Assembly: GCA_022606425.2 (NCBI GenBank)
Contig: JAHDVF020001501.1
Coordinates: 496,001 to 560,000 of the forward strand
DNA from: Lepidostoma basale
Lineage: Eukaryota > Arthropoda > Insecta > Trichoptera > Lepidostomatidae
Direction of reading: 5' to 3'
DNA: 64,000 bases
This document shows, piece by piece, positions 1 to 64,000 of the stretch; the first letter of the stretch is position 1; the number at the start of each line of letters is the position of its first letter. The position numbers and the translations under genes were made by a program. The notes beneath the pieces are model-generated. The model ran no database searches. It was not told where the DNA came from and was given only the letters and a program-made list of their open reading frames with translations.

Positions 1-109
1 CGTCCAACGTCCACAAATAAATCTAAAACTAAATAAAATAACATAAAGAAATAAAAATAATTTAATACAGAATGTTCTTATAAGCTTAAAGACTATTAAA
101 TTAATAACT

Positions 110-600
110 TATCTAACTAACAAACCATCACGCCGTCTACCAAACGGGTAGGCAGAAATAACGTAATGCCACACTTTTTTTCCTGATATATAATACTTCT
201 TTCGCTTCCTTAATATTCATACATCGTGTTATGCACGCAAATAGATTTCTCCTACTCTTCCTGTGGCCGACATTCAATATTTGATTTATTTGATCGTGTA
301 ACATTTTTCTCCGTCTTCGTCGATTTCTTGTTCCATTTACATGGTTAACATATATTTTTTTACCATACTTTCTTCATTCATTTTTTCATCTTTATGATCC
401 TTTCATTATTTTGTTCATAACACTTTCATTGGCACCGCATTCATATATTTTCAATCGACACTATCATACACAGATTTACACTCCATTTATTCTACTTTCA
501 TCCTTTCATCCTTTTTTACCAGTTCCATGCTTTGCTCCCATACATAAGCGTCTGTACAAGAAAACCATTGTGCATTGCTATTTTAGCTTTCTTAATGAAT
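110..600 (-). mobile_element. RTE-1 retrotransposon fragment, 3' end
   Basis: This reads on the minus strand as the C-terminal part of an RTE-like reverse transcriptase ORF, degraded by frameshifts. It starts at the shared 3' end (CTAA repeat, then ACCATCACGCCGTCT) and runs upstream into the LMYGSEAWNW-equivalent region. It matches the copy at 33225-33895, which has an intact frame. It is 5'-truncated like every other copy here. Confidence 0.8.
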
Positions 601-1245
601 AACTTACTTCTCAATTTTTAGAGAGAATTTAGTTCCTCCGAAATATATAATATTTTAACAACGGAGCTACTTCAACTCCAGCTTAAATGTATAATAAAGT
701 GTAAGGTTATTGGATTAAAGCAAAATTAAAAATAAGGAATGATTCCAAGAACCTTGGAATGAATAATTTGTTCTTTCATTCCATTTGGTACATAATAAAA
801 CAGGAGTTCGGAAAGTGAAAAAAAGAAGAATTTGAATAAAAGAGGAGTGATTTATGGCGGGATCCAGTCGAATTACCACGGCATGTCAAGATGGCGGCTC
901 ACGTGATCTTCGCCAGCTCCCGGGGGAGAGTGTATGGTTTTACATTACTTTTACAGTCCGCGTGTTAGGGATGTTCGTGCATTCATTCGCCCAACTTTCC
1001 CCAAATTATATTCCCCGATGGGAGACGCGACTCGTGTAATAGATATCTGTTGTGGTTTCTACGTAATGCGACATTCGCTTATTGCATAAATGATGGTTTT
1101 ATTTCATTGCGTGAATAAAGTTGTATTTTTCTTGCTGAGGCGTTAACTAGAATAACAAAACGATAGCATGTTTAATTGTAGATTTAATCGATTGGTACAA
1201 CATTTTAAGATATTTATTTATTTTTCTTCTATGTTTTCCATACTT
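601..1245. other. no recognised feature
   Basis: This is low-copy sequence. A GC-richer island at about 850-1040 contains a 61-codon open frame with no recognisable motif, codon pattern or splice context. I see no repeat family or gene. Confidence 0.4.
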
Positions 1246-1249
1246 TATG

Positions 1250-1490
1250 TTGTATAGCAAGGCAGAGCAATAGCCGATGGATATTCAGAATACATCAGTA
1301 GAGGCCTTGGACAAACAAAAGGAGTGTCGGGAGGGCACCTAAAAGACCTTACGATATTGCCCGAATAGCTGGAACGACCTGGAGGCGGAAGGGATAAGAC
1401 AGGGACGAGTGGAATAAAATAGAAGACGCCTATATCTATCAGTGGATGGAAGAAGGCTGAAAAAGGAGAAGAAGAATACTTATTATAATA
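1250..1490 (+). mobile_element. non-LTR retrotransposon 3' fragment (NLR, unnamed)
   Basis: The plus-strand conceptual translation gives RPYDIARIAGTTW, then DRDEWNKIEDAYI and QWMEEG before a stop. This is the usual C-terminal tail of RTE/CR1-type ORFs (an IAG..W motif, then DR..W...E.AY). An internal stop follows RRKG, and the copy ends in a GAA-rich tail. It is a dead copy. Confidence 0.65.
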
Positions 1491-1519
1491 AATATTATAC
1501 ATAAATATTTTCTATTTTA

Positions 1520-1800
1520 TAAACTTTGTTACAACACTAAGTTAAATTTTTTTTAAATTAAATATCAGACATGTTTCGGACAACCCGATCGTTCCTCTGT
1601 GATATTATAAAGATATTTAAAATATTATAAAATTGTTATGATCAGTTTTGACAGATGTTATAAAGATTTATTTTGGAACATTTATGCTTTTGTTATAACA
1701 CATATTATGAATAAATTTAAAATAATAATTTAAAGTTCTTATTGGTGTTCAGGTAATTACTTACAACATAGAAAATAAATCAAAGATTAAAAAAACAAAT
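1520..1800 (-). repeat. HH-D repeat with hammerhead-like motif
   Basis: This is a single arm of the HH-D repeat, also found at 27820-28115, 52985-53490 and 61095-61600. The ribozyme-like motif at about 1562-1608 on the minus strand reads CAGAGGA (expected CUGANGA, so U4 is changed), then a GGAC-type stem II, then GAAACATGTC. Sequence complementary to UGAUAU on both sides would form stem I. Probably inactive because of the core change. Confidence 0.55.
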
Positions 1801-1908
1801 AATAATAATAAAATAATAAATCTAAATATTTAATTAACACTAAATATACAGATATTATTTTTTATTATTATTTTTTATTTTTTTATCTTTGATTATAATT
1901 GAAACAAC

Positions 1909-2155
1909 GACCTTCGTGGCCGAGTGCCATTGACTGCCACCCCGAAGGTTCTGGGTTCGATTCCCGGCAAGAGCAGTGTGATTGTCACACAATCTTTGGT
2001 CTGGTGTAAGATTTACGTGACAATAAAATGGCGATAGATTATCTATCACATGTCATGAGAATCACTATGATAGCTATAATATCCTTTACATCGATTTGGC
2101 TCATACTGTCATGAAGTAAATAGCGATTCAACAACAATAATAATAATAATAATAT
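1909..2155 (+). repeat. SINE-1 (tRNA-derived SINE)
   Basis: The head resembles a tRNA, with a shortened A box (GGCCGAGTG; about 8 nt are missing compared with other copies) and the B box GGTTCGATTCC. A conserved unrelated body follows (ACAATAAAATGGCGATAGA and so on), ending in an AAT microsatellite tail. Transcription would be by RNA polymerase III from the internal boxes. Seven other full or partial copies lie in the window. Confidence 0.85.
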
Positions 2156-2694
2156 TTAGTGAATAATGTTTATTTCTTTGTTTATGTAAAATAAATATTT
2201 ATACAATTTTTTTCATGAAAGTGGTCTGTTTAGACATTTATTAAAATGAATATTTTTGAACGTTTATGCATTTGTTAACTATTATTTTAAATAAATAATT
2301 AAGATTTTATTGTTGTTATTATTTTTATTTATTCAATTATGGCATGGTAGTGTGCTACTTTTCACGTGAATGCAAAGCAAATCGAAGGGGTGCAAACGTA
2401 AGAAACTTGAACAACATTTCGCGAGTTCTCTACATTATAGTTGGTATCAATGCGGAGACACCAGAGGGAACAGTGTGGAGAGGAACTACTCGTAATGCAA
2501 CTTCTGTAACTGAAATCCCAGAACATCAACCGAGATAATAATCTGTTATGTACGTGATCCCAATGGAAAAGGGCCAACTCCCTTTGAATATATACGGTGT
2601 ATACGTGTATACTCGTGCTTATGTATTACATACTATTATAATATATGCAAGGAAAATAATACGAGTATTATAAAAAATATAATTAAGCCTATAG
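2156..2694. other. no recognised feature
   Basis: AT-rich to about 2340, then a more complex stretch to about 2590 with a 64-codon open frame from 2344. That frame shows no motif, signal peptide or splice support, so I do not call it a gene. Confidence 0.35.
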
Positions 2695-2840
2695 AAAAAA
2701 AGTTAAGATGGCAATGAACAATGGTATGCTTGTTCCGACCTGTACGTATGTAAGTGAAACATGGAACTGGTAAAAGAAGGATGAAATTGGAATAAATCGT
2801 TCTAACTACGCTGTATGAACAATGTGAATGAGTATTTCTG
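2695..2840 (+). mobile_element. RTE-1 fragment, internal
   Basis: Reads as a decayed version of the segment MAVHNGVLVPTLMYGSEAWN of RTE-1, with an internal stop after the NW dipeptide. It is truncated at both ends and has no tail. Confidence 0.7.
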
Positions 2841-2924
2841 AAAAATGATTTGTGGAACCTTTTGACACCGATGAGACCATAATGTTACATAATATAATAT
2901 GTATTTTTTTTAATTAAAACTTTT

Positions 2925-3165
2925 ATTTCTACTAATAATATTAGTTAATTAATACGAGTTAAAACATCAGTTTTCTAGAAGTTTTATTATATTAAATGGG
3001 ACTGACATGTTTCGCCCTTCTAAAGCAGTATCAAATGTGGTACATCCCATAAAATATAATAAAAATTAGAGAAAACTGGCGTTTTCGTTCGTTTTGTTTA
3101 TTTAATATGAAGATTTACACAATTGTTCAAGAAACAATAAATTTAAGTATTTTCAACTAAAAAAA
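2925..3165. repeat. HH-A foldback repeat
   Basis: An inverted-repeat element whose outer arms contain TTCTAGAAGTTTTATTATA and whose inner arms contain ATGACATGTTTCGCCCTTCT. Read on the minus strand, the inner arm gives a degenerate hammerhead core (UUGAUAC, hairpin, GAAACAUGUC). About a dozen relatives lie in the window. Confidence 0.7.
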
Positions 3166-3169
3166 TTTT

Positions 3170-3580
3170 TTTTTGTGAATGTATACTTATACTTGTATAC
3201 GAATACTGGATTTCACCCATGGTGGGTGATTAATTCATGAAATTTAATTGTATCTCAATAGAGACGAAGACGCAACTGGAAACTGAATATGGTTGATCAA
3301 GGTGTTTACAGAACTTATGACTTGTCATTGGTTGGGTTGAGCGCACGCTTTATGTAATTACAACATTCCCCATTCCACCTATTTCTTTATGACCATATAA
3401 GACATTTGTCTTACATGGTCATAAAGAAATAGGTGGAATGAGAAATGTTGTAATTACATAAAGCGTGCGCTTTACCCAACCAATGACAGGTCATAAGTCC
3501 TGTAAACACCTTGATCAACCATATTCAGTTTCCAGTTTGCGTTTTCATCTCTTTTGAGATACAATTTAATTTAAAAAATA
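3170..3580. repeat. FB-K foldback element, near-perfect palindrome
   Basis: Two arms of about 160 bp meet near 3409. The outer ends read TTGTATCTCAATAGAGACG and its inverse. The arms carry GACCTGTCATTGGTTGGG and AATTACAACATTCCCCATTC. An upstream module (TATACTTGTATACGAATACTGG) is shared with other FB-K copies. No coding capacity; it looks like a non-autonomous foldback DNA transposon or MITE. Confidence 0.75.
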
Positions 3581-3769
3581 TTTTGTTAACCTCAATTTGT
3601 CATCAACTTCAATCTCGTTTCGTACTGTCGTCTGTTAACTATTATATTATTTTTTCTACGTGTTTTTTCTAAATCGCTGTTACCCTTTATAAATAATTGA
3701 ATGGGTAGAAATATAATATCCTAGATGAATATGTGGTTAAAATCTGTAAACAAAAGAGTATCAAATACA

Positions 3770-3905
3770 AATATAAGTAGTGAATGCAGTGCGAATGAAT
3801 GTGTTATTTGAACAAAATAATGAAAATATAGTTTAGATTGTTTGGATACATTGAAAGAATGAATGAAGAAAGTATGTGAAAACGACGTGACTGAAAATTG
3901 AAAAT
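3770..3905 (+). mobile_element. RTE-1 fragment, interrupted
   Basis: Matches the RTE-1 part coding for SECGANDGVMNKIMKGSLRWFGHMER-like sequence, with several lesions. A further short RTE-1 piece (coding for RKTWHDQI) at about 4180-4215 suggests one copy was split by the HH-B repeat between them. Confidence 0.6.
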
Positions 3906-3998
3906 TTTACATAAATATTTGAAGATTATTTTTATATAGAATCATGTTTACCACCCCTGATCTGTATGTATATAAAGGACTAAGTTTACAATAGTGTT

Positions 3999-4137
3999 AC
4001 CAGTCTGTCGATGTCAGCGAGCCTGGCAAAACCGGTCGCTGTCTAAATAAAGACAAAAGTGGAAGTAGTTAAAAAGCATCGTTTTATTTAATTATTATTT
4101 AAAATAAACTTCCATCAAGAGATTTCAGTAAAATCAT
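3999..4137 (+). ncRNA. HH-B repeat with hammerhead-like motif
   Basis: The motif at 4001-4041 reads CAGU, CUGUCGA, U, a 5-bp hairpin (GUCAG/CUGGC), AAAA (expected GAAA), the palindrome ACCGGU, C, GCUG. CAGU and GCUG can pair as stem I. The core position normally A6 is U in all four good HH-B copies. Downstream come ATAAAGACAAAAGTGG and an AT-rich tail. Activity is doubtful. Confidence 0.45.
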
Positions 4138-4330
4138 TCGATTATCTTGAAATTACCCTATTAAAGGTTAACGAAAGGTTAGAAAGGCAGAAGAAAACGT
4201 GGCACGATCAAATCAAAACAATAATAAAAACATGAAAATATGCAATCGTATATAGTTTTAGATAAATATTATAATGTAATTTATCAACACATCCCATGCT
4301 TACACGTAATTGAAGTATTTTAAATAATAT

Positions 4331-6095
<1,765 letters not shown>

Positions 6096-6265
6096 TTATA
6101 ACTAACTAACTTAGAATGCTTGACTCGTAATCTAGGGGACTTGGGTTCGAGCCTGGATACGACCAGATTCCTTCTTCACAATAATGAGCTATTTTCTGCT
6201 CATATTGAAGATTGTAAAATAAATTCTAAGATCATTGATTTAAATCTTTGATGTTAGTCTTTTTT
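6096..6265 (+). repeat. SINE-2 (tRNA-derived SINE)
   Basis: Contains a B box (GGGTTCGAGCC) after a tRNA-like head, then the body ACGACCAGATTCCTTCTTC and TTGATGTTAGTC before a T/A-rich end. The same body is at 48045-48240. The A-box region is decayed in this copy. Confidence 0.65.
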
Positions 6266-6281
6266 TTAAAAAAAAAAAAAA

Positions 6282-6340
6282 CTAACCATCACGCCGTCTG
6301 CCGAAAGCGTAGGCAAAAACAATGGACTGCCACACTTTAA
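6282..6340 (-). mobile_element. RTE-1 3' tail fragment
   Basis: About 58 bp of the minus-strand RTE-1 terminus: CTAA remnant, ACCATCACGCCGTCT, then the inverse of the VWQSILSAYP coding region. An extreme 5' truncation. Confidence 0.7.
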
Positions 6341-6945
6341 CCGACGCGGCACTCCATTCTTCTCGTTTTGCCCCCGGATTTTTCCCGAATTGTCCCCCGA
6401 TTAATCAAAAGAAATGGGTTGTGAGCTGCAGAAAGTTGGTCCCCAACATTCCCCAAAGAACTACAGTAGGATTGAGCCACGGCTACTATACACCCTTACG
6501 AAGAGGTATCTCAGATTTCTTTTCTGAACCCTCTCCAGCATAACAAAATATCTTGCCTCGTGAAGACTGCATGTCACTGAACCACTTATAATATACATAT
6601 CTACACATTATTCTATACGGAATGAAGAGTGCTTAATTGTTTGTTATCTAAATGGTACGTACACATCTGTAACGCGATTTTCAAGTTGGGCAATCTATTC
6701 CTCTATTCGCATAGTTAATTAATAGCGAACACCATTGTTCAGCGAATTCACTATTTATCTAAGATTGTGGAAGAGATGGGACAACAACATTTACCCATAA
6801 TATTTCGGTTATACGATTACTTACTGAGAAAGCGGAATTGGTTTAACTTTATTTTTTACTAGATTTAATTATTGAATTAATTTATAATATGATAAATGTT
6901 AAAAACATTATCATTCAAAAGGTTCATTAATTAACTTGTTAAAAA
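6341..6945. other. no recognised feature
   Basis: A GC-richer patch at about 6345-6545 has a 73-codon frame that begins inside the RTE-1 tail and shows no domain. The remainder is AT-rich. Nothing I can name. Confidence 0.35.
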
Positions 6946-7195
6946 GTATTTAAAGCACCTTTTTTGTTATAATTCATACAAATGAAAACGTCTGTTTTCT
7001 AGAAGTTTTAATTTCATGTTATGGGAATGACAAATTTTGAGTTTTCGGGGTATTATCAAATGATATTTAATAATGCGTTAACAAGGCAAAACAAATCATT
7101 TCCAGTCAATAAAATGAAACTTTTAGAAAACGTACGTTTTCATTAGTTTTATTTTTTTAAATATTAAATTTGACATCATAGTTCAAGAAAAAAAT
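6946..7195. repeat. HH-A foldback repeat, degenerate
   Basis: Both arms are recognisable (AAACGTCTGTTTTCTAGAAG on the left, its inverse near 7125), but the inner ribozyme-like part is decayed: GACAAATTTTGAGTTTTCGG instead of GACATGTTTCGCCC. Confidence 0.6.
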
Positions 7196-8155
7196 TGTAT
7201 TGTCTGATTATTCTTTTATATTCACCATAACGTTGTATTGCGGATTTATTGAAAAATGTTAATATTTTTTTGTAAACAACACTTAATGAAAAATTAATTT
7301 ATAATACATTAACATAAACATATTTCGTTTCGGACACAGAAGCCTTACAGTGTTAGTTAATTATATAAAATAATTAATTATATTGTATATACTAAATTAA
7401 TATTTAACGAAATTTAACAGATATCAATGTCTGATTATGATTTCTTTAGTATTTTATGTTGTGTTTTTTTTATCGTTGTTTAAGTATGAATTTATATGAA
7501 AAATGTAAAGAGAAAATGAATTAATCTGTGATTCTTACAAGCGTTAAATACATATACTCGTATAACTAACCCTCATAACTAATCCTTCTAAACCGCATCT
7601 CTTCGAAAGTGGACATCTTCCACGATAGTGAGACTACCCTCAGAAAGCATCTATCTCTTATATAATGTATAAAATTAAAATACGCTTCGCTTGTTCTTCT
7701 TATTGTTTCTTTTTAGTGATAAGGGATGGCTTTATAGCTATTTAGTCCAAAATAAAGAGATGTGTTAATTTTAATTACAATCCTGAAATATTTCGAGTAT
7801 CTTTATTTCCTTATTCTCCAGAACGCTCTCTACCCACCACTAAGCATTGGGTCCGGGTAGATAGGGGTCTTGTATGGCGTCACATAAACAAGGTTAGAAG
7901 CCGCTATCACGGTGCACTGGTATAGAACTATGATCGTCTTTACTTGCAATTAACTTTAGCTTAATTTCCACGTTACGTCAGGGCGAGAAGTTAACTTTGA
8001 TTACACTTGCTGCTCCTGAGATAACAATAATGAGATTCTGGAACACGCTGTGTGTGTCTTAACTGCTGGGCGCTGGAGGCAAAGGATGTTAAGTCCATTA
8101 TACACACTAAAAAAATAATTGAATTTAACCAAAACTTGAATTTAACTATTTATTA
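7196..8155. other. no recognised feature
   Basis: AT-rich to about 7800, then a low-copy, more complex stretch at 7820-8100. I checked both strands for exon-like frames with splice signals and found none I would defend. Confidence 0.35.
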
Positions 8156-8159
8156 TTTC

Positions 8160-8420
8160 AATTATATAACTAGCCCGAAAACATAGCCCGGAGAGATCAG
8201 GAAAACCTTGAAAAGCCCATCTTCATGGGCAAATTGGAGGGAAGGCAACCACAAGGACAACCACCAAGACGCTGGTCCGATCAAATCAGGGAGCTGATTG
8301 GTCTCGCATTAGCTGCAGCCTGGAGACTGGCGGGTAATATGAGCGCATGACGTGCAATAGTCAATAATTTACAGAATAGACACGACCCTCAATCATGAGG
8401 AATACGACTGAGGAGAAGAC
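8160..8420 (+). mobile_element. non-LTR retrotransposon 3' fragment (NLR, unnamed)
   Basis: Plus-strand translation gives KLEGRQPQGQPPRRWSDQI, then LIGLALAAAWRLA and a broken RAIVNNLQNRHDPQS. This is the GRPP.RW.D.I....G...A......W C-terminal pattern of RTE/CR1-like ORFs. Stops and frame changes show it is dead. Confidence 0.65.
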
Positions 8421-8554
8421 ATGATTACTATATCCTAATGCCAATCAAGTTAAGTTCTACATCAGGGTAATTATCTTATTAAATTAACAGTAAGAAATAT
8501 TTGATTTTGTGTCAATAAAGCGCTGAAATATACCGTTTTGATAATGGCGTATAA

Positions 8555-8612
8555 CAATATATCTAACTAACCAACACGCCGTCTCCCCGGAAGGGTAGAC
8601 AGAAATAATGTT
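8555..8612 (-). mobile_element. RTE-1 3' tail fragment, head-to-head with next copy
   Basis: A minus-strand terminus (CTAA repeat, ACACGCCGTCTCCCC) only about 57 bp long, immediately followed by a plus-strand copy. Confidence 0.7.
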
Positions 8613-8624
8613 CTGTCAAGAATT

Positions 8625-9092
8625 TATCCAAAAAAGCTTAAATGGCAGTGCACAATGGTGTTCTTGTACCGACTCTTATGTATGGAAGCGAAGCATGGAA
8701 CTGGAACTGGCAAAAGAAGGATGAAAGTAGAATAAATGCAGTTGAAATGAGATCTCTTAGACGAATATGCGTATACTATGTGTATGAAAGACTGTCGAAT
8801 GACAATATAAGAAGTGAATGCGGTGCAAATGATGGTGTTATAAACAAAATAATGAAAAAATCATTAAGATGGTTTGGGCATATGGAAAAATGAATGAAGA
8901 AAGAATGGTAAAAAAGTGTATGTTAACAATGTAAATGGAACTAGAAATAGAGAAACACGTGGCAGAGAAATCGACGCGCGTGCATGACACGTTGAGGAAG
9001 CGAGAGAAATATGTCAGGAAAGAAAAGTGCAGTCCATTATTTCTACCTACCCCTTCGGAGAGACGGTGTAATGGTTAGTTAGTTAGTTTTTT
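8625..9092 (+). mobile_element. RTE-1 fragment with TTAG tail
   Basis: Starts at the AKMAVHNGVLVPTLMYGSEA coding region and runs to a decayed terminus (GGTGTAATGG then TTAGTTAG). An 83-codon open part is followed by frameshifts and a deletion that removes most of the NQILNVGHVRSQRN-equivalent segment. Confidence 0.85.
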
Positions 9093-9114
9093 CATTTAAG
9101 AACCTGGAATTTTT

Positions 9115-9400
9115 AAGAATTAATTGTATCTCAATAGAGACGAATATGTAAATTATTTAGAAACAGAATATGGTGGTCGAAGCGTTTACAGGACTTATGA
9201 CCTGTCATTGGTTGGGTTAAGCAATTGCTTTATGTAATACAACATTCCCCATTTCGCCCTTCTTACGACCACCACGTCTGACAATTATTTTTGAAAGATG
9301 TATATATGCTAATACGAGTATATTGAGAAATATTTCACATATTTTAGTTCAATCTACACTAGCGCCATCTATTAAGATTAGATTTTTAAATCTTTGATAT
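9115..9400. repeat. FB-K half element
   Basis: One arm of FB-K from TTGTATCTCAATAGAGACG through GACCTGTCATTGGTTGGG, followed by internal sequence (AGCGCCATCTATTAAG) seen in longer copies. The opposite arm is absent. Confidence 0.65.
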
Positions 9401-9409
9401 ATCGTATCT

Positions 9410-9545
9410 GATCGTGATCTGAACAGATACTTCGGAATAACCTGGATGCGGTCTGCACAGATAGAGTGAAATGAAAGCGAATGGAGGAGGCATTTGTCCA
9501 GGAGTGGACGGGATTAGGCTGATGAAAAAGAATAAGAGAAGAAGA
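9410..9545 (+). mobile_element. NLR-4 non-LTR fragment
   Basis: Encodes a decayed DLNRYFGITWMRSAQIE-like segment; the relative at 59413-59580 gives DDLNRYVGITWMQSAQDR. It ends in an AAGAGAAGAAG tail. A C-terminal tail of a non-LTR ORF. Confidence 0.65.
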
Positions 9546-10060
9546 TATATCCTTCAGGAATATTATTTTACAAAGTTAAAAATCGTCTTAAGTAAATTCA
9601 CCTCAAGGGTAACGTAGTATACATGTTTTAAACCGATTCATAGTATAGGCTGCTAAGGTTCAATTTAGACATGATGTTCTCTAACGGCTTCGGGCCTATA
9701 TAAAGTGATTATTTCAAAGGTATTACGGTAATGTGAATAGAATAACGTAAAGTTGATTAAGGCAACAACAATGCCGTTCTGTGGGAGAGAACTGGTGCAA
9801 AATGGTTAACAATTTATTTTTATGCTTGAGATGAACATTGAGATAGGATCCCACTCAGATCTCAAATCTTAATAATTATTGTAAAACGTACATTTGCTTT
9901 GATTAAACAACAAGTAATTTGTTAATAAATAATAAAAAGAGTTGCTATTGATATAACTGATAAACAAACAACGAAAATAATTTTCTAGAAAACATACGTA
10001 CGAAAACATACCCTACTCTGATTTCACTGTTTGTTATTATATATACACCTAGGAATTTTA
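9546..10060. other. no recognised feature
   Basis: AT-rich sequence with no recognised repeat or exon. Confidence 0.4.
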
Positions 10061-10160
10061 TGTTTGTTTAGTTATTATACTGCTCTGATGAAGCTTGGGT
10101 CCAAGTGAAACTAGTTGGCATCAATATAATAACCCTACCGTGGTTAAATACAAAGTTGTT
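10060..10160 (+). ncRNA. HH-I repeat: best-preserved hammerhead-like motif
   Basis: Positions 10081-10120 read UGCU, CUGAUGA, A, a hairpin (CUUGG/CCAAG), a U before GAAA, the palindrome ACUAGU, U, GGCA. CUGAUGA and GAAA match the hammerhead core exactly. UGCU and GGCA pair over 4 bp as stem I. The cleavage triplet would be GUU, which is tolerated but less efficient than GUC. Stem III is a 6-nt palindrome, so a dimer would be needed. Related copies form an inverted pair at 51135-51490. This is inferred from structure only. Confidence 0.55.
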
Positions 10161-10304
10161 ATATTTATATAATTATTGAAAATAATTTTGTTTTGTTTAT
10201 TAATTATTAAATTGTGTTTATTAATTATTAAAAAAACTTGTTGATAGCTCGGGTAGAACCAAGGTTTTTATGAAAACCCGTTTCTTTAAGTTATTTCTGC
10301 TACT

Positions 10305-10392
10305 TTGTTTTTTGTTTCTTGAACTATGGTGTTATGCTCCATAATAACTAATTAATACGAATGAAAACGTATGTTTTCCAGATTAAAACGAA
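10305..10392. repeat. HH-A outer arm fragment
   Basis: Only the outer arm (TGTTTCTTGAAC, then TTAATACGAATGAAAACG) remains before the sequence switches to NLR-2. Confidence 0.55.
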
Positions 10393-10394
10393 TA

Positions 10395-10975
10395 AAAATA
10401 GATTAATAGATACCGAAGTCCTGAGGCGAGATAGAGTTCACTGGGAGCTGTTGTCAACTATCCAGGTTCGGAAGATTTCCCATCATATACTGCGTGGGGA
10501 AAATTATCACCTTCTTCAACTGATATATAATGATATACATGACCTTCGTGGCCGAGTGGTAAGTGCATTGACTGCCACCCCGAAGGTTCCGGGTTCGATT
10601 CCCGGCGAGGGCAGTGTGATTGTCACACTGTCTTTGGTCTGGCGAGAATTCACGCGACAATAAAATGGCGATAGATTAGCTACCTATCACATCTCACGAG
10701 AATCACTATGATAGCTATAATATCCTTTCATCGATTTGGCTCAAGCTGTCATGATGTAAAGAGCGATTCAAAAAAAAAATTAATAATAATAATATTGGAG
10801 GGGAAATTGAGGGGCGCCGAGGGCCCGGTTGATAGACAGATGTCCTGTGGGTCGGGTGGGTCGGAATCTGAAGTGTGGAGGAGCTGTTTCGAGCGGCGCA
10901 GGACAGGGACAGGTTCACCGAGGTGATCGCCAACGTTGGGGGGACCCGACAGGGCACTTGAAGAAGAAGAATAGA
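10395..10975 (+). mobile_element. NLR-2 non-LTR fragment split by SINE-1
   Basis: The left part (to about 10535) encodes DTEVLRRDRVHWELLSTIQV and HHILRGENYHLLQLI. The right part (from about 10795) resumes at GGEIEGRRGPGR-like sequence and ends with EVIANVGGTRQGT, a stop and a GAAGAAG tail. Together they match the uninterrupted relatives at 48290-48690 and 62540-62800. The SINE sits inside with a short AT target duplication. Confidence 0.8.
10541..10795 (+). repeat. SINE-1, full-length, nested in NLR-2
   Basis: The best SINE-1 copy. It has the A box TGGCCGAGTGGT, the B box GGTTCGATTCC with the tRNA-like stem GAAGGTTCCGG, then the conserved body and an AAT-repeat tail. It is bounded by ATAT sequence belonging to NLR-2. 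Confidence 0.9.
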
Positions 10976-11004
10976 TTTATGATTAAGCATTATCAAATGT
11001 TTGA

Positions 11005-11125
11005 TTAATAATACGAATTAAACATTATCAAATGTTCGATAATGCCTAGTAAGGCGAAAAATGTAATTCCCATAAATTTTAATAAAACTTCTAGAACAGA
11101 CGTTTACATTTGTATGAATTTAACA
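11005..11125 (+). repeat. HH-A partial repeat
   Basis: Inner and outer right arm only: GATAATGCCTAGTAAGGCG, then decayed AAAAATGTAATTCCC (expected GAAACATGTCATTCCC), then AAAACTTCTAGAACAGACG. Confidence 0.6.
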
Positions 11126-11299
11126 CTCTGTATTTTAACCACCGAATAGAGAATATAATTTTACAATTATATATGTTAGTATTTATTAATCATTTATATT
11201 GGTCATGAAATGATTTGGGACTTGTTTGATGTCACGTTATAATCAATGCCCAATATTAGTGCGATCGAGGCTAAAAAGTATTCATACGTTGTTATAGTA

Positions 11300-11380
11300 A
11301 TATTGCGACAACTATCCTGAAGTGGTGTCAATGGTGTCGGCAACAATCTCAGAAACGTCGCTCGAAAAGGAAACTTCTTG
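11300..11380 (+). repeat. HH-F motif, degenerate
   Basis: Contains CCTGAAG, a longer decayed hairpin region, then AGAAACGTCGCTCGA. This matches the foldback at 30445-30830, where CUGAAGA, a GGAGA/UCUCC stem and GAAACGUC are visible. Confidence 0.4.
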
Positions 11381-11404
11381 AAACAATAAATGGTGAAAAT
11401 CTGA

Positions 11405-12058
11405 AGTAGATGAGTTTATGTATTAATATTTGGGTAGTATGTTAACAAAAGATGGGCGAGTGGAGAGGAATATTAAAAGAAGGGTTGGGGCAGGCAACAA
11501 AGTGAATGGTACACTTAAATTTGTCATCGCAAATAAAAGCCTACCCAAAAAAGCTAAAGTGGCAGTTCTCAATCATGATATTTTACCGACCTTAATGTAT
11601 GGAAGCAAAGCATGGAACTTGCAAAATAAGGTTGAAAGTTAAATAAATGCAGTCAAAATGAGATATCTTAGACGAATACTCTGTGTATGATTAATTGTCG
11701 AATTAAAATAAAAGAATTGAGTGCGGTGCAAATGATAGTGTTATGAACAATATAATGAAAGGATCATTAAGATGGTTTGGACACATGTGAGGAATGAATG
11801 AAGAAAAAATGGTTAAAATATATATGTTTAACGATGTAAATGAAACTAGAGATAGAAGAAGACCCAGGAAAACGTGGCACTATCAATTATATCAAATATT
11901 AAATGTCGGCCACGTGAAGAGTTAGAGAAATCGACGCGCGTGCATGACATGATGTATGAATGTTGAGGAGGCGAGAGAAACATGTCAGGAAAGAAAAGTG
12001 TGACAGTCCATTCTTTCTGCCTACTCTTTCGGGGAGACGGCGTGATGGTTAGTTAGTT
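11405..12058 (+). mobile_element. RTE-1 fragment with TTAG tail
   Basis: Begins in YLGSMLTKDGRVERNIKRRV (just after the catalytic palm of the reverse transcriptase) and extends to the shared terminus. Frameshifts and a stop after NKVES break the frame. Confidence 0.9.
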
Positions 12059-12114
12059 TGTCAACAGTGATAAGCAAGGCACATAGAAAAAATATATATC
12101 TATTTATTTGCAAA

Positions 12115-12480
12115 CTCATGTGACCTACAACATTTTGAATGTATACAAATTCTTGTGGACAAATACTGTATTTCACCCATTGCAGATAAATTATTTTTAT
12201 TTTATAAGGATTAATTGTATCTCAATAGAGACGAAGATGTAAATTGTTTTCTGGGAACAGAATGTGGTGGCCGAGGTGCTTACAGGACTTATGACCTGTC
12301 ATTGGTTGGGTTGAGCGATCGCTTTATGTTAAACAACATTCCCCATTCCCCTTTTTTCTTATGACCACCACGTCTGACAAATTTTTGGAACTTGTACTCG
12401 TATATATGGTAGGATTCCACGCCCATCTTTACATATTTAAGTTCACTCTACACTAGCGTCATATGACATATTTTCTTAGA
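12115..12480. repeat. FB-K half element
   Basis: The upstream TATACAAATTCTTGTGGAC module, then TTGTATCTCAATAGAGACG, one arm, then the internal ACTAGCGTCATATG region. The right arm is missing. Confidence 0.6.
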
Positions 12481-13030
12481 AGCGTATGTCCACATTTACA
12501 ATTCATGCAACACCATTAATGTCAACATTCATTTCTGCATAGAAAAGAACAATGAGGCATTCGCATATCAATCTTCGGAACAAAACACGAGTTCGAGGAA
12601 CAAAGAAAATGAAATGGAAATATGCGCTGAATGCAATTGTGCATAGCGAGAAACAAGGACAATAGTCGATAATTTACAAGAGACATAAAGTTAATGACTA
12701 GCTCCGTCCTTTATAGCCGATAGCAATCTACTAAAAGGTCGCTATTCCATATTCCCGCTAGGGGAATCGACGTTCAAAGCGATATTGAAAGTCCACGGCT
12801 TGTCGTAATGACTAAGTACTTTGTAATAGAGATCTTTTAAAAGACATATTACTGAAACGCTTAAAATTGTTAAATAAACTAAATATATATATTATATTTA
12901 GTGAATGAACAAATAGTAATTATTTTTCCACACACATATATTCGAATGAAAAAAACATGTTTTGCTTTAATTACTGCTTTCAAAGGGTTGCATTTATAAG
13001 AAGTCATCTAATCCTAAAATATAAAACAAA
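12481..13030. other. no recognised feature
   Basis: Complex AT-rich sequence, including a low-copy stretch at 12520-12830. No repeat match or exon evidence. Confidence 0.35.
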
Positions 13031-13510
13031 TATTTTTTTTGTCAATGTATACTTATACTTGTATACAAATAATGGATTTCACCCACCGTGGGTTATCAAA
13101 TCATGATTTAATTGTATCTCAATAGAGACGAAGATGCAAATTGGAAAATGAATATGGTTAAAAAGATGTTCTGCTTAATGCTTAATAAACACAAATCTCC
13201 ATAGATGGCGTTAGTATGAAGATTAAATATAGAGTAATCTTAAAAAAATTAACATATGTAATCAAAATCTTCATAGATGGCACATTGAAACTGACATGTG
13301 AAATCTGGCATAGGACTTTAACATATATACAACTTCCAAAAATTTGTCATACATGGTCATAAAGAAAGGTGGAATGGGGAATATTGTAATTACATAAAGC
13401 GTGCGCTTAACCCAACCAATGACAGGTCATAAGTCCTGTAAACACCTTGATCAACTATATTCAGTTTCCAATTTGCATCTTCGTTTCTATTGAGATGCAA
13501 TTAAATATAA
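13030..13510. repeat. FB-K foldback element with internal spacer
   Basis: The left arm begins near 13106 (TTGTATCTCAATAGAGACG) and the right arm ends near 13502 with its inverse. The spacer holds two copies of a CATAGATGGC motif. A longer version of the palindrome at 3170-3580. Confidence 0.7.
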
Positions 13511-13564
13511 AACAAATGAATGAAATAAAATATTAAACAAATACCAGTTGTGACAAAAAATCAT

Positions 13565-13960
13565 TTCTAACAACTAACTAACTAACCATCGCGCCGTCTC
13601 ACTGAAGGGGTAAGCAGAAATAATGGACTGCCACACATTTATTTCCTGATATATTTCTCTCGAATCCTCAACATTCATACATCGTGTCATGCACGCGCGT
13701 CGATTTCTCTGACTCCTCACGTTGCCGACATTCAATATTTCATTTATTTAATCGTGCTACGTTTTCCTCGGTCTTACTCTATTTCTAGTTCCATTAACAT
13801 CGTTAAAAAATACTCTTTTACTATTCTTTCTTCATTCATTATTTTCCGTCTAAACCATCTTAGTGATCCTTTCATTATTTTGTTCATAACACCATCATTC
13901 GCACCGCATTCACTTATTATATTTTCATTCGACACTCTATCATACACAGATATGAAAGCG
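13565..13960 (-). mobile_element. RTE-1 fragment, head-to-head with next
   Basis: A minus-strand copy from the CTAA-repeat terminus up to the SVYDRVSNENIISECGANDG coding region. Some reading frame survives but the terminus is frameshifted. Confidence 0.85.
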
Positions 13961-13984
13961 TGTCGAATAAGCATATGTACATGA

Positions 13985-14220
13985 TAAGTATATGTTAACG
14001 ATGTCAATGGAACTAGAAATAGAGGAAGTCTGAGGAAAACGTGGTACGATCAAATAAATCAAATATTGAATTTCGGCCACGCGAGGAGTCAGAGAAATCG
14101 ACGCGCGTGCATGACACGATGTATGAATGTTGATAAAGCTAGAGAAACATGTCAAGAAAGAAAAGTGTGGCAGTCCATTTTTTCTGCCTACCCCTTCGGG
14201 AGACGGCGTGATGATTAACT
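13985..14220 (+). mobile_element. RTE-1 fragment, head-to-head with previous
   Basis: Plus strand, from KYMLTMSMELE-like (frame-shifted YVNDVNGTRNRG) to the terminus GGCGTGATG. It overlaps the same element segment as the previous copy, so both carry a genuine 3' end. Confidence 0.85.
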
Positions 14221-14239
14221 TTTTTTCAGTTGTTTTTAC

Positions 14240-14284
14240 CACCTGATGATGCCTAGATCGACATGAAAAACAGTTGTCGCCACA
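14240..14284 (+). ncRNA. HH-E-like hammerhead motif, degenerate
   Basis: CACCUGAUGAU is intact, but stem II has lost pairing (GCCUAGAUCGACAU), GAAAC has become AAAAAC, and the palindromic element reads ACAGUUGU before CGCC. Clearly related to HH-E at 35.3 kb. Confidence 0.4.
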
Positions 14285-14603
14285 TTTTAAAATTGTGTAC
14301 AGTAAAAAAATGTGATATTATGTCATTATTGTAAATTTATATTTTTTGTTAAAACATAATTTTATCTACATCAGAGTTCTTTTTTCTTGACATGTTGTGA
14401 AGGTCTTATACTTTCATCACCGAGAGAATGAAATAAATGAACGAAAAATATTTCAAGCAGAATACAGTATGATGTAACACCTACAAAGTTCAATTAAACA
14501 TAAAAACGTAGTACGAGTTGAATCATAAAATATTAATGATGTTTCATGAAATCTCTCAGAAGAAGCTCATTGTAAGTCGCAGATTTATTATTATTATTAT
14601 TTT

Positions 14604-14650
14604 TCATCAGAAGATGGCAGTGAGCTGCAGAAACCGGTAGAAGCTTGATA
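14604..14650 (+). ncRNA. HH-H hammerhead-like motif
   Basis: CAGAAGA (U4 changed to A), U, a hairpin GCAG-UGAG-CUGC, an A, GAAA, the palindrome ACCGGU, A. The sister copy is at 16222. It lacks a canonical CUGA turn, so activity is unlikely. Confidence 0.35.
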
Positions 14651-14664
14651 AACGAATAGAATTA

Positions 14665-14900
14665 TACTCATTAATTGTTTCTTGAACAATGATGTAAAAC
14701 TTCATATTAAATAATTAATTCGAATGAAAACGTCAGTTTTCTAGAAGTGTTATTATATTTTATGGGAATGACATGTTTTGCCCTTCTAAGGCATTATCAA
14801 ATGCCTTAGAAGGGCGAAACATGTCATTCCCATAAAATATAATAAAACTTCTAGAAGGACTGACGTTCGTAAGTATTATTTATAGGTTAAAATTGTATGT
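14665..14900. repeat. HH-A foldback repeat, best palindrome
   Basis: Two arms of about 95 bp meet near 14800 with almost no spacer: CCCTTCTAAGGCATTATC and its inverse. Each inner arm carries GAAACATGTCATTCCC or a one-base variant. The outer arm contains TTTTCTAGAAGTGTTATT. No coding capacity. Confidence 0.8.
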
Positions 14901-15285
14901 TAATAAATGAAACGATTATTGAAGTTTTGCCGAATGCGTTTGTGGGTAGTTTATTGCGCTCTTTTTCTAAGATTTTGAAATGAAATTAATGAGATTAATA
15001 AGCCACTAAGAAAGGTGTTAAAAAAAATTCATATTTAAGACTTCTTCTTCGTATGGATGGTCTAAATAGGACGTCACCTCTTCTATTCCTCTTTCTCTTA
15101 ACATTATGGTGGATAGTTAAGCCGACATTATGTCCTTTCTGGGACGCTAGGTGTAATTAATTCACCACACATCGTGGCACATTCCTTGCCTAGCATATTT
15201 AATTAATGTTTTATTTTGTTAGTTAACGAAGTGATATAAAGTAATTAATAAAACATTAAAAAAAATATGCTGATATTAGGAAGGA
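14901..15285. other. no recognised feature
   Basis: AT-rich. A GATGGTCTAAATAGGACG stretch near 15060 may be an old retroelement tail but I cannot place it. Confidence 0.35.
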
Positions 15286-15625
15286 ATGTAGAGCGAAAGA
15301 AGGTATTATGAACAAAATTATGAAAGGATCGCTGCGTTGGTTCGGACATATGGAGCGCATGGGTGAAGAAAGATGGTTAAAAAGTATACATTAACGATGT
15401 GAATGGAGTTAGGAGTCCAGGTAGACCGAGGAAAACATGGCATGACCAAATTAATCAAAAAGGTTGGTCATGTCAGAAACCGGAAGAATCGACGTGCGTG
15501 TATGACTCGATGTATGAATGTGGAGGAAGCTAGAGAGGTTTGTCAGGATAGAGTAGTGTGGCGGTTCATTCTCTCTGCCTACCCCTGCGGGGAAACGGCG
15601 TGATGATTTGTTTTTGTTGTTGTTG
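15286..15625 (+). mobile_element. RTE-1 fragment, TTG-tail subfamily
   Basis: Encodes RKECRAKEGIMNKIMKGSL and RWFGHMERMG, then a frameshifted NGVRSPGRPRKTWHDQI, and ends YPCGETA-stop. The tail is TTTGTTTTTGTTG repeats instead of TTAG. Like most TTG-tailed copies it differs from the TTAG group in several residues. Confidence 0.85.
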
Positions 15626-15774
15626 TTGTTAAAAATATAAATATAATAGAAAAACAGTATTTTTTTAGAAACAAACATATATTGAAGAATCCTAAGAGCG
15701 CAATGCTAATAAAATTCATGCATTAGTATTCTCGGATCTGTGAATTTTTTTTTTAAATATCTGACGTCACTTAC

Positions 15775-15936
15775 TGTTTGCGCAGTACGGCTCGAGTCCA
15801 CATTGCGCACAGCGCGTGGGCGCCTCTCGGCCGCACGGACAAGCGCCATCTTTCACGCAGCACGCGCAATCCTGGCGGGAGCTGTCCCAAGCGCACGTGC
15901 AACCCGTGGTCGACTGTGTCCAGAGATCCACCTGAC
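15775..15936 (-). CDS. exon 2 of secreted cysteine-rich protein (host gene)
   Basis: The second coding exon of the minus-strand gene that starts at 22912. The acceptor is TTCCCACGCAG and the donor is GTAAGTGA. It is 162 nt long, phase 1 at both ends, so it can be skipped or joined in frame. It adds one Ser across the junction plus 53 residues. Ten of these are cysteines, at exon residues 12, 14, 23, 25, 26, 32, 34, 42, 45 and 51, in short blocks such as [20 protein letters not shown] and [11 protein letters not shown]. The region is strikingly GC-rich against its AT-rich surroundings, as expected for a constrained exon. The density and spacing of Cys suggest a disulphide-bonded extracellular module. 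I do not recognise the family with confidence; a later CUB or similar extracellular domain is only a guess. Other frames through the exon give a 68-codon ORF without motifs, which I consider a shadow. Confidence 0.75.
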
Positions 15937-16189
15937 CTGCGTGGGAACAAATGAGTCAATATTAATATATGATTCACTCCAGGGGACCATTCACTGTAAG
16001 AATCGCATTACTCCCTGGACTAGTTAGTTATTCCAGGGACCATAATGCTGGCGATTCATGAACACCCTCTATAGATTTTCGTGTGAAGCACTTGATTTAT
16101 AGTGTGGCATTATCAAAAATAAAAAATAAAAATTGTGTATATTAATAATGAAAATAAAAATAAAAACATGTATTTCTTTTTAAATGCGT

Positions 16190-16270
16190 ATCTAATTAAA
16201 ATCGGTTTCGGTTTGGTGAACCAGAAGATGGTAACGAGCTACCGAAACCGGTCGAAGACACAAACATTAG
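16190..16270 (+). ncRNA. HH-H hammerhead-like motif
   Basis: CAGAAGA at 16222, U, a hairpin GGUA-ACGAGC-UACC, GAAA, the palindrome ACCGGU, C. Upstream, the inverse of the GAAACCGAT segment lies within 20 bp, giving a small foldback. U4 of the core is A, as in the copy at 14608. Confidence 0.4.
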
Positions 16271-16414
16271 CAGATTTTAACTTAATATATATTTTAAAAA
16301 TACATGTATGTTTTTTTATTTTCATTATTTAAAATGAACCATGAAATTTCAAAAAATATTTTTTTTTAAACTTTGGTACTTAATTTCTACACCACTTAAT
16401 ATTATTTTTCATCC

Positions 16415-16640
16415 AGAAAATCAACCAAATCAAATCAGTTTATTTTCTCAAAATATATTACAAACAACAATTATAGTTAAAGGCATATTGAGAACAGATT
16501 AAACCTAAGAAATATATAATACCAGGAACGCATGAGAGATGGTTCGACATTAGGAATTCATAATACTCTCCAAAGTCAAGAGTATTTGTCTTCTAAAAGT
16601 ACTTTCAAGAATATGGAAGACGTCGATCTCCGAAGCGGCC
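16415..16640 (-). mobile_element. NLR-7 non-LTR 3' end
   Basis: The inverse reads as ...CCTAATGTCGAACCATCTC... through GTTCTCAATATGCC to AATAAACTGATTTGATTTG, matching 52385-52592 on the plus strand. The GATTT-repeat end is typical of insect LINE 3' termini. No usable frame is left. Confidence 0.6.
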
Positions 16641-16739
16641 ATGTTCAGCAGTTCGATTACTCTCCATACCGGCATCACCAGAGCCTTTGAACCATAAAAA
16701 GAGCCTTTGAAATTTTTTTTATTGTTTGTAAAAAATTAA

Positions 16740-17070
16740 CAAATATTTTTAATGTTTCTTAAACAATGATATAGAACTCCTTTTAATAAATATTTATTAG
16801 AAGAAAAAAACGTCGGTTTTCCATAGGTTTTATTATTTTAAGGGAACTATGTTACATGTATCGCCTTGCATAATCAAGGCGAAACATGTGACATACTCGT
16901 AGTCCGAAAGGCGAAAGGCGAAACATGTAACATGTTTTGCCTTGCTTATGTTTTATCAAATCATATAATAAAGCTTAAGCAATGCGAAGCATGTCATTCC
17001 CATTGAATATAATAAATGTTCTAAAACACAGAGTTTTTTTTTCGTATTAATTATCTTACTTTGATTCGAG
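16740..17070. repeat. HH-A foldback repeat, rearranged
   Basis: Several inner-arm pieces in both orientations (GGCGAAACATGTGACATAC, GGCGAAACATGTAACATG, GCGAAGCATGTCATTCCC) within about 150 bp, between outer arms. It looks like an HH-A copy with internal duplication. Confidence 0.6.
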
Positions 17071-17810
17071 TATTTTGCATTTCATCATTTTTTTGTGTTC
17101 ATCCGTTTTTTCTGAAAATTTTTACAGTAGATAGATATCGTAAAAGAAAAAAAAAGTTATCAGAAAAGTTATAGAGTTTTAACTTATTTTTAGAAAGTTT
17201 GGTTGTTGTTAAAATTTGGGTTGCGTGAAGAATTTCGCTACCCTAAGAAGACGGGATCTTTACAAAAGTGGCAAGTTTTGATTCCGGTCGAACAAAGTTT
17301 GCGGAATAAATGGAGGAAATACCTATTCAAGATTCGGTTTTTGTAATTTCCTGTATGTAGAGAAAATACTTAATACTTGTTTTGGACACAATAATTATTT
17401 GTGATGCTGGCAACATTTCATTAAGAGTTCTGATTTACGCCATAGTTTTAAACTAGTCATCGGTATTAATATTTTTAGCTTAAAACTTTAAACAAAGGGT
17501 TATTTTGGCGAGTGGGTTGTAAAACTTATAATATAAAACCAGTCACTGAAAATATTAAGAAATTAAGCATAGATAAAGAAACTATTTGGCAAAAATACAG
17601 ATGTCGTTCTTAACATTTTACAGAATAGTATTTTTACAGTTTAAAATAGTTCCACAAATCCATGCAATCATGAAATATGATAGACTTAATTACAAAAAAA
17701 ATAATACATATTTTATGAGATATTGAGTTTTAAGTGATTAATTAAGGCGAGAAAACAAGAAAACAAGTATATGAGAACTGACAGTAAGGTCAGAATATAT
17801 TAAACCTGCG
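17071..17810. other. no recognised feature
   Basis: AT-rich intronic sequence of the host gene. A patch near 17215-17290 is more complex but matches nothing else in the window. Confidence 0.4.
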
Positions 17811-17814
17811 TAAG

Positions 17815-18205
17815 GCCTATACTGACATATACGATTGAGACCAGATTGGATACCGCAAGAACGAAGGCTCAAGTACGGGTGGCAGAGATGAGGACGCTGA
17901 GGATGATAGCAGGAAGGACTATTCGAGATAGGGTGAGGAACACGGCTATCCGCGAGATCTGCAAGGTGGAGGATGTCGTAAGATGGGGCAGACAACGCAG
18001 AAGATACTGGAATGCACACGTGCAGTGGATGGATCCCACCAGAATCCCATACGCTGTGGCGCATCAGATTCCTGCCGGCTGCCGTCCCCCCGGAAGACCG
18101 CCGAAGAGATGGAGAGATAGTTGGGAGTCAACCTCCCAAGAGAGGCCAGCCTGATTTCAGGGACAGACCAAAGGTCTATAAGGAGAAGAAGAAGAAGAAG
18201 AATTA
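17815..18205 (+). mobile_element. NLR-3 non-LTR fragment
   Basis: A long readable C-terminal segment: TKAQVRVAEMRTLRMIAG, TIRDRVRNTAIREICKVED, YWNAHVQWMDPTRIPYAVAH and GRPPKRWRDSWES, followed by stops and a GAAGAAG tail. The arrangement (E.R.LR....RDR.RN..I, W..HV.RM, GRP..RW) is that of RTE/CR1 ORF ends. One of three NLR-3 copies. Confidence 0.85.
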
Positions 18206-18209
18206 AGAT

Positions 18210-18483
18210 GACCTTCGTGGCCGAGTGGTGAGTGCATTATTGACTGCCACCCCGAAGGTTCCGGGTTCGATTCCCGGCGAGGGCAATGTGATTGTCTTTG
18301 GTCTGTGTAGAATTCACGTGACAATAAAATGGCGATAGATTAGCTATCACATGTCACGAGAATCACTATGATAGCTATAATACACTATACATTGATTTGG
18401 CTCATGCTGTCATGATGTAAAGAACGATTCAACAAAATAATTATCATTAAAATAATAATAATAATAATAATGATAATAATTAA
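18210..18483 (+). repeat. SINE-1, full-length, adjoining NLR-3
   Basis: Starts directly after the GAAGAAG tail of NLR-3. A box TGGCCGAGTGGT, B box GGTTCGATTCC, usual body, AAT-repeat tail. It has an extra TAT near the A box region and lacks about 10 nt after GGCAATGTG. Confidence 0.88.
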
Positions 18484-18824
18484 ACGGTTCTTAGTTTGTC
18501 CAGAGAAAATTCACTTTAGTTCAGATTTTTTTAAACAATATGAATGCTGTCTGCTCTGGTCACTAAGATAAGATATTTCATTAAATTTCTAGAATATTCT
18601 TATTTGAAATTGATTTCATCACATTTTACATGACATTTTCGTCGACAGCTGTTTTGAATTTTTTTTTTTTTTTAGATTTTTAAAATTCATTTTAACGCGC
18701 AGAGTGACAAGAGCTACGACTACCACTGGCAATGTGAAAATAAAAAAAGATCACACTGTTATGTGTAGAAATCACTGTCACTGTCATGAGAATCAAAAGC
18801 ACAGTGTTGTATACAGTAATAACT
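18484..18824. other. no recognised feature
   Basis: AT-rich intronic sequence with no recognised repeat. Confidence 0.4.
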
Positions 18825-19535
18825 AACTAAACTAACTTACCATCACGCCGTCTCCCCGGAGGGGTAGGCAGAAAGAATGGAACGCCACACTGTTCTGTCC
18901 TGACATACGTCTCTCGCTTCCTCTACATTCATACATCTTGTCATGCACGCACGTCGATTTTTCCGACTCCTCACGTGACCGACATTCAATATTTGATTGA
19001 TTTGATCGTGCCACGTTTTCCTCGGCCTTCCTCTATTTCTAGCTCCGTTCACGCCGTTTACATATACCTTCTTTACCATTCTGTCTTCACTCATTCTTTC
19101 CATGTGTCCAAACCATCATAATGACCCTTTCCTTATTTTGTTCATAACACTTTCATTCGCACCACATTCACTTCTTATACTTGCATTTGTCACTCTATCA
19201 TAAACAGATTTGCCACACATTCGTCTTAGAGATCTCATTTCTACTGCATTTATTCTACTTTCATCCTTCTTTTGCCAGTTGCATGCTTCACTTCCATACA
19301 TAAGGGTCGGCACAAGAACACCATTGTGCACTGCCATCTTAGCTTTTTTGGATAGGCTTTTGTTTGCGATGACAACTTTAAGTGCACCATTTATTCTGTT
19401 GCCTGCCCCAACCCTTCTTTCAATATCCTTCTCCACCCTCCCATCCTTTGTAAACATACTTCCTAAATAAACAAATTCATCCACTTGTTCCAGATTCAAA
19501 TAACATGTTGTATACAAAAATGGTTCAAATAACAT
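18825..19535 (-). mobile_element. RTE-1 fragment, long copy with CTAA (TTAG) tail
   Basis: From the upstream end: LEQVDEFVYLGSMFTKDGRV, then the RRVGAGNRINGALKVVIANK and LMYGSEACNWQKKDESRINA regions in one open frame of 139 codons. A one-step frame change follows, then MERMSEDRMVKKVYVNGVNG to YPSGETA-stop in 86 codons. These are the post-palm and C-terminal parts of the reverse transcriptase; the endonuclease and catalytic palm (YADD-type box) are not present. Only one frameshift separates it from an intact reading frame, so it is a young copy. Confidence 0.92.
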
Positions 19536-19829
19536 GTTGTTTACAAAAATATTGAAAGCATCGGCAAACTACTATGTTAAAATGTCCAAGTGACATCCCA
19601 AGAACCAGCAAAGACATTAGATTTACCTGTAAAACAATTCATAGCATTTTACTTTTTTTTAAAAATCCTAATAATCTAGATCAAAAGTTATTTTATTTAA
19701 TTAATAGTTTACAACACCTCCTCATCATACACGACCAAACTAAGTTAATAATTTCTTCTGAAAAATATCTGATATGCTTGATTGATTATGAATATCATTA
19801 TTTTCAATTGGAGTAAATCTGAATATTGA

Positions 19830-20325
19830 AGCAAAAATGGCAGTGCACTATGGAGTTCTAGTCCCGACCCTTATGTATGGAAGTGAGCTTGGAGTTGGCA
19901 GAAGAAGGATGAATGTAGGATAAATGCCATAGAAACGGGGTCACTATGAAGAATGTGCGGAAAAACAATGTATGATAGAGTATCTAATAATGATGTAAGA
20001 AAGGAATGTAAGGCGGATGAATGCGTGATAAATAAAATTAAGAAAGCGTCACTAAGATAGTTTGGACATATGGAACGCATGGATGAGGGAAGAATGGTTA
20101 AAAAGATATATATACAAGTAGTGAGAATGGGAAAAGAAGTCGAAGAAGGCCAAGGAAAACATGGCAATACCAAAAATATCAATTACTGAAAGGCGGCCAT
20201 GTTCGAAGCGTGCATGACACGATGTGTGAATGTAGAAGATGCGCGAGAATTATGCCAGGATAGAACAATGTGGGGATCCATCCTCTCTGCCTACCCCTCC
20301 GGGGAAACGGCGTGATGGTTAGTTA
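19830..20325 (+). mobile_element. RTE-1 fragment, diverged, TTAG tail
   Basis: Starts at AKMAVHYGVLVPTLMYGSEL-like sequence and ends YPSGETA-stop with TTAGTTAG. It has several stops and a deletion in the HVRSRKNRRACM region. It lies head to head with the copy at 18825-19535. Confidence 0.85.
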
Positions 20326-20329
20326 GTTG

Positions 20330-21540
20330 GTTCAATTGGAGCTGGCTTCTCGATATGATCGATCTCGATCTGACCGCGTTCATTTGCTTCTTCCTTCACA
20401 TTTATTATTTCTTCATTACATTATGAATATGATTATTTTCTGGGTAAACATACAAATTAACAATTATTGGGTCCCTCTATATATTTTCTACTATAGGTAA
20501 AATACTATTATACTATAGGTAGGATAAAATAATTGCATATGTACCTTTATAACTTGTAGAATGCTACGATCTTCTATTATAAATATTTTATCTTCAGTTT
20601 CAGAACTTAGATAAAGTATATACCATTCCTTTCAATTCCACTGGATTTGTAGATTCAGGATTCAAACACAAATTTTCCAATAATAGTGTATCTCAAATTT
20701 AATTTTTTTAGATACATTCGTTTAACATCAAATGCATTTCCTATTGAGTGAGAAACTGACAGATTTATAAAAATAAAATCTTCCTTGCGAGGAATGTAAT
20801 GGACACAAAACTTATTTTAATATAATGATTACATTTATGAATTTAAAATATTTCTGATAAATTATTGCTTACCTTCTATTAACAATATTGTTTCCGTAAT
20901 TTAAATGTCTTACATTTTATGAAATATGTACAGCTGTAGGATTTCTAAGCATTGCAACAGACATTGCAACATATATTATTAACACCACCATAGAGAATAA
21001 CAATATGACGGTCGTTTAAAAATATAGAATACCAAAGATAAGTCTGCAAACGTATTTCATACCAAAAACAAAAATGTCAGATGTATTGTACTTTCGCCAA
21101 GTTCATGTTCGACATTTTATAACATTTTTCCAATGAGTTTTGTGCAAAATTTATAAGTTTTAGAAACGTAAGTTTTTTCCATAGTATGTAGTTAGTATTT
21201 AATGACATATTGGCATTTAAATTGACACAAACTAATGTGTGTCATTTTGCTCAATAGGTGCGCGGAATTATAATATAATTTAAGGTACCTATTATGAAAT
21301 TCGAGTTTTGCTGGTGCCTTGGTGAAATTTTGTTTTGAGATTTCAGGAATTTTGCTTTCTAATTCGTTATTCATTAGTATTATAAGAGGTAAAAGCTCTT
21401 CATAAGAATTTTCCAGCGTTGCTCAGGAAACAGTTAACTGAATTGAGTGGATAAAGTTGATGAAAACGAGATTAAAAGGTAAGTTAAAACATACATTATT
21501 TACAATATTTTGGCTGTGTTTCTAAATAACCATCTATTAC
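20330..21540. other. no recognised feature
   Basis: About 1.2 kb of AT-rich intronic sequence. No repeat family, RNA gene or exon candidate recognised. Confidence 0.4.
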
Positions 21541-21544
21541 ATTG

Positions 21545-21770
21545 CTCTATCCTGACATAGATCTCGCGCCTATTCTACATTCATACACCGTGACACATAC
21601 GCTTGCCGATTTTTCCGACTTTGAACATGGCCGCTTTTAGAAATTGATTAATTTGGTCATGCCGTATATTCCTTCTTGGCTTTCCCTGACATATTTTTCC
21701 ATTCACAATTATTAACCATTTTTCCCTCATCTTTTCGTTACATTTATCCAAACCACCTTAATTATTTACG
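21545..21770 (-). mobile_element. RTE-1 fragment, tail lost
   Basis: The minus strand matches the WHDQINQ...VRSRKNR...EAREVCQDR coding region with many changes. Neither the terminus nor the tail is present. Confidence 0.65.
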
Positions 21771-22044
21771 CCTGATCAGCAAATTCCCAAGCAAATTCCG
21801 GAGATCGGGCTTTCACAGTGGCAGGTCCGTCCGCCTGAAATATGCTTTCTGCACGCCTTAGATGCATTGACAATCCGCCAAATTTTGTATATCACCTAAA
21901 AACCCACTTTCAAAATATCGCATAATAATATTATATAAACAACAGTTATCTGATAGCTGGTGGCTTGAGGTGAGCTATTCACAAAAACGGCGCTACACAA
22001 ATAAGCCTTATTATTAATATTAATACAATCTTCAAAATTGTCTT

Positions 22045-22250
22045 AATTAATAAAAAAATAGTGTGAATAGATTATTCCACATAATATACTTAGAAAATTT
22101 AAAATAACTTTGTTTAATCCACAAAATATTAAAAAACACGACATGTTTCGGAGGATACCGAGGATCTTCAGGTGTAAAAATATAATAAATACTAAACTAA
22201 AAAATACTATAATAATATGAAAAAGCATTTAAAATTCGATACAATAATTT
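22045..22250 (-). ncRNA. HH-C repeat with hammerhead-like motif
   Basis: The motif at 22136-22175 reads ACAC, CUGAAGA, U, a partly mutated stem II, GAAA, the palindrome ACAUGU, C, GUGU. ACAC and GUGU form a 4-bp stem I. CUGAAGA fits CUGANGA exactly. Sister copies near 44741 and 46950-47380 show the full GGAGG/CCUCC stem II. Confidence 0.5.
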
Positions 22251-22459
22251 AAATTTAAAAATTAACCTGGCCTATTTGTTATAATTACTAATAATTATTT
22301 TTTATTAGTAAGAACTAATAAATAATATTAAACAATAATATTACATGATGAAAATATAAAAAATATAAAAACATGTAATTTAGAAAATACATAATTTATA
22401 AAGAAACTAATAAATGATTAATTTGCGTTTGATTAGGGATGAGAGCTTGGGAGATTTAA

Positions 22460-22715
22460 TGTAGACAAACTATTTATTGTTTCTTGAACAATGATGTAAA
22501 ACTTCATATTAAAATATTAATATGTATGAAAAAACGATATTTTTCAAGGAGTTTTATTAAAATATTTATGTATGACATATTTCGCCCTTTTAAGGCATTA
22601 TCAAATGTCGCATTTGACAATGCCTTAGAAGGGCGAAATTTATCACACATAAATATTATAATAAAACTCCTTGAAAACATTAATTTTTTTCATACATATT
22701 AATAAGTAGACAAAG
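22460..22715. repeat. HH-A foldback repeat
   Basis: Arms contain TGTTTCTTGAACAATGATG and TTTTCAAGGAGTTTTATTA (the right inverse near 22655-22690). The inner arms read CGCCCTTTTAAGGCATTATC and its inverse. It lies about 100 bp downstream of the signal-peptide exon in the host intron. Confidence 0.72.
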
Positions 22716-22815
22716 TGTTCAAAGAGAAAGGAGTAAAATGAGGGATCTGATCTGATTATTAATTACGTTTTCAAAATTAATTTTAATTTCACATATTTTT
22801 AAAAATTATACTTAC

Positions 22816-22912
22816 TGCTTCCATCCACATAGATCGGCGTCCAGGCGACCTGAGCCGTGGCCGGTCCCAGCCACCAGGAGAGCAGCAGCAGTGACAGGCT
22901 GCTCCACATCAT
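22816..22912 (-). CDS. exon 1, signal peptide and N-terminus of secreted cysteine-rich protein (host gene)
   Basis: Coding begins ATGATGTGG; either Met can start, and I chose the first (A at position -3). It encodes 32 residues: MMWSSLSLLLLSWWLGPATA, then QVAWTPIYVDGS, ending phase 1 at donor A|GTAAGTATA. The first 20 residues are a textbook signal peptide: a leucine-rich core and small residues ATA before a likely cleavage at A20/Q21. The protein should enter the secretory pathway. Joining to the next exon at 15936 keeps frame through a split Ser codon. The exon is much richer in G+C than its surroundings. An out-of-frame upstream ATG at 22922 overlaps this start and could lower or regulate initiation. 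Family unknown; further exons must lie beyond the left side of the window. Confidence 0.75.
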
Positions 22913-23327
22913 GTTCACTCATCCTACCTCCCCGCGCTGCGCATCGTGACCACTTGCCGCGACCTTCTCGCCCCGCCTGTTCTCCTAATATTTCATTCCG
23001 AAGCGCGCCGTGTTTAGGAATTTACATCACGTCCATGAATTGATTTTACGACTACACTTTGTATACTTTTCCAATAACCACTGATTTGAGAGATTTTTCA
23101 CGAAACTATTCCGAATTTCAACGAACGAAATTATTTAATTCGAGCACAAAATCACTGATTGCCTTTAAACAATTATTCGCCTAGGTTCACTTTGATTTAA
23201 TTATTAATTTGACTAATTTATACTGTGTGATCATTCAACGATTATAATAGAATTCATAAATGTATTTAGATGGAAACACGATCATTTCAATTTAACTTTG
23301 TTAGATTTGAATTCAACAGATTTTCAC
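22913..23327 (-). other. probable 5'UTR part of host exon 1
   Basis: Upstream of the ATG the sequence is GC-rich for about 100 bp. Further out, a strong acceptor (TTTTTCTTTGTTTCAG) sits at 23328-23343, so the exon may begin at 23327 with an untranslated leader exon elsewhere upstream. No core promoter is obvious. The alternative is that transcription starts within this segment. Confidence 0.45.
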
Positions 23328-23369
23328 CTGAAACAAAGAAAAAATACATCAATTAAAACAATATTGCAA

Positions 23370-23530
23370 TACGAATTTTAAATACTGATTAAAAGATCTG
23401 TTTTCTTAAAGTTTTATTATATGTTATGCTAGTAATAAACATGTCTTTCTATAAAGTAAAATAAAACATACGTTTTTATTCATATTCATTATTTAAAATG
23501 CAGTTTAATCATCATTGTTTATAAAAAAAA
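23370..23530. repeat. HH-A repeat, degenerate
   Basis: Outer arm remnants (TTAAAGTTTTATTATATGTTA and the inverse near 23455-23470, then TTTTTATTCATATTC) with a shortened centre (AATAAACATGTC). Lies just upstream of the putative 5'UTR acceptor. Confidence 0.5.
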
Positions 23531-23599
23531 TATATATATAAAGTGGTTTTACTCCAACAAAAATAAATAGCAGGCGCATGCATAAAATAATAATGTACA

Positions 23600-23800
23600 A
23601 CCACCCTGTTCTTTCCTGACATACTTCTCTTGATTTCTCAACAATCATACATCATGTCATGTATGCATGTCGATTTTTCCGATTCCTCACGAGACCGACA
23701 TTTAAAATTTTATTGATTTGATGATGCCACGTTTTCCTTGGTTTTCTGATATTCCTTGCTCCATTTACATTGTTCTATGGTACATTTTTTCTTTATTTTT
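23600..23800 (-). mobile_element. RTE-1 fragment
   Basis: Minus-strand coding matches WHHQIN..., VSRGIGKIDMHT-type and EVCQERTGW-like decayed forms of RTE-1. Tail missing. Confidence 0.65.
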
Positions 23801-23834
23801 TTTTCTTGGCTTTATTTAAAGTTAGAAAACACCA

Positions 23835-24095
23835 GAATTAGATAGATATGTGAGGTTGAGGATATTAGAAGATGCAACAGACAGCGTAGAAGGGACTGGT
23901 ACGGTCATGTTCAAAGAATGGACACATCCAGTCTCCCCAATATTGCACTACATAATTGGCCTCATGGGACTCGTCCTCGTGAAAGACCTCCTAAAAGATG
24001 AAAGGACAGCTGGGAGTCTACCTCACAGGAGGAGCAACACCCCGGAGAACAGACCACATAGGTCTACAACAAGAAAGAAGAAGAAGAAGATATCG
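23835..24095 (+). mobile_element. NLR-3 non-LTR fragment
   Basis: Decayed RYVRLRILEDATDSVEGTG and frame-shifted W..HVQRMDTSSLPNIALH region, then PRERPPKR.KDSWEST, then a GAAGAAGAAG tail. Same family as 17815-18205. Confidence 0.7.
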
Positions 24096-26139
24096 TGAAT
24101 AAATACTAAGTGTTTCATTATTTTAAATCGGTTTGTTTAAAAATCATATTTCTTAGAGGTCTACAATCTGCTTACAAAAAATGATAAATAACTTTCACGG
24201 GATAAACAAGAATATTATTTCAGCAAATTAGTTATTTTGGCAATTTATTCAGTCGATTCAGTGTGTATTTACAATAATCCCGGGCCGAATCCGTTACGAG
24301 AATCGTAAGTCTGTTAACTTAATAAAGATTTATAATTGAGAAAATTAAAAACTTCAATTAATTAAGTACATTACTCCTAGCGGTGGCGGCCCTCTAGGGA
24401 GAGTTTACCTTAATTAAGTTTTTTCGTGAATTTTTTATTAAGGGCGCTTTAATTTGGCTTCAATTAAGATAACGTTCTCGGTACAGTCGAGAGATTCTTA
24501 TCAATTTATTAAACGTTGTTGATATTTTAAGCTGACGATTTTAAGATAAGGGAACGTTTTACATTTAACACTTTCAGTAAATAAGGCCTTGTTTACATGA
24601 GAAATTTTAGACATCTGTTACGTTTACTGAAGAATATTTTTATTCTCTTAACCGTTTGGGTGTCTTAAGCGAGTATACTCGCTCTCTGTTGCCGTACCCT
24701 TGCGACCGGTCATGCAAAATGAGCGAGTTAACTCGTTCAAGTTAATATCCGTTTCAAAAAAAATTCTAGTACGAATTCAAATAATCAATAATAAAGAATG
24801 ATAAATAAATACTATAGTATAACAGAAAATTTATATAAACAATTTTACAGAGCTTTTTCTAAAATATTTGCATGACAGTCGAAGTGTGTTTCTAATGCTG
24901 GATTGTCAGTTTTCAAGGCAGTAATGTATCTTCTAATACGTCTTTTCTTATTTTTCCATTGAAAATTTTAACATTTTTTTAGTATATTAATTGCTGGCAT
25001 GCAATATAACGTATTATTGTGAATTGTGCAAAGAATAAATTGCCTTAAAACCACCCTAGGTACTCGTATATGAACGTAGTGATACGCACGCTTTAAATGT
25101 ACAATTCTGCGCTATCCCGTATCACATACGCGCTTGAGAAAAAGTAACTGTTAGGGATACACGCGTGTGCTAACAACACTTGAGTACAGTTCTTCACAAA
25201 TATGATAGTTTTACAAGGGACAGGCGAAGTGTGCGGTCGAGTTTTCAACGTTTCGTAATTTAAAAAATATATACGAGTATAATTAGATTAAATTAATAAA
25301 AAAAGTGATTTTTTTTGCATGTTTCTCTGAAAATTACCTGAAGGTAGGGAGGTTAAATTTCTAAAACGGTTTTGTTTTTTATTATAAATTTTATAATATT
25401 CCTTGAATATATTCATTAAATTAAAAAACCTCATTCTTGTAGGTTTTTTTGACGACCCTCCGATATCAGCCATACTAGTATAATACCTTCCGGCGCTTAA
25501 AGGGTTAAGTCGGTACTTATTCGTATAATTTCATTCTATAAAAGGATATATAAGGCCATAAACGCAAAAAAAAAGAATTGTAGAACCGAGTGGTACGAAC
25601 AGTAAAATGTCGTCATTCTAATTATAAAAACGTATAAATCTGAAACGGAGATACCTCCTCTCGCTAGTAGGATAAATAAATAACACGAGTCGATCATAAT
25701 ATCATTCATCGGCCGTACAAAATATTGCGTTCATGCTTCCCGCATAGAAAATAAATAATTCATTGCGGGTTAAGTAAGACTTTTAACCCTTAAATGCATG
25801 ATTTTTCCAAATTCAAAAGTAAAAATATTTTTATACTAAAATTAGGTTGAATATGACGAGAAAAAAATGCAAGTTTATTTGTGGATTTTATTCATAAGAA
25901 GTGGCTTATTGCAGATATGATTTATTACGAAAAATATATATCAGATATGCAATTATTACAAAAAAAAATCAAAAATTAATAAACAATGGTAGACTCACCT
26001 TTATGGAGCATATAAATTTATTTTATTTCGTTTTATATCCAGTAGCACCACTGAATATAAATGTTGAAACTGCCAGAAATGTGACACATCTGCATCAAAC
26101 GTTTTTTATTATTATTAAAATCTAATATCAATATAAAAT
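24096..26139. other. no recognised feature
   Basis: Two kilobases of low-copy AT-rich DNA upstream of the host gene. It includes a patch at 24655-24740 with GCGAGTATACTCGC, a small perfect palindrome. I see no exon, RNA gene or known repeat. Confidence 0.4.
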
Positions 26140-26645
26140 CTAATTGGTGTTCTTCTACCGACCCTTATGTATGGAAGCGAAGCATGGAACTGGTAAAATA
26201 ATGATGAAAGTAGAATAAATGCAGTTGAAATGAGATCTCTTAGAAGAATGTGTGAATACTCTGTGTATGATAGAGTGCCGAATGAAAATATAAGAAGTGA
26301 ATGCGGTGCGAATGATGGTGTCATGAACTAAATAATGAAAGGATCATTAAGATGGTTTGGACATATTGAAATAATGAATGAAGAAAGAATAGTAAAAAAG
26401 ATATGTTAATGATGTAAATGGAACCAGAAATAGAGGAAGACCGAGGAAAACGTGGCACGATCAAATAAATCAAATATTGAATGTCGGCCATGTGAGGAGT
26501 CAGAGAAATCGACGCGCGTGCATGACACGATGTATGAATGTTGAGGAAGCGAGAGAAATATGTCAGGAAAGAAAAGTGTGCCAGTCCATTCTTTCGGCCT
26601 ACCCCTTCGGGGAGACGGCGTGATGGTTAGTTAGTTAGTTAGTTA
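26140..26645 (+). mobile_element. RTE-1 fragment with TTAG tail
   Basis: Starts at GVLLPTLMYGSEAWNW (stop after NW) and runs to YPFGETA-stop and four TTAG units. Very similar to the copy at 33225 in its 3' half. Confidence 0.9.
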
Positions 26646-27214
26646 AAATGTAAATTTCTTGCTTACAGAGACATCTACTCGAATAATTCAAAAACACGAT
26701 GGCTGGCGTATTATTACACTTACACAACACTATGCATTGGCGTTAATTTATTACATGTATACAGAGTTATAAGCGCTTAAATAAATTGTTGCAGATATGC
26801 AACAGAAGGCATTTAAGGGTTAAACGCGGATCCACACCGGGCCACATGGTCCTGAAGAATTCAGTTCGGAAGCAAATCTTCCCGCCGTGTTCACTGGGCT
26901 CTCTGCTCAGCGCGTCTACTTCCTTATTCCGGAGAATGTGTTTCAATGATGGATTGTATGACGGGAGAGTGTATTTGAAATAAGTATGAATAAGAAATAA
27001 CACAAAAAGAATGATTGATTACTTTCCTCTTCGAAATAAAAAAATCATTTGAGAGAGACTTGCAATTTTGACTGATTTTTATTATGCAATTCATGTTCAT
27101 TTAACGATTTAAACTTGTTATAAAATTTGACATACTACAGAACAAACGTTAAAAACTCATCGATGTTGTATTTCATCCACGTATACACGATAATATAAAA
27201 AAAAAACTAACTTA
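26646..27214. other. no recognised feature; GC-richer low-copy patch
   Basis: A patch at 26820-26960 is GC-rich against its flanks and open on both strands for 65-78 codons, but without splice sites or motifs I can rely on. It could be a conserved non-coding element. Confidence 0.3.
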
Positions 27215-27715
27215 CTAACTAACTAACCATCACGCCGTCTCCCTGAAGGGGTAGGCAGAAAGAATGGACTGCCACACTTTTCTTTCCTGACATATTTCTC
27301 TCGCCTCCTCAACATTCATACATCGTCTCATGCACGCGCGTCGATTTCTCTGACTTCTCACATGGCCGACATTCAATATTTGATTTATTTGATTGTGCCA
27401 CGTTTTCCTCGGTCTTCCTCTATTTTTGGTTCCATTTACATCATTAACATATAACTTCTTCACCATTCTCTCTTCATTCATTCTTTCCATATGTCCAAAC
27501 CATCTTAATGATCCTTTCATTATTTTGTTCATGACACCATCATTCGCACCGCATTCACTTCTTATGTTTTCATTCGACACTCTATCATACACAGAGTATT
27601 TGAGATCTCATTTCTGCTGCATTTATTCCTTTATCCTTCTTTTGTCAGTTCCATGCTTCGCTTCCATACATAAGGGTCGGTAGAAGAATACCATTGTGCA
27701 CTGCCATAATTTTAA
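27215..27715 (-). mobile_element. RTE-1 fragment with CTAA (TTAG) tail
   Basis: A 120-codon open frame covers YDRVSNENIRSECGANDGVM through YPFRETA-stop. A deletion upstream joins it to LMYGSEAWNW-like sequence. It lies tail to tail with the copy at 26140-26645. Confidence 0.92.
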
Positions 27716-27819
27716 AACAATCGGTTATTTTAAGAAATGATATGAAAATAAATCCTAGGAGCCCATACGGTGATTTCATAAGATGTTTCTTCTCTTATTT
27801 AAATAAATTTAACGTCAAG

Positions 27820-28115
27820 TCCAATCTTTGATTTATTTCCTTTGTTGTAAGTAATTACCTGAACCCCAATAAGGACTTTAAATTATTATTTTAAATTTTA
27901 AATTGAATCATAATATTTGTTATAACAAAAGCATAAACGTTCCAAAATAAATCTTTATAAGATCTGTCAGATCATGTAAACAACAACAATTAAATAATAT
28001 TTCTAAAAATTTATCTTTACTGAAGAAAGACTGTTTGTTCGAAACATGTCTATATAATTTTATTTTTTAATATAAGTGTTGTATATACAAAGTGTATAAA
28101 AAAGAAAAATAGAAA
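27820..28115 (+). repeat. HH-D repeat with hammerhead-like motif
   Basis: A single arm, with TAACAAAAGCATAAACGTTCC upstream. The motif from about 28014 reads CUGAAGA, A, a weak hairpin (GACUGUUUGUUC), GAAA, ACAUGU, C, UAUA. The core is intact; stem II is eroded. Confidence 0.5.
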
Positions 28116-29584
28116 TAAATCATAAGATGTTTTTTTATTATTATTATCCGAAAAAAATATTTATCTCGGTACTGTCATGACGAAAGCCAATACAATGCAC
28201 GCGGAATTAGAGCGATAAATATATTAACCATCTATTTTTTCATAAATTATTTATTGATATTTCAACAATATAAAAAAGTTAAATTATATTTAAAAAATCC
28301 CAAATCCAAAAAAGTGCATGCCGGCAAAGGGGGGGCTCACAAAAAATATTACCCCTGGTTGGCAAGATTCCAGTCCGTCTAATGATTTAAAAAAAACATA
28401 TTTAAAATTCTTGAAGAAGGACGTAGTTATCACACTACGTAGGAAAATTAAAAAAAACTCGTAAAATTGCGGCGACTAGAAAATATTTTTTTTTACTTTT
28501 GCACTATTTTTTTTCAACTTTCGAATTTTTTTTAAAAAGTTAAAAATAAATATTTCAAAAAAATATATTTTATGCGATTAAAAATTATATCAAGAAGCTC
28601 TGTACAATTTTTCAAGTAAATCGGTACATTAGAACTTGAGTTATCATGCCAACCGTATCGAGTAAAATCTATAATATGTCGCTTAATGGTGTGTTACAGC
28701 GATTCCAGTATTATATAATGTTCGACCTCCTATGAAGTTGATTTCTAATGATTTATTAAGTACAAAAGAGTTTTCATAATACGGGCTCTTCACCGATATG
28801 CAAAGTTTGCAAGTCGCCTATAGTACGAGTACATAGGTCCAGTCCGGACCGATTAAGTCGGTGCGTCACAAAAAAAGCGTAACTTTTATTTTTATATATA
28901 TCCTAATATTTTTAAAGGTATGAACTTTATAAATATGAAAAAAAAACTTTTTTTTTACAATACCCCCTTAAAGAACAACAAATAATCTATTAATGTATAA
29001 ATATGATATAAATATTGATTTCAGGACCCATATCTGGTGTTGTAGCGGGAATTTGGAGCCATAAGAGCAATTAAGAGATCTGTATAAAGATCCGCTGAGA
29101 GCCGGTCGGAGTCAAAGGATCTGCTGGAAACCAAAGGCGCAGGATCAAGAAACCAGAAAGAACATCATCAAGACAGATTACACTCTCCAAAAGTATACAG
29201 CCATCTTAAGTAAGTGTTTAGAAAGTACTTACATATATCTGCCCAATACACATTTTGAGGTTATTATATGTTATTGTTAGAAATACGTTAACATTAACTG
29301 TGAAGATCACTTTTTATCATTACACACGGTACGATATCTAAATAAATGTGAAATATAATACGATATCAAATATTCCTCACTTGTCAACACTGTGTTCAAA
29401 GAAGTTTTAAAATAACAACAAAATAAACTCGACTATATTTTTCGTAAAATCAATTCAATGATGAAATATCATAGACATTAGTATGCAATCAAAATAATGT
29501 CTATCTTTATAGAATATTTTGGTATGAACTTGTGACAATAATTAGTTGCAACATATTTTAAACGCAAGTTCAAACATGATTAAT
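28116..29584. other. no recognised feature; possible non-coding exon
   Basis: AT-rich with long A/T runs. A segment at 29025-29207 is bounded by TTGATTTCAG and GTAAGTG and is richer in G+C, but all three plus-strand frames contain stops. At best an untranslated or lncRNA exon. Confidence 0.3.
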
Positions 29585-29690
29585 GAATATTTTGAATGTA
29601 TACAAATACTGGATTTAACCCATCGCGGATTAGTCATTTTTAAGGATTTTTTTTGCTCAATAAAGACGAAGATGGAAATTGGTAAACTCT
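29585..29690 (+). repeat. FB-K fragment, degenerate
   Basis: TATACAAATACTGGATTTAACCC module followed by a decayed arm (GCTCAATAAAGACGAAGATGG). Confidence 0.5.
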
Positions 29691-29754
29691 ACGGTCGAAT
29701 TTCAATAGAAAGAGTAAAAAAACACGACGACTGAAGGAGTATGGGATGTTCATG

Positions 29755-29900
29755 GGGCTTTTTACGACGTGCGTGTATGGCTCGCTGTATGAATGTGGAG
29801 AAAGCTAGAGAGGTACGTCAGGATAGAGTAGTGTTGGCGGTCCATACTCTCTGCCTACCCCTGCGCGGAAACGGCGTGATGGTTTATTGTTGTTGTTGTT
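29755..29900 (+). mobile_element. RTE-1 3' fragment, TTG-tail subfamily
   Basis: Encodes RACMARCMNVEKAREVRQDR, then a shifted VLAVHTLCLPLR, ending GGCGTGATGG and a TTG repeat. Confidence 0.8.
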
Positions 29901-30440
29901 ATTATATTAACCTAAGGTTTATTATTATATTAGCCTAATTGGAATTAAACTAAATATACTACAATATAAATAGAGGGACTTCGGGGAGCTGGCAGAAGGC
30001 AGTTATCAGGCTGAGAAATATAAGAGAGGAGAAAGGAATGAGCAGAGTTGAGAATCTATTTCAAGTGGCGTATGATTTTAAATTTCATTATTTCCAATGA
30101 ACTTCTACCATAATGTTTTAAATAATATGTTTCATTTTTAAATTTGTTGGATTATTTTTAAATTCCAAAGATTTTTATACCGTCTAATGATAGGCACAAT
30201 CTGCTAACTCGTTTTGAATACAACTGCGTGGCCACAATTCAGCAATCAATTATGACAACAAAATCCATTGACCTCGATTATACATACAGGTTCATTGCCA
30301 TTGTGACGAAAATATATATGTTTACGCATGTGATATCCGTAAATGTTCAGGAGAACTTTTCAAACTTGGTAATTTGATAAAATTGACTAAATTTACAATA
30401 GAAATTAATTTTAAAAAGCGGTTTCAAAATACCTATTATC
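29901..30440. other. no recognised feature
   Basis: AT-rich. A short patch near 29970-30060 (GAGAAATATAAGAGAGGAG) could be an old retroelement remnant. Nothing firm. Confidence 0.35.
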
Positions 30441-30444
30441 TGTT

Positions 30445-30830
30445 TTTTCCGATCTTGGAAAAATCCGTGTAACTCATCTTTCTCGACCGACATTTCAGTG
30501 ATCGTTGCAGTCTCCATCTTCAGGGTAGTTAATAATAATATATAATAAATTGGACGATTTATAGAACGCCATTTTTATGAAGTACTTATCTCAAGGGCGC
30601 TGTAGAAAATGCTCCGTTTTATGAACTAGTTAAAAAAATAAAGATATTGAGTATGAGGGCTGCACTCAACGTAGTATTTTTATCTGGAAAGGATAATTTG
30701 AAAAGGTGCGTTTTGAGTCTCGATAGAATATAGTCATAAATACCTTGAAGATGGAATCTGTAACGATCTCCGAAACGTCGATCGAGAAATACAAGTTACA
30801 CGGAGTTTTTCAAGATTCTAATAAACATTG
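30445..30830. repeat. HH-F foldback with paired hammerhead-like motifs
   Basis: Left arm on the minus strand (30481-30530) gives ACC, CUGAAGA, U, GGAGA loop, a mutated return strand, GAAAUGUC, GGU. Right arm on the plus strand (30741-30795) gives UUGAAGA, GAUCUCC, GAAACGUC, GAUCGAG. The consensus has a GGAGA/UCUCC stem II, an ACC/GGU stem I and the palindrome ACGU. The copies are inverted about 215 bp apart. Confidence 0.45.
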
Positions 30831-30905
30831 TTATCAACCGTGTAAATGTATGCAATTATATATACGATAATTTTTATAAAGTTTTACCGTGTAATTAAAG
30901 CAAAT

Positions 30906-31154
30906 GAAGACTACAGGGGAAAAACAAGGAACGTCAGTTAAAATTCAAAATAAATGTAATAATGCCATCTAGCGGCATTTGTACGTATCTATCCACAGTA
31001 AAATTTTCATATTCAAAAATCATCTGTGTCATCGACTATGGCCAGATAATCGATTGCTTATTGCTAAGAAATATATAGACTTTGATTAGCTTTATTCTCA
31101 ATTTATTCAAATTAACCTTCTACTGACATTCCTTGTTTTTCCCCTGTAGTCTTC
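30906..31154. repeat. small element bounded by 32-bp inverted repeats
   Basis: 30906-30937 and 31123-31154 are inverse copies matching at 31 of 32 positions (GAAGACTACAGGGGAAAAAC...). The spacer is AT-rich with no frame. May be a MITE or a hairpin-forming repeat; no target duplication is clear. Confidence 0.6.
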
Positions 31155-32003
31155 AAATAATACAAAAGTTCCATTTAATGTACCTACAAAATTTCCGGAA
31201 GAATACCTGCAGGTCAGGAATGAGAGAATAAAAGGGTGTGGAGGAGCTACGATTGAAATCAGGATAAGGGGTGGACGAGGTACAAAAAAACTCGGCAGGC
31301 CGACTTGACACACGGAAATTGCATTTTCAATAACCCTTTATGGAGGTTTCCTCCCATTTGGGGTACTTTTTCACGGCGTCACAGTCAGGTGCGGTGCCTA
31401 GCGGAGGCACAATACCCCAAGCACGTAGGTACTAAGTATCTACCTACTGGCAACATCGTTGGTATTACGTGAACCGTCTTCACAAGCTATTTTACATAAG
31501 AAATGACATTTTCGTACTGTTTCAAAATACAATTTTTTCGAAGATTTAAAAAAAAAATTAACTAAATTATCATTGGGCCGTTTTTTCGAAGGTGTAGGAA
31601 GAAATAATAAACCTCCGCATTGTTCGGTCCTGACGTATTTGAATTAAAACACTGTTTTTACCACATGTAAGTTCATTTTTCTCGACCGTAGGAGAACGAT
31701 ATAAACTAATGAGAACGATAGAAGTTAATATCGTTCTCTTGATGAGGAAGATCGAAAGGCGGCCGAGGGTGTGTGTCACAATGTGTGAATGAAGACCAAG
31801 GAACTATCTTTATATGTTCCGACGTTCACCTTACAGCTGAGGAAGCCATGGAAATTCTCAGCCAGAATATGTAGGGTATATCTATGGGGCGAGTTAAAAG
31901 TTAGAAGGAACCTTTTTAAAAAACTAGCAATTATATACATTTATTCACAAGCCATAAACGACCATCGACTTATATTTGGTGATCTGCCTCTAATAATTTT
32001 GAC
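31155..32003. other. mostly unrecognised; diverged RTE-1 terminus at 31575-31650
   Basis: The short minus-strand piece (GGCCGTTTTTTCGAAGG through CGCATTGTTCGGTCCTGACG) resembles the RTE-1 end. GC-richer DNA at 31190-31420 shows no exon evidence. Confidence 0.4.
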
Positions 32004-32195
32004 GACCTTCGTGGCAGAGTAGTAAAAGCTCTGACTTCCATACTGAAGGTTCCGGGTCCGATTCCCGGCGATAGCAATGGGATTGTCACACTGTCTCTGG
32101 TCTGGTGTAGAATTCACGTGACAATAAAATGGCGATAAATTGGCTACCTATCACATGTCACGAGAATCAATATAATAGCTAAAATATATTGTATA
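32004..32195 (+). repeat. SINE-1, 3'-shortened
   Basis: A box GTGGCAGAGTAGT (mutated), B box GGTCCGATTCC, body to CACGAGAATCAATATAATAG. The tail is replaced by other repeat sequence. Confidence 0.82.
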
Positions 32196-32324
32196 CAGTA
32201 ATAGGGTTCAAACGACCTGTTGTATACAAAAAAATTAAAAAAAATATATATATAAAAAAAAAAAAAATTTAAAAAAATGAAATAATAAAAAAATACAGCT
32301 ACTGTGGTTAAATACAAAATGTTT

Positions 32325-32560
32325 CATAATTAATACGAATGAAAACGTCAGTTTTCAAGAATTTTTTTATGTTTTATGGGAATGACATATTTCGCCCTTC
32401 TAAGGCATTATCAAATGTAATTTAAATGTCATCTAAGGCCTCAGAAGGGCGAAACATGTCATTCCCATAAAATATATTAAAACTTCTAGAAAACTGACGT
32501 TTTCATTCGTATTAATTATTTTATATGGAGTTTTACATAATTGTTCAAGAAACAGTAAAC
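32325..32560. repeat. HH-A foldback repeat
   Basis: Arms of about 95 bp with TTAATACGAATGAAAACGTC outside and CGCCCTTCTAAGGCATTATC inside. The right arm carries GGGCGAAACATGTCATTCCC intact. One of the least decayed copies. Confidence 0.78.
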
Positions 32561-33224
32561 AAAATGTTTTATTATTCTATATTTATAAGTTTGAATAATT
32601 GTGTTCGAAATTTATTTGAATTACGAGAAAAAATCTATTCGAACGTAAATTTTAAACACTCGTTTTAAAATGACATATTTTCGTATACCTATCTAGAAAT
32701 TGTGTTTTGGTGGCTATATATCTAAGAAATTTGTCATACCGCAACCATGTGTAGACGTTTCACAGAGGGTCTTGGATGTGTGAGGGCAATCTCCCATCCC
32801 TCGCCTCCACGGTATTGTGCTATAGATTAGGCCTGGAACCGATTTGGGAGCAGCTGACATAACGGTAAAGGCATGTTATATTTACAAACCTTTGGGAAAT
32901 TCATCGGGAGGAATTATTTACAGCCATCAGGTGGTCCCATTTTCTTTAAAAAAGTACCATTTCCCCAGCAAAGGGAGACTGTTTATCTACATATGTAAGA
33001 GAGTTCCATGAATAAGTGATTTTAATGGAAAGCGTGGTGTTTTGAAACGACTATTGATTGATCTTGTTTCCACGAAATGGTGATTTAAAATCTTCGTTCG
33101 GTAATAAAATACATGTTGACACTTTTCCTCACAGCGAGGTAAAGTGCTGAACGTTAAAAAAGAGTAATGTTTTTTATATTGAATGTGCTCAATAGACATT
33201 TTGATTTTAACTGATTATATTTAT
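32561..33224. other. no recognised feature
   Basis: Low-copy sequence. A region at 32740-32960 is more complex, with no frame or splice support I can defend. Confidence 0.35.
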
Positions 33225-33895
33225 TGAGCAAGTAGTTGAGTTCGTGTATTTAGGTAGTATGTTTACAAGAGATGGGCGAGTGGAGAGGGATATTGAAAGA
33301 AGGGTTGGGGCAGGCAACAAAGTGAATGGTGCAATTAAAGTTGTCATCGCAAACAAAAACCTATCCAAAAAAGCTAGAATGGCAGTGCACAATGGTGTTC
33401 TTCTACCGACCCTTATGTATGGAAGCGAAACATGGAACTGGCAAAAGAAGGATAAAAGTAGAATAAATGCAATAGATACGAGAACTCTTAGACGAATGTG
33501 TGGATACTCCGTGTATGATAGAGTGTCGAATGAAAATATAATAAGTAAATGCGGTGCGAATGATGGTGTCATGAACAAAATAATGAAAGGATCATTAAGA
33601 TGGTTTGGACATATGGAAAGAATGAATGAAGAAAGAATGGTAAAAAAATTATATGTTAATGATGCAAATGGAACCAGAAATAGAGGAAGACCGAGGAAAA
33701 CGTGGCACGATCAAATAAATCAAATATTGAATGTCGGCCATGTGAGGAGTCAGAGAAATCGACGCGCGTGCATGACACGATGTATGAATGTTGAGGAAGC
33801 GAGAGAAATATGTCAGGAAAGAAAAGTGTGGCAGTCCATTCTTTCTGCCTACCCCTACGGAGAGACGGCGTGATGGTTAGTAAGTTTGTTAGTTT
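33225..33895 (+). mobile_element. RTE-1, longest copy with uninterrupted C-terminal frame
   Basis: This copy is open for 209 codons from YLGSMFTRDGRVERDIERRV to YPYGETA-stop, then a TTAG/TTTG tail. It is the C-terminal third of an RTE-like reverse transcriptase: the YLGS segment after the catalytic palm, the conserved LMYGSETW element of the thumb region, the RWFGHMERM motif, the basic GRPRKTWHDQI motif, and the RRACMTRCMNVEEAREICQE end segment. The protein, when complete, would copy its mRNA at a nicked target site in the nucleus. Here the endonuclease domain and palm are missing, so the copy cannot move by itself. It serves as the reference for the other RTE-1 fragments. Clade assignment (RTE rather than CR1 or Jockey) rests on motif appearance and the simple-repeat tail. 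Confidence 0.9.
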
Positions 33896-35199
33896 TATAA
33901 TTTTTTACGTAATTAAAAATAATACATATTTTTTTATATAAAATAAGGGAAGTTTTGCGGTTTTAATAATATAATACTAAACGTTTTTGACAATTACCTT
34001 ATATTCCTTTTTTGCATATATAATCAGAAGGCTTAAATAGACCTCTAGGCTTAGCTTGTAATCCTCTTGTTAAACACGCTCCAGGAGCTCGCCCTGGCGT
34101 AGAAGGCCCATAATAATTATTTAATTGTGTTTGAGGCTACTCAAAGGTAACGTCCTAATTAAAATTGGCTCCCCGTACAAAGAGGATTAAATGAGGTAGG
34201 ATCAGTGAAACTTACGTGTTTTGTAAGGACGATGTCCGTTTCTTTCGCCGCAACCCTTCCCCCGGACAATTAGAGAATTATTTGCTCCGCGGGACGATAA
34301 TACAAACATTCAATTTAACAGCCAATTTAACAAAGAAAATATTTAATTTTAAAGTGGAAAGATAAAATTAATTCCAACGAGATAAAAAAGCAACGCAATA
34401 AAAATTACAAATTTCGAAATACAAGTTTTGAAAACCTTTTCTAACCCCTTTTGATCATCAGCGCGAAGTTTAACTCCCGGCGGTGTTATTTGGCAGTTAA
34501 ATTTTACATTTATTAAAACAAATTCTGCTTTGAGGTTACTATTTTGGAAATATTTAAATATAAATGTTTATTCCTTTCTTGAGACCTAGGCTGTTAATAA
34601 TTACAGCAACAAAGATGTCGGTTATTATTTGCAAGGGAAATTTGAAGTCTGACAATAAAATTACGACGCGGATAAAGCAAGAGATTCGCGTAAGCATAAA
34701 GCGCTGCTACCCGCGGCTTGTGTCGGGGGTTGTATCGCGAGCGGAAGTGTCTGTGATGAGTCGTTTTGGAAATAGACCTCGATTCATTTAACGAATTAGC
34801 ATTTACTAAAACTTTGCCAAGTTTTACTGCTATTATTCATCTTAATTGACAAGAACATATTGCAAGAGGCTCGGAGAGTTCTCGGAGCAAGCGCGAGTGG
34901 GGGTATCTCACACAGCCCTACACCGTGTCGGTTCGCCTCCACTTCCCAAACCAGCTTTCCCGGTATCTTTTTACGGTAGTTACGAGAACAGCAACTTCTT
35001 TCTTAGAATATCAAGACAAAAATAAAACTTTGTAACTTTATGTATCATCTCATAATAGCATTAAGATATTTTTTCAAATCAAATTATTTCAGAAACTGGC
35101 GCCAGCGTGGTAATAGAAATATTAATAAATTTGATACGAAACCATTATTCGGTGGTTTGACCCATTTAAAAATAACATTTAACACTTTCTCACTTAGTA
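33896..35199. other. no recognised feature; low-copy GC-richer islands
   Basis: Islands at 34060-34300 and 34680-34980 are GC-richer and non-repetitive within the window, so they might be conserved non-coding elements or untranslated exons. No frame longer than 91 codons, and none with motifs. Confidence 0.3.
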
Positions 35200-35254
35200 T
35201 AAACCACTTTATTTTAAATAGTCAATTGTTTTGGCCAAAACGAAAAAAACTTTG

Positions 35255-35400
35255 TTTCATGTATCACAATCGTATTTTTATTTTACGCGACAGCTGCTTC
35301 GTCAACCTATGTTGACATCATCAGGTGTTACAATAATATTTCAAATGTCAAATTTTTGTGATTTTTCGAACCTTAATGTATATTTGTTCCAATGTCAATT
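35255..35400 (-). ncRNA. HH-E repeat with hammerhead-like motif
   Basis: The motif at about 35284-35330 reads CAC, CUGAUGA, U, a perfect 6-bp stem II (GUCAAC-AUAG-GUUGAC), GAAG (last A of GAAA changed), CAGCUGU, C, GCG. The core CUGAUGA is exact. The palindrome in other copies is ACAGCUGU. Confidence 0.5.
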
Positions 35401-35539
35401 TGAATAATTTCTTTGATATAATTTTGAAGTTCTTGCTGGAGTTGAGTTAGGTCCCTAATTATTTTAATTAAAAGAAAGGTTATAAATAATCACAGCTTAT
35501 TCCCCATTAGTATATAGTACATTAAAAACTTTTCCTCTT

Positions 35540-35650
35540 TATTTGACATTTTGATATATTATTGTAACACCTGACAATGTCAACATAGGTTGAGGAAACA
35601 GCTGTCGCGTTTACATGTGTATTACAATCGCGGTTTGCAACCCTAAATAA
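35540..35650 (+). ncRNA. HH-E repeat, inverted partner
   Basis: The motif from about 35566 reads CAC, CUGACAA (G8 changed to A), U, GUCAAC-AUAG-GUUGAG, GAAA, ACAGCUGU, C, GCG. It is the mirror of the copy at 35284-35330, about 240 bp away. Confidence 0.48.
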
Positions 35651-35699
35651 ATAAATATTTAAATTTTATAAATTAAAACACTGTTTTGATGCATCACGA

Positions 35700-35800
35700 T
35701 TTATTTAAATGATTTTGTCGCGACGTCTTTTTCGCCAACCTATGTTGGCCTCATCAAGTGTTACAAATATAAAAAATAAAATTTAAAAATCTATGAAAAC
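35700..35800 (-). ncRNA. HH-E repeat, third copy
   Basis: On the minus strand: CAC, UUGAUGA, G, GCCAAC-AUAG-GUUGGC (6 bp with a compensatory U to C and A to G pair change against the other copies), GAAA, AAGACGU, C, GCG. The compensatory stem II change supports an RNA structure. Confidence 0.5.
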
Positions 35801-36949
35801 ACCTATATATTGTAAATATACTTTTTACCGTGTATTTATTGAAAGAAAACCATTTTATCAGTGTTGATGTGTTTCGAATATCCCTTCAATTTATCAGGTT
35901 TGATGTGTTTTGGTTCCCGTATAACCAGAATGACGAAATATGTTTACCATAATAAATAGGTCTTCTGATGTTTTCCCTCGCTTTATTTCGTGTGTCGATA
36001 GACTTATTGTTGTATTAAATAGAATCACATCGTAGACTTCGTATTCTGCAACTTTCGCAGGCGACAAGGGGAAGCGTGCTTTTTGTTCGCAAAGTCAGTT
36101 TGTTTTTATACTATTTACTCACCTATCAATAAAGCCCGTCTCATACGAATTTATTTCTTTGTGAGCAGTGATTTCGAATCGAAAAAATATTATTCAAATG
36201 ATCTTTTCTCGGTTTTCCCATTCCGTTATGTAATTTATAAAGTCTACAGCGGAGTTAGACAATTTGGGATGTTTACATTAACGGGTGAGGCTGTCTGTAG
36301 GAGGGTTGCGGGGATAGGCCGCGCGGAGAGAGCCGCTCAACTGGATGAGGAGAATAATTGGAAAAGTCTTTCGACTCGCGGCGGGTGGAGATTTATATAT
36401 TTTTATTTCAATTCAAAATCAATCAATCTCCGCGTACGCCGAGCCCATTTCCCTTTATTTACTTTCTTTGCGAGATTGGAAAAACGAAAGGGAATGAAGT
36501 GAAAAAGAAATCAACGCGAGCGGGTAACGAAGGAATCGCGTAATCTCTCTTTACTTGCTTAGTCGCCCGCGCCGGTGGGGTCTTTGTAATCATATTACTC
36601 CGGTAACATGCCGAAACATAATAAAACAGGAAGACGAGAAAATCAAATGATTCCCTGTTTACACTGATTAGAGAGAATTTTCTAGCGAATCGCTGTTAGT
36701 CCCCGGATTGAGCCTCCATTTACGACGATTCGTCACAAAAGCTTAGGCTAATAAGTCTGTCTAATGTGTTTAAAACAAAAACGTTATTTGTGATGTTCAT
36801 AATTTAACATTTTGATTTCGTTTTAAACAAATTCATATAGTCTAAAAAATTTGGGTTTAAAAATAAACGAATGAAAACGTTGTTTTTTTATAAATTGTAT
36901 TATATTTTAAGAGAATAACATCTTACGCTAAGTTAAGATTTTTACATTT
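35801..36949. other. no recognised feature; GC-richer patch
   Basis: Low-copy DNA. A patch at 36270-36600 has a 139-codon frame from 36083 with no motif and strong compositional bias. I do not call it. An HH-A arm remnant may start near 36865. Confidence 0.35.
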
Positions 36950-37430
36950 GTTAACGCAAAGGCAAAACCAACATCACTTCAAAATTATATCAAAGAAATT
37001 ATTCAAATTGACAGAGGAACAAATACACATAAAGGTTCGAAAAATCACGAATATTTGACATTTGATATATTATTGTAATACCTGATGATCAGTGGCGGTA
37101 CTCCCATGAAGCCCAGTAGCCCGGCTTGCGTAAGACATTTAGAATCAAAGCCCCCAAATCTAAGTAATCGTGCCCCCGCATAAACAAACAACCCACCAAA
37201 TCACCTTCCAACAATGTTCCCATCAGACGTAAGAGGAATAGCCACAAGAACTGAACCTCTGTAAGCCAGAAGAGGCTTTGCTTCAATATTTCTTACGCAA
37301 GCCGGGCTTCTGGGCTTCTATGGGAGTACCGCCACTGCTGATGATGTCAACATAGGTTGACGAAACAGCTGTCGCAAAAAATAAAAATACAATTTTGATA
37401 CTCATACATAAAACAAAGTTTTTCTATTTA
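36950..37430 (+). repeat. HH-E repeat interrupted by a hAT MITE
   Basis: The left part ends at CUGAUGAU (37082-37089). The right part resumes after the target duplication with GUCAACAUAGGUUGAC, GAAA, ACAGCUGU, C, GC. Removing the insert and one duplicate restores the same motif as at 35.3 kb. Confidence 0.75.
37090..37337. mobile_element. hAT-type MITE, 248 bp, 8-bp target duplication
   Basis: Terminal inverted repeats start CAGTGGCGGTACTCCCATG and match over roughly the first 45 bp on both sides. The 8-bp duplication CTGATGAT at 37082-37089 and 37338-37345 is the hAT hallmark, as are the CAGTGGCGG ends. No transposase. Inserted exactly into a hammerhead-like core. Confidence 0.9.
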
Positions 37431-37794
37431 ACAGTTTACAACATTTTTTAAATTTAATTTAAACAAAATATCATCATTGCATCGTTCTTCAATCAATATT
37501 AAAAATTTGCTTCTGGGGACGAGCCTGCCAGCAAAATAGAGAAGACAACTATCTGCACAGCCACCTAGCCATTGAAACTAGTGCCGAAATTTCCAATATA
37601 TTAGCAACGGTGAAAAGTTTAAAAGCTTTTTTTCTAGAAATTGGCTAGTTATTTCGCTTTTTTACTTTGACTATGAACGACTCTTAGGGGGTACTACAAT
37701 TCTGTAAAATTCCACCCCGAAGTCAATATCTTATGTTGTGCCCTCTCCTTGTTAGCAATAAATAGAAATAACTAAATATTATTTGAACGATCTT
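37431..37794. other. no recognised feature
   Basis: AT-rich, low-copy. Nothing recognised. Confidence 0.4.
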
Positions 37795-38045
37795 TTTTTA
37801 ATATCTTCTTCTTTCGGTGCCGTATCAGGTCCTCCCAACGTTGGCGATCACTACAGCAAAGACATCTCTATCCCGCGCCACTTGGAACGGTTCTGAACTA
37901 TTCTTATTTCTGTCCACTCTTTGATGTTCTGCAGCCAGGACAGCTGCCTTCTACCAACTCCCTCCAACGTCCCTCTACTTTACCCATTAATATATATCGA
38001 AGGAGGTGGTATGTTTCTCCCCTTAGCTCATGACCCATTTTTTTT
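37795..38045 (-). mobile_element. NLR-2 non-LTR fragment, diverged
   Basis: The minus strand reads as a decayed LRGGRWRQLSWLQNIKEWTE, then IANVGRT end and a GAAGAAG tail. Related to 48290-48690 at lower similarity. Confidence 0.65.
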
Positions 38046-38629
38046 ATATAAGAACGCTTATTTATTTTCTCAGCAAGCAGCATAAACTCAATATAAATTA
38101 ATTAAAAATTAAAACAGTTAACAATATCATAGAGAAGAAACTAGGAAACTATCGTAGAATAAGATAAACATTAGCCATAATAAAAGTTTATAAGTTGGAG
38201 AGATTACAGCAAATGTGAAGTCTTAATTTGAAAACCGATACAGTTTCCGGGTCGAGAGCGGATACTACGGCGGACGTCGCGATGTTGATGGCAGAGCATG
38301 GTAATTTTCTTATTCGGACGGCCATTCTTCGGAAGCTTCGTCGATTACCGCATGCTACGAAATGCGAACGACGAGGCATTCCAAATTACTAGAAAACACA
38401 CGAGAGAATTTGTCTCCGCTGCTTTTCCGCAAGAAACTTTTTGTAGCCGGATTCATTTTTGTACTGAATGCAAACACGGAAACGCAATTACTCTCCGTTT
38501 AGATGTATGATACATATAAACGAGTTTTGTGTAAGTACGGAATGAGACAATAATAACGTCTGCATATTTATACTTGCAAATTTTGTCCGTGATTTTAGAT
38601 ATTTGGTTTTGAACTAGTGGTTTTACTGA
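38046..38629. other. no recognised feature
   Basis: A complex patch at 38210-38500 has open frames on both strands (63 and 70 codons) without motifs or splice sites. Possibly conserved non-coding. Confidence 0.3.
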
Positions 38630-38816
38630 AATTTAATTGTATCTCCATAGAGACGAAGATGCAAACTGGAAACTGAATATGGTTGATCAAGGTTTTTACA
38701 GGACTTAGGACCTGTCATTGGTTGGGTTAAGCGCATGCTTTATGTAATTACAACATTCCCCATTCCACATATTTTCTTTATGACCATGTAAGACAAATTT
38801 TTGGAGGTTGTATATA
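38630..38816. repeat. FB-K half element cut by mariner
   Basis: From TTGTATCTCCATAGAGACG through GACCTGTCATTGGTTGGG to GTTGTATATA, where the mariner terminal repeat begins. The other half is not found after the mariner. Confidence 0.68.
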
Positions 38817-39965
38817 TTAGGTCCTTACATATGAAATTGGCGTTTTGCCGCACTGGCAACTTTGATCTCAAATATCTTCTCTTTGGTTAGGAATTCCAAA
38901 TTAAAATTTATACAGCTATTTACTCAAGTATTTGTGTTTTGAAAATTATAATTCATTTGTTTTTTCCTCAATTGTTTTTTTTCTTTGCGTCACTTAGTTT
39001 ACAAAATGGAAAACTATATCGCGTTATTTACGAGTACGAGTTCCACCGTGGCACCAGTGCTGCAGAAACGGCTCGAAGGATTAATGGTGTGTATGGCGAC
39101 GGTGCCGCAAAAGAAAACACAGTGCATTTTTGGTTCCAACGTTTTCGTTCTGGAAATTTCGACCTGCAGAACAAGCCCCGTGGACGGCCGGAGACCAAAG
39201 TTGATAATGAAGAATTGAAGGCTATTGTGGAAGCGGATCCATCGCAAACCACGTCCGAGTTAGCTGCAGGCTGCGGTGCTAGTGATAAAACTGTTTTAAT
39301 CCACTTGAAGCAAATTGGGCAGGTGAAAAAGCTTGAAAGGTGGGTACCTCACGAATTGAGTGAAGCAAATCAACAAACGCGCGTTGACTGCTGCGTTGCA
39401 TTACTCAACCGGCACAATAATGAAGGGATTTTGAATCGAATCATTACCTGTGATGAAAAGTGGATCCTGTATGATAATCGGAAGCGCTCATCGCAATGGC
39501 TGAACCCTGCCGAACCAGCCAAACCATGCCCCAAGCGAAAATTGACTCCAAAAAGTTACTTGTGAGCGTTTGGTGGACTAGTGCTGGTGTCGTTCACTAC
39601 AGTTTTCTTAAATCTAGCCAGACGATTACGGCAGATGTCTATTGTCAGCAACTGCAAACCATGATGGAAAAGCTAGCTGCTAAACAACCGAGGCTGGTTA
39701 ATCGCTCTAGGCCACTGCTGCTTCATGATAACGCTAGACCACACACTGCACAACAGACGGCTACCAAATTAGAAGAGCTTCAATTGGAATGTCTAAGACA
39801 TCCACCGTAGTCTCCGGACCTTGCCCTAACAGATTTTTTTTTTTTTCGAAATTTGGATAACTTCTTGCAAGGGAAAAAATTCAACTCCGATGGGGCATGT
39901 GTGTTAATTAAAAAATCATCAAAAATTAATGTTTTCGAAGAATTTGTTTCATGATTTAAAGTCTG
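38817..39965 (+). pseudogene. mariner transposase, second copy, frameshifted and 3'-truncated
   Basis: Same mariner as at 4331-5191, opposite orientation. It begins with TTAGGTCCTTACATATG next to TA. The start region (ATG at 39006) has a 4-nt deletion relative to the other copy, putting the Met out of frame. Helix-turn-helix, WVPHEL and ITCDEKW (first Asp) follow. One A is missing in the run after LTP (five instead of six), causing a -1 frameshift. The next frame then gives LLHDNARPHTA (second Asp) to RHPP, where YSPDLA has become stop-SPDLA. The third Asp lies 35 residues after the second (34 between), the D,D34D spacing of mariner. The 3' inverted repeat is absent. Dead. Confidence 0.93.
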
Positions 39966-40375
39966 CGACTAACGTGTAACAATACACGAATGTGTACATG
40001 TTGAATCCCTGCGATTTAAGCTTCTTTCCAAAGGGGTTCGGTTTCCCCCGGCGCCCTCAAATTATCCTTTGGTTTTCCTCCCCTCCCGGATAAATACACT
40101 CTTGACGGCAACACTCGCATGTTGATACAATGAATTCATATGAAAACACATTAATCTTCCGGCCGACAGAGCAAGCGGCGCGGCACAGTGTTATGTTCGC
40201 TGGATTTTTTTATTTATTTTTTCACAGGACCATAAATTTGGACATCACCGCAACCCCCACGCGTTTCGGCTTCACCGTAGTCTACTAAATTATTGTCATA
40301 GTTACACTCAAATATGTTCTTATTACAATGCGCTGCCATTTTTTATATATTTACATTATCATACAATAATACAAA
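39966..40375. other. no recognised feature
   Basis: A low-copy, GC-richer stretch at 40000-40290 with no frame or motif that I trust. Confidence 0.35.
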
Positions 40376-40800
40376 CAAACAAACCATCACGCCGTTTCCC
40401 CGCAGGGGTAGGCAGAAAGAATGAACGGCCACACTACTCATCCTGACAAACCTCTCTAGCTTCCTCCACATTGATACAACGAATCATACAAGCACGTCGA
40501 TTCCTCCGACTTCTAACATGACCAACCTTTAAAAATTGATTAATTTGGTCATGCCATGTTTTCCTCGGTCTGCCTCGACTCCGTACTCCATTTACATCAT
40601 TAACATATACTTTCTTAATCATTCTTTCTCTATTCATGCGTTCCATGTGTCCGAACCACCGCAGCGATCCTTTCATAATTTTGTTCATAATACCTTCTTG
40701 CGCTCTACATTCCTTTCTTATCAGCATTTGAGATTCTGTCGTATATCGTTCTACCACACATAAGTCTTAGGGACGCATTTATTCTGCTTTCTTCTGCCAG
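40376..40800 (-). mobile_element. RTE-1 fragment, TTTG-tail subfamily
   Basis: Open for 107 codons: MVERYTTESQ, ECRAQEGIMNKIMKGSLRWF, NGVRSRGRPRKTWHDQI, LKVGHVRSRRNRRACMIRC. The tail is CAAA repeats (TTTG on the coding strand). A frameshift at the extreme end disrupts the GETA terminus. Confidence 0.9.
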
Positions 40801-40807
40801 ATCCGTG

Positions 40808-41006
40808 CTTTTTTTTCGAGGTGCCAACTTCGATTAATAATAATAATAATAATAATAAATTATTAAATTGTTTCAAATATTTTTTTTTGTATCTTTAATA
40901 TGTAAATAAAAACATCCTAAATTTCCAAAATGATTCATTTTTATTTTCCTAGAAAAAAAACGCCCTCCAAAAATGACATGAAAATCGGCTTAAGTTACCT
41001 TAAATT
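40808..41006. repeat. direct repeat, left copy (about 190 bp)
   Basis: Begins TTTTTCGAGGTGCCAAC, has AAT repeats, then GTATCTTTAATATGTAAAT and GACATGAAAATCGGC. The second copy is at 41779-41966 in the same orientation. Confidence 0.75.
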
Positions 41007-41015
41007 ATATTATTG

Positions 41016-41132
41016 CGTAAATTCTTCACCAGACTAAAGTCAGTCAAAATCACACTGTCATCGCCGAGAACCGAACCCGGTACGGTGTGGAAGACAGAGT
41101 TGTTACCAATCTGCTACGAAGGTTATCTGTAT
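41016..41132 (-). repeat. SINE-1 5' fragment
   Basis: On the minus strand, a mutated A/B box region (GGTTCGGTTCTCGGCGATG) and TGATTTTGACTGAC body. Only the tRNA-like head and start of the body are present. Confidence 0.7.
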
Positions 41133-41159
41133 TGGAAATTAAAGCTACCTGTATTATTG

Positions 41160-41590
41160 CATGTCGTGTTGTTATAGTCATGGTGTCGAGAATGCATGAG
41201 GTATGCAAGTCAAATGATTTAATGATGAATGTCGATAAGTCAAAGGTGATGGTTTTTGAAAGGGAAGAGAAAATAACAGTTTGTAATATAAGTGTGAACG
41301 AAGAGACCTTGGAACAGGTGAGGGAATTTGTGTATTTAAGTAGCATGTTCACAGCAGATGGCCGAACGGATAGTGACGTCGAAAGAAGGGTTGGTGCGGG
41401 TAACAAAGTGAAAGGAGCTTTAATAAAAGTTATTGGAAACAAGAATCTATCAATGAAAGCGAAAACGGCCGTCCACAATGGACTTCTGATCCCATCCTTA
41501 ATGTATGGAAGCAAAGCAAGGAACTGGCAGAAGAAGGATGAAAGCAGAATAAATGCGGTAAAGATGATGTCCGAGACATTTTTTCACCCC
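41160..41590 (+). mobile_element. RTE-1 fragment, more 5' segment
   Basis: Reaches further upstream than other copies: MHEVCKSNDLMMNVDKSKVM and VFEREEKITVCNISVNEETL, then EQVREFVYLSSMFTADGRTD and on to LMYGSKARNWQKKDESRINA. The NVDKSKVMVF segment lies just after the expected catalytic YADD box, which is not preserved here. The 3' end is lost. Confidence 0.88.
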
Positions 41591-41778
41591 TAACTTTTTT
41601 ATTTAACAAACGCTTCTTTGCTGACTTTTTTTTTTCAAAGTCCACCATTTTGTTATTTATCCATGAAATTTAACTTCTGTAGTTCCGACCAGAATGACAT
41701 GTCTTTAGATTAAGAATTTTCAAGAATTTTTGATTTCAGATAACATCAAGAGCCAAAATCACCCGGGCCACCCACGCG

Positions 41779-41966
41779 CTTTTTTTTCGAGGTGCCAACT
41801 TTGATTAATAATAATAATAATAATATACTACAAAAAATTCAAAATATTTTTTTTGTATCTTTAATATGTAAATAAAAACATCATAAAATTACAAAACGAT
41901 TCAATTTTATTTTCCTACAAAAAAACGCCCCCCAAAAAAGACATGAAAATCGGCATAAGTTACCAG
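41779..41966. repeat. direct repeat, right copy
   Basis: Matches 40808-41006 along its length with scattered differences. Followed directly by a SINE-1 3' fragment. The pair brackets RTE-1 and SINE pieces in LTR-like fashion, but there is no LTR signature (TG...CA ends, primer site). Confidence 0.72.
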
Positions 41967-41971
41967 ACCTA

Positions 41972-42092
41972 CCTTAATGGCGATAGATAACTACCTATCA
42001 GATGTCATGAAAATCAATATAAAACGATTTACATCAATTTGGCTCGCGTTGTAATGATGTAAAGAACTATTCATAATAATAATAATAATATT
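41972..42092 (+). repeat. SINE-1 3' fragment
   Basis: Body from AATGGCGATAGATAACTACC to GTAATGATGTAAAGAAC and an AAT tail; the tRNA-like head is missing. Confidence 0.78.
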
Positions 42093-42179
42093 TATTATTT
42101 TTATAAATATTATTATCACTATCTTAAAACCCTTAATATTCTTTTTTTAAGGAAGCAAAACCGTAGCAAATATGTCATG

Positions 42180-42345
42180 ATGAAATTAATCAAATTTTAA
42201 AGTGTAGCTTTGTTAGATGTCAGAAGTATCTACGTGCGTGTATGACTAGCTATATGGATGTGGAGGAAACTAGAGAGGTGTGTCAGGATAAAGCAGTGTG
42301 GCGTTCTGCATACCCTTCCGAGAAAACGGCGTGATAAATTGTTAT
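42180..42345 (+). mobile_element. RTE-1 3' fragment, TTG-tail subfamily
   Basis: Encodes CVKYLRACMTSYMDVEETRE-like sequence and VCQDKAVW, a short deletion, then YPSEKTA-stop and a TTTGTTG-like tail. Confidence 0.78.
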
Positions 42346-42786
42346 TTTTGTTGTATTTGTTTGTATTGTTATATACCGTTTATACAAGAAAAAATATTAT
42401 TGTTGGAGATAATAACTTCATGTATTTTTTTAGAAAAAATGGAATATGACATTGCAACGACATCTCTTACTGTCGACCTGCTGCTTTACTCCAATACACC
42501 CATCTACACCCTCCCTTACGTCCATACTTATTACATTGTATATCTCAACCCCCATTCAAGATCACCGACCCACACCCAAGGTCACACCCTTCGCGCTCGC
42601 TTTCGCACCCTTGACCAACTGGCCCCCAAAACAGATTGTCAACTATTTGAAGGCAATAACAAACTGAATTTTCTCATGCTCCGAATATTACAGAAGCGAG
42701 AGTGCTACGTAAATATTTTTGTGCTATTCGCGTGCTTTTTGAACGATTAACCCCGAATAACAATTGTCTTTCTTGCTCGTCTTTAT
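42346..42786. other. no recognised feature
   Basis: Two overlapping plus-strand frames (150 and 73 codons) start around 42298-42446 in low-complexity, proline/threonine-coding CA-rich sequence (CACCCATCTACACCCTCCC). No motif; not called. Confidence 0.35.
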
Positions 42787-43015
42787 ATAACGAACTAACT
42801 AACTAACCATCACGCCATCTCCCGAAGGCGATGGCAGAAAGAATGGACTGCCACACTTTTCTTTTCTGATATATTTCTCTTGCATCCTCAACATTCATAC
42901 ATCGTTTCATTTGAATCATACACAGAGTATCGACACTTTCGTTTAAAAGATCTCATTTCTACTGCATTTGTTCTACTTTATCCTCATTCTTCTTTTGCCA
43001 GTTCCATGCTATTTT
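42787..43015 (-). mobile_element. RTE-1 fragment with internal deletion
   Basis: Minus-strand terminus (CTAA repeat) to the RCMNVEDAREIYQ segment, then a jump to the LMYGSEAWNWQKKNEDKV-like region. Roughly 100 codons are missing between. Confidence 0.8.
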
Positions 43016-43861
43016 GTCTTAAGAATCCAAGAAGGTACATGTGACACGTTATGGAGTATGAGTGATTTATCTAGAGTTTCGATGAAATACTTATTTTGTG
43101 CATGTATTTTTATGTAATATATTTTTTTTCAATAGATGCGAACATTATAGGAAAACATAAAAAATCTTAAAAAAACAGCATTTTTTTTAAAAAGACTACC
43201 AAGGATTTAAATCAATGGTATAAACCAGCATAAAAAATATTTATTGAGGTATGGAAGTTATTAAAAGCAATGTTTACGAATTCTAGCTAAAAGTCAAACC
43301 GATATATTCAATTTTAATTAAGAATAAAACTGTTTTCAACGATCTTATTACATATTCATTATTCATCACAAAATTTAAACCGTATTATTTATAAAAAACA
43401 ACTTAATTAAATCGACATGTTAAATAAAATAACTCCTAGGGAAAAATATTAAAATTTCTCTGTTTGTTTTGAATATTGAATATTTAATTTCAAGGACTTT
43501 CTGGAAAAAAGTTCCTCAGGTAAAGGAAAAAGTTTTAAATTTTAATAAACGAATTTCAAATTCAAACAAGGTAGCCAGCAGAGATGTTTGTTCGCGGCGC
43601 GCTTCATTGGAGCCCCTCCGAACAAAAACTATCCGAGCTGGTACCTTTGGTTCCTGGGCATCACAAAAATTAAGAATATTCTTACAAGTACACGCCAACT
43701 TGGATATACTCGTATATCTAAAATTTGTAAAGACCTTTATTAGAAGATTAATGCTAGCCTGGTGATTCATTTCTGAGCTTAAATGAAATCTCGAATCCGT
43801 TTATATAATATTTATAAAAAAACTTTGGAATTTGAAAAATAACACTGTATTTTCCTTCTTC
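43016..43861. other. no recognised feature
   Basis: AT-rich. A 98-codon frame from 43469 overlaps an 84-codon minus frame, neither with motifs. Confidence 0.35.
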
Positions 43862-44060
43862 TTCTTCTTTTAATAGATTTGAAGATCTGTGGAACAGAAA
43901 TCATGTCTCGTCGGATGATGAGATCCAGCTGTCTCTCCATCTCTTCGGCGGTCTTACAGGGGGCGGTGTCCGGATGGGATTTCATAAGCGGCTGTATATG
44001 CAAGTCTGTCGCCATCCATTTGGGCTACATGATCTCTCCAGTATCTTTTTGGGGGATGTG
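43862..44060 (-). mobile_element. NLR-3 non-LTR fragment
   Basis: On the minus strand: RDHVAQMDGDRLAYTAAYEI, PSGHRP, a decayed GRPPKRWRDS..S, and a GAAGAAGAAG tail. Same order as 17815-18205. Confidence 0.68.
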
Positions 44061-44740
44061 GTTAAGTTAAAAGCATAGGAGGTTTCAGCGTTTATCGCAG
44101 GTCACAAGTAATCATACATTAACAGTATTATGTACTCGTGATGGAGCGTGCGCCTGGACGTCGATAGCAGCTGGGGCTGATGGCTCACTGGGCAGTAGCG
44201 TCGGTCGGCGGGAGCGAAGACTCGTCGGAAGTTACGCGGCGTAGCAGTGTAGACGGTTGCGTAGCTCGGTAGGAGGGTCGGAGGTTTTTCGTACGAGACT
44301 TGATGGCGTAGACTCGTGTCGGTTAGAAGTCGCAAGAAGGAATACTGTCCATGGTGGTCGGCTGTACCGCTTTTATATGCTTTGCTTCCATTTTTACACG
44401 ATGCTCTGCTCTAGTGACCTAGTGACCTGTGTGAATAAAATCTGGGCCCCGATTCGTCACTTTTGATAAGGACGTTTTCGGCTATTCGTGTAATATATTT
44501 CATCATGAAATATGCCGATTCAGCAGTCGAAGTCCGCTTATATGGGTTATGCATTTAACCCCGACATCTTCTTCTGGATCTACTCCACTGAACGATATCC
44601 TCTATTTCGCAAGTTTTTCTTATGTTTACGTTGCGGACACGATCTCGGGAGAGTTTTTCCAGTAATTGATCTTAGGACCTTCATATTTTCCACTTTAATT
44701 TATTAAATATCTTTATACAGTAAAAATAAAAATAATAAAA
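44061..44740. other. no recognised feature; GC-richer island
   Basis: The island at 44130-44340 is GC-richer (GATGGAGCGTGCGCCTGG...). Open frames on both strands lack motifs. It may be a conserved element or the end of an unknown repeat. Confidence 0.3.
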
Positions 44741-44830
44741 CACGATAATGTTTCGGAGGCGACTTCCGTTTTCAAGTGTGAAATGTGTACACCTGAAGAT
44801 GGAGGTTACCTTAAAAAAATTACCATGTTT
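44741..44830. ncRNA. HH-C head-to-head motif pair
   Basis: Minus strand (44741-44781): CUUGAAA-like decayed core, stem II remnants, GAAAC, AUUAUCGUG. Plus strand (44788-44830): ACAC, CUGAAGA, U, GGAGG-UUA-CCUU, then the GAAA is lost. Only a few bases separate the two, forming an inverted pair. Confidence 0.42.
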
Positions 44831-44849
44831 TAATATTTTTATTGTTTAT

Positions 44850-45183
44850 ATTTGAATAACTTTTTGGAAACATTGTATTTTCACAACACTTTTTTCCACT
44901 TTTCACAAACATGTTTCAGGACACAAACTTCCCTTCTTCAGTGTTTGAATTTTATCAGTAAAATGATGTTGAGTTCTTACTTATATAATCAAAGACGAGT
45001 GAAAAAGTGAAGGCGGGGAAATTTTTAATTTAGCGGCAGGTTAAATTGTTGTTTTGTTGGAATTATCAGACTGGGGAAATCAATTAATTATGGGACTAGA
45101 AGTTAAGTTTAGTTGGTTGTTTATAATATCGTGTTTACAAGAGGTGTTGTAAAAATACAATGTTTCCAAAAAGTTATTCAAAT
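44850..45183. repeat. HH-G element with 40-bp terminal inverted repeats
   Basis: Ends match at 39 of 40 positions (ATTTGAATAACTTTTTGG...). Near the left end, the minus strand at 44904-44947 carries ACA, CUGAAGA, a stem II that pairs AGGG with UCCU, GAAA, ACAUGU, U, UGU. ACA/UGU can form stem I. Here stem II pairs directly next to the core, unlike other families. 334 bp, no frame. Confidence 0.6.
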
Positions 45184-45914
45184 GTGAATCCACGACACAA
45201 TTTATAAATTAAAATTGAAAACATACAGGGTTGTTTTTCAAATTTCAAAGTTTTTACAATAGAATTCAAGAGTGTTAACGCCTTAACTTCAATACAATAT
45301 TTATGATTTGTATTGATTATTTGAATATAAAAGTTTTGTTTGCATATTATAATAACAAAATAAAAATTAATCAATTCTTGGTGATATATTGTTATCTCGT
45401 GGAAATTTAACGTGTAGATTTATCCAAATATTAAAAATATGAATCATTTATTCTGCTTTGAATTTTGGAGGTAAAACATATATTATATTGTAGTACTGAA
45501 AACATGACAAGGTAAACAAACATTTAAAAGGTAATTTTAATTAAAATACTCGTATATAAATTAATTTTTACACAATTTCATAAAACACTTAGATTCCTTA
45601 TATAGTCAAAAGTTTTTCTTTCTTTATATTAATATAAAAATAAACTTTGATGATCTTCTTAAATTTGCGGTGGAAACGATATCTTTTGAAAGTGGAAAAA
45701 ATCGAATGGTATTTATTTAGTGCAGTAAAATCTTTCAATTAAAAATTGATTGAGCTGTATTTTATTTCCATAACTTTTATTTCAATTCAGTAGAGACCGT
45801 TTGCTAAGAACATCTGAGATACAAGATATAGCAATAAGCTTACGAAACCAGTTAAAACTAGTATAATACAATAAAACTAAATATATTGTTTGTTTTTCAT
45901 TTTAGTATAGAATT
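45184..45914. other. no recognised feature
   Basis: AT-rich. Nothing recognised. Confidence 0.4.
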
Positions 45915-46345
45915 TGTACATCATTCATTCATTCATTTCTCTGCGCTACATCCCAGTGTGGGACTTAGCCTCCTCCACAACGGTCCTCCACTGATTTCTG
46001 TCTCTGTCCATGTCTCTTCATTCCCCAGCTCCTTCCATTTACTCCCAATCTTCTTCCAAGCAATCCGTCCATCTTTTCCTCGGTCTGCCTCTTGGTCTCT
46101 TTTCGCGGGGCACCCATCTGGATATAATTTGTGGTGTTCTACCCTCTGGCATTCTTTCCACATGACCAGCCCACCGTAGGCGTTGAGACTTACAGAATCT
46201 CACTTCTGTTTCATGGTTAATCAGTTCTTCAAGTTCAAGGTTTCTTTTAATTCTGTAAGTCCCATCCTCCAGCGTGGGTCCAACATTTTTCTCAGTATTT
46301 TCCTCTCAAAAACTGCCAGCCTGCCTTCCTCTCTCGAGTAACTAA
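45915..46345 (-). mobile_element. NLR-5 non-LTR fragment, GAAT tail
   Basis: On the minus strand, GRLAVFERKILRKMLDPRW, then a frame-shifted mid-part, then YGGLVMWKECQRVEHHKLYP, DGCPAKRDQEADRGKDGRIA, WKKIGSKWKELGN, a stop and a GAAT-repeat tail. C-terminal end of an RTE-like ORF. Second copy at 47052-47260. Confidence 0.82.
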
Positions 46346-46949
46346 AAAAAGAAACGTTAATTTTTCGTATTTCTATTTCTCAATATTAAATTGAAATGTT
46401 TTAAGGGTAAATCTTTAAAACATTCTGACGTTCTATTATTGAATATTTAATTGCTCCTTTTCCTATACATAAATACTAACGAGACTGTAAATGCTTTCAC
46501 GATAGGAATATCCATAGTCATAAGAACATAATACTACTATTGTATTATGATTGGGGATCTCCGCCGAGAGGTCCTTCAGACTTCCCAACTTCCCTAGGAA
46601 AGTGATCCCGAATCGGATTCCAAGGAATAATGCTCCTTTAGTGCTCTGCTATTGTATGACGCAGCGGCATAAATAACGTTTAATTAAGACGTTGCCCATT
46701 ACACCGACAATTTATGGAACGGTGGAGAAAATCGACTTAAAGTGCCTCTGAAAGAACAACATAACTCGAGTAAACAAACTTCTTTCACTAATGTGCTCAG
46801 AAATACTTTTTATGCGCACTTAAAATATATCACCCTTTATTACATTTCATCTCTGAAAAATAACGTATTTCTTTTTTTTTTACTTACTATTTGTAATGAA
46901 TTATATAAACGATAAAATAAATTAAAACTCTTTTAACTTATTGAAAGCT
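46346..46949. other. no recognised feature
   Basis: Low-copy AT-rich sequence. Nothing recognised. Confidence 0.4.
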
Positions 46950-47380
46950 AGGGCATTAACACTGTGGAATTCCATGGTAATACACTTAGGAAATTGAAAA
47001 TAACTTTGCTTATTTTCCACAAAATATGTAAAAACACGACATATTTCGGAGAGGGTAGAACACCACAATTTATATCTTGTGGGTGCCCCGCTAAAAGAGC
47101 CCAAGAGGCAGACAGAGGAAAAGATAGGCGGATTGCGTGGAAAAAGATTGAGAGAAAATGGAAGGAGCTGGGGAATAGAGGGAGATGGCAAGAGACAGAA
47201 GTCAGTAGAGGACCTTTGTGGAGGAGGCCAAATCAAAAGCGCCGAGAAATGAATGAATGAACATGTTTCGGAGGATACCTCCATCTTCATTTGTAAATAT
47301 ATAATAGAAACTAAACAAAGGAGTACTAATTTAAAAAACGCATTAAAAATTCTATACAATAATTTTAATTTAAAATATAT
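46950..47380 (-). repeat. HH-C repeat interrupted by NLR-5
   Basis: The minus-strand motif reads GAAGA, U, GGAGG-UAU-CCUCC (perfect 5-bp stem II), GAAA, ACAUGU, then, past the insert, CGUG. The NLR-5 piece lies inside the core with a 13-bp target duplication. Confidence 0.72.
47052..47260 (+). mobile_element. NLR-5 non-LTR fragment, nested
   Basis: RVEHHNLYL, shifted to CGCPAKRAQEADRGKDRRIA, WKKIERKWKELGN, ending in GAATGAATGA. Flanked by ACATATTTCGGAG (47039-47051) and ACATGTTTCGGAG (47261-47273), a target duplication with one later change. Confidence 0.85.
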
Positions 47381-48043
47381 AAAACAAAGGCTGGAGGCTA
47401 AGGCTCGATATAGGTTATGGGGCCATCTAAGTAGAAAATATGAAAGTGTAGTTTTATCGTTATACTAGTATGGAAAATAATGTAAAAACGTTACTGTTTA
47501 TACAAAATAGAACAGTTTATTATCCAAATCGTAACTATTAATGAGAACTTTAATAATCTACGACCTTTTTTTCATATGTATTAGTTTTTGTAAGACTTAA
47601 CTAAAACAAAATTTTGAATGATAAAAAATACTTAAAATTTTTAATTTCAAGCCATTAAACTGATTTATAGTAACTGAAACAAAATGATAAACATATTTTT
47701 TCCTATATTTCGGAAGTTGAATAAAAATTTTAAGTTCCAGATTTGCATTCTCCCAACATTTGAGAGGTCATTATTGTGCATTGTTGTATTATTTAAAAGG
47801 CATGAAATGCAAATAAGAACGCCTTTAATGTGTTATATACGTGCAGGCTATTGTTGGGTGTGAAATTCCTGAGAAAATAAATTACAAGATGCACAGAATG
47901 GTTTTAATAATTGCGTCGTGTGAAACAACTTTAGCGAATTGTCTAAGAACACCAGCTTTTGTATTACTTGCATAAGTTGATTATTCTTTATTTAGAAGTC
48001 ACCAATTTGGATACTTTCATTGTAATAAAAATTATAAACAATT
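47381..48043. other. no recognised feature
   Basis: AT-rich. Nothing recognised. Confidence 0.4.
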
Positions 48044-48044
48044 C

Positions 48045-48240
48045 GGGTGGTGGTCTAGGATATAAAACGCTTGGCTCCTGATCCAGGAGACATGGGTTCA
48101 AGCCTGGACACGACCAGATTTCTTCCTCATAATAATGAGCTATTTTCTGCTTACATTGAAGATTGTAAAATAAAATTCTAATATCATTGATATAAATCCT
48201 TGATGTTAGTCTTTTTAAAAATAAAAATAAAAATGTTTTG
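48045..48240 (+). repeat. SINE-2, fuller copy
   Basis: tRNA-like head GGGTGGTGGTCTAGG (A-box-like), B box GGGTTCAAGCC, body ACGACCAGATTTCTTCCTC and TTGATGTTAGTC, A-rich tail. Second copy of the family at 6096-6265. Confidence 0.78.
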
Positions 48241-48289
48241 TAGATTCAGGTATAAATTTGTTATAAATTATGTAAATGGTGCTTTATAT

Positions 48290-48690
48290 TATTCTTCTTC
48301 TTCTTCAAGTGCCCTGTCGGGTCCCCTCAACGTTGGCGATCACCTCGGCAAACCTGTCCCTGTGCTGCGCCGCTCGAAGCAGCTCCTCCACACATTGGAT
48401 GCCGGTCCACTCCCTCACGCATCGCAACCAGGACATCTGTCTCCTACCGGGCCCTCGGTGTCCCTCAATTTCCCCCTTCAATATCAGTTGGAGAAGGTGA
48501 TATTTTTTTATTAATTTATAAATAAAAGCAGAGAAGGTGGTACTTTTCCCCACGCAGTACATGACCCAGATGTGAAATCTTCCGAACCGTGATAGTTGAC
48601 AACAGCTCCCTGTCAACTCTAGCTCGCCTCAGGACTTCAGTATTGGTAACCACGCTTAATATTATAAAATGTAAACAAGAATAAAACAAT
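48290..48690 (-). mobile_element. NLR-2 non-LTR fragment with 31-bp insert
   Basis: Minus strand: NTEVLRRARVDRELLSTITV, RKISHLGHVLRGEKYHL, LILKGEIEGHRGPGRRQMSW, LRCVREWTGIQCVEELLRAA, RFAEVIANVEGTRQGT-stop and a GAAGAAG tail. An AT-rich 31-bp insert at 48500-48530 is bounded by GAGAAGGTG on both sides. Confidence 0.88.
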
Positions 48691-48699
48691 GAAAAATTC

Positions 48700-49144
48700 T
48701 GTGATTCAATTTGGAAAAAAAACAACATGAAGCAAAATTTGATAGGTACTATATACATACTCGTATATCAACTATAAAACAAATTTGATGCTTAATGGAT
48801 TATTAATCATTTCCATGTAATTGAACTGCAATTAGCAATAAAATTAAGGAAGTACGTTATTTTCATGTACAACATATAACAATTCATAGAAAATTTTGGT
48901 ACCCGCTAAGATCGGAAACTAGAACAAATTAAGCGAAATGTCGAAAGGTTTTCACGGAGAAAGAAGTAATTGAGGAAGTGAATACTTATTTTTTCTTCTT
49001 ATTTTATAGATTGAGACATTTCCAATGTTTCAAGTTTATTTATTTTAGCACTGTTGTTTTCGCTGTATTTAATTGTGGTTACTTTTTTGTCAAACATGTG
49101 GTTTAATTCGTTGCATTGATTAGCTTGTTCATAAAAAATTGTTT
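48700..49144. other. no recognised feature
   Basis: AT-rich. Nothing recognised. Confidence 0.4.
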
Positions 49145-49240
49145 TGATTTGACTGAAATCTCTTGAAGACAATTCATTTTAACTAATAATAAAATAAAAC
49201 GATATTTTTAAAAAACAAAAACCACTTTTGTCTTTATTTC
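49145..49240 (-). repeat. HH-B fragment without ribozyme core
   Basis: ACTGAAATCTCTTGAAGAC, then ACCACTTTTGTCTTTATTTCG. This is the 3' body of HH-B; the sequence then switches to RTE-1 where the core would begin. Confidence 0.55.
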
Positions 49241-49244
49241 GACT

Positions 49245-49500
49245 TCGACTATGAAAGGATCGCTGCGTGGGTTCGGACATATAGAACGCATGGATGGAGA
49301 AAGAATGGTTAAGAAAGTCTACGTTAGTGATGTAAATGGAGCACGGAGTCTAGGCAGACTGAAAAAAACATGGCATGACCAAATTAATCAAATTTTAAAG
49401 GTTGGTCATGTTAGAAGTCGGAAGAATCAACGTGCGTGTATGAGTTCATTCTCTCTGCCTACCCCTACGGGGAAACGGCGTGTTGGTTTGTTTGTTTGTG
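49245..49500 (+). mobile_element. RTE-1 fragment, TTTG-tail subfamily
   Basis: MKGSLRGFGHIERMDGERMV, KKVYVSDVNGARSLGRLKKT, WHDQINQILKVGHVRSRKNQ, then an internal deletion to FSLPTPTGKRR (frame-shifted terminus) and TTTGTTTG tail. Confidence 0.88.
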
Positions 49501-50082
49501 TGTTTGTTTTACATTATATAAACACGTTTAGGCATTTCTTACTCTCTTGATATACTCGTAGATTATTTTTAATTTCAATCCTAAGTAAAAGATTGCAAGT
49601 CTATTAACATCTTTGCTGCTTTTTTGGATGCCACTTGGACCATTTAAATGTGATATTTTTCCATTGCTTTTAACATTTTTAGATACAATATTGAAGCAAA
49701 GATTAAGATTAAATAGCATGTTTCATATGGAGAAAGTGTAACGTAATAAAAATGTTGTTAATATATTTTGTGTTTTGGAAGTGAATCACGTTCATTGATA
49801 CGTAACGAAACATTTATTTTGTTGTCAGAAATATACTATGTTCTGTTCTGTTTTATATTTTTTATCTGTTAAATGGCACATACGGAACACAACCGTATGA
49901 AATATTCTTCTCGTTTTGTTTGGCCATATTTTATTCATGAGCCATTAACTTTTTGTTTCGAGCGCTTAAAAAAGCGTAAATTAATGATAATCCGAAAAAG
50001 ATACAAAATTAAGTGCGAGTCTCGACATATCAGCGCTTAGAGATTATGGCGAGGTGCCATCCGCGTTGGCTTAGGCTTAGGC
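49501..50082. other. no recognised feature
   Basis: Low-copy AT-rich sequence. Nothing recognised. Confidence 0.4.
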
Positions 50083-50269
50083 CAGTGGTCGGCAAACTCA
50101 TTTGTCAAAAGAGCAGCAGTAATAGCACAAAGATTTAAATCTCTTTAAAGAACCAAATTTCTCAACTGGAATCACTAAAGAATAAAATTACTCAAATTTT
50201 TTTTTAATTCGGATAAAACTAGGTTCACTGAATAAAACTAGATTTTTTATTATCTTATTCATCCAAACA

Positions 50270-50610
50270 TTTGAAATAATAATTGAACAAAACCATGTTT
50301 TTGACAACAACTTCCACATTTGTCTTTATTTCGACAAGATATATAAGGTTCCCACCACCACCCGAGACTGTTATAGGACGCAGCGACGCCCTTTCGTCAG
50401 TCTCGCTGCACTATCTAGGCCTGTTCCTTGTCCATCCGGGACTTACGTTAATTTAATTTAGCCTTTTCTTGTCATCAATCAAAAGGGTGACAGACCACAT
50501 TTATTTCGTCTGCGACCATCTCTCTTTATTTCGACAGCGACCGGTTTCGCCAGGCTCGCTGGCATCGACAGACTGGTGACACTGCCATTCACTCTCTTCT
50601 TTATTTACTC
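50270..50610 (-). ncRNA. HH-B repeat with hammerhead-like motif
   Basis: Minus strand at about 50534-50580: CAGU, CUGUCGA, U, GCCAG-CGAGC-CUGGC, GAAA, ACCGGU, C, GCUG. Stem I CAGU/GCUG and stem II pair fully; only A6 of CUGANGA is not A. Another HH-B piece (ACATTTGTCTTTATTTCGAC) precedes it at 50310-50340. Confidence 0.5.
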
Positions 50611-50634
50611 TTCCACTTCAGCCTCTTCCACATT

Positions 50635-50790
50635 TTAAAGGTTGGTCATGTAAAAAGTCGAAAGAATCATGTTAAGAGTTGTATGAATATGGAGGAGGCT
50701 AGAGAGATGTGTCAGGATTGAATAGTGTGCGGTATATTCTCTCTGCCTACCCCTGCGAGGAAACAGCATGATGGTTTGTTTATTTGTTGT
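50635..50790 (+). mobile_element. RTE-1 3' fragment, TTTG-tail subfamily
   Basis: LKVGHVKSRKNHVKSCMNME, EAREMCQD-stop, then a shifted YSLCLPLRGNSMM terminus and TTTGTTTATTTG tail. Confidence 0.8.
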
Positions 50791-51089
50791 TGGTCAAAAC
50801 ATTTTTTAATATTATTAAATTTTAAATATTTGCCGTGTTTAATCTGATCAATAATTGCCTGTTTGATTGGACATTTTTTTAGTGAGTTTGGAAAAATCAG
50901 TTGTTTCTTGTAGTTTTTTTTAATTTCATGCACGTTTTCAGGTTCTTATCAATAAAATTGATGATATTTTTTACTCAAATATTATTTAATTAAAATAAAA
51001 TAAATGTCATTTGTCGTATGAGGCATTCACTTTGTGGTAAGATATTTAATTTTTTTATAATATTATCTATATTTAAAATAAAATTAAAA

Positions 51090-51545
51090 TAAAAACACTG
51101 CACTTTGTTTTTCACCACTATGCGGTTATTGTAATTGCTGACTAGTTTCGCTTGTACCCAAGCTTCCTCAGGGCTTCGTAATAACAGAACAACAACACAG
51201 ATTATCATGTATATATAGTAGATAGAAATTCTATTATATTTTAAATATAAATAATATATATAATATAAAGAATAATTATTATTTATATTTAAAATTTTAT
51301 TTGTCGACAGGTATGCCAGGACAGAGCATTGTGGTGATACATCCTCTCTGCCTACCCCTCCGAGGAAATGGCGTGATGGTAAGTTAGTTTTTAGAATTTC
51401 TGTCTACTATATATACATGTAAATCTGTGTTGTTGTTCTGTTATTACGAAGCCCTGAGGAAGCTTCGGTACAAGCGAAACTAATCGGCAATTAAAATAAC
51501 CACATAGTCATGAAAAACAAAGTGCAGTGTTTTTATTTTTATTTT
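51090..51545. ncRNA. HH-I foldback with two hammerhead-like motifs
   Basis: Minus strand (about 51135-51178): GCC, CUGAGGA, A, a perfect 5-bp stem II (GCUUG-GGUA-CAAGC), GAAA, ACUAGU, C, AGC. Plus strand (about 51447-51490): GCC, CUGAGGA, A, GCUUC-GGUA-CAAGC, GAAA, ACUAAU, C, GGC. The plus copy pairs GCC/GGC as stem I. Outer arms (ACTTTGTTTTTCA... and inverse) show it is one inverted-repeat element. The spacer contains an RTE-1 tail. Confidence 0.58.
51310..51390 (+). mobile_element. RTE-1 tail inside HH-I foldback
   Basis: VCQDRALW-stop, HPLCLPLRGNGVM and a TTAG remnant: about 75 bp of the RTE-1 terminus between the two HH-I arms. Confidence 0.75.
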
Positions 51546-51654
51546 ATTTTAAAAATAATTAAATAAATATATTTTAAACGTGCCTTTCGTGGAGCCGCAC
51601 TATATTAGCCAAAGAGCCGCCATTGGCTCGCGATCCGTGGTTTGCTGACCTTTG

Positions 51655-52258
51655 GCCTAGGCAAATTTATTCTGTATATTTTATAGGACAGACCATGAAG
51701 CGCTAACTTGAATTAAACTGGATGAAATTTAATAAACCTCGATAGCAACATCGCTTTTGCCGTGGTAATAGTTTCATTTTATGTCCTTTTTAAACATTGT
51801 AATAAAATTAGTCAAAACAAAATACACATCATAATTGCGACAATATATTTTCGTTTAAATAACTTTATTGGTTTTGTTTTACGAAACGCAAGACAATTTT
51901 CTGACCCTATGGTAGTTCGTCGGCTTTAGGAATGGCTGGTTTTTTAGTAATTTGGAAAAGGGGATCATTTAGGATTCTATGGAAAAAAACAGTTATCTCA
52001 GAAGGATTTTTGAGATTTTTGTACCTCAGGGAGACTTATTACTATTCTTTATTGTACCCCTCGGTATTTCTCAGAGGAATTTTGTATTTCAACGACTTCT
52101 TAATTATGGTTAATAAATTAATAATTAAAAGTATCCATTTATTAACATTAATTAAGTCCTTATTTATGCACCCAAAACTTTAAGATTTTTATCTTTAAAC
52201 ATTCTTGGTGATGTATTCATATATTTCTTCCAAACAATTGAATGGTTGAAGTAAAAAA
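51655..52258. other. no recognised feature
   Basis: AT-rich. An 83-codon frame from 51932 has no motif. Confidence 0.4.
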
Positions 52259-52259
52259 T

Positions 52260-52371
52260 ACACTAAGTACCAAAAAAATACAAAATAACAAAGTTTGCAG
52301 ATTTTTTATATATGGCATATAGAACGAAACTGCATACTTAGTTTTTTTGTTTTTTTTTTGGTACTTAGTGT
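52260..52371. repeat. 112-bp hairpin with 19-bp inverted ends
   Basis: ACACTAAGTACCAAAAAAA at 52260-52278 and its exact inverse at 52353-52371. May be a tiny MITE. Confidence 0.55.
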
Positions 52372-52384
52372 CTATTTTAGTCGA

Positions 52385-52592
52385 CGTCTTTCATGTTAGT
52401 GAAAGTACGTTCAGAAGGCAAATACTCTTAATTCTGAAGAGCATCCAGTCTTCCTAATGTTGAACCATCTCTTATGCGTTTCTGATAGTAAATATATATA
52501 ATATATTATTTTACCTGTTCTCAATAGATGCCTTAAAAATAAAATTTGTTATGTCTGTTGATGAAATAAACTGATTTGATTTGATTTGATTT
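52385..52592 (+). mobile_element. NLR-7 non-LTR 3' end
   Basis: CCTAATGTTGAACCATCTC through TTCTCAATAGATGCC to AATAAACTGATTTGATTTG with GATTT repeats. Inverse partner at 16415-16640 in the host intron. Confidence 0.62.
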
Positions 52593-52724
52593 AACTGCAA
52601 CCATTCAATTATTTAAACAAACGTTAAAATATGATTTATGTTCATTTTCAGTTATCTTATTATCAGTTTGTTGTAAATATTTAAAATAAAATATGTTTTT
52701 AAAAATAATATGTAAATTTAATTT

Positions 52725-52980
52725 ATTTATTGTTTCTTGAACAATGGTGTAAAATTCCATATTAAATAATAAATTATATTATATATATAGTTTTCCAGAA
52801 GATTTATTATATTTTATATGAATGATATGTTTCACCCGTCTGAGGCATTATAAATTGTCATTTTTTTCACATTTAATAATCTTTTAGATAGGCGAAACAT
52901 GTCATTTACCTACATAAATTATAATAAACTTCTAGAGAATATATTATACCTCTCATTCGTATTAATCAAATTAAATATAT
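52725..52980. repeat. HH-A foldback repeat
   Basis: TGTTTCTTGAACAATGGTG and TTTTCCAGAAGATTTATTA outer arm; inner GATATGTTTCACCCGTCTG on the left, AGGCGAAACATGTCATTTAC on the right. Confidence 0.7.
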
Positions 52981-52984
52981 ATTT

Positions 52985-53490
52985 TTCTTTTTTATATACT
53001 TTGTATACAACAATAACTTATTTAACAAATTAAAATTAAATATCATACATATTTCGGACAACCCGGTCCTTCCTCAGTGATATTATATAGATATTTGAAT
53101 TTTTTTTTTTTAATGTATACAAATACTTGTAGACAAATACTGGATTTTACGCATTACGGGTGTATTAATCATTAAGAATTAATTGTATCTCAATAGAGAC
53201 GAAGATGTAAATTCGAAAATTTAAATGTGTAAATGTCGAGGCGTTTATAGGACGTCATTGGTTGGGTTAAGCGATCGCTTTATGTAATACAACATTCCCC
53301 ATTCCACCATTCAACGAACAGCACGTCTGACAATTATTTGAACCAGTGACAGGTCATAAGTCCTGTCAACGCCTCGACCACCATATTTTGTTTCCAAATA
53401 ATTTACATATTCGTCTCTAATGAGATACAATTGATTCTTATTTTAAAATTGTTTACAAATATGATCAGTTTTGACAGATGTTCTTTTGTT
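52985..53490 (-). ncRNA. HH-D repeat interrupted by FB-K, strong hammerhead-like motif
   Basis: The minus-strand motif at 53039-53084 reads AAUAUCA, CUGAGGA, A, GGAC-CGGGUU-GUCC, GAAA, UAUGU, A, UGAUAUU. Stem I AAUAUCA/UGAUAUU is 7 perfect pairs, the longest in the window. Cleavage triplet GUA is permissible. The C after GAAA is U, which weakens the palindrome. The element resumes at about 53440 after FB-K. Confidence 0.58.
53115..53435. repeat. FB-K foldback nested in HH-D
   Basis: TATACAAATACTTGTAGAC module, left arm from TTGTATCTCAATAGAGACG, right arm ending in the inverse near 53432. HH-D sequence on both sides continues in register (GATCAGTTTTGACAGATG follows). Confidence 0.75.
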
Positions 53491-54369
53491 TAATTACAAT
53501 TATTCTTTATCTAGTTTTTTCAGCAACATTCATATGATTTATCAGATGAAAAGTAAAATAAAACAAAATTCATACGATATTTTTTCATCTATCGTTTACG
53601 CAATATCCCTTGAATCTGCGGAAACCGAATCAATTAATTTCTTTTTTGAATAATGGACGAAGTTATTTTGATTTCGAATTTCAGTTAGCGCTATTTACAA
53701 GCACAAAAAATGTGAGTCCGGTCCGACGCCGAGTGCAGTCGAGTCATAAATATTTAGACAGGCTTTATGAGAGTGAGTTCCCGTGTAGGGCGCGGCGCTC
53801 ATCCCGCCTGGAAAATAGAAACGGACTCACCCGATTTAATATTTATCGTAGGACCGGGGCAAGTCTCACGCGAGGGGATAAAATTTCGCTTTGTTTATAT
53901 TTTTGATAAAATATTTTTCACCCCTGCGTAACAAGGGAGTCCACTCCGGATTTCGGGATTACCTTTTAATGATATTCTTTTAATATTACGTTTTTAAACC
54001 TAATGGAACGGTGGGCGGATATTGTTCCGCGCGGGATCATACCAGTATTACGGCGTGAGTTGTATGTATGTAGTACCGATTCGGTATTTTAATTAAACAG
54101 ACTTTTAAAATTACAAAAAATAATCCAATAGACGATAACATCGCGCAAGGGATATTTTATGTCAGAAATGTTGCGGATTATTGTACAACGCGGAGTCCAT
54201 CTTTGCGGTTTGTAATTCAAATACGATTCCACGTTTGAAATTTCGAATGGTATGAATTAATCCACTTCACGCATATGAACGCTTATTAAAATTCCTTGAA
54301 AGTATGTGAATGCGGTGCAAATGGCGAACTTCAACATTTAATTTTCAATACTCTCTTTTAGTCTCTCTC
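53491..54369. other. no recognised feature; GC-richer island
   Basis: The island at 53690-53890 is GC-rich and low-copy, with a 98-codon frame lacking motifs. Conserved non-coding DNA is possible. Confidence 0.3.
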
Positions 54370-54665
54370 TTCGGTCTCAATCTAGCGATTGGTCTGCAGC
54401 AAGGCGACGCATCTCCTCTTCCACTCCACTCGATCGTCGGCAACTCTCTTCAACTTAAGAGGTGCAGCCCATATCTCGGTAAATCCTGCATAAGAGGTGC
54501 AGCCCATATCTCGGTAAATCTGGTCTAGGTACTCTTGGTGAGGTCGTCCTCTGCCAATCGATCCCTCGACCATTCCCTCCAACACATTATGCAGGAAACA
54601 TTCGTGTCGCAACACATGACCATTTCTAAAAGAAATCATTAGTGTATTTTTCCAATATCCCATCA
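54370..54665 (-). mobile_element. non-LTR fragment (NLR, unnamed) with local duplication
   Basis: Minus strand, open for 95 codons: RNGHVLRHECFLHNVLEGMV, GSIGRGRPHQEYLDQIYRDM, then a tandem duplication of a unit of about 39 bp containing EIWAAP-coding sequence (54450-54530), then RVADDRVEWKRRCVALLQTN. The GHVLRH...EG...G.RGRP...YLDQI...........DR..W pattern is typical of RTE/Jockey-like ORF ends. Confidence 0.78.
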
Positions 54666-55251
54666 CCATAGAAGTATAACTGTCATCACAATCAAAACTT
54701 GTAATTATATCATTATATCATTTTCTCTCTGTTAATAATTTAAAATTATACAATTTCACGATTTTAAAATGTAATTAATCTATAAGTTAGTTTTCTCTAT
54801 TCCCTTTTTCACATAATTATTACGTATATAATTAATATTTGTTAATTCAACTATGTTAATCTATGATGTTATTGAACAGTTTAACTGTTCAATTATGTTA
54901 ATCTATGATGTTATTTTTAAATGTACTAATTGGTTGTATATAAATATGTAACTTTAATGTATTATTACTTGTATGACACTTAGTACTCCATTGTGAATGT
55001 GTCAAATAAATATATATATAAAAAAAATTATATATTCTTGAAAGTATTCTCACATGACGCCTATGCTTATAATAAAACGGTGAATACATTTTTAAATCTT
55101 ATGATGCATTTTATTTTTATTTGAAAAAACAAATAATATATAAAAACAAATAATAAATCATTTAAAAAAATCGCATACTTTTCATTTGACCAATACTAAG
55201 TACAAATTTTCATATGTGGACCCCAAATTGCGTTTATTCAAAATTGTGTAT
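54666..55251. other. no recognised feature
   Basis: Very AT-rich. A short duplicate (GTTAATCTATGATGTTATT at 54854 and 54897) is visible. No gene. Confidence 0.4.
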
Positions 55252-55513
55252 GATTATTATTATTATTGTTATTTTGTTGAATCGCTCTTTACATCATGAC
55301 AGCATGAGCCAAATCGATGTAAAGGGTATTATAGCTATCATAGTGATTTTTGTGACATGCGATAGGTAACTAATCTATCGCCATTTTATAGTCACTTGAA
55401 TTCTACACCAGACCAAAGATAGTGTGATAATCACACTGCCCTCGCGGGGAATCGAACCCGGAACCTTCGGGATGGCAGTCTATGCACTTACTATTCGACC
55501 ACGAAGTTCGTCA
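55252..55513 (-). repeat. SINE-1, full-length
   Basis: Inverse orientation: ATT-repeat tail first, body, then B box (inverse of GGTTCGATTCC) and a mutated A box GTGGTCGAATAGT. Confidence 0.87.
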
Positions 55514-55689
55514 ATGATGATCATGATATAGCTTATATCTAGTTTTTTTCTATATATTTGCAATCACTTTGTTTCTTTGAAAATAAAGTCCAATAATTGA
55601 TTTGTTATTTTTGTCCTACAATTCTGATTATATAACAATCAAACATATATTTAGATTTAATCCTCTCCTCTGCCCTCTGACATTTACTT

Positions 55690-55810
55690 CACGCGTAGAG
55701 ATTTTGTCTAATTTCATCGTTGAAATTTCTTCACTGAGGAAGGGACATCTGTGGCCCTGAAACATGTTTTTGAATAGTGCAAAAAGTGTTTGTGAAAATA
55801 CATGGTTGTC
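55690..55810 (+). ncRNA. HH-G hammerhead-like motif
   Basis: CUGAGGA at 55734-55740, stem II AGGG...CCCU directly adjoining the core, GAAA, ACAUGU, U. The core is exact and stem II pairs fully, but I find little stem I pairing in this copy. Confidence 0.45.
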
Positions 55811-56284
55811 AAAAATGTAATCACTGGTTGTGTGATTATTTTCAATTATGTATAAAAAAATAATAAGTTAAGGAAATGATCGGAAAGATTAATTTTACGT
55901 AACGCATTGAAATATTGGGCTTTGTTAATATTTCTAGATACTTCTTTTCATAAGAGGAAGCATATAAGTATACCTACTTATATGTATACATATATCACGT
56001 ATTCATAACCCGGACTACATAAATCGTACCCCCGTGATATTTTTTGGAAGTTCACAAAGGGATTTTTTTCAGGAATACTAAAAGACTTCGACTGCAGGTA
56101 GATATGCTGAAAGTCCATTTCTCATGTCTCCTGCGGAGAGAATAAATCACTTGACATATTGCTCATTCAAGGTTGTCGATGGTACTGAACCCTAGAAAGT
56201 TAAAGCCTTTCTGATTCATTCCATCAAACGAATGAAACATAATGAGGAAATGTCTCTAAATATATTTTAACGTAAAATAAATTA
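55811..56284. other. no recognised feature
   Basis: AT-rich. Nothing recognised. Confidence 0.4.
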
Positions 56285-56505
56285 AAAAAAGGAATAGAGG
56301 AAGGCCGAGGGAAACGTGGCACGATCAAATCAATCAAATATTGAATGTCGGTCACGTGAGGAGTCGGAGAAATCGACGTGCGTGCATGACAAATGTAGAG
56401 GAAGCGAGAGAAGTATGTCAGGACAGAACAATGTGGCGTTCCATTCTTTCTGCCTACCCCTTCGGGGAGACGGCGTGATGGTTAGTTAGTTAGTTAGTAA
56501 TAAAT
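56285..56505 (+). mobile_element. RTE-1 fragment with TTAG tail
   Basis: RNRGRPRETWHDQINQILNV, GHVRSRRNRRACMT, a small deletion, VEEAREVCQDRTMWRSILSA, YPFGETA-stop, four TTAG units. Little decayed. Confidence 0.9.
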
Positions 56506-56984
56506 TAAATGTTTTTACTAAAATCTCTAACCTAACCTAACAATAGGCTCAAATACAACACCCCTGACCAAGTAGCCCTTATAACCAATTATAATTATAA
56601 CGTTTGCTTACTCACATTTGTTGTACCCAATATAAACAAGTAAAAAATATTCCTGGAATCGATCACTACTTAAAAACTGTTTTGTTATTATTCCAGGCCT
56701 TTGCAGCTATAATGAATGGGGAAAACCGATAAAGGCGACGCCAACCTAATGGACCAAGATACATATAACACAATATATTTAAATTCAGTCATAATGAAAA
56801 CAAAAGATACAATTTTTCAAACGTTTTATATAAATATGTCAGCTATCATAAAACTTAAAATCCGTTATATCCAATACGAATTCTCTGATGATGAATGACT
56901 GTAAAAGCAATGTTTAAATTTTATTATTCAATCAGTAAATTTTACATAATTATTTAAAAATTATTCTTATACACATTAGAATTA
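56506..56984. other. no recognised feature
   Basis: AT-rich. A 60-codon frame from 56716 has no motif. Confidence 0.4.
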
Positions 56985-57130
56985 TTTTTACCACCCCTGA
57001 TCACAGTCTGTGTATGCTAGTGTCAGTGTCACAGACTGTCGATGCCAGCGAGCCTGGCGAAACCGGTCGCTATCGAAATAAAGAAAAAAGTGGAAGTAGT
57101 TAAAAAACATCGTTTTATTTAATTATTATT
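56985..57130 (+). ncRNA. HH-B repeat with hammerhead-like motif
   Basis: Motif 57032-57072: CUGUCGA, U, GCCAG-CGAGC-CUGGC, GAAA, ACCGGU, C, GCU. Then ATAAAGAAAAAAGTGGAAG and AT-rich tail, as at 3999-4137. A6 of the core is U. Stem I is weak in this copy. Confidence 0.45.
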
Positions 57131-57204
57131 AAAAATAAAATAATTTGATTTCGCAACATCTGTGAAATCTGTAATTTAAAAACGATGATTTTTTTAACAA
57201 TACC

Positions 57205-57260
57205 TTAGCATGACGAAACATATCATTCCTATAAAATATAAAAAAATCTTCTAGAAAATA
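57205..57260 (+). repeat. HH-A fragment
   Basis: CATGACGAAACATATCATTCC then TCTTCTAGAAAATATACG: the inner right arm and start of the outer arm. Confidence 0.5.
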
Positions 57261-57379
57261 TACGTGTGAATTGATATGTTTCAATCAGTATTAGTCCATT
57301 GTTTTGGTCGAAACCCTATGATTCGAGTACTTCAACATTATTAACTGTTAAAATATAAAAGGCTGTTTATGCTATCACT

Positions 57380-57475
57380 TTTTTTTCGCGACAGATGTTT
57401 CGTCCACAAAATGAATACCTGATGACTTTTATATCGGCTGACAAAACAGCTGTCGCGAAAAAGAAAATAAACGAT
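57380..57475. ncRNA. HH-E inverted motif pair, compact
   Basis: The plus side (57415-57470) reads UAC, CUGAUGA, a decayed stem II, AAAA, ACAGCUGU, C, GCG. The minus side (from about 57410 back to 57386) gives GUGGAC, GAAA, ACAUCUGU, C, GCG. The CGCGACAG and CTGTCGCG ends are inverse copies. Confidence 0.45.
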
Positions 57476-57484
57476 AAAATAATA

Positions 57485-58171
57485 ATTTTTAATTGTATCT
57501 CAATAGAGACGAAGAAACAAACTGGAAACTGAATCTGGATGATCAAGGTGTTTACAGGACTTATGACCTGTCATTGGTTGGGTTAAATTAACCACCCACA
57601 GGTGAAAATCCAGGATTCGTATACAGATATAAGTATACATTTCACAAATATTTGTAAATATTCTGGTCAATTATTTGGCAAATAAAATAGGAGTGGATAC
57701 TCCAGGCGACTTCTAACAGTGCGCTAGGAGGCGGTAGCCTCTTCGCATTGTGTTAATAAAGTAGTTTGCTAAATGCTAAGCAATCATTCTTCATAGATGG
57801 CGTTAGTGGATGGATTGTATAGATTAATCTTAAAAAAATTAATTAGTACAATCAAATCTACATAGATGGCTAACTGGAACTGCCACGTGAAAATATGTAT
57901 GAATTTGGAGTATATATACAACTTCCAAAAATGTATCATACATGATCATAATAACAATGGTGGAATGGGGAATGTTGTAATTACATAAAGCGTGCGCTTA
58001 ACCCAACCAATGACAGGTCATAAGTCCTGTAAACACCTTGATCATCCAGATTCAGTTTCCAGTTTGTTTCTTCGTCTCTATTGAGATACAATTAAAAATT
58101 TAAATTAACCACCCACAGGTGAAAATCCAGGATTCGTATACAGATATAAGTATACATTTCACAAATATTTG
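57485..58171. repeat. FB-K element with identical 72-bp direct repeats
   Basis: The left arm from 57487 (TTGTATCTCAATAGAGACG) and right arm to about 58091 are inverse copies. A 72-bp segment (TTAAATTAACCACCCACAGG...) is present without any difference at 57583-57654 and 58100-58171. The spacer includes the CATAGATGGC motif pair and a GGCGACTTCTAACAGTGCGC patch. Confidence 0.72.
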
Positions 58172-58249
58172 ATAAAATAATAAATCATAAACAGCATTTT
58201 ATTTTCGTGTTTTTATTCATTTATTTTGTGCATATGTTTCAGTTTTTAA

Positions 58250-58345
58250 TTTAACAATTTAATTAGCCATGGTTGCGCATGCCATTGCAAAGCGAAACAT
58301 GTCATTCCCATAAAACATGTATCATTGTTTAGGAAACAATAAATA
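58250..58345 (+). repeat. HH-A fragment
   Basis: CATTGCAAAGCGAAACATGTCATTCCCATA, shortened: GCGAAACATGTC is intact but the outer arm is lost. TGTTTAGGAAACAATAAAT follows. Confidence 0.45.
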
Positions 58346-58504
58346 AAACGGATAGGGTTAAACTTAAGTCATTACTGATGAAAAAACTATTTTCAATGAT
58401 AGAATTCGATTGCATTTTCTTCTCTTACTTAAGCTTGGTTCTGGTTAGCTTAAGCACTGAACTTAAGTTGAATATTTTGTTTTACGTAGAACTTGCACAT
58501 AATG

Positions 58505-58745
58505 TTTCTTTTTCTTCCTCTTCATCAGCCTGTTGTGGCCGTCCACTCCCGGACGTAGGCCTCATCTTATATTTTCCACTCCCTTCTATCCAGAGCGATC
58601 CGCATCCAGGGACTTCCAGCATTCTTCCGGATATCGTTGAGACAACTCCACGCTTTGCCGTTCTCGGGCATCAGCACACCAGTCACCTTGTCCACTTTTC
58701 ATCTGGGTCACGAGCAACGTGTCCCGCCCAACGCCACTTATGGGT
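58505..58745 (-). mobile_element. non-LTR fragment (NLR, unnamed)
   Basis: Minus strand: WRWAGHVARDPDEKWTR, then a shifted segment with RYPEECWKSLDADRSG and GLRPGVDGHNRLMKRKK, GAAGAAG-type tail. The WAGH.AR....W pattern marks an R1/Jockey/RTE-like ORF end. Confidence 0.68.
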
Positions 58746-59412
58746 TCGTTGTTTTTTGTATACATTATATTTGCCACAGTAAAATAAAGCAATATTTTAT
58801 ACTGTGTCAACTCATCATGTTTTCTTAATTCATTCATTCTAACAGAGCAGCACTGTGAGGAAAAGGTGGATGGCATAGGGATGACGTAAGCAGAGTTTTA
58901 ATAGTGTAAATAACTTCCCGTCGGTTTAAAAAGGGTGAAAATATATCACGTCACAGTTAAATTTTTAAGCCGGGAAAATCGTTTTTTCTTTCGCGAATTC
59001 CATTACCCAGCTCTTTAAAGCAGCCCGAGAAACTAGATTTTTCTAGGTTAATTCATATCCGTGATCAATCACGAATGACTCAAATTGAAAATCTTAAAAT
59101 ATTACTTTCATATTCGGCAAATCGCGTTAGACAGATTCAGATTTGTCATTCCTACATATCTTTATATTTTCTACATGAAATAAAACGAATCTTTTCGGGA
59201 ATATGTTCTTATCTATTATATTTTACTTTAGTGCGAAATATGAGGTAAATATCTGTTGTAAACTTATGTCGAAATCTAAACTTTTTATAAACTTTTATTT
59301 TTTTATGATAAATCGCGTAGAAAAACTTATTCAATTTCAGTTTGGATAAAGTCTAGTGGTTTTTCATCTCGTCGAAAAGTATTGCATTTTAAATATAATA
59401 TATTATACTATA
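58746..59412. other. no recognised feature
   Basis: AT-rich. Nothing recognised. Confidence 0.4.
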
Positions 59413-59580
59413 ATATGAAACTGGAGACCGTGGACGGCACAGAGAAGTACAGGGCGACCGCAACTACGGTGGAAGGATGATCTGAACAGATACGTCGGAA
59501 TAACCTGGATGCAGTCTGCACAGGACAGAGGACACTTTTGTCCAGGATTGGGCGGGAATAGGCTTAAGAAGAAGAAGAAT
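59413..59580 (+). mobile_element. NLR-4 non-LTR fragment
   Basis: RPWTAQRSTGRPQLRWKDDL, NRYVGITWMQSAQDRGHFCP, then GRNRLKKKKN with AAGAAGAAG tail (frames joined by eye). A better copy than 9410-9545. Confidence 0.72.
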
Positions 59581-59691
59581 ATGAAACTAAAATATAATAA
59601 AATATATATTTGTATACAACAGGTCATTTGAACCTTATTTATGTAATATTTTTTTTTTAAATCTATTATATTCATATGTATCTAATCTATA

Positions 59692-59824
59692 GACATTTTA
59701 TTTTCACGTGAATTCTTCACCAGAACAAAGACAGTGTGACAATCACACTGCCATCGTCAGGAATTGAACCCGGGACCTAATGTGCGGCAGTCATAGCTTT
59801 TGCCACTCTGTCACGAATGTCGTC
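59692..59824 (-). repeat. SINE-1, head and proximal body only
   Basis: Inverse of GGTCCCGGGTTCAATTCC (B box) with A box GTGACAGAGTGGC. The 3' body and tail are missing. Confidence 0.8.
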
Positions 59825-59894
59825 AATTCATATTGAGTACATAACGTTAAAAAAAATCACTAAATTATTGTAAATAATCAGTAAATAAAAAAAT

Positions 59895-59995
59895 TGGAAT
59901 CAAATGTTTTTACTGAAATCTCTTGATGGACTTTTGTCTTTATTTCGATAGCGACCGGTTTCGCCAGGATTTCTGGCATCGACAGACTGGTCCGA
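59895..59995 (-). ncRNA. HH-B repeat with hammerhead-like motif
   Basis: Minus strand at about 59948-59993: CAGU, CUGUCGA, U, GCCAG-AAAUC-CUGGC, GAAA, ACCGGU, C, GCUA. Stem II arms are intact while the loop differs from other copies. The 3' body (CAAAAGTCCATCAAGAG) follows. Confidence 0.5.
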
Positions 59996-59999
59996 CACA

Positions 60000-60584
60000 C
60001 CAAAAAAAATGTGCTTAATTTCTTTTATAAAATTGAATTTCATTAACGATTTCTTTCACTGTACTATATATTTTAGTGCACTATTATAAATGTTACTTTT
60101 TGGGTAAAGAATTTCAAAAATCTTTACAAAAATTATTTTTGCGAAAATCTTTACACCTACGCTAACGATACATTATATATTTAAGGTTCTAAGAATGTTG
60201 CACAATATAATCAAAGTCGCACCATCTCCTTTGACAATTCTCTGACATCTATTGAAGAAACGACCTGTAATGACTCCTATTGTACGATGAGTGAAAGAAG
60301 TTCTATTCTGTAAAATGAGTGAGAAAAATATCGCGATACAATAAAGTCAGCAGATTTTTACCTCCTGCATGATATGACCCAAATACATTCAGGAAGAAAT
60401 TGTAACATATTATTTATATTTAAAATGACGCCAGGTTTTCTTCAATTTTCTATGAAAATATCGGAAATGAAATCAAAAGATTGATATATATATATAGTTT
60501 TCATTAAATTGACTTAATATTATAACACTTAATCAACTACTGATCTAATACACTATTACTTGAATGTCGGTCATCTTTATACTC
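60000..60584. other. no recognised feature
   Basis: AT-rich. Nothing recognised. Confidence 0.4.
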
Positions 60585-60589
60585 GATGG

Positions 60590-60865
60590 AAAGTTTTGTT
60601 TGTGTTTTAAAGTTTTATTTCTTTCAATCTGATTGTGAAATGTTAGATGAATATATGTTCCTTGGTCATCTATTTGCTTTTGGAAGCAGGGGTCAAGTCA
60701 AGGAGATTGATAGGAGAATACAGTTCGGTTGGTCTGCATTCGGAAGGCTGGGCAACATCTTCAAGTCGGACATGCCACAAAATTTGAAAACTATGAATAC
60801 CACTTAAAAGATGGCGAGACAGTTGAACAGAAAAATAACAGCACACAGTCCTAAATAACACAGAA
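60590..60865 (+). mobile_element. non-LTR fragment (RTE-like, different family)
   Basis: CEMLDEYMFLGHLFAFGSRG, QVKEIDRRIQFGWSAFGRLG, NIFKSDMPQNLKT. This is the Y.YLG......(K)EI.RRI..GW.AFGRL segment after the palm of RTE-type reverse transcriptases. Both ends are truncated. Confidence 0.82.
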
Positions 60866-61094
60866 GAAGAGTTTTTTGATCACTATTACTCCGGGTTCAA
60901 GGAAAGTGCCTCCACGTGTGGTGTGAGTATAACTATAACAACGACACAAAGTCAGACAAACATTCCACCACAGTGGTAAGAGAAGAAGTTATTTCTAGAA
61001 TCATTCCTACAAAACTAGCTTGCCATTGACATAACGAAGGAGAAAACTATTTCTTCTATATACGCCATACTTTGTGTTGTTATGATGCTTTATT

Positions 61095-61600
61095 TCACTT
61101 TTTCTTTTTTATATACTTTGTATATACAACACTTATATTAAAAAAATAAAATTAGATAGACGTGTTTCGGACTACCAGTCCTTCTTCAGTGATACATATT
61201 ATAAGGACACATTTTAAAAATATTTTAAAATTGTTTACATGATCTGACAGATGTTACAAAAATTTATTTTGGAACGTTTATGCGTCCAATCTTTGATTTA
61301 TTTCCTTTGTTGTAAGTAATATCCTGAACCCCAGTAAGAACTTTAAATTATTACTTTAAATTTAAATTAAATCATGATATTTGTTATAGCAAAAGCATAA
61401 AAGTTCCAAATTAAATCTTTATAACATCTGTCAGATCATGTAAACAATTTAACAATATTTTTTAAATCTTTCTTTGTAATATGTATCACTGAAAAAGGAC
61501 TGGTTGTCCGAAACATGTCTATGTAATTTTATGTTTTTAATGTTAATGTTGCATATACAAAGTATATAAAAAAGAAAAAGTGAAATAAAGAAAACTATAA
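61095..61600. ncRNA. HH-D foldback, about 510 bp, two hammerhead-like motifs
   Basis: Arms of roughly 190 bp (CTTTTTCTTTTTTATATAC... and inverse). Minus motif (61152-61200): CUGAAGA, A, GGACU-GGU-AGUCC, GAAA, ACACGU, C, UAU. Plus motif (61484-61530): CUGAAAA (G8 changed), A, GGAC-UGGUU-GUCC, GAAA, ACAUGU, C, UAU. One motif has an exact core, the other a mutated one. Confidence 0.58.
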
Positions 61601-62039
61601 CTTATGTTTTAGTTTCATTTGCTAATCAATACTTCTTGATGTGACCTAGCCGCACATGGATAGAAAGCGATTAAAACAATAGATTAAATGTCAAAGCGGC
61701 GATTTTTTCACAAGTCAGCCACCGCTCAACCAACAAGCTTCTATGTATCATATAATACTATACACCGCTGGCTTATTAGCGGAGAGTTGGCCACGCGCCC
61801 GCAGCGCCGGGCCGGAAGCGCCGCGGTCGCCGTAACCACTCGGGGTGCTTTATTAGACAGTGAAAGAAAGCCCAATTACCGAGTTGCGTCCCCTCGGCCA
61901 ACACTTTAGTGGCAACTAACCTATGTGAAGGCTGCCTTCACACGAAACTCGAACGGACGTCAAATGTGTCTCAAACGAATTGAAATAGGAATTATTAACC
62001 CTTATATTTAATAAGTATTTAATAAATAAACAAGGCAAG
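61601..62039. other. no recognised feature; GC-richer island
   Basis: The island at 61770-61840 is GC-rich (CGCCCGCAGCGCCGGGCCGG) inside a 73-codon frame without motifs. It could be an exon fragment or conserved non-coding DNA. Confidence 0.3.
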
Positions 62040-62490
62040 GGGAGCTTTTGCTATGCCCTGTATGGCGTTCCAGTATCATATCGAGAAAGCTCAAGCTCCA
62101 AATATTAAGCAGTAGTGTTAAAAGCGTACTGCTGTACGGATATGAGACTTGAGGTGTTTATAAATAGGTGCCTTCGCTTAATATTCAAGATTTATTGAAC
62201 CCAAACAGTGTCAAATGCCGTTCTCTGGACCATGAGTCCGAAGCAGGTGAAAAATCATTTAGAGAAGATGTCGCTAGACGCAAATGGCAGTGGATCGGTC
62301 ACACTCTGAGACGGAACCCAGCCTGAAGCGAGGGAAACCTAGAGCCACCTGGAGAAGAGCCCTGCAGGACGAGGTTAAGGCAGCAGGTCTCACTTGGGGT
62401 GATGATAGGTATCAGACATGCAATAGAGTCGGGTGGAGAAGGTTCCTTGAGGCCTATGCACCACGGAGGTGTAACAGGACAAAAAATATA
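62040..62490 (+). mobile_element. non-LTR fragment (NLR, unnamed)
   Basis: Several frames: SSSVKSVLLYGYET, NRCLRLIFKIY, then KWQWIGHTLRRNP, then RGKPRATWRRALQDEVKAAG and LTWGDDRYQTCNRVGWRRFL. This is the LLYG.E.W ... NKCLR.I ... KW.WIGHTLR ... TWRR....E....G.TW order of a classic RTE-like ORF end. At least two frameshifts. Confidence 0.82.
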
Positions 62491-62539
62491 TATTTAATAA
62501 ATCAACTCAATGAAAATACTGGAAGCATTTGAAATGTGG

Positions 62540-62800
62540 CTCTATCGCCGAATGCTCAGAAGATTTCACATCTGGGTTATGTACTGGGTGGGAACAAATA
62601 CCTCCTTTTCCAACTGATATTGGAAGGGGGAAATTGAGGGACGCCGAGGGCCCGGTAGGAGACAGATGTCCTGTCTGCGAAACGTGAGGGAGTGGGTCGG
62701 GATCCGAAGTGTAAAGGAGCTGTTCCGAGCGGCGCAGGACAGGGACAGGTTCGCCGAGGTGATCGCCAACGTTGGGGGGACCCAACAGGGCATTTGAATA
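62540..62800 (+). mobile_element. NLR-2 non-LTR fragment
   Basis: RFHIWVMYWVGTNTSFSN, shifted to GEIEGRRGPGRRQMSCLRNV, REWVGIRSVKELFRAAQDRD, RFAEVIANVGGTQQGI-stop. Uninterrupted reference for the SINE-split copy at 10395-10975. Confidence 0.85.
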
Positions 62801-62984
62801 GGAAGATATTTAAATATAGTCCCTGTGTATGTACAAAGCTCCATTTGTAATATTCAACTGATAATGCACTTGTATTGTAATTACGCACAAATTCCACAGA
62901 TAACAAGATTCAACATGATCACCTCGCATGTGCCATACGACTAGTCGGCTAGTTACATATTTTACAAACTGAAAAAAATATTTA

Positions 62985-63240
62985 TTTGTTCTAAAAACAT
63001 TAATGTAAAACTTCGTATTAAATAATTAATACGAATGAAAACGTTAGTATTCTAGAAGTTTTATTATATTTTATAGGAATGACATGTTTCGCCCTTCTAA
63101 GGCATTATCAAATGTATTTTTTTATAATGCTTTAGAAGGGCGTTTGCAAACATTTGATAATGCCTTAGAAGGGCAAAACATGTCATTCCCATAAAATATA
63201 ATAAAACTTCGAGATAACTAACGTTTTCATTCGTATTTAT
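62985..63240. repeat. HH-A foldback repeat with extra inner arm
   Basis: Outer arms TTAATACGAATGAAAACG and inverse. Inner GGAATGACATGTTTCGCCC on the left, then AATGCTTTAGAAGGGCG, then a second GATAATGCCTTAGAAGGGC with AAAACATGTCATTCCC. The extra half arm suggests slippage or gene conversion. Confidence 0.75.
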
Positions 63241-64000
63241 GAAAAAAAAGGTAAATATCATTAATATCTTACTTCTCGATAGCTACAACATCAATTGTTT
63301 CAAATAACTATATAAGTAAATAAAATAATAAAACACTCTTAGTATATGTATCTAAACCACTTAATTTGATAACACCAACTGGTAATTTTGTTTAATTTCA
63401 ATTATTTATTTTCTGTCATAAAAAAGGTTACGTTAATGAAGCTAGAGTACTGAAATTATTTTCGTAGCATTGTGTACTCGGCCTAATCCATCTGTTTTAA
63501 TATAATGAACTTGAATCCTACTTATGTTTTTAATTAGTCATAAGTATTTTGCGTCTACCAAAATCTACCGCGGTGGCAAGACGCACATTGACTCGGGTAC
63601 GGCAAAGCTATGTAAAAAATACGACTAAAATTCACCCCGGCATTTCCTTAAAAATTGACACCCGGTTTTTAAATATGGATTTGTATGATATTGAATTTAT
63701 AAAAAATACGTATCTTTCTATTATTAATTTGCGCTTACGTCAAGAGATTGGCAATACCAAACTTTTTTTATTTTTTCTTAACGTAAGTCCCGCATGGACG
63801 GAGTACGGGCCAAGGGAGTGAATAAGAGAAGCTGACTTGAGGCGCCGCTGCGCGGAAGAAGCCCTAAAGGCTCAGCCAATTAAAAAAATACCAAACTACT
63901 CGTAATTGATTTTAACTAATTTAATTTAAACTCGTCATATATTTCCTAAAAAAAAAATTTTTTTTCGTGATTTTTTCCTATATTTTAACAGATATTCTGC
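63241..64000. other. no recognised feature
   Basis: Low-copy. A more complex patch at 63540-63860 has a 90-codon frame without motif; a plus-strand CGTAAGTCCCGC near 63781 looks donor-like but I see no matching acceptor. Confidence 0.35.

Follow-up and report, generated by a model that had tools for sequence, protein, structure and literature searches.

Hammerhead ribozyme-like repeats in a 64-kb stretch of the Lepidostoma basale genome as probable ends of Penelope-like elements

A 64-kb stretch of the trichopteran Lepidostoma basale genome (contig JAHDVF020001501.1, positions 496,001 to 560,000; hereafter the window) carries dispersed repeats that resemble hammerhead ribozymes, which raises the question of what kind of element these repeats represent. 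The type I hammerhead has the core CUGANGA...GAAA...UH, with stems I, II and III in type I order, and Cervera and de la Pena in 2014 and Lunse et al. in 2017 reportedly described minimal hammerheads of this type in Penelope-like elements (PLEs). An earlier note had read the window as nine families of non-autonomous elements, HH-A to HH-I, that share a dimer-type hammerhead layout.

Hammerhead layout in the window

In terms of copy number, the window harbors 23 copies with the hammerhead layout from eight repeat families (A, five copies; E and I, three each; B, four; D, F, G and H, two each), in addition to a doubtful family J (Table 1). Families A, B and D to I of the earlier note are recognised by stem II and palindrome, whereas HH-C was not matched, family J being the candidate. 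A strict pattern (exact CTGANGA, a stem II with four or more base pairs, GAA, an A...T palindrome of 4, 6 or 8 nt, and H) occurs at five sites versus a mean of 0.015 and a maximum of 1 in 200 dinucleotide shuffles, and allowing up to one core mismatch gives 12 sites versus a shuffle mean of 0.185 and a maximum of 2. One of the 12, at 44526 (-), matches no family and may be chance. A search that ignores the palindrome and requires only the exact core, four or more stem II pairs and GAA gives 10 sites, five of which continue directly into an exact 6-8 nt A...T palindrome and four into one with a single broken pair; the remaining site, 24532 (+), is unrelated. The hammerhead layout is present in the sequence, far above chance, and both the dimer-type layout and the proposal that palindromes differ by family and remain self-complementary are borne out, the latter by these nine of ten sites and by stem III appearing as ACATGT, ACTAGT, ACAGCTGT, ACGT or ACCGGT.

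The core claimed earlier, CUGANGA or a close derivative, is exact in at least one copy of each of families A, D, E, F, G and I. The other two families deviate from it as a whole, not merely in decayed copies, with A6 replaced by U in B and U4 by A in H. Only five of the 23 copies retain the exact core together with at least four of five stem II pairs, an exact palindrome and H; most window copies are decayed and have probably lost the ability to cleave. The Rfam search that the earlier note had proposed as a check came up empty, with no hammerhead in the window at the gathering cut-off or at E<=5 (Rfam 15), and RF00163 exceeds its cut-off once genome-wide, outside the window, among the 73 of 94533 candidates scored. 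Mariner-type remnants were also noted. A microRNA gene at 3368-3443 was rejected, as two mir-1 matches on opposite strands fall in a palindromic repeat (3240-3572).

Table 1. Positions of hammerhead-layout copies and associated features in the window
Feature	Position	Strand	Details
Family A hammerhead	1548..1619	-	core CAGAGGA, ACATGT, stem I 5/5 pairs
Family A hammerhead	28000..28070	+	CTGAAGA, ACATGT
Family A hammerhead	53026..53097	-	CTGAGGA, stem I 5/5 pairs, broken palindrome
Family A hammerhead	61139..61209	-	inverted unit of head-to-head pair
Family A hammerhead	61469..61539	+	direct unit of head-to-head pair
Family A head-to-head element	61085..61589		inverted unit 61085-61283 (199 bp), full unit 61284-61589 (306 bp)
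10-bp duplication at this element	61041..61050, 61589-61598		AGAAAACTAT, left and right copies
Single family A unit	27819..28119	+	13-bp duplication TCATAAGATGTTT at 27776-27788 and 28120-28132
Family B altered-core hammerhead	3985..4057	+	AAAACCGGTC
Family B altered-core hammerhead	50519..50591	-	
Family B altered-core hammerhead	57016..57088	+	CTGTCGA, ACCGGT
Family B altered-core hammerhead	59933..60005	-	
Family D hammerhead	44888..44961	-	
Family D arm piece	45144..45183	+	40 bp, opposite strand, 97.5%
Family D hammerhead	55714..55788	+	
Family E hammerhead	35269..35344	-	GTCAAC/GTTGAC
Family E hammerhead	35551..35626	+	head-to-head with 35269..35344
Family E hammerhead	37318..37393	+	stem I side split off by insert 37090-37337
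Family F hammerhead	30469..30543	-	CTGAAGA, ATGT
Family F hammerhead	30725..30799	+	TTGAAGA, ACGT
Family F head-to-head pair	30441..30827		91-bp arms, 80% alike
Family G hammerhead	22120..22191	-	exact core, decayed stem II
Family G hammerhead	47240..47310	-	ATGAAGA, GGAGG/CCTCC
Family G pieces	44730..44808		decayed, head-to-head
Family H altered-core hammerhead	14588..14659	+	CAGAAGA, ACCGGT
Family H altered-core hammerhead	16202..16273	+	within palindromic element 16144-16329
Family I hammerhead	10065..10136	+	most complete copy: CTGATGA, GCTTG/CAAGT, ACTAGT, U; outer stem I GTTATTAT/ATAATAAC
Family I hammerhead	51120..51191	-	inverted unit
Family I hammerhead	51434..51505	+	direct unit, broken palindrome
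Family I head-to-head element	51068..51557		arms 51068-51233 and 51392-51557, 92.8% alike
Optional tail past inverted family I unit	51011..51067	-	TTACCACAAAGTGAATG ends at 51024-51040; outer limit approximate

The helices were evaluated by covariation across 17 window copies from the eight families. The three-helix structure is paired in 76.3% of cells versus 29-48% when slid, and 54 cells are doubly changed versus 24.6 in shuffles, counts of a kind that kinship among copies inflates; two of five measures, the number of pairs with double changes and further pair types, do not exceed shuffles. Stem I, which played no part in choosing the copies, is paired in 60% of cells versus 25-48% slid and has a covariation of 0.49 versus 0.19. 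The earlier proposal that stem I differs yet pairs in the better copies is consistent with this covariation, but many copies have only a weak stem I. The comparison between families thus supports the helices, with moderate support for stem I. A model built without B, F and H finds only four of their eight copies up to E 10 (F at 0.036, H at 0.2 and 0.23, B at 1.6).

These data bear on the notion that the repeats are chance or convergent hairpins in AT-rich DNA that have no ribozyme ancestry. The weak stem I of many copies, the altered cores of B and H, and single-sequence folds, which failed to reproduce the hammerhead for most of 10 copies tried and whose energies were not used, would fit such an origin. 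The shuffle controls, the palindromes that vary yet remain self-complementary, the stem I covariation and the recurrence beside PLE genes described below all speak against it, and we regard it as highly improbable.

Linkage to Penelope-like genes

Linkage to coding genes was sought in the same 769-Mb genome. A GIY-YIG search gave at least 125 matches, and six close pairs are visible among those listed, all -/+. Downstream of the PLE endonuclease, on the same strand and at a distance of 372-385 nt (~377 nt), a family B arm is present in 24 of 26 PLE-B-like loci, or 20 of 22 distinct places. An inverted family B end precedes the PLE body in L032/L033, and the L032 ORF contains both RVT_1 (2.7e-13) and GIY-YIG (3.5e-5) domains; the RT domain is demonstrated for this family B element, most other links being to the endonuclease only. 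Of the 29 other PLE loci, 19 have a family G arm downstream on the same strand, counted as an arm match that does not in every case include the ribozyme core, and none has one on the opposite strand of that span. Six of these 29 have no recognisable end within 1.3 kb.

The apparent links of A and E to PLE genes are thin: family A has one clear locus (L054), and family E has one clear locus (L061) and also L006, beside G. The hammerheads of L054 and L061 score 44.2 and 45.2 bits, respectively, with our model R1. Arms on the opposite strand occur in two loci for A (L009, L041) and in four for E (L006, L018, L044, L028). A further canonical hammerhead type, K, lies ~290 nt downstream in L058 and, in decayed form, in L044. 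Matches of the H arm by PLE genes (L016, L037, L050) were not counted, as they fall in the outer portion of the 14608 copy and not in its ribozyme, nor was a family D arm in L035 that sits behind a family B arm. Families I, D, F and H yielded no coding partner in the genome; for family I, with 40 of 1461 candidates scored, none of 48 matches is close to a listed GIY-YIG match when the two lists are compared by eye, and the three copies inspected have no PLE reading frame upstream.

The dispersed repeats are best explained as pseudo-LTRs, the ends, of several PLE lineages, each with a minimal type I hammerhead, a reading to which we assign a probability of roughly 0.84. Because families B and G, and in all likelihood also A and E, are pseudo-LTRs next to PLE endonuclease genes elsewhere in the genome, the window copies would mostly be solo, truncated or head-to-head PLE ends. 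The earlier assignment to Penelope-type mobile elements whose type I hammerheads have a minimal, palindromic stem III is upheld, whereas "non-autonomous" no longer describes B and G, nor probably A and E, and may still apply to I, D, F and H, for which the search gave no coding partner. The unusual diversity attributed to this one locus proved to be genome-wide: further contigs also carry arms of A, B, E, G, H and I, and at least one additional type, K, is present in the genome.

Each hammerhead consists of stem I, the core CUGANGA (in altered form in B and H), an extra A/U, stem II, GAAA, a self-complementary stem III of 4-8 nt, and H. Where transcription reads through or yields multimers, two copies could pair via the palindrome to form an extended stem III, a dimer action inferred from the palindromes, and would then cleave 3' of H. 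The resulting unit RNAs may be inserted by the PLE GIY-YIG/RT protein, and the insertion step would leave incomplete copies, in inverted orientation, at the 5' end.

Arrangement of the units

The arrangement of the units displays PLE traits, namely an inverted and usually shorter 5' pseudo-LTR copy and, in family I, the optional tail, a trait of ~30-40 bp. Although without a coding partner, family I shows both: all nine of its close pairs among the best-scoring places in the genome are head-to-head, and the tail is present in three of seven arms. Since the family D arm piece sits on the other strand from 44888-44961, the two are taken as a broken head-to-head pair. The family A duplications, candidate target-site duplications, were equalled in 1 of 300 (13 bp) and 5 of 300 (10 bp) random placements; in the test on 13 element placements, those of I, F, E and D were no better than chance. 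The segment 61051-61084, between the left duplication copy and the family A element, may be a tail, which is suggestive only. Families of Penelope in Adineta vaga likewise have head-to-head inverted pLTRs with the inverted one shorter, an optional tail on one, and duplications of 8-10 bp; they differ in that the word hammerhead is absent from that paper (PMC3846280) and in that many copies here are reduced to ends.

A related possibility is that the repeats are non-LTR retrozymes, small non-autonomous elements that propagate via circular RNAs cut by the hammerhead and rely in trans on enzymes of PLEs. As described in PMC7229834, metazoan retrozymes, newt satellite 2 and axolotl HHR_Amex1 share with our copies a type I hammerhead, a stem III of about one pair with a palindromic tetraloop, and better action as a dimer, which for our copies is a prediction; the retrozymes also match in unit size (306 bp in family A) and low GC, and the lack of a coding partner for family I fits them. 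Retrozymes are, however, described there as direct tandem repeats, whereas the present copies occur singly or in inverted orientation, and beside PLE genes: TRF shows no hammerhead array in the window, no window copy is directly tandem to another, the nine close family I pairs are all inverted, and B and G are physically PLE ends. We therefore consider retrozymes unlikely.

Foldback or MITE DNA transposons, whose terminal inverted repeats happen to contain hammerhead-like hairpins, would account for the many inverted pairs and for families H and J, which are palindromes over the whole element. Against this origin, single-ended copies occur, one with a 13-bp duplication; the two units are unequal, the inverted one measuring 199 bp and the direct one 306 bp in family A; the core is confined to one strand in A, D-G and I; and arms adjoin RT/GIY-YIG genes. 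It appears very unlikely overall but may still apply to family J, which was considered as a U3-A8 core version (TTGATAA, with GGGCGAAACATGTC palindromes) and is doubtful given its very weak stem I and wholly palindromic element.

An exact ACAAAGT box lies 26-41 nt past the predicted cleavage site in A (5/5), I (3/3), E (2/3) and G (1/2) but not in D (0/2), and is absent at this position in B, F and H. It is common to four of five family representatives; some 7-mer in at least four arises in 76 of 5000 dinucleotide shuffles of these AT-rich segments and 5 of 5000 random window-segment sets. The box is perhaps an RT start signal, a lead on a modest test.

Altered cores and relation to known elements

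Of 36 family B copies, each from a distinct place, 33 carry the CUGUCGA core, in which U replaces A6, and none has A6. The family retains stem II, GAAA and its palindrome ACCGGU, as well as an AUG at the stem II foot, the last shared with F, G and H. Its PLE endonuclease regions are 89.7-99.3% alike at the protein level, which argues that this PLE is young. With CUGUCGA fixed in it, either the U6 core works or cleavage is dispensable. We suggest, tentatively and at somewhat less than even odds, that a natural hammerhead tolerates U6 when the PLE protein holds two copies, or that self-cleavage is dispensable for PLE mobility, with the fold kept, for example, for protein binding or translation start.

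PLE hammerheads are covered by two reviews (PMC6155905, PMC7761336), the second of which calls the activity and role of these ribozymes in vivo a mystery, and hammerhead mutants of the anole PAc element, the one PLE with purified protein, still inserted in vitro (PMC11167929). Known PLE hammerheads, as these sources describe them, agree with ours in the position in the pseudo-LTR at the ORF start, the weak or absent stem III, the RT plus GIY-YIG ORF, the tail, the dispersal in non-coding DNA and the proposed dimer action; the anole PLE (PMC11167929) shares the AUG at the stem II foot with B, F, G and H. The elements here are of this known kind, and differ in that a single genome houses many families and a variety of palindromes, in the cores CUGUCGA (B) and CAGAAGA (H), and in having been missed by the Rfam search. 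Sixteen hammerhead families have been published for one coral genome (PMC7229834). A limited literature search returned nothing on Penelope hammerhead ribozymes in Lepidoptera and none by title on such lepidopteran transposable elements.

Because the Rfam hammerhead model saw no window copy, PLE ends of this kind are likely undercounted. If the suggestion for family B is true, there would be a class of altered-core PLE ends that is invisible to Rfam. The genome constitutes a natural experiment, in which intact, altered-core and decayed hammerhead ends stand beside the same kind of enzyme, with palindromes that vary yet stay self-complementary.

Hammerhead layout and helix pairing

The window, which belongs to a 769-Mb assembly (contig C614), is animal DNA rich in AT (GC 0.30–0.39) and dense in repeats. 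An Rfam search, which the earlier note had proposed as a check on its hammerhead families, gave no hammerhead match in the window even at E-values up to 5, whereas a descriptor search requiring an exact CTGANGA core, four or more base pairs in stem II, GAA, an A...T palindrome and the predicted cleavage base, H, found five sites, compared with a mean of 0.015 over 200 dinucleotide shuffles. Allowing up to one core mismatch yielded 12 sites versus a shuffle mean of 0.185, among them a site at 44526 (−) that matches no family. When no palindrome was required, 10 sites were found: five are directly followed by an exact 6–8 nt palindrome, four by a palindrome with one broken pair, and one is unrelated. 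Widening the descriptor set by between-copy similarity and by reading of the sequence gave 23 copies in eight families, A, B and D–I, lettered to fit the palindromes and stems described previously. None of the 23 departs from the core at more than one position, and five combine an exact core, at least 4/5 pairs in stem II, an exact palindrome and H; in one of these five, at 37338, an insertion separates the stem I side from the rest. We conclude that the hammerhead-layout repeats in the window are real. Elsewhere, the only hammerhead match above the Rfam cut-off among the candidates scored genome-wide (73 of 94533) lies at L001 1501–1617 (G000:C844:789780–789896; 38.7 bits) and, by reading, has one base inserted in its core.

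In 17 copies from all eight families, the three-helix structure has 76.3% of cells paired, versus 29–48% after sliding by 1–3 columns, and 54 double-changed cells versus 24.6 in shuffles; the number of pairs with double changes and further pair types was not above shuffles in this set. Stems II and III were used in part to select the copies. Stem I was not, and it alone is 60% paired versus 25–48% when slid, with a covariation score of 0.49 versus 0.19. Because related copies inflate such figures, covariation supports the hammerhead structure without proving it. A covariance model built from families A, D, E, G and I recovers its own members and two unused copies, at 28006 (+; 1.6e-6) and 51440 (+; 3.1e-6). 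Of eight copies in the left-out families B, F and H, it lists four up to an E-value of 10 (F, 0.036; H, 0.2 and 0.23; B, 1.6).

Arrangement of the copies

A head-to-head inverted arrangement is frequent among the window copies (see table). In the family A pair, a shorter inverted unit of 199 bp precedes the full unit of 306 bp, with a 34-bp extra stretch past the inverted unit. The pair is flanked on the outside by a 10-bp repeat, AGAAAACTAT (matched by 5/300 random placements), and a single family A unit by a 13-bp repeat (1/300); among the 13 element placements tested, those of families I, F, E and D gave no convincing duplication. The family E copy at 36976–37423 has its core split by a 248-bp element (37082–37345 with flanks) whose inverted ends of 63–64 bp begin CAGTGGCG; CTGATGAT stands on each side, and from the 8-bp duplication we take the element to be hAT-like.

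Head-to-head copies and transposase remnants in the window
Feature	Positions	Strand	Remarks
Family A head-to-head pair	61085–61589		
Family I head-to-head pair	51068–51557		
Family F head-to-head pair	30441–30827		
Family E head-to-head pair	35244–35610		
Family G head-to-head case	44730–44808		decayed
Family D head-to-head case	44888–45183		decayed
Mariner-type transposase remnant	4331–5056	−	HTH_48, Transposase_1; one of two
Mariner-type transposase remnant	38891–39810	+	HTH_48, Transposase_1; one of two

Other repeats share the window. Palindromes with GGGCGAAACATGTC (family J; 14729–14867, 22515–22704, 32326–32519, 63025–63240 and others) have right arms reading TTGATAA..GCCTTAGAAGGGCGAAACATGTC and are possibly a U3–A8 version of the hammerhead core, or only a foldback element. 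A palindrome of ~333 bp (3240–3572), whose reverse complement matches it at 92%, gives mir-1 Rfam matches on both strands. An element at 57484–58100 is recent, since its 103-bp inverted ends are 100% identical; an E-like hammerhead piece (57380–57475) adjoins it. Families A, I, G and E share an ACAAAGT box placed 26–41 nt past the predicted cleavage site, with modest statistics; the box also stands inside the family I tail and could be a reverse transcriptase start or a protein-binding signal.

Linkage to Penelope-like element genes

Searching the same genome for GIY-YIG domains, with 150 of 542 candidates scored, gave at least 125 matches; six close pairs are visible among those listed, all −/+. 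One locus, L032, holds an ORF of 600 residues with RVT_1 (2.7e-13) and GIY-YIG (3.5e-5) domains of a Penelope-like element (PLE). We inspected 55 endonuclease loci, 26 close to the L032 ORF and 29 more distant, drawn from the best 30 GIY-YIG rows, ten chosen stretches and twenty lower rows, minus matchless ones. A family B arm lies 372–385 nt downstream of the endonuclease on the same strand in 24/26 L032-like loci, or 20/22 distinct places (L007/L030/L038 are one place, as are L023/L027/L036). At the distant loci, a family G arm lies downstream on the same strand in 19/29 and on the opposite strand within that span in 0/29. Same-strand downstream arms of family A (L054) and family E (L061, and L006 next to a G arm) also occur, as do opposite-strand arms near PLE endonucleases (A in two loci, E in four). 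A further canonical hammerhead, K (CACC CTGACGA A GCTCC..GGAGC GAAACCGGTT GGTG), lies ~290 nt downstream of the endonuclease in L058 and, decayed, in L044. Altogether 23/29 distant loci have a related end, and 6/29 showed none within 1.3 kb. Because arms adjoin PLE endonuclease genes and inverted B ends precede the PLE body in L032 and L033, families B and G are, as read from these loci, PLE pseudo-LTRs, and families A and E probably are.

Genome-wide, with 40 of 1461 candidates scored, the family I arm has at least 48 matches that are 87–96% identical with self excluded, and 9/9 close pairs among those listed are head-to-head. By comparison of coordinates by eye, none of the 48 listed has a GIY-YIG match nearby, and no PLE frame lies upstream in three copies read; family I may therefore be truly non-autonomous, a status the earlier note had given to all families and which fails for the PLE ends B and G. 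A stretch with TTACCACAAAGTGAATG is optional at the outer end of family I. L063 has it, as do L065 on its right arm and the window pair on its left arm; L062, L064, L065 on its left arm, the right window arm and the divergent copy at 10085 lack it. The stretch resembles the optional 30–40 bp tail, on one of two ends in inverted copies, given as a PLE signature in two papers (PMC11167929, PMC3846280).

Possible start codon, predicted mechanism and the altered core of family B

The extra A/U noted earlier after the core is present, as A in families A, D and I. In B, F, G and H the extra base is U; together with the A that closes the core and the G that opens stem II it forms an AUG at the same place, so the extra base there is part of a possible start codon. 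Counting from its A, the predicted cut in family B falls after 27 nt; in family E the frame ends after a few codons. In family F (30469–30799), the frame that starts at the stem II AUG runs across the ribozyme without a stop in both copies (METATITEMSVEK.. / MESVTISETSIEK..), as though the beginning of a PLE ORF had been retained.

Alongside the observed layout, PLE linkage, inverted ends and tail, transcription, cleavage and insertion are predicted: in an RNA carrying two or more ends, copies would pair through the palindrome, thereby extending stem III, and cleave after H, and the enzyme would then insert the RNA, leaving partial inverted copies.

Published work (PMC7761336, PMC6155905) describes minimal type I hammerheads in PLEs, with copies dispersed and action as dimers proposed, and another paper reports 16 hammerhead families from a single coral genome (PMC7229834); a limited literature search found no publication on such elements in Lepidoptera. 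The window repeats are real, new members of this published kind, including an altered-core subfamily, family B. Family B is the youngest of the families seen; at 25 loci its highest protein identity with the L032 ORF is 89.7–99.3%. The core reads CUGUCGA in 33/36 copies from distinct places, and the remaining 3/36 also lack A6, a conserved base of the hammerhead core. Family B is the most telling case, being young yet without A6, and since, according to a study of an anole PLE, mutants of the hammerhead remained able to insert in vitro and the protein was needed for cleavage (PMC11167929). It counts against a simple ribozyme account of PLE ends.
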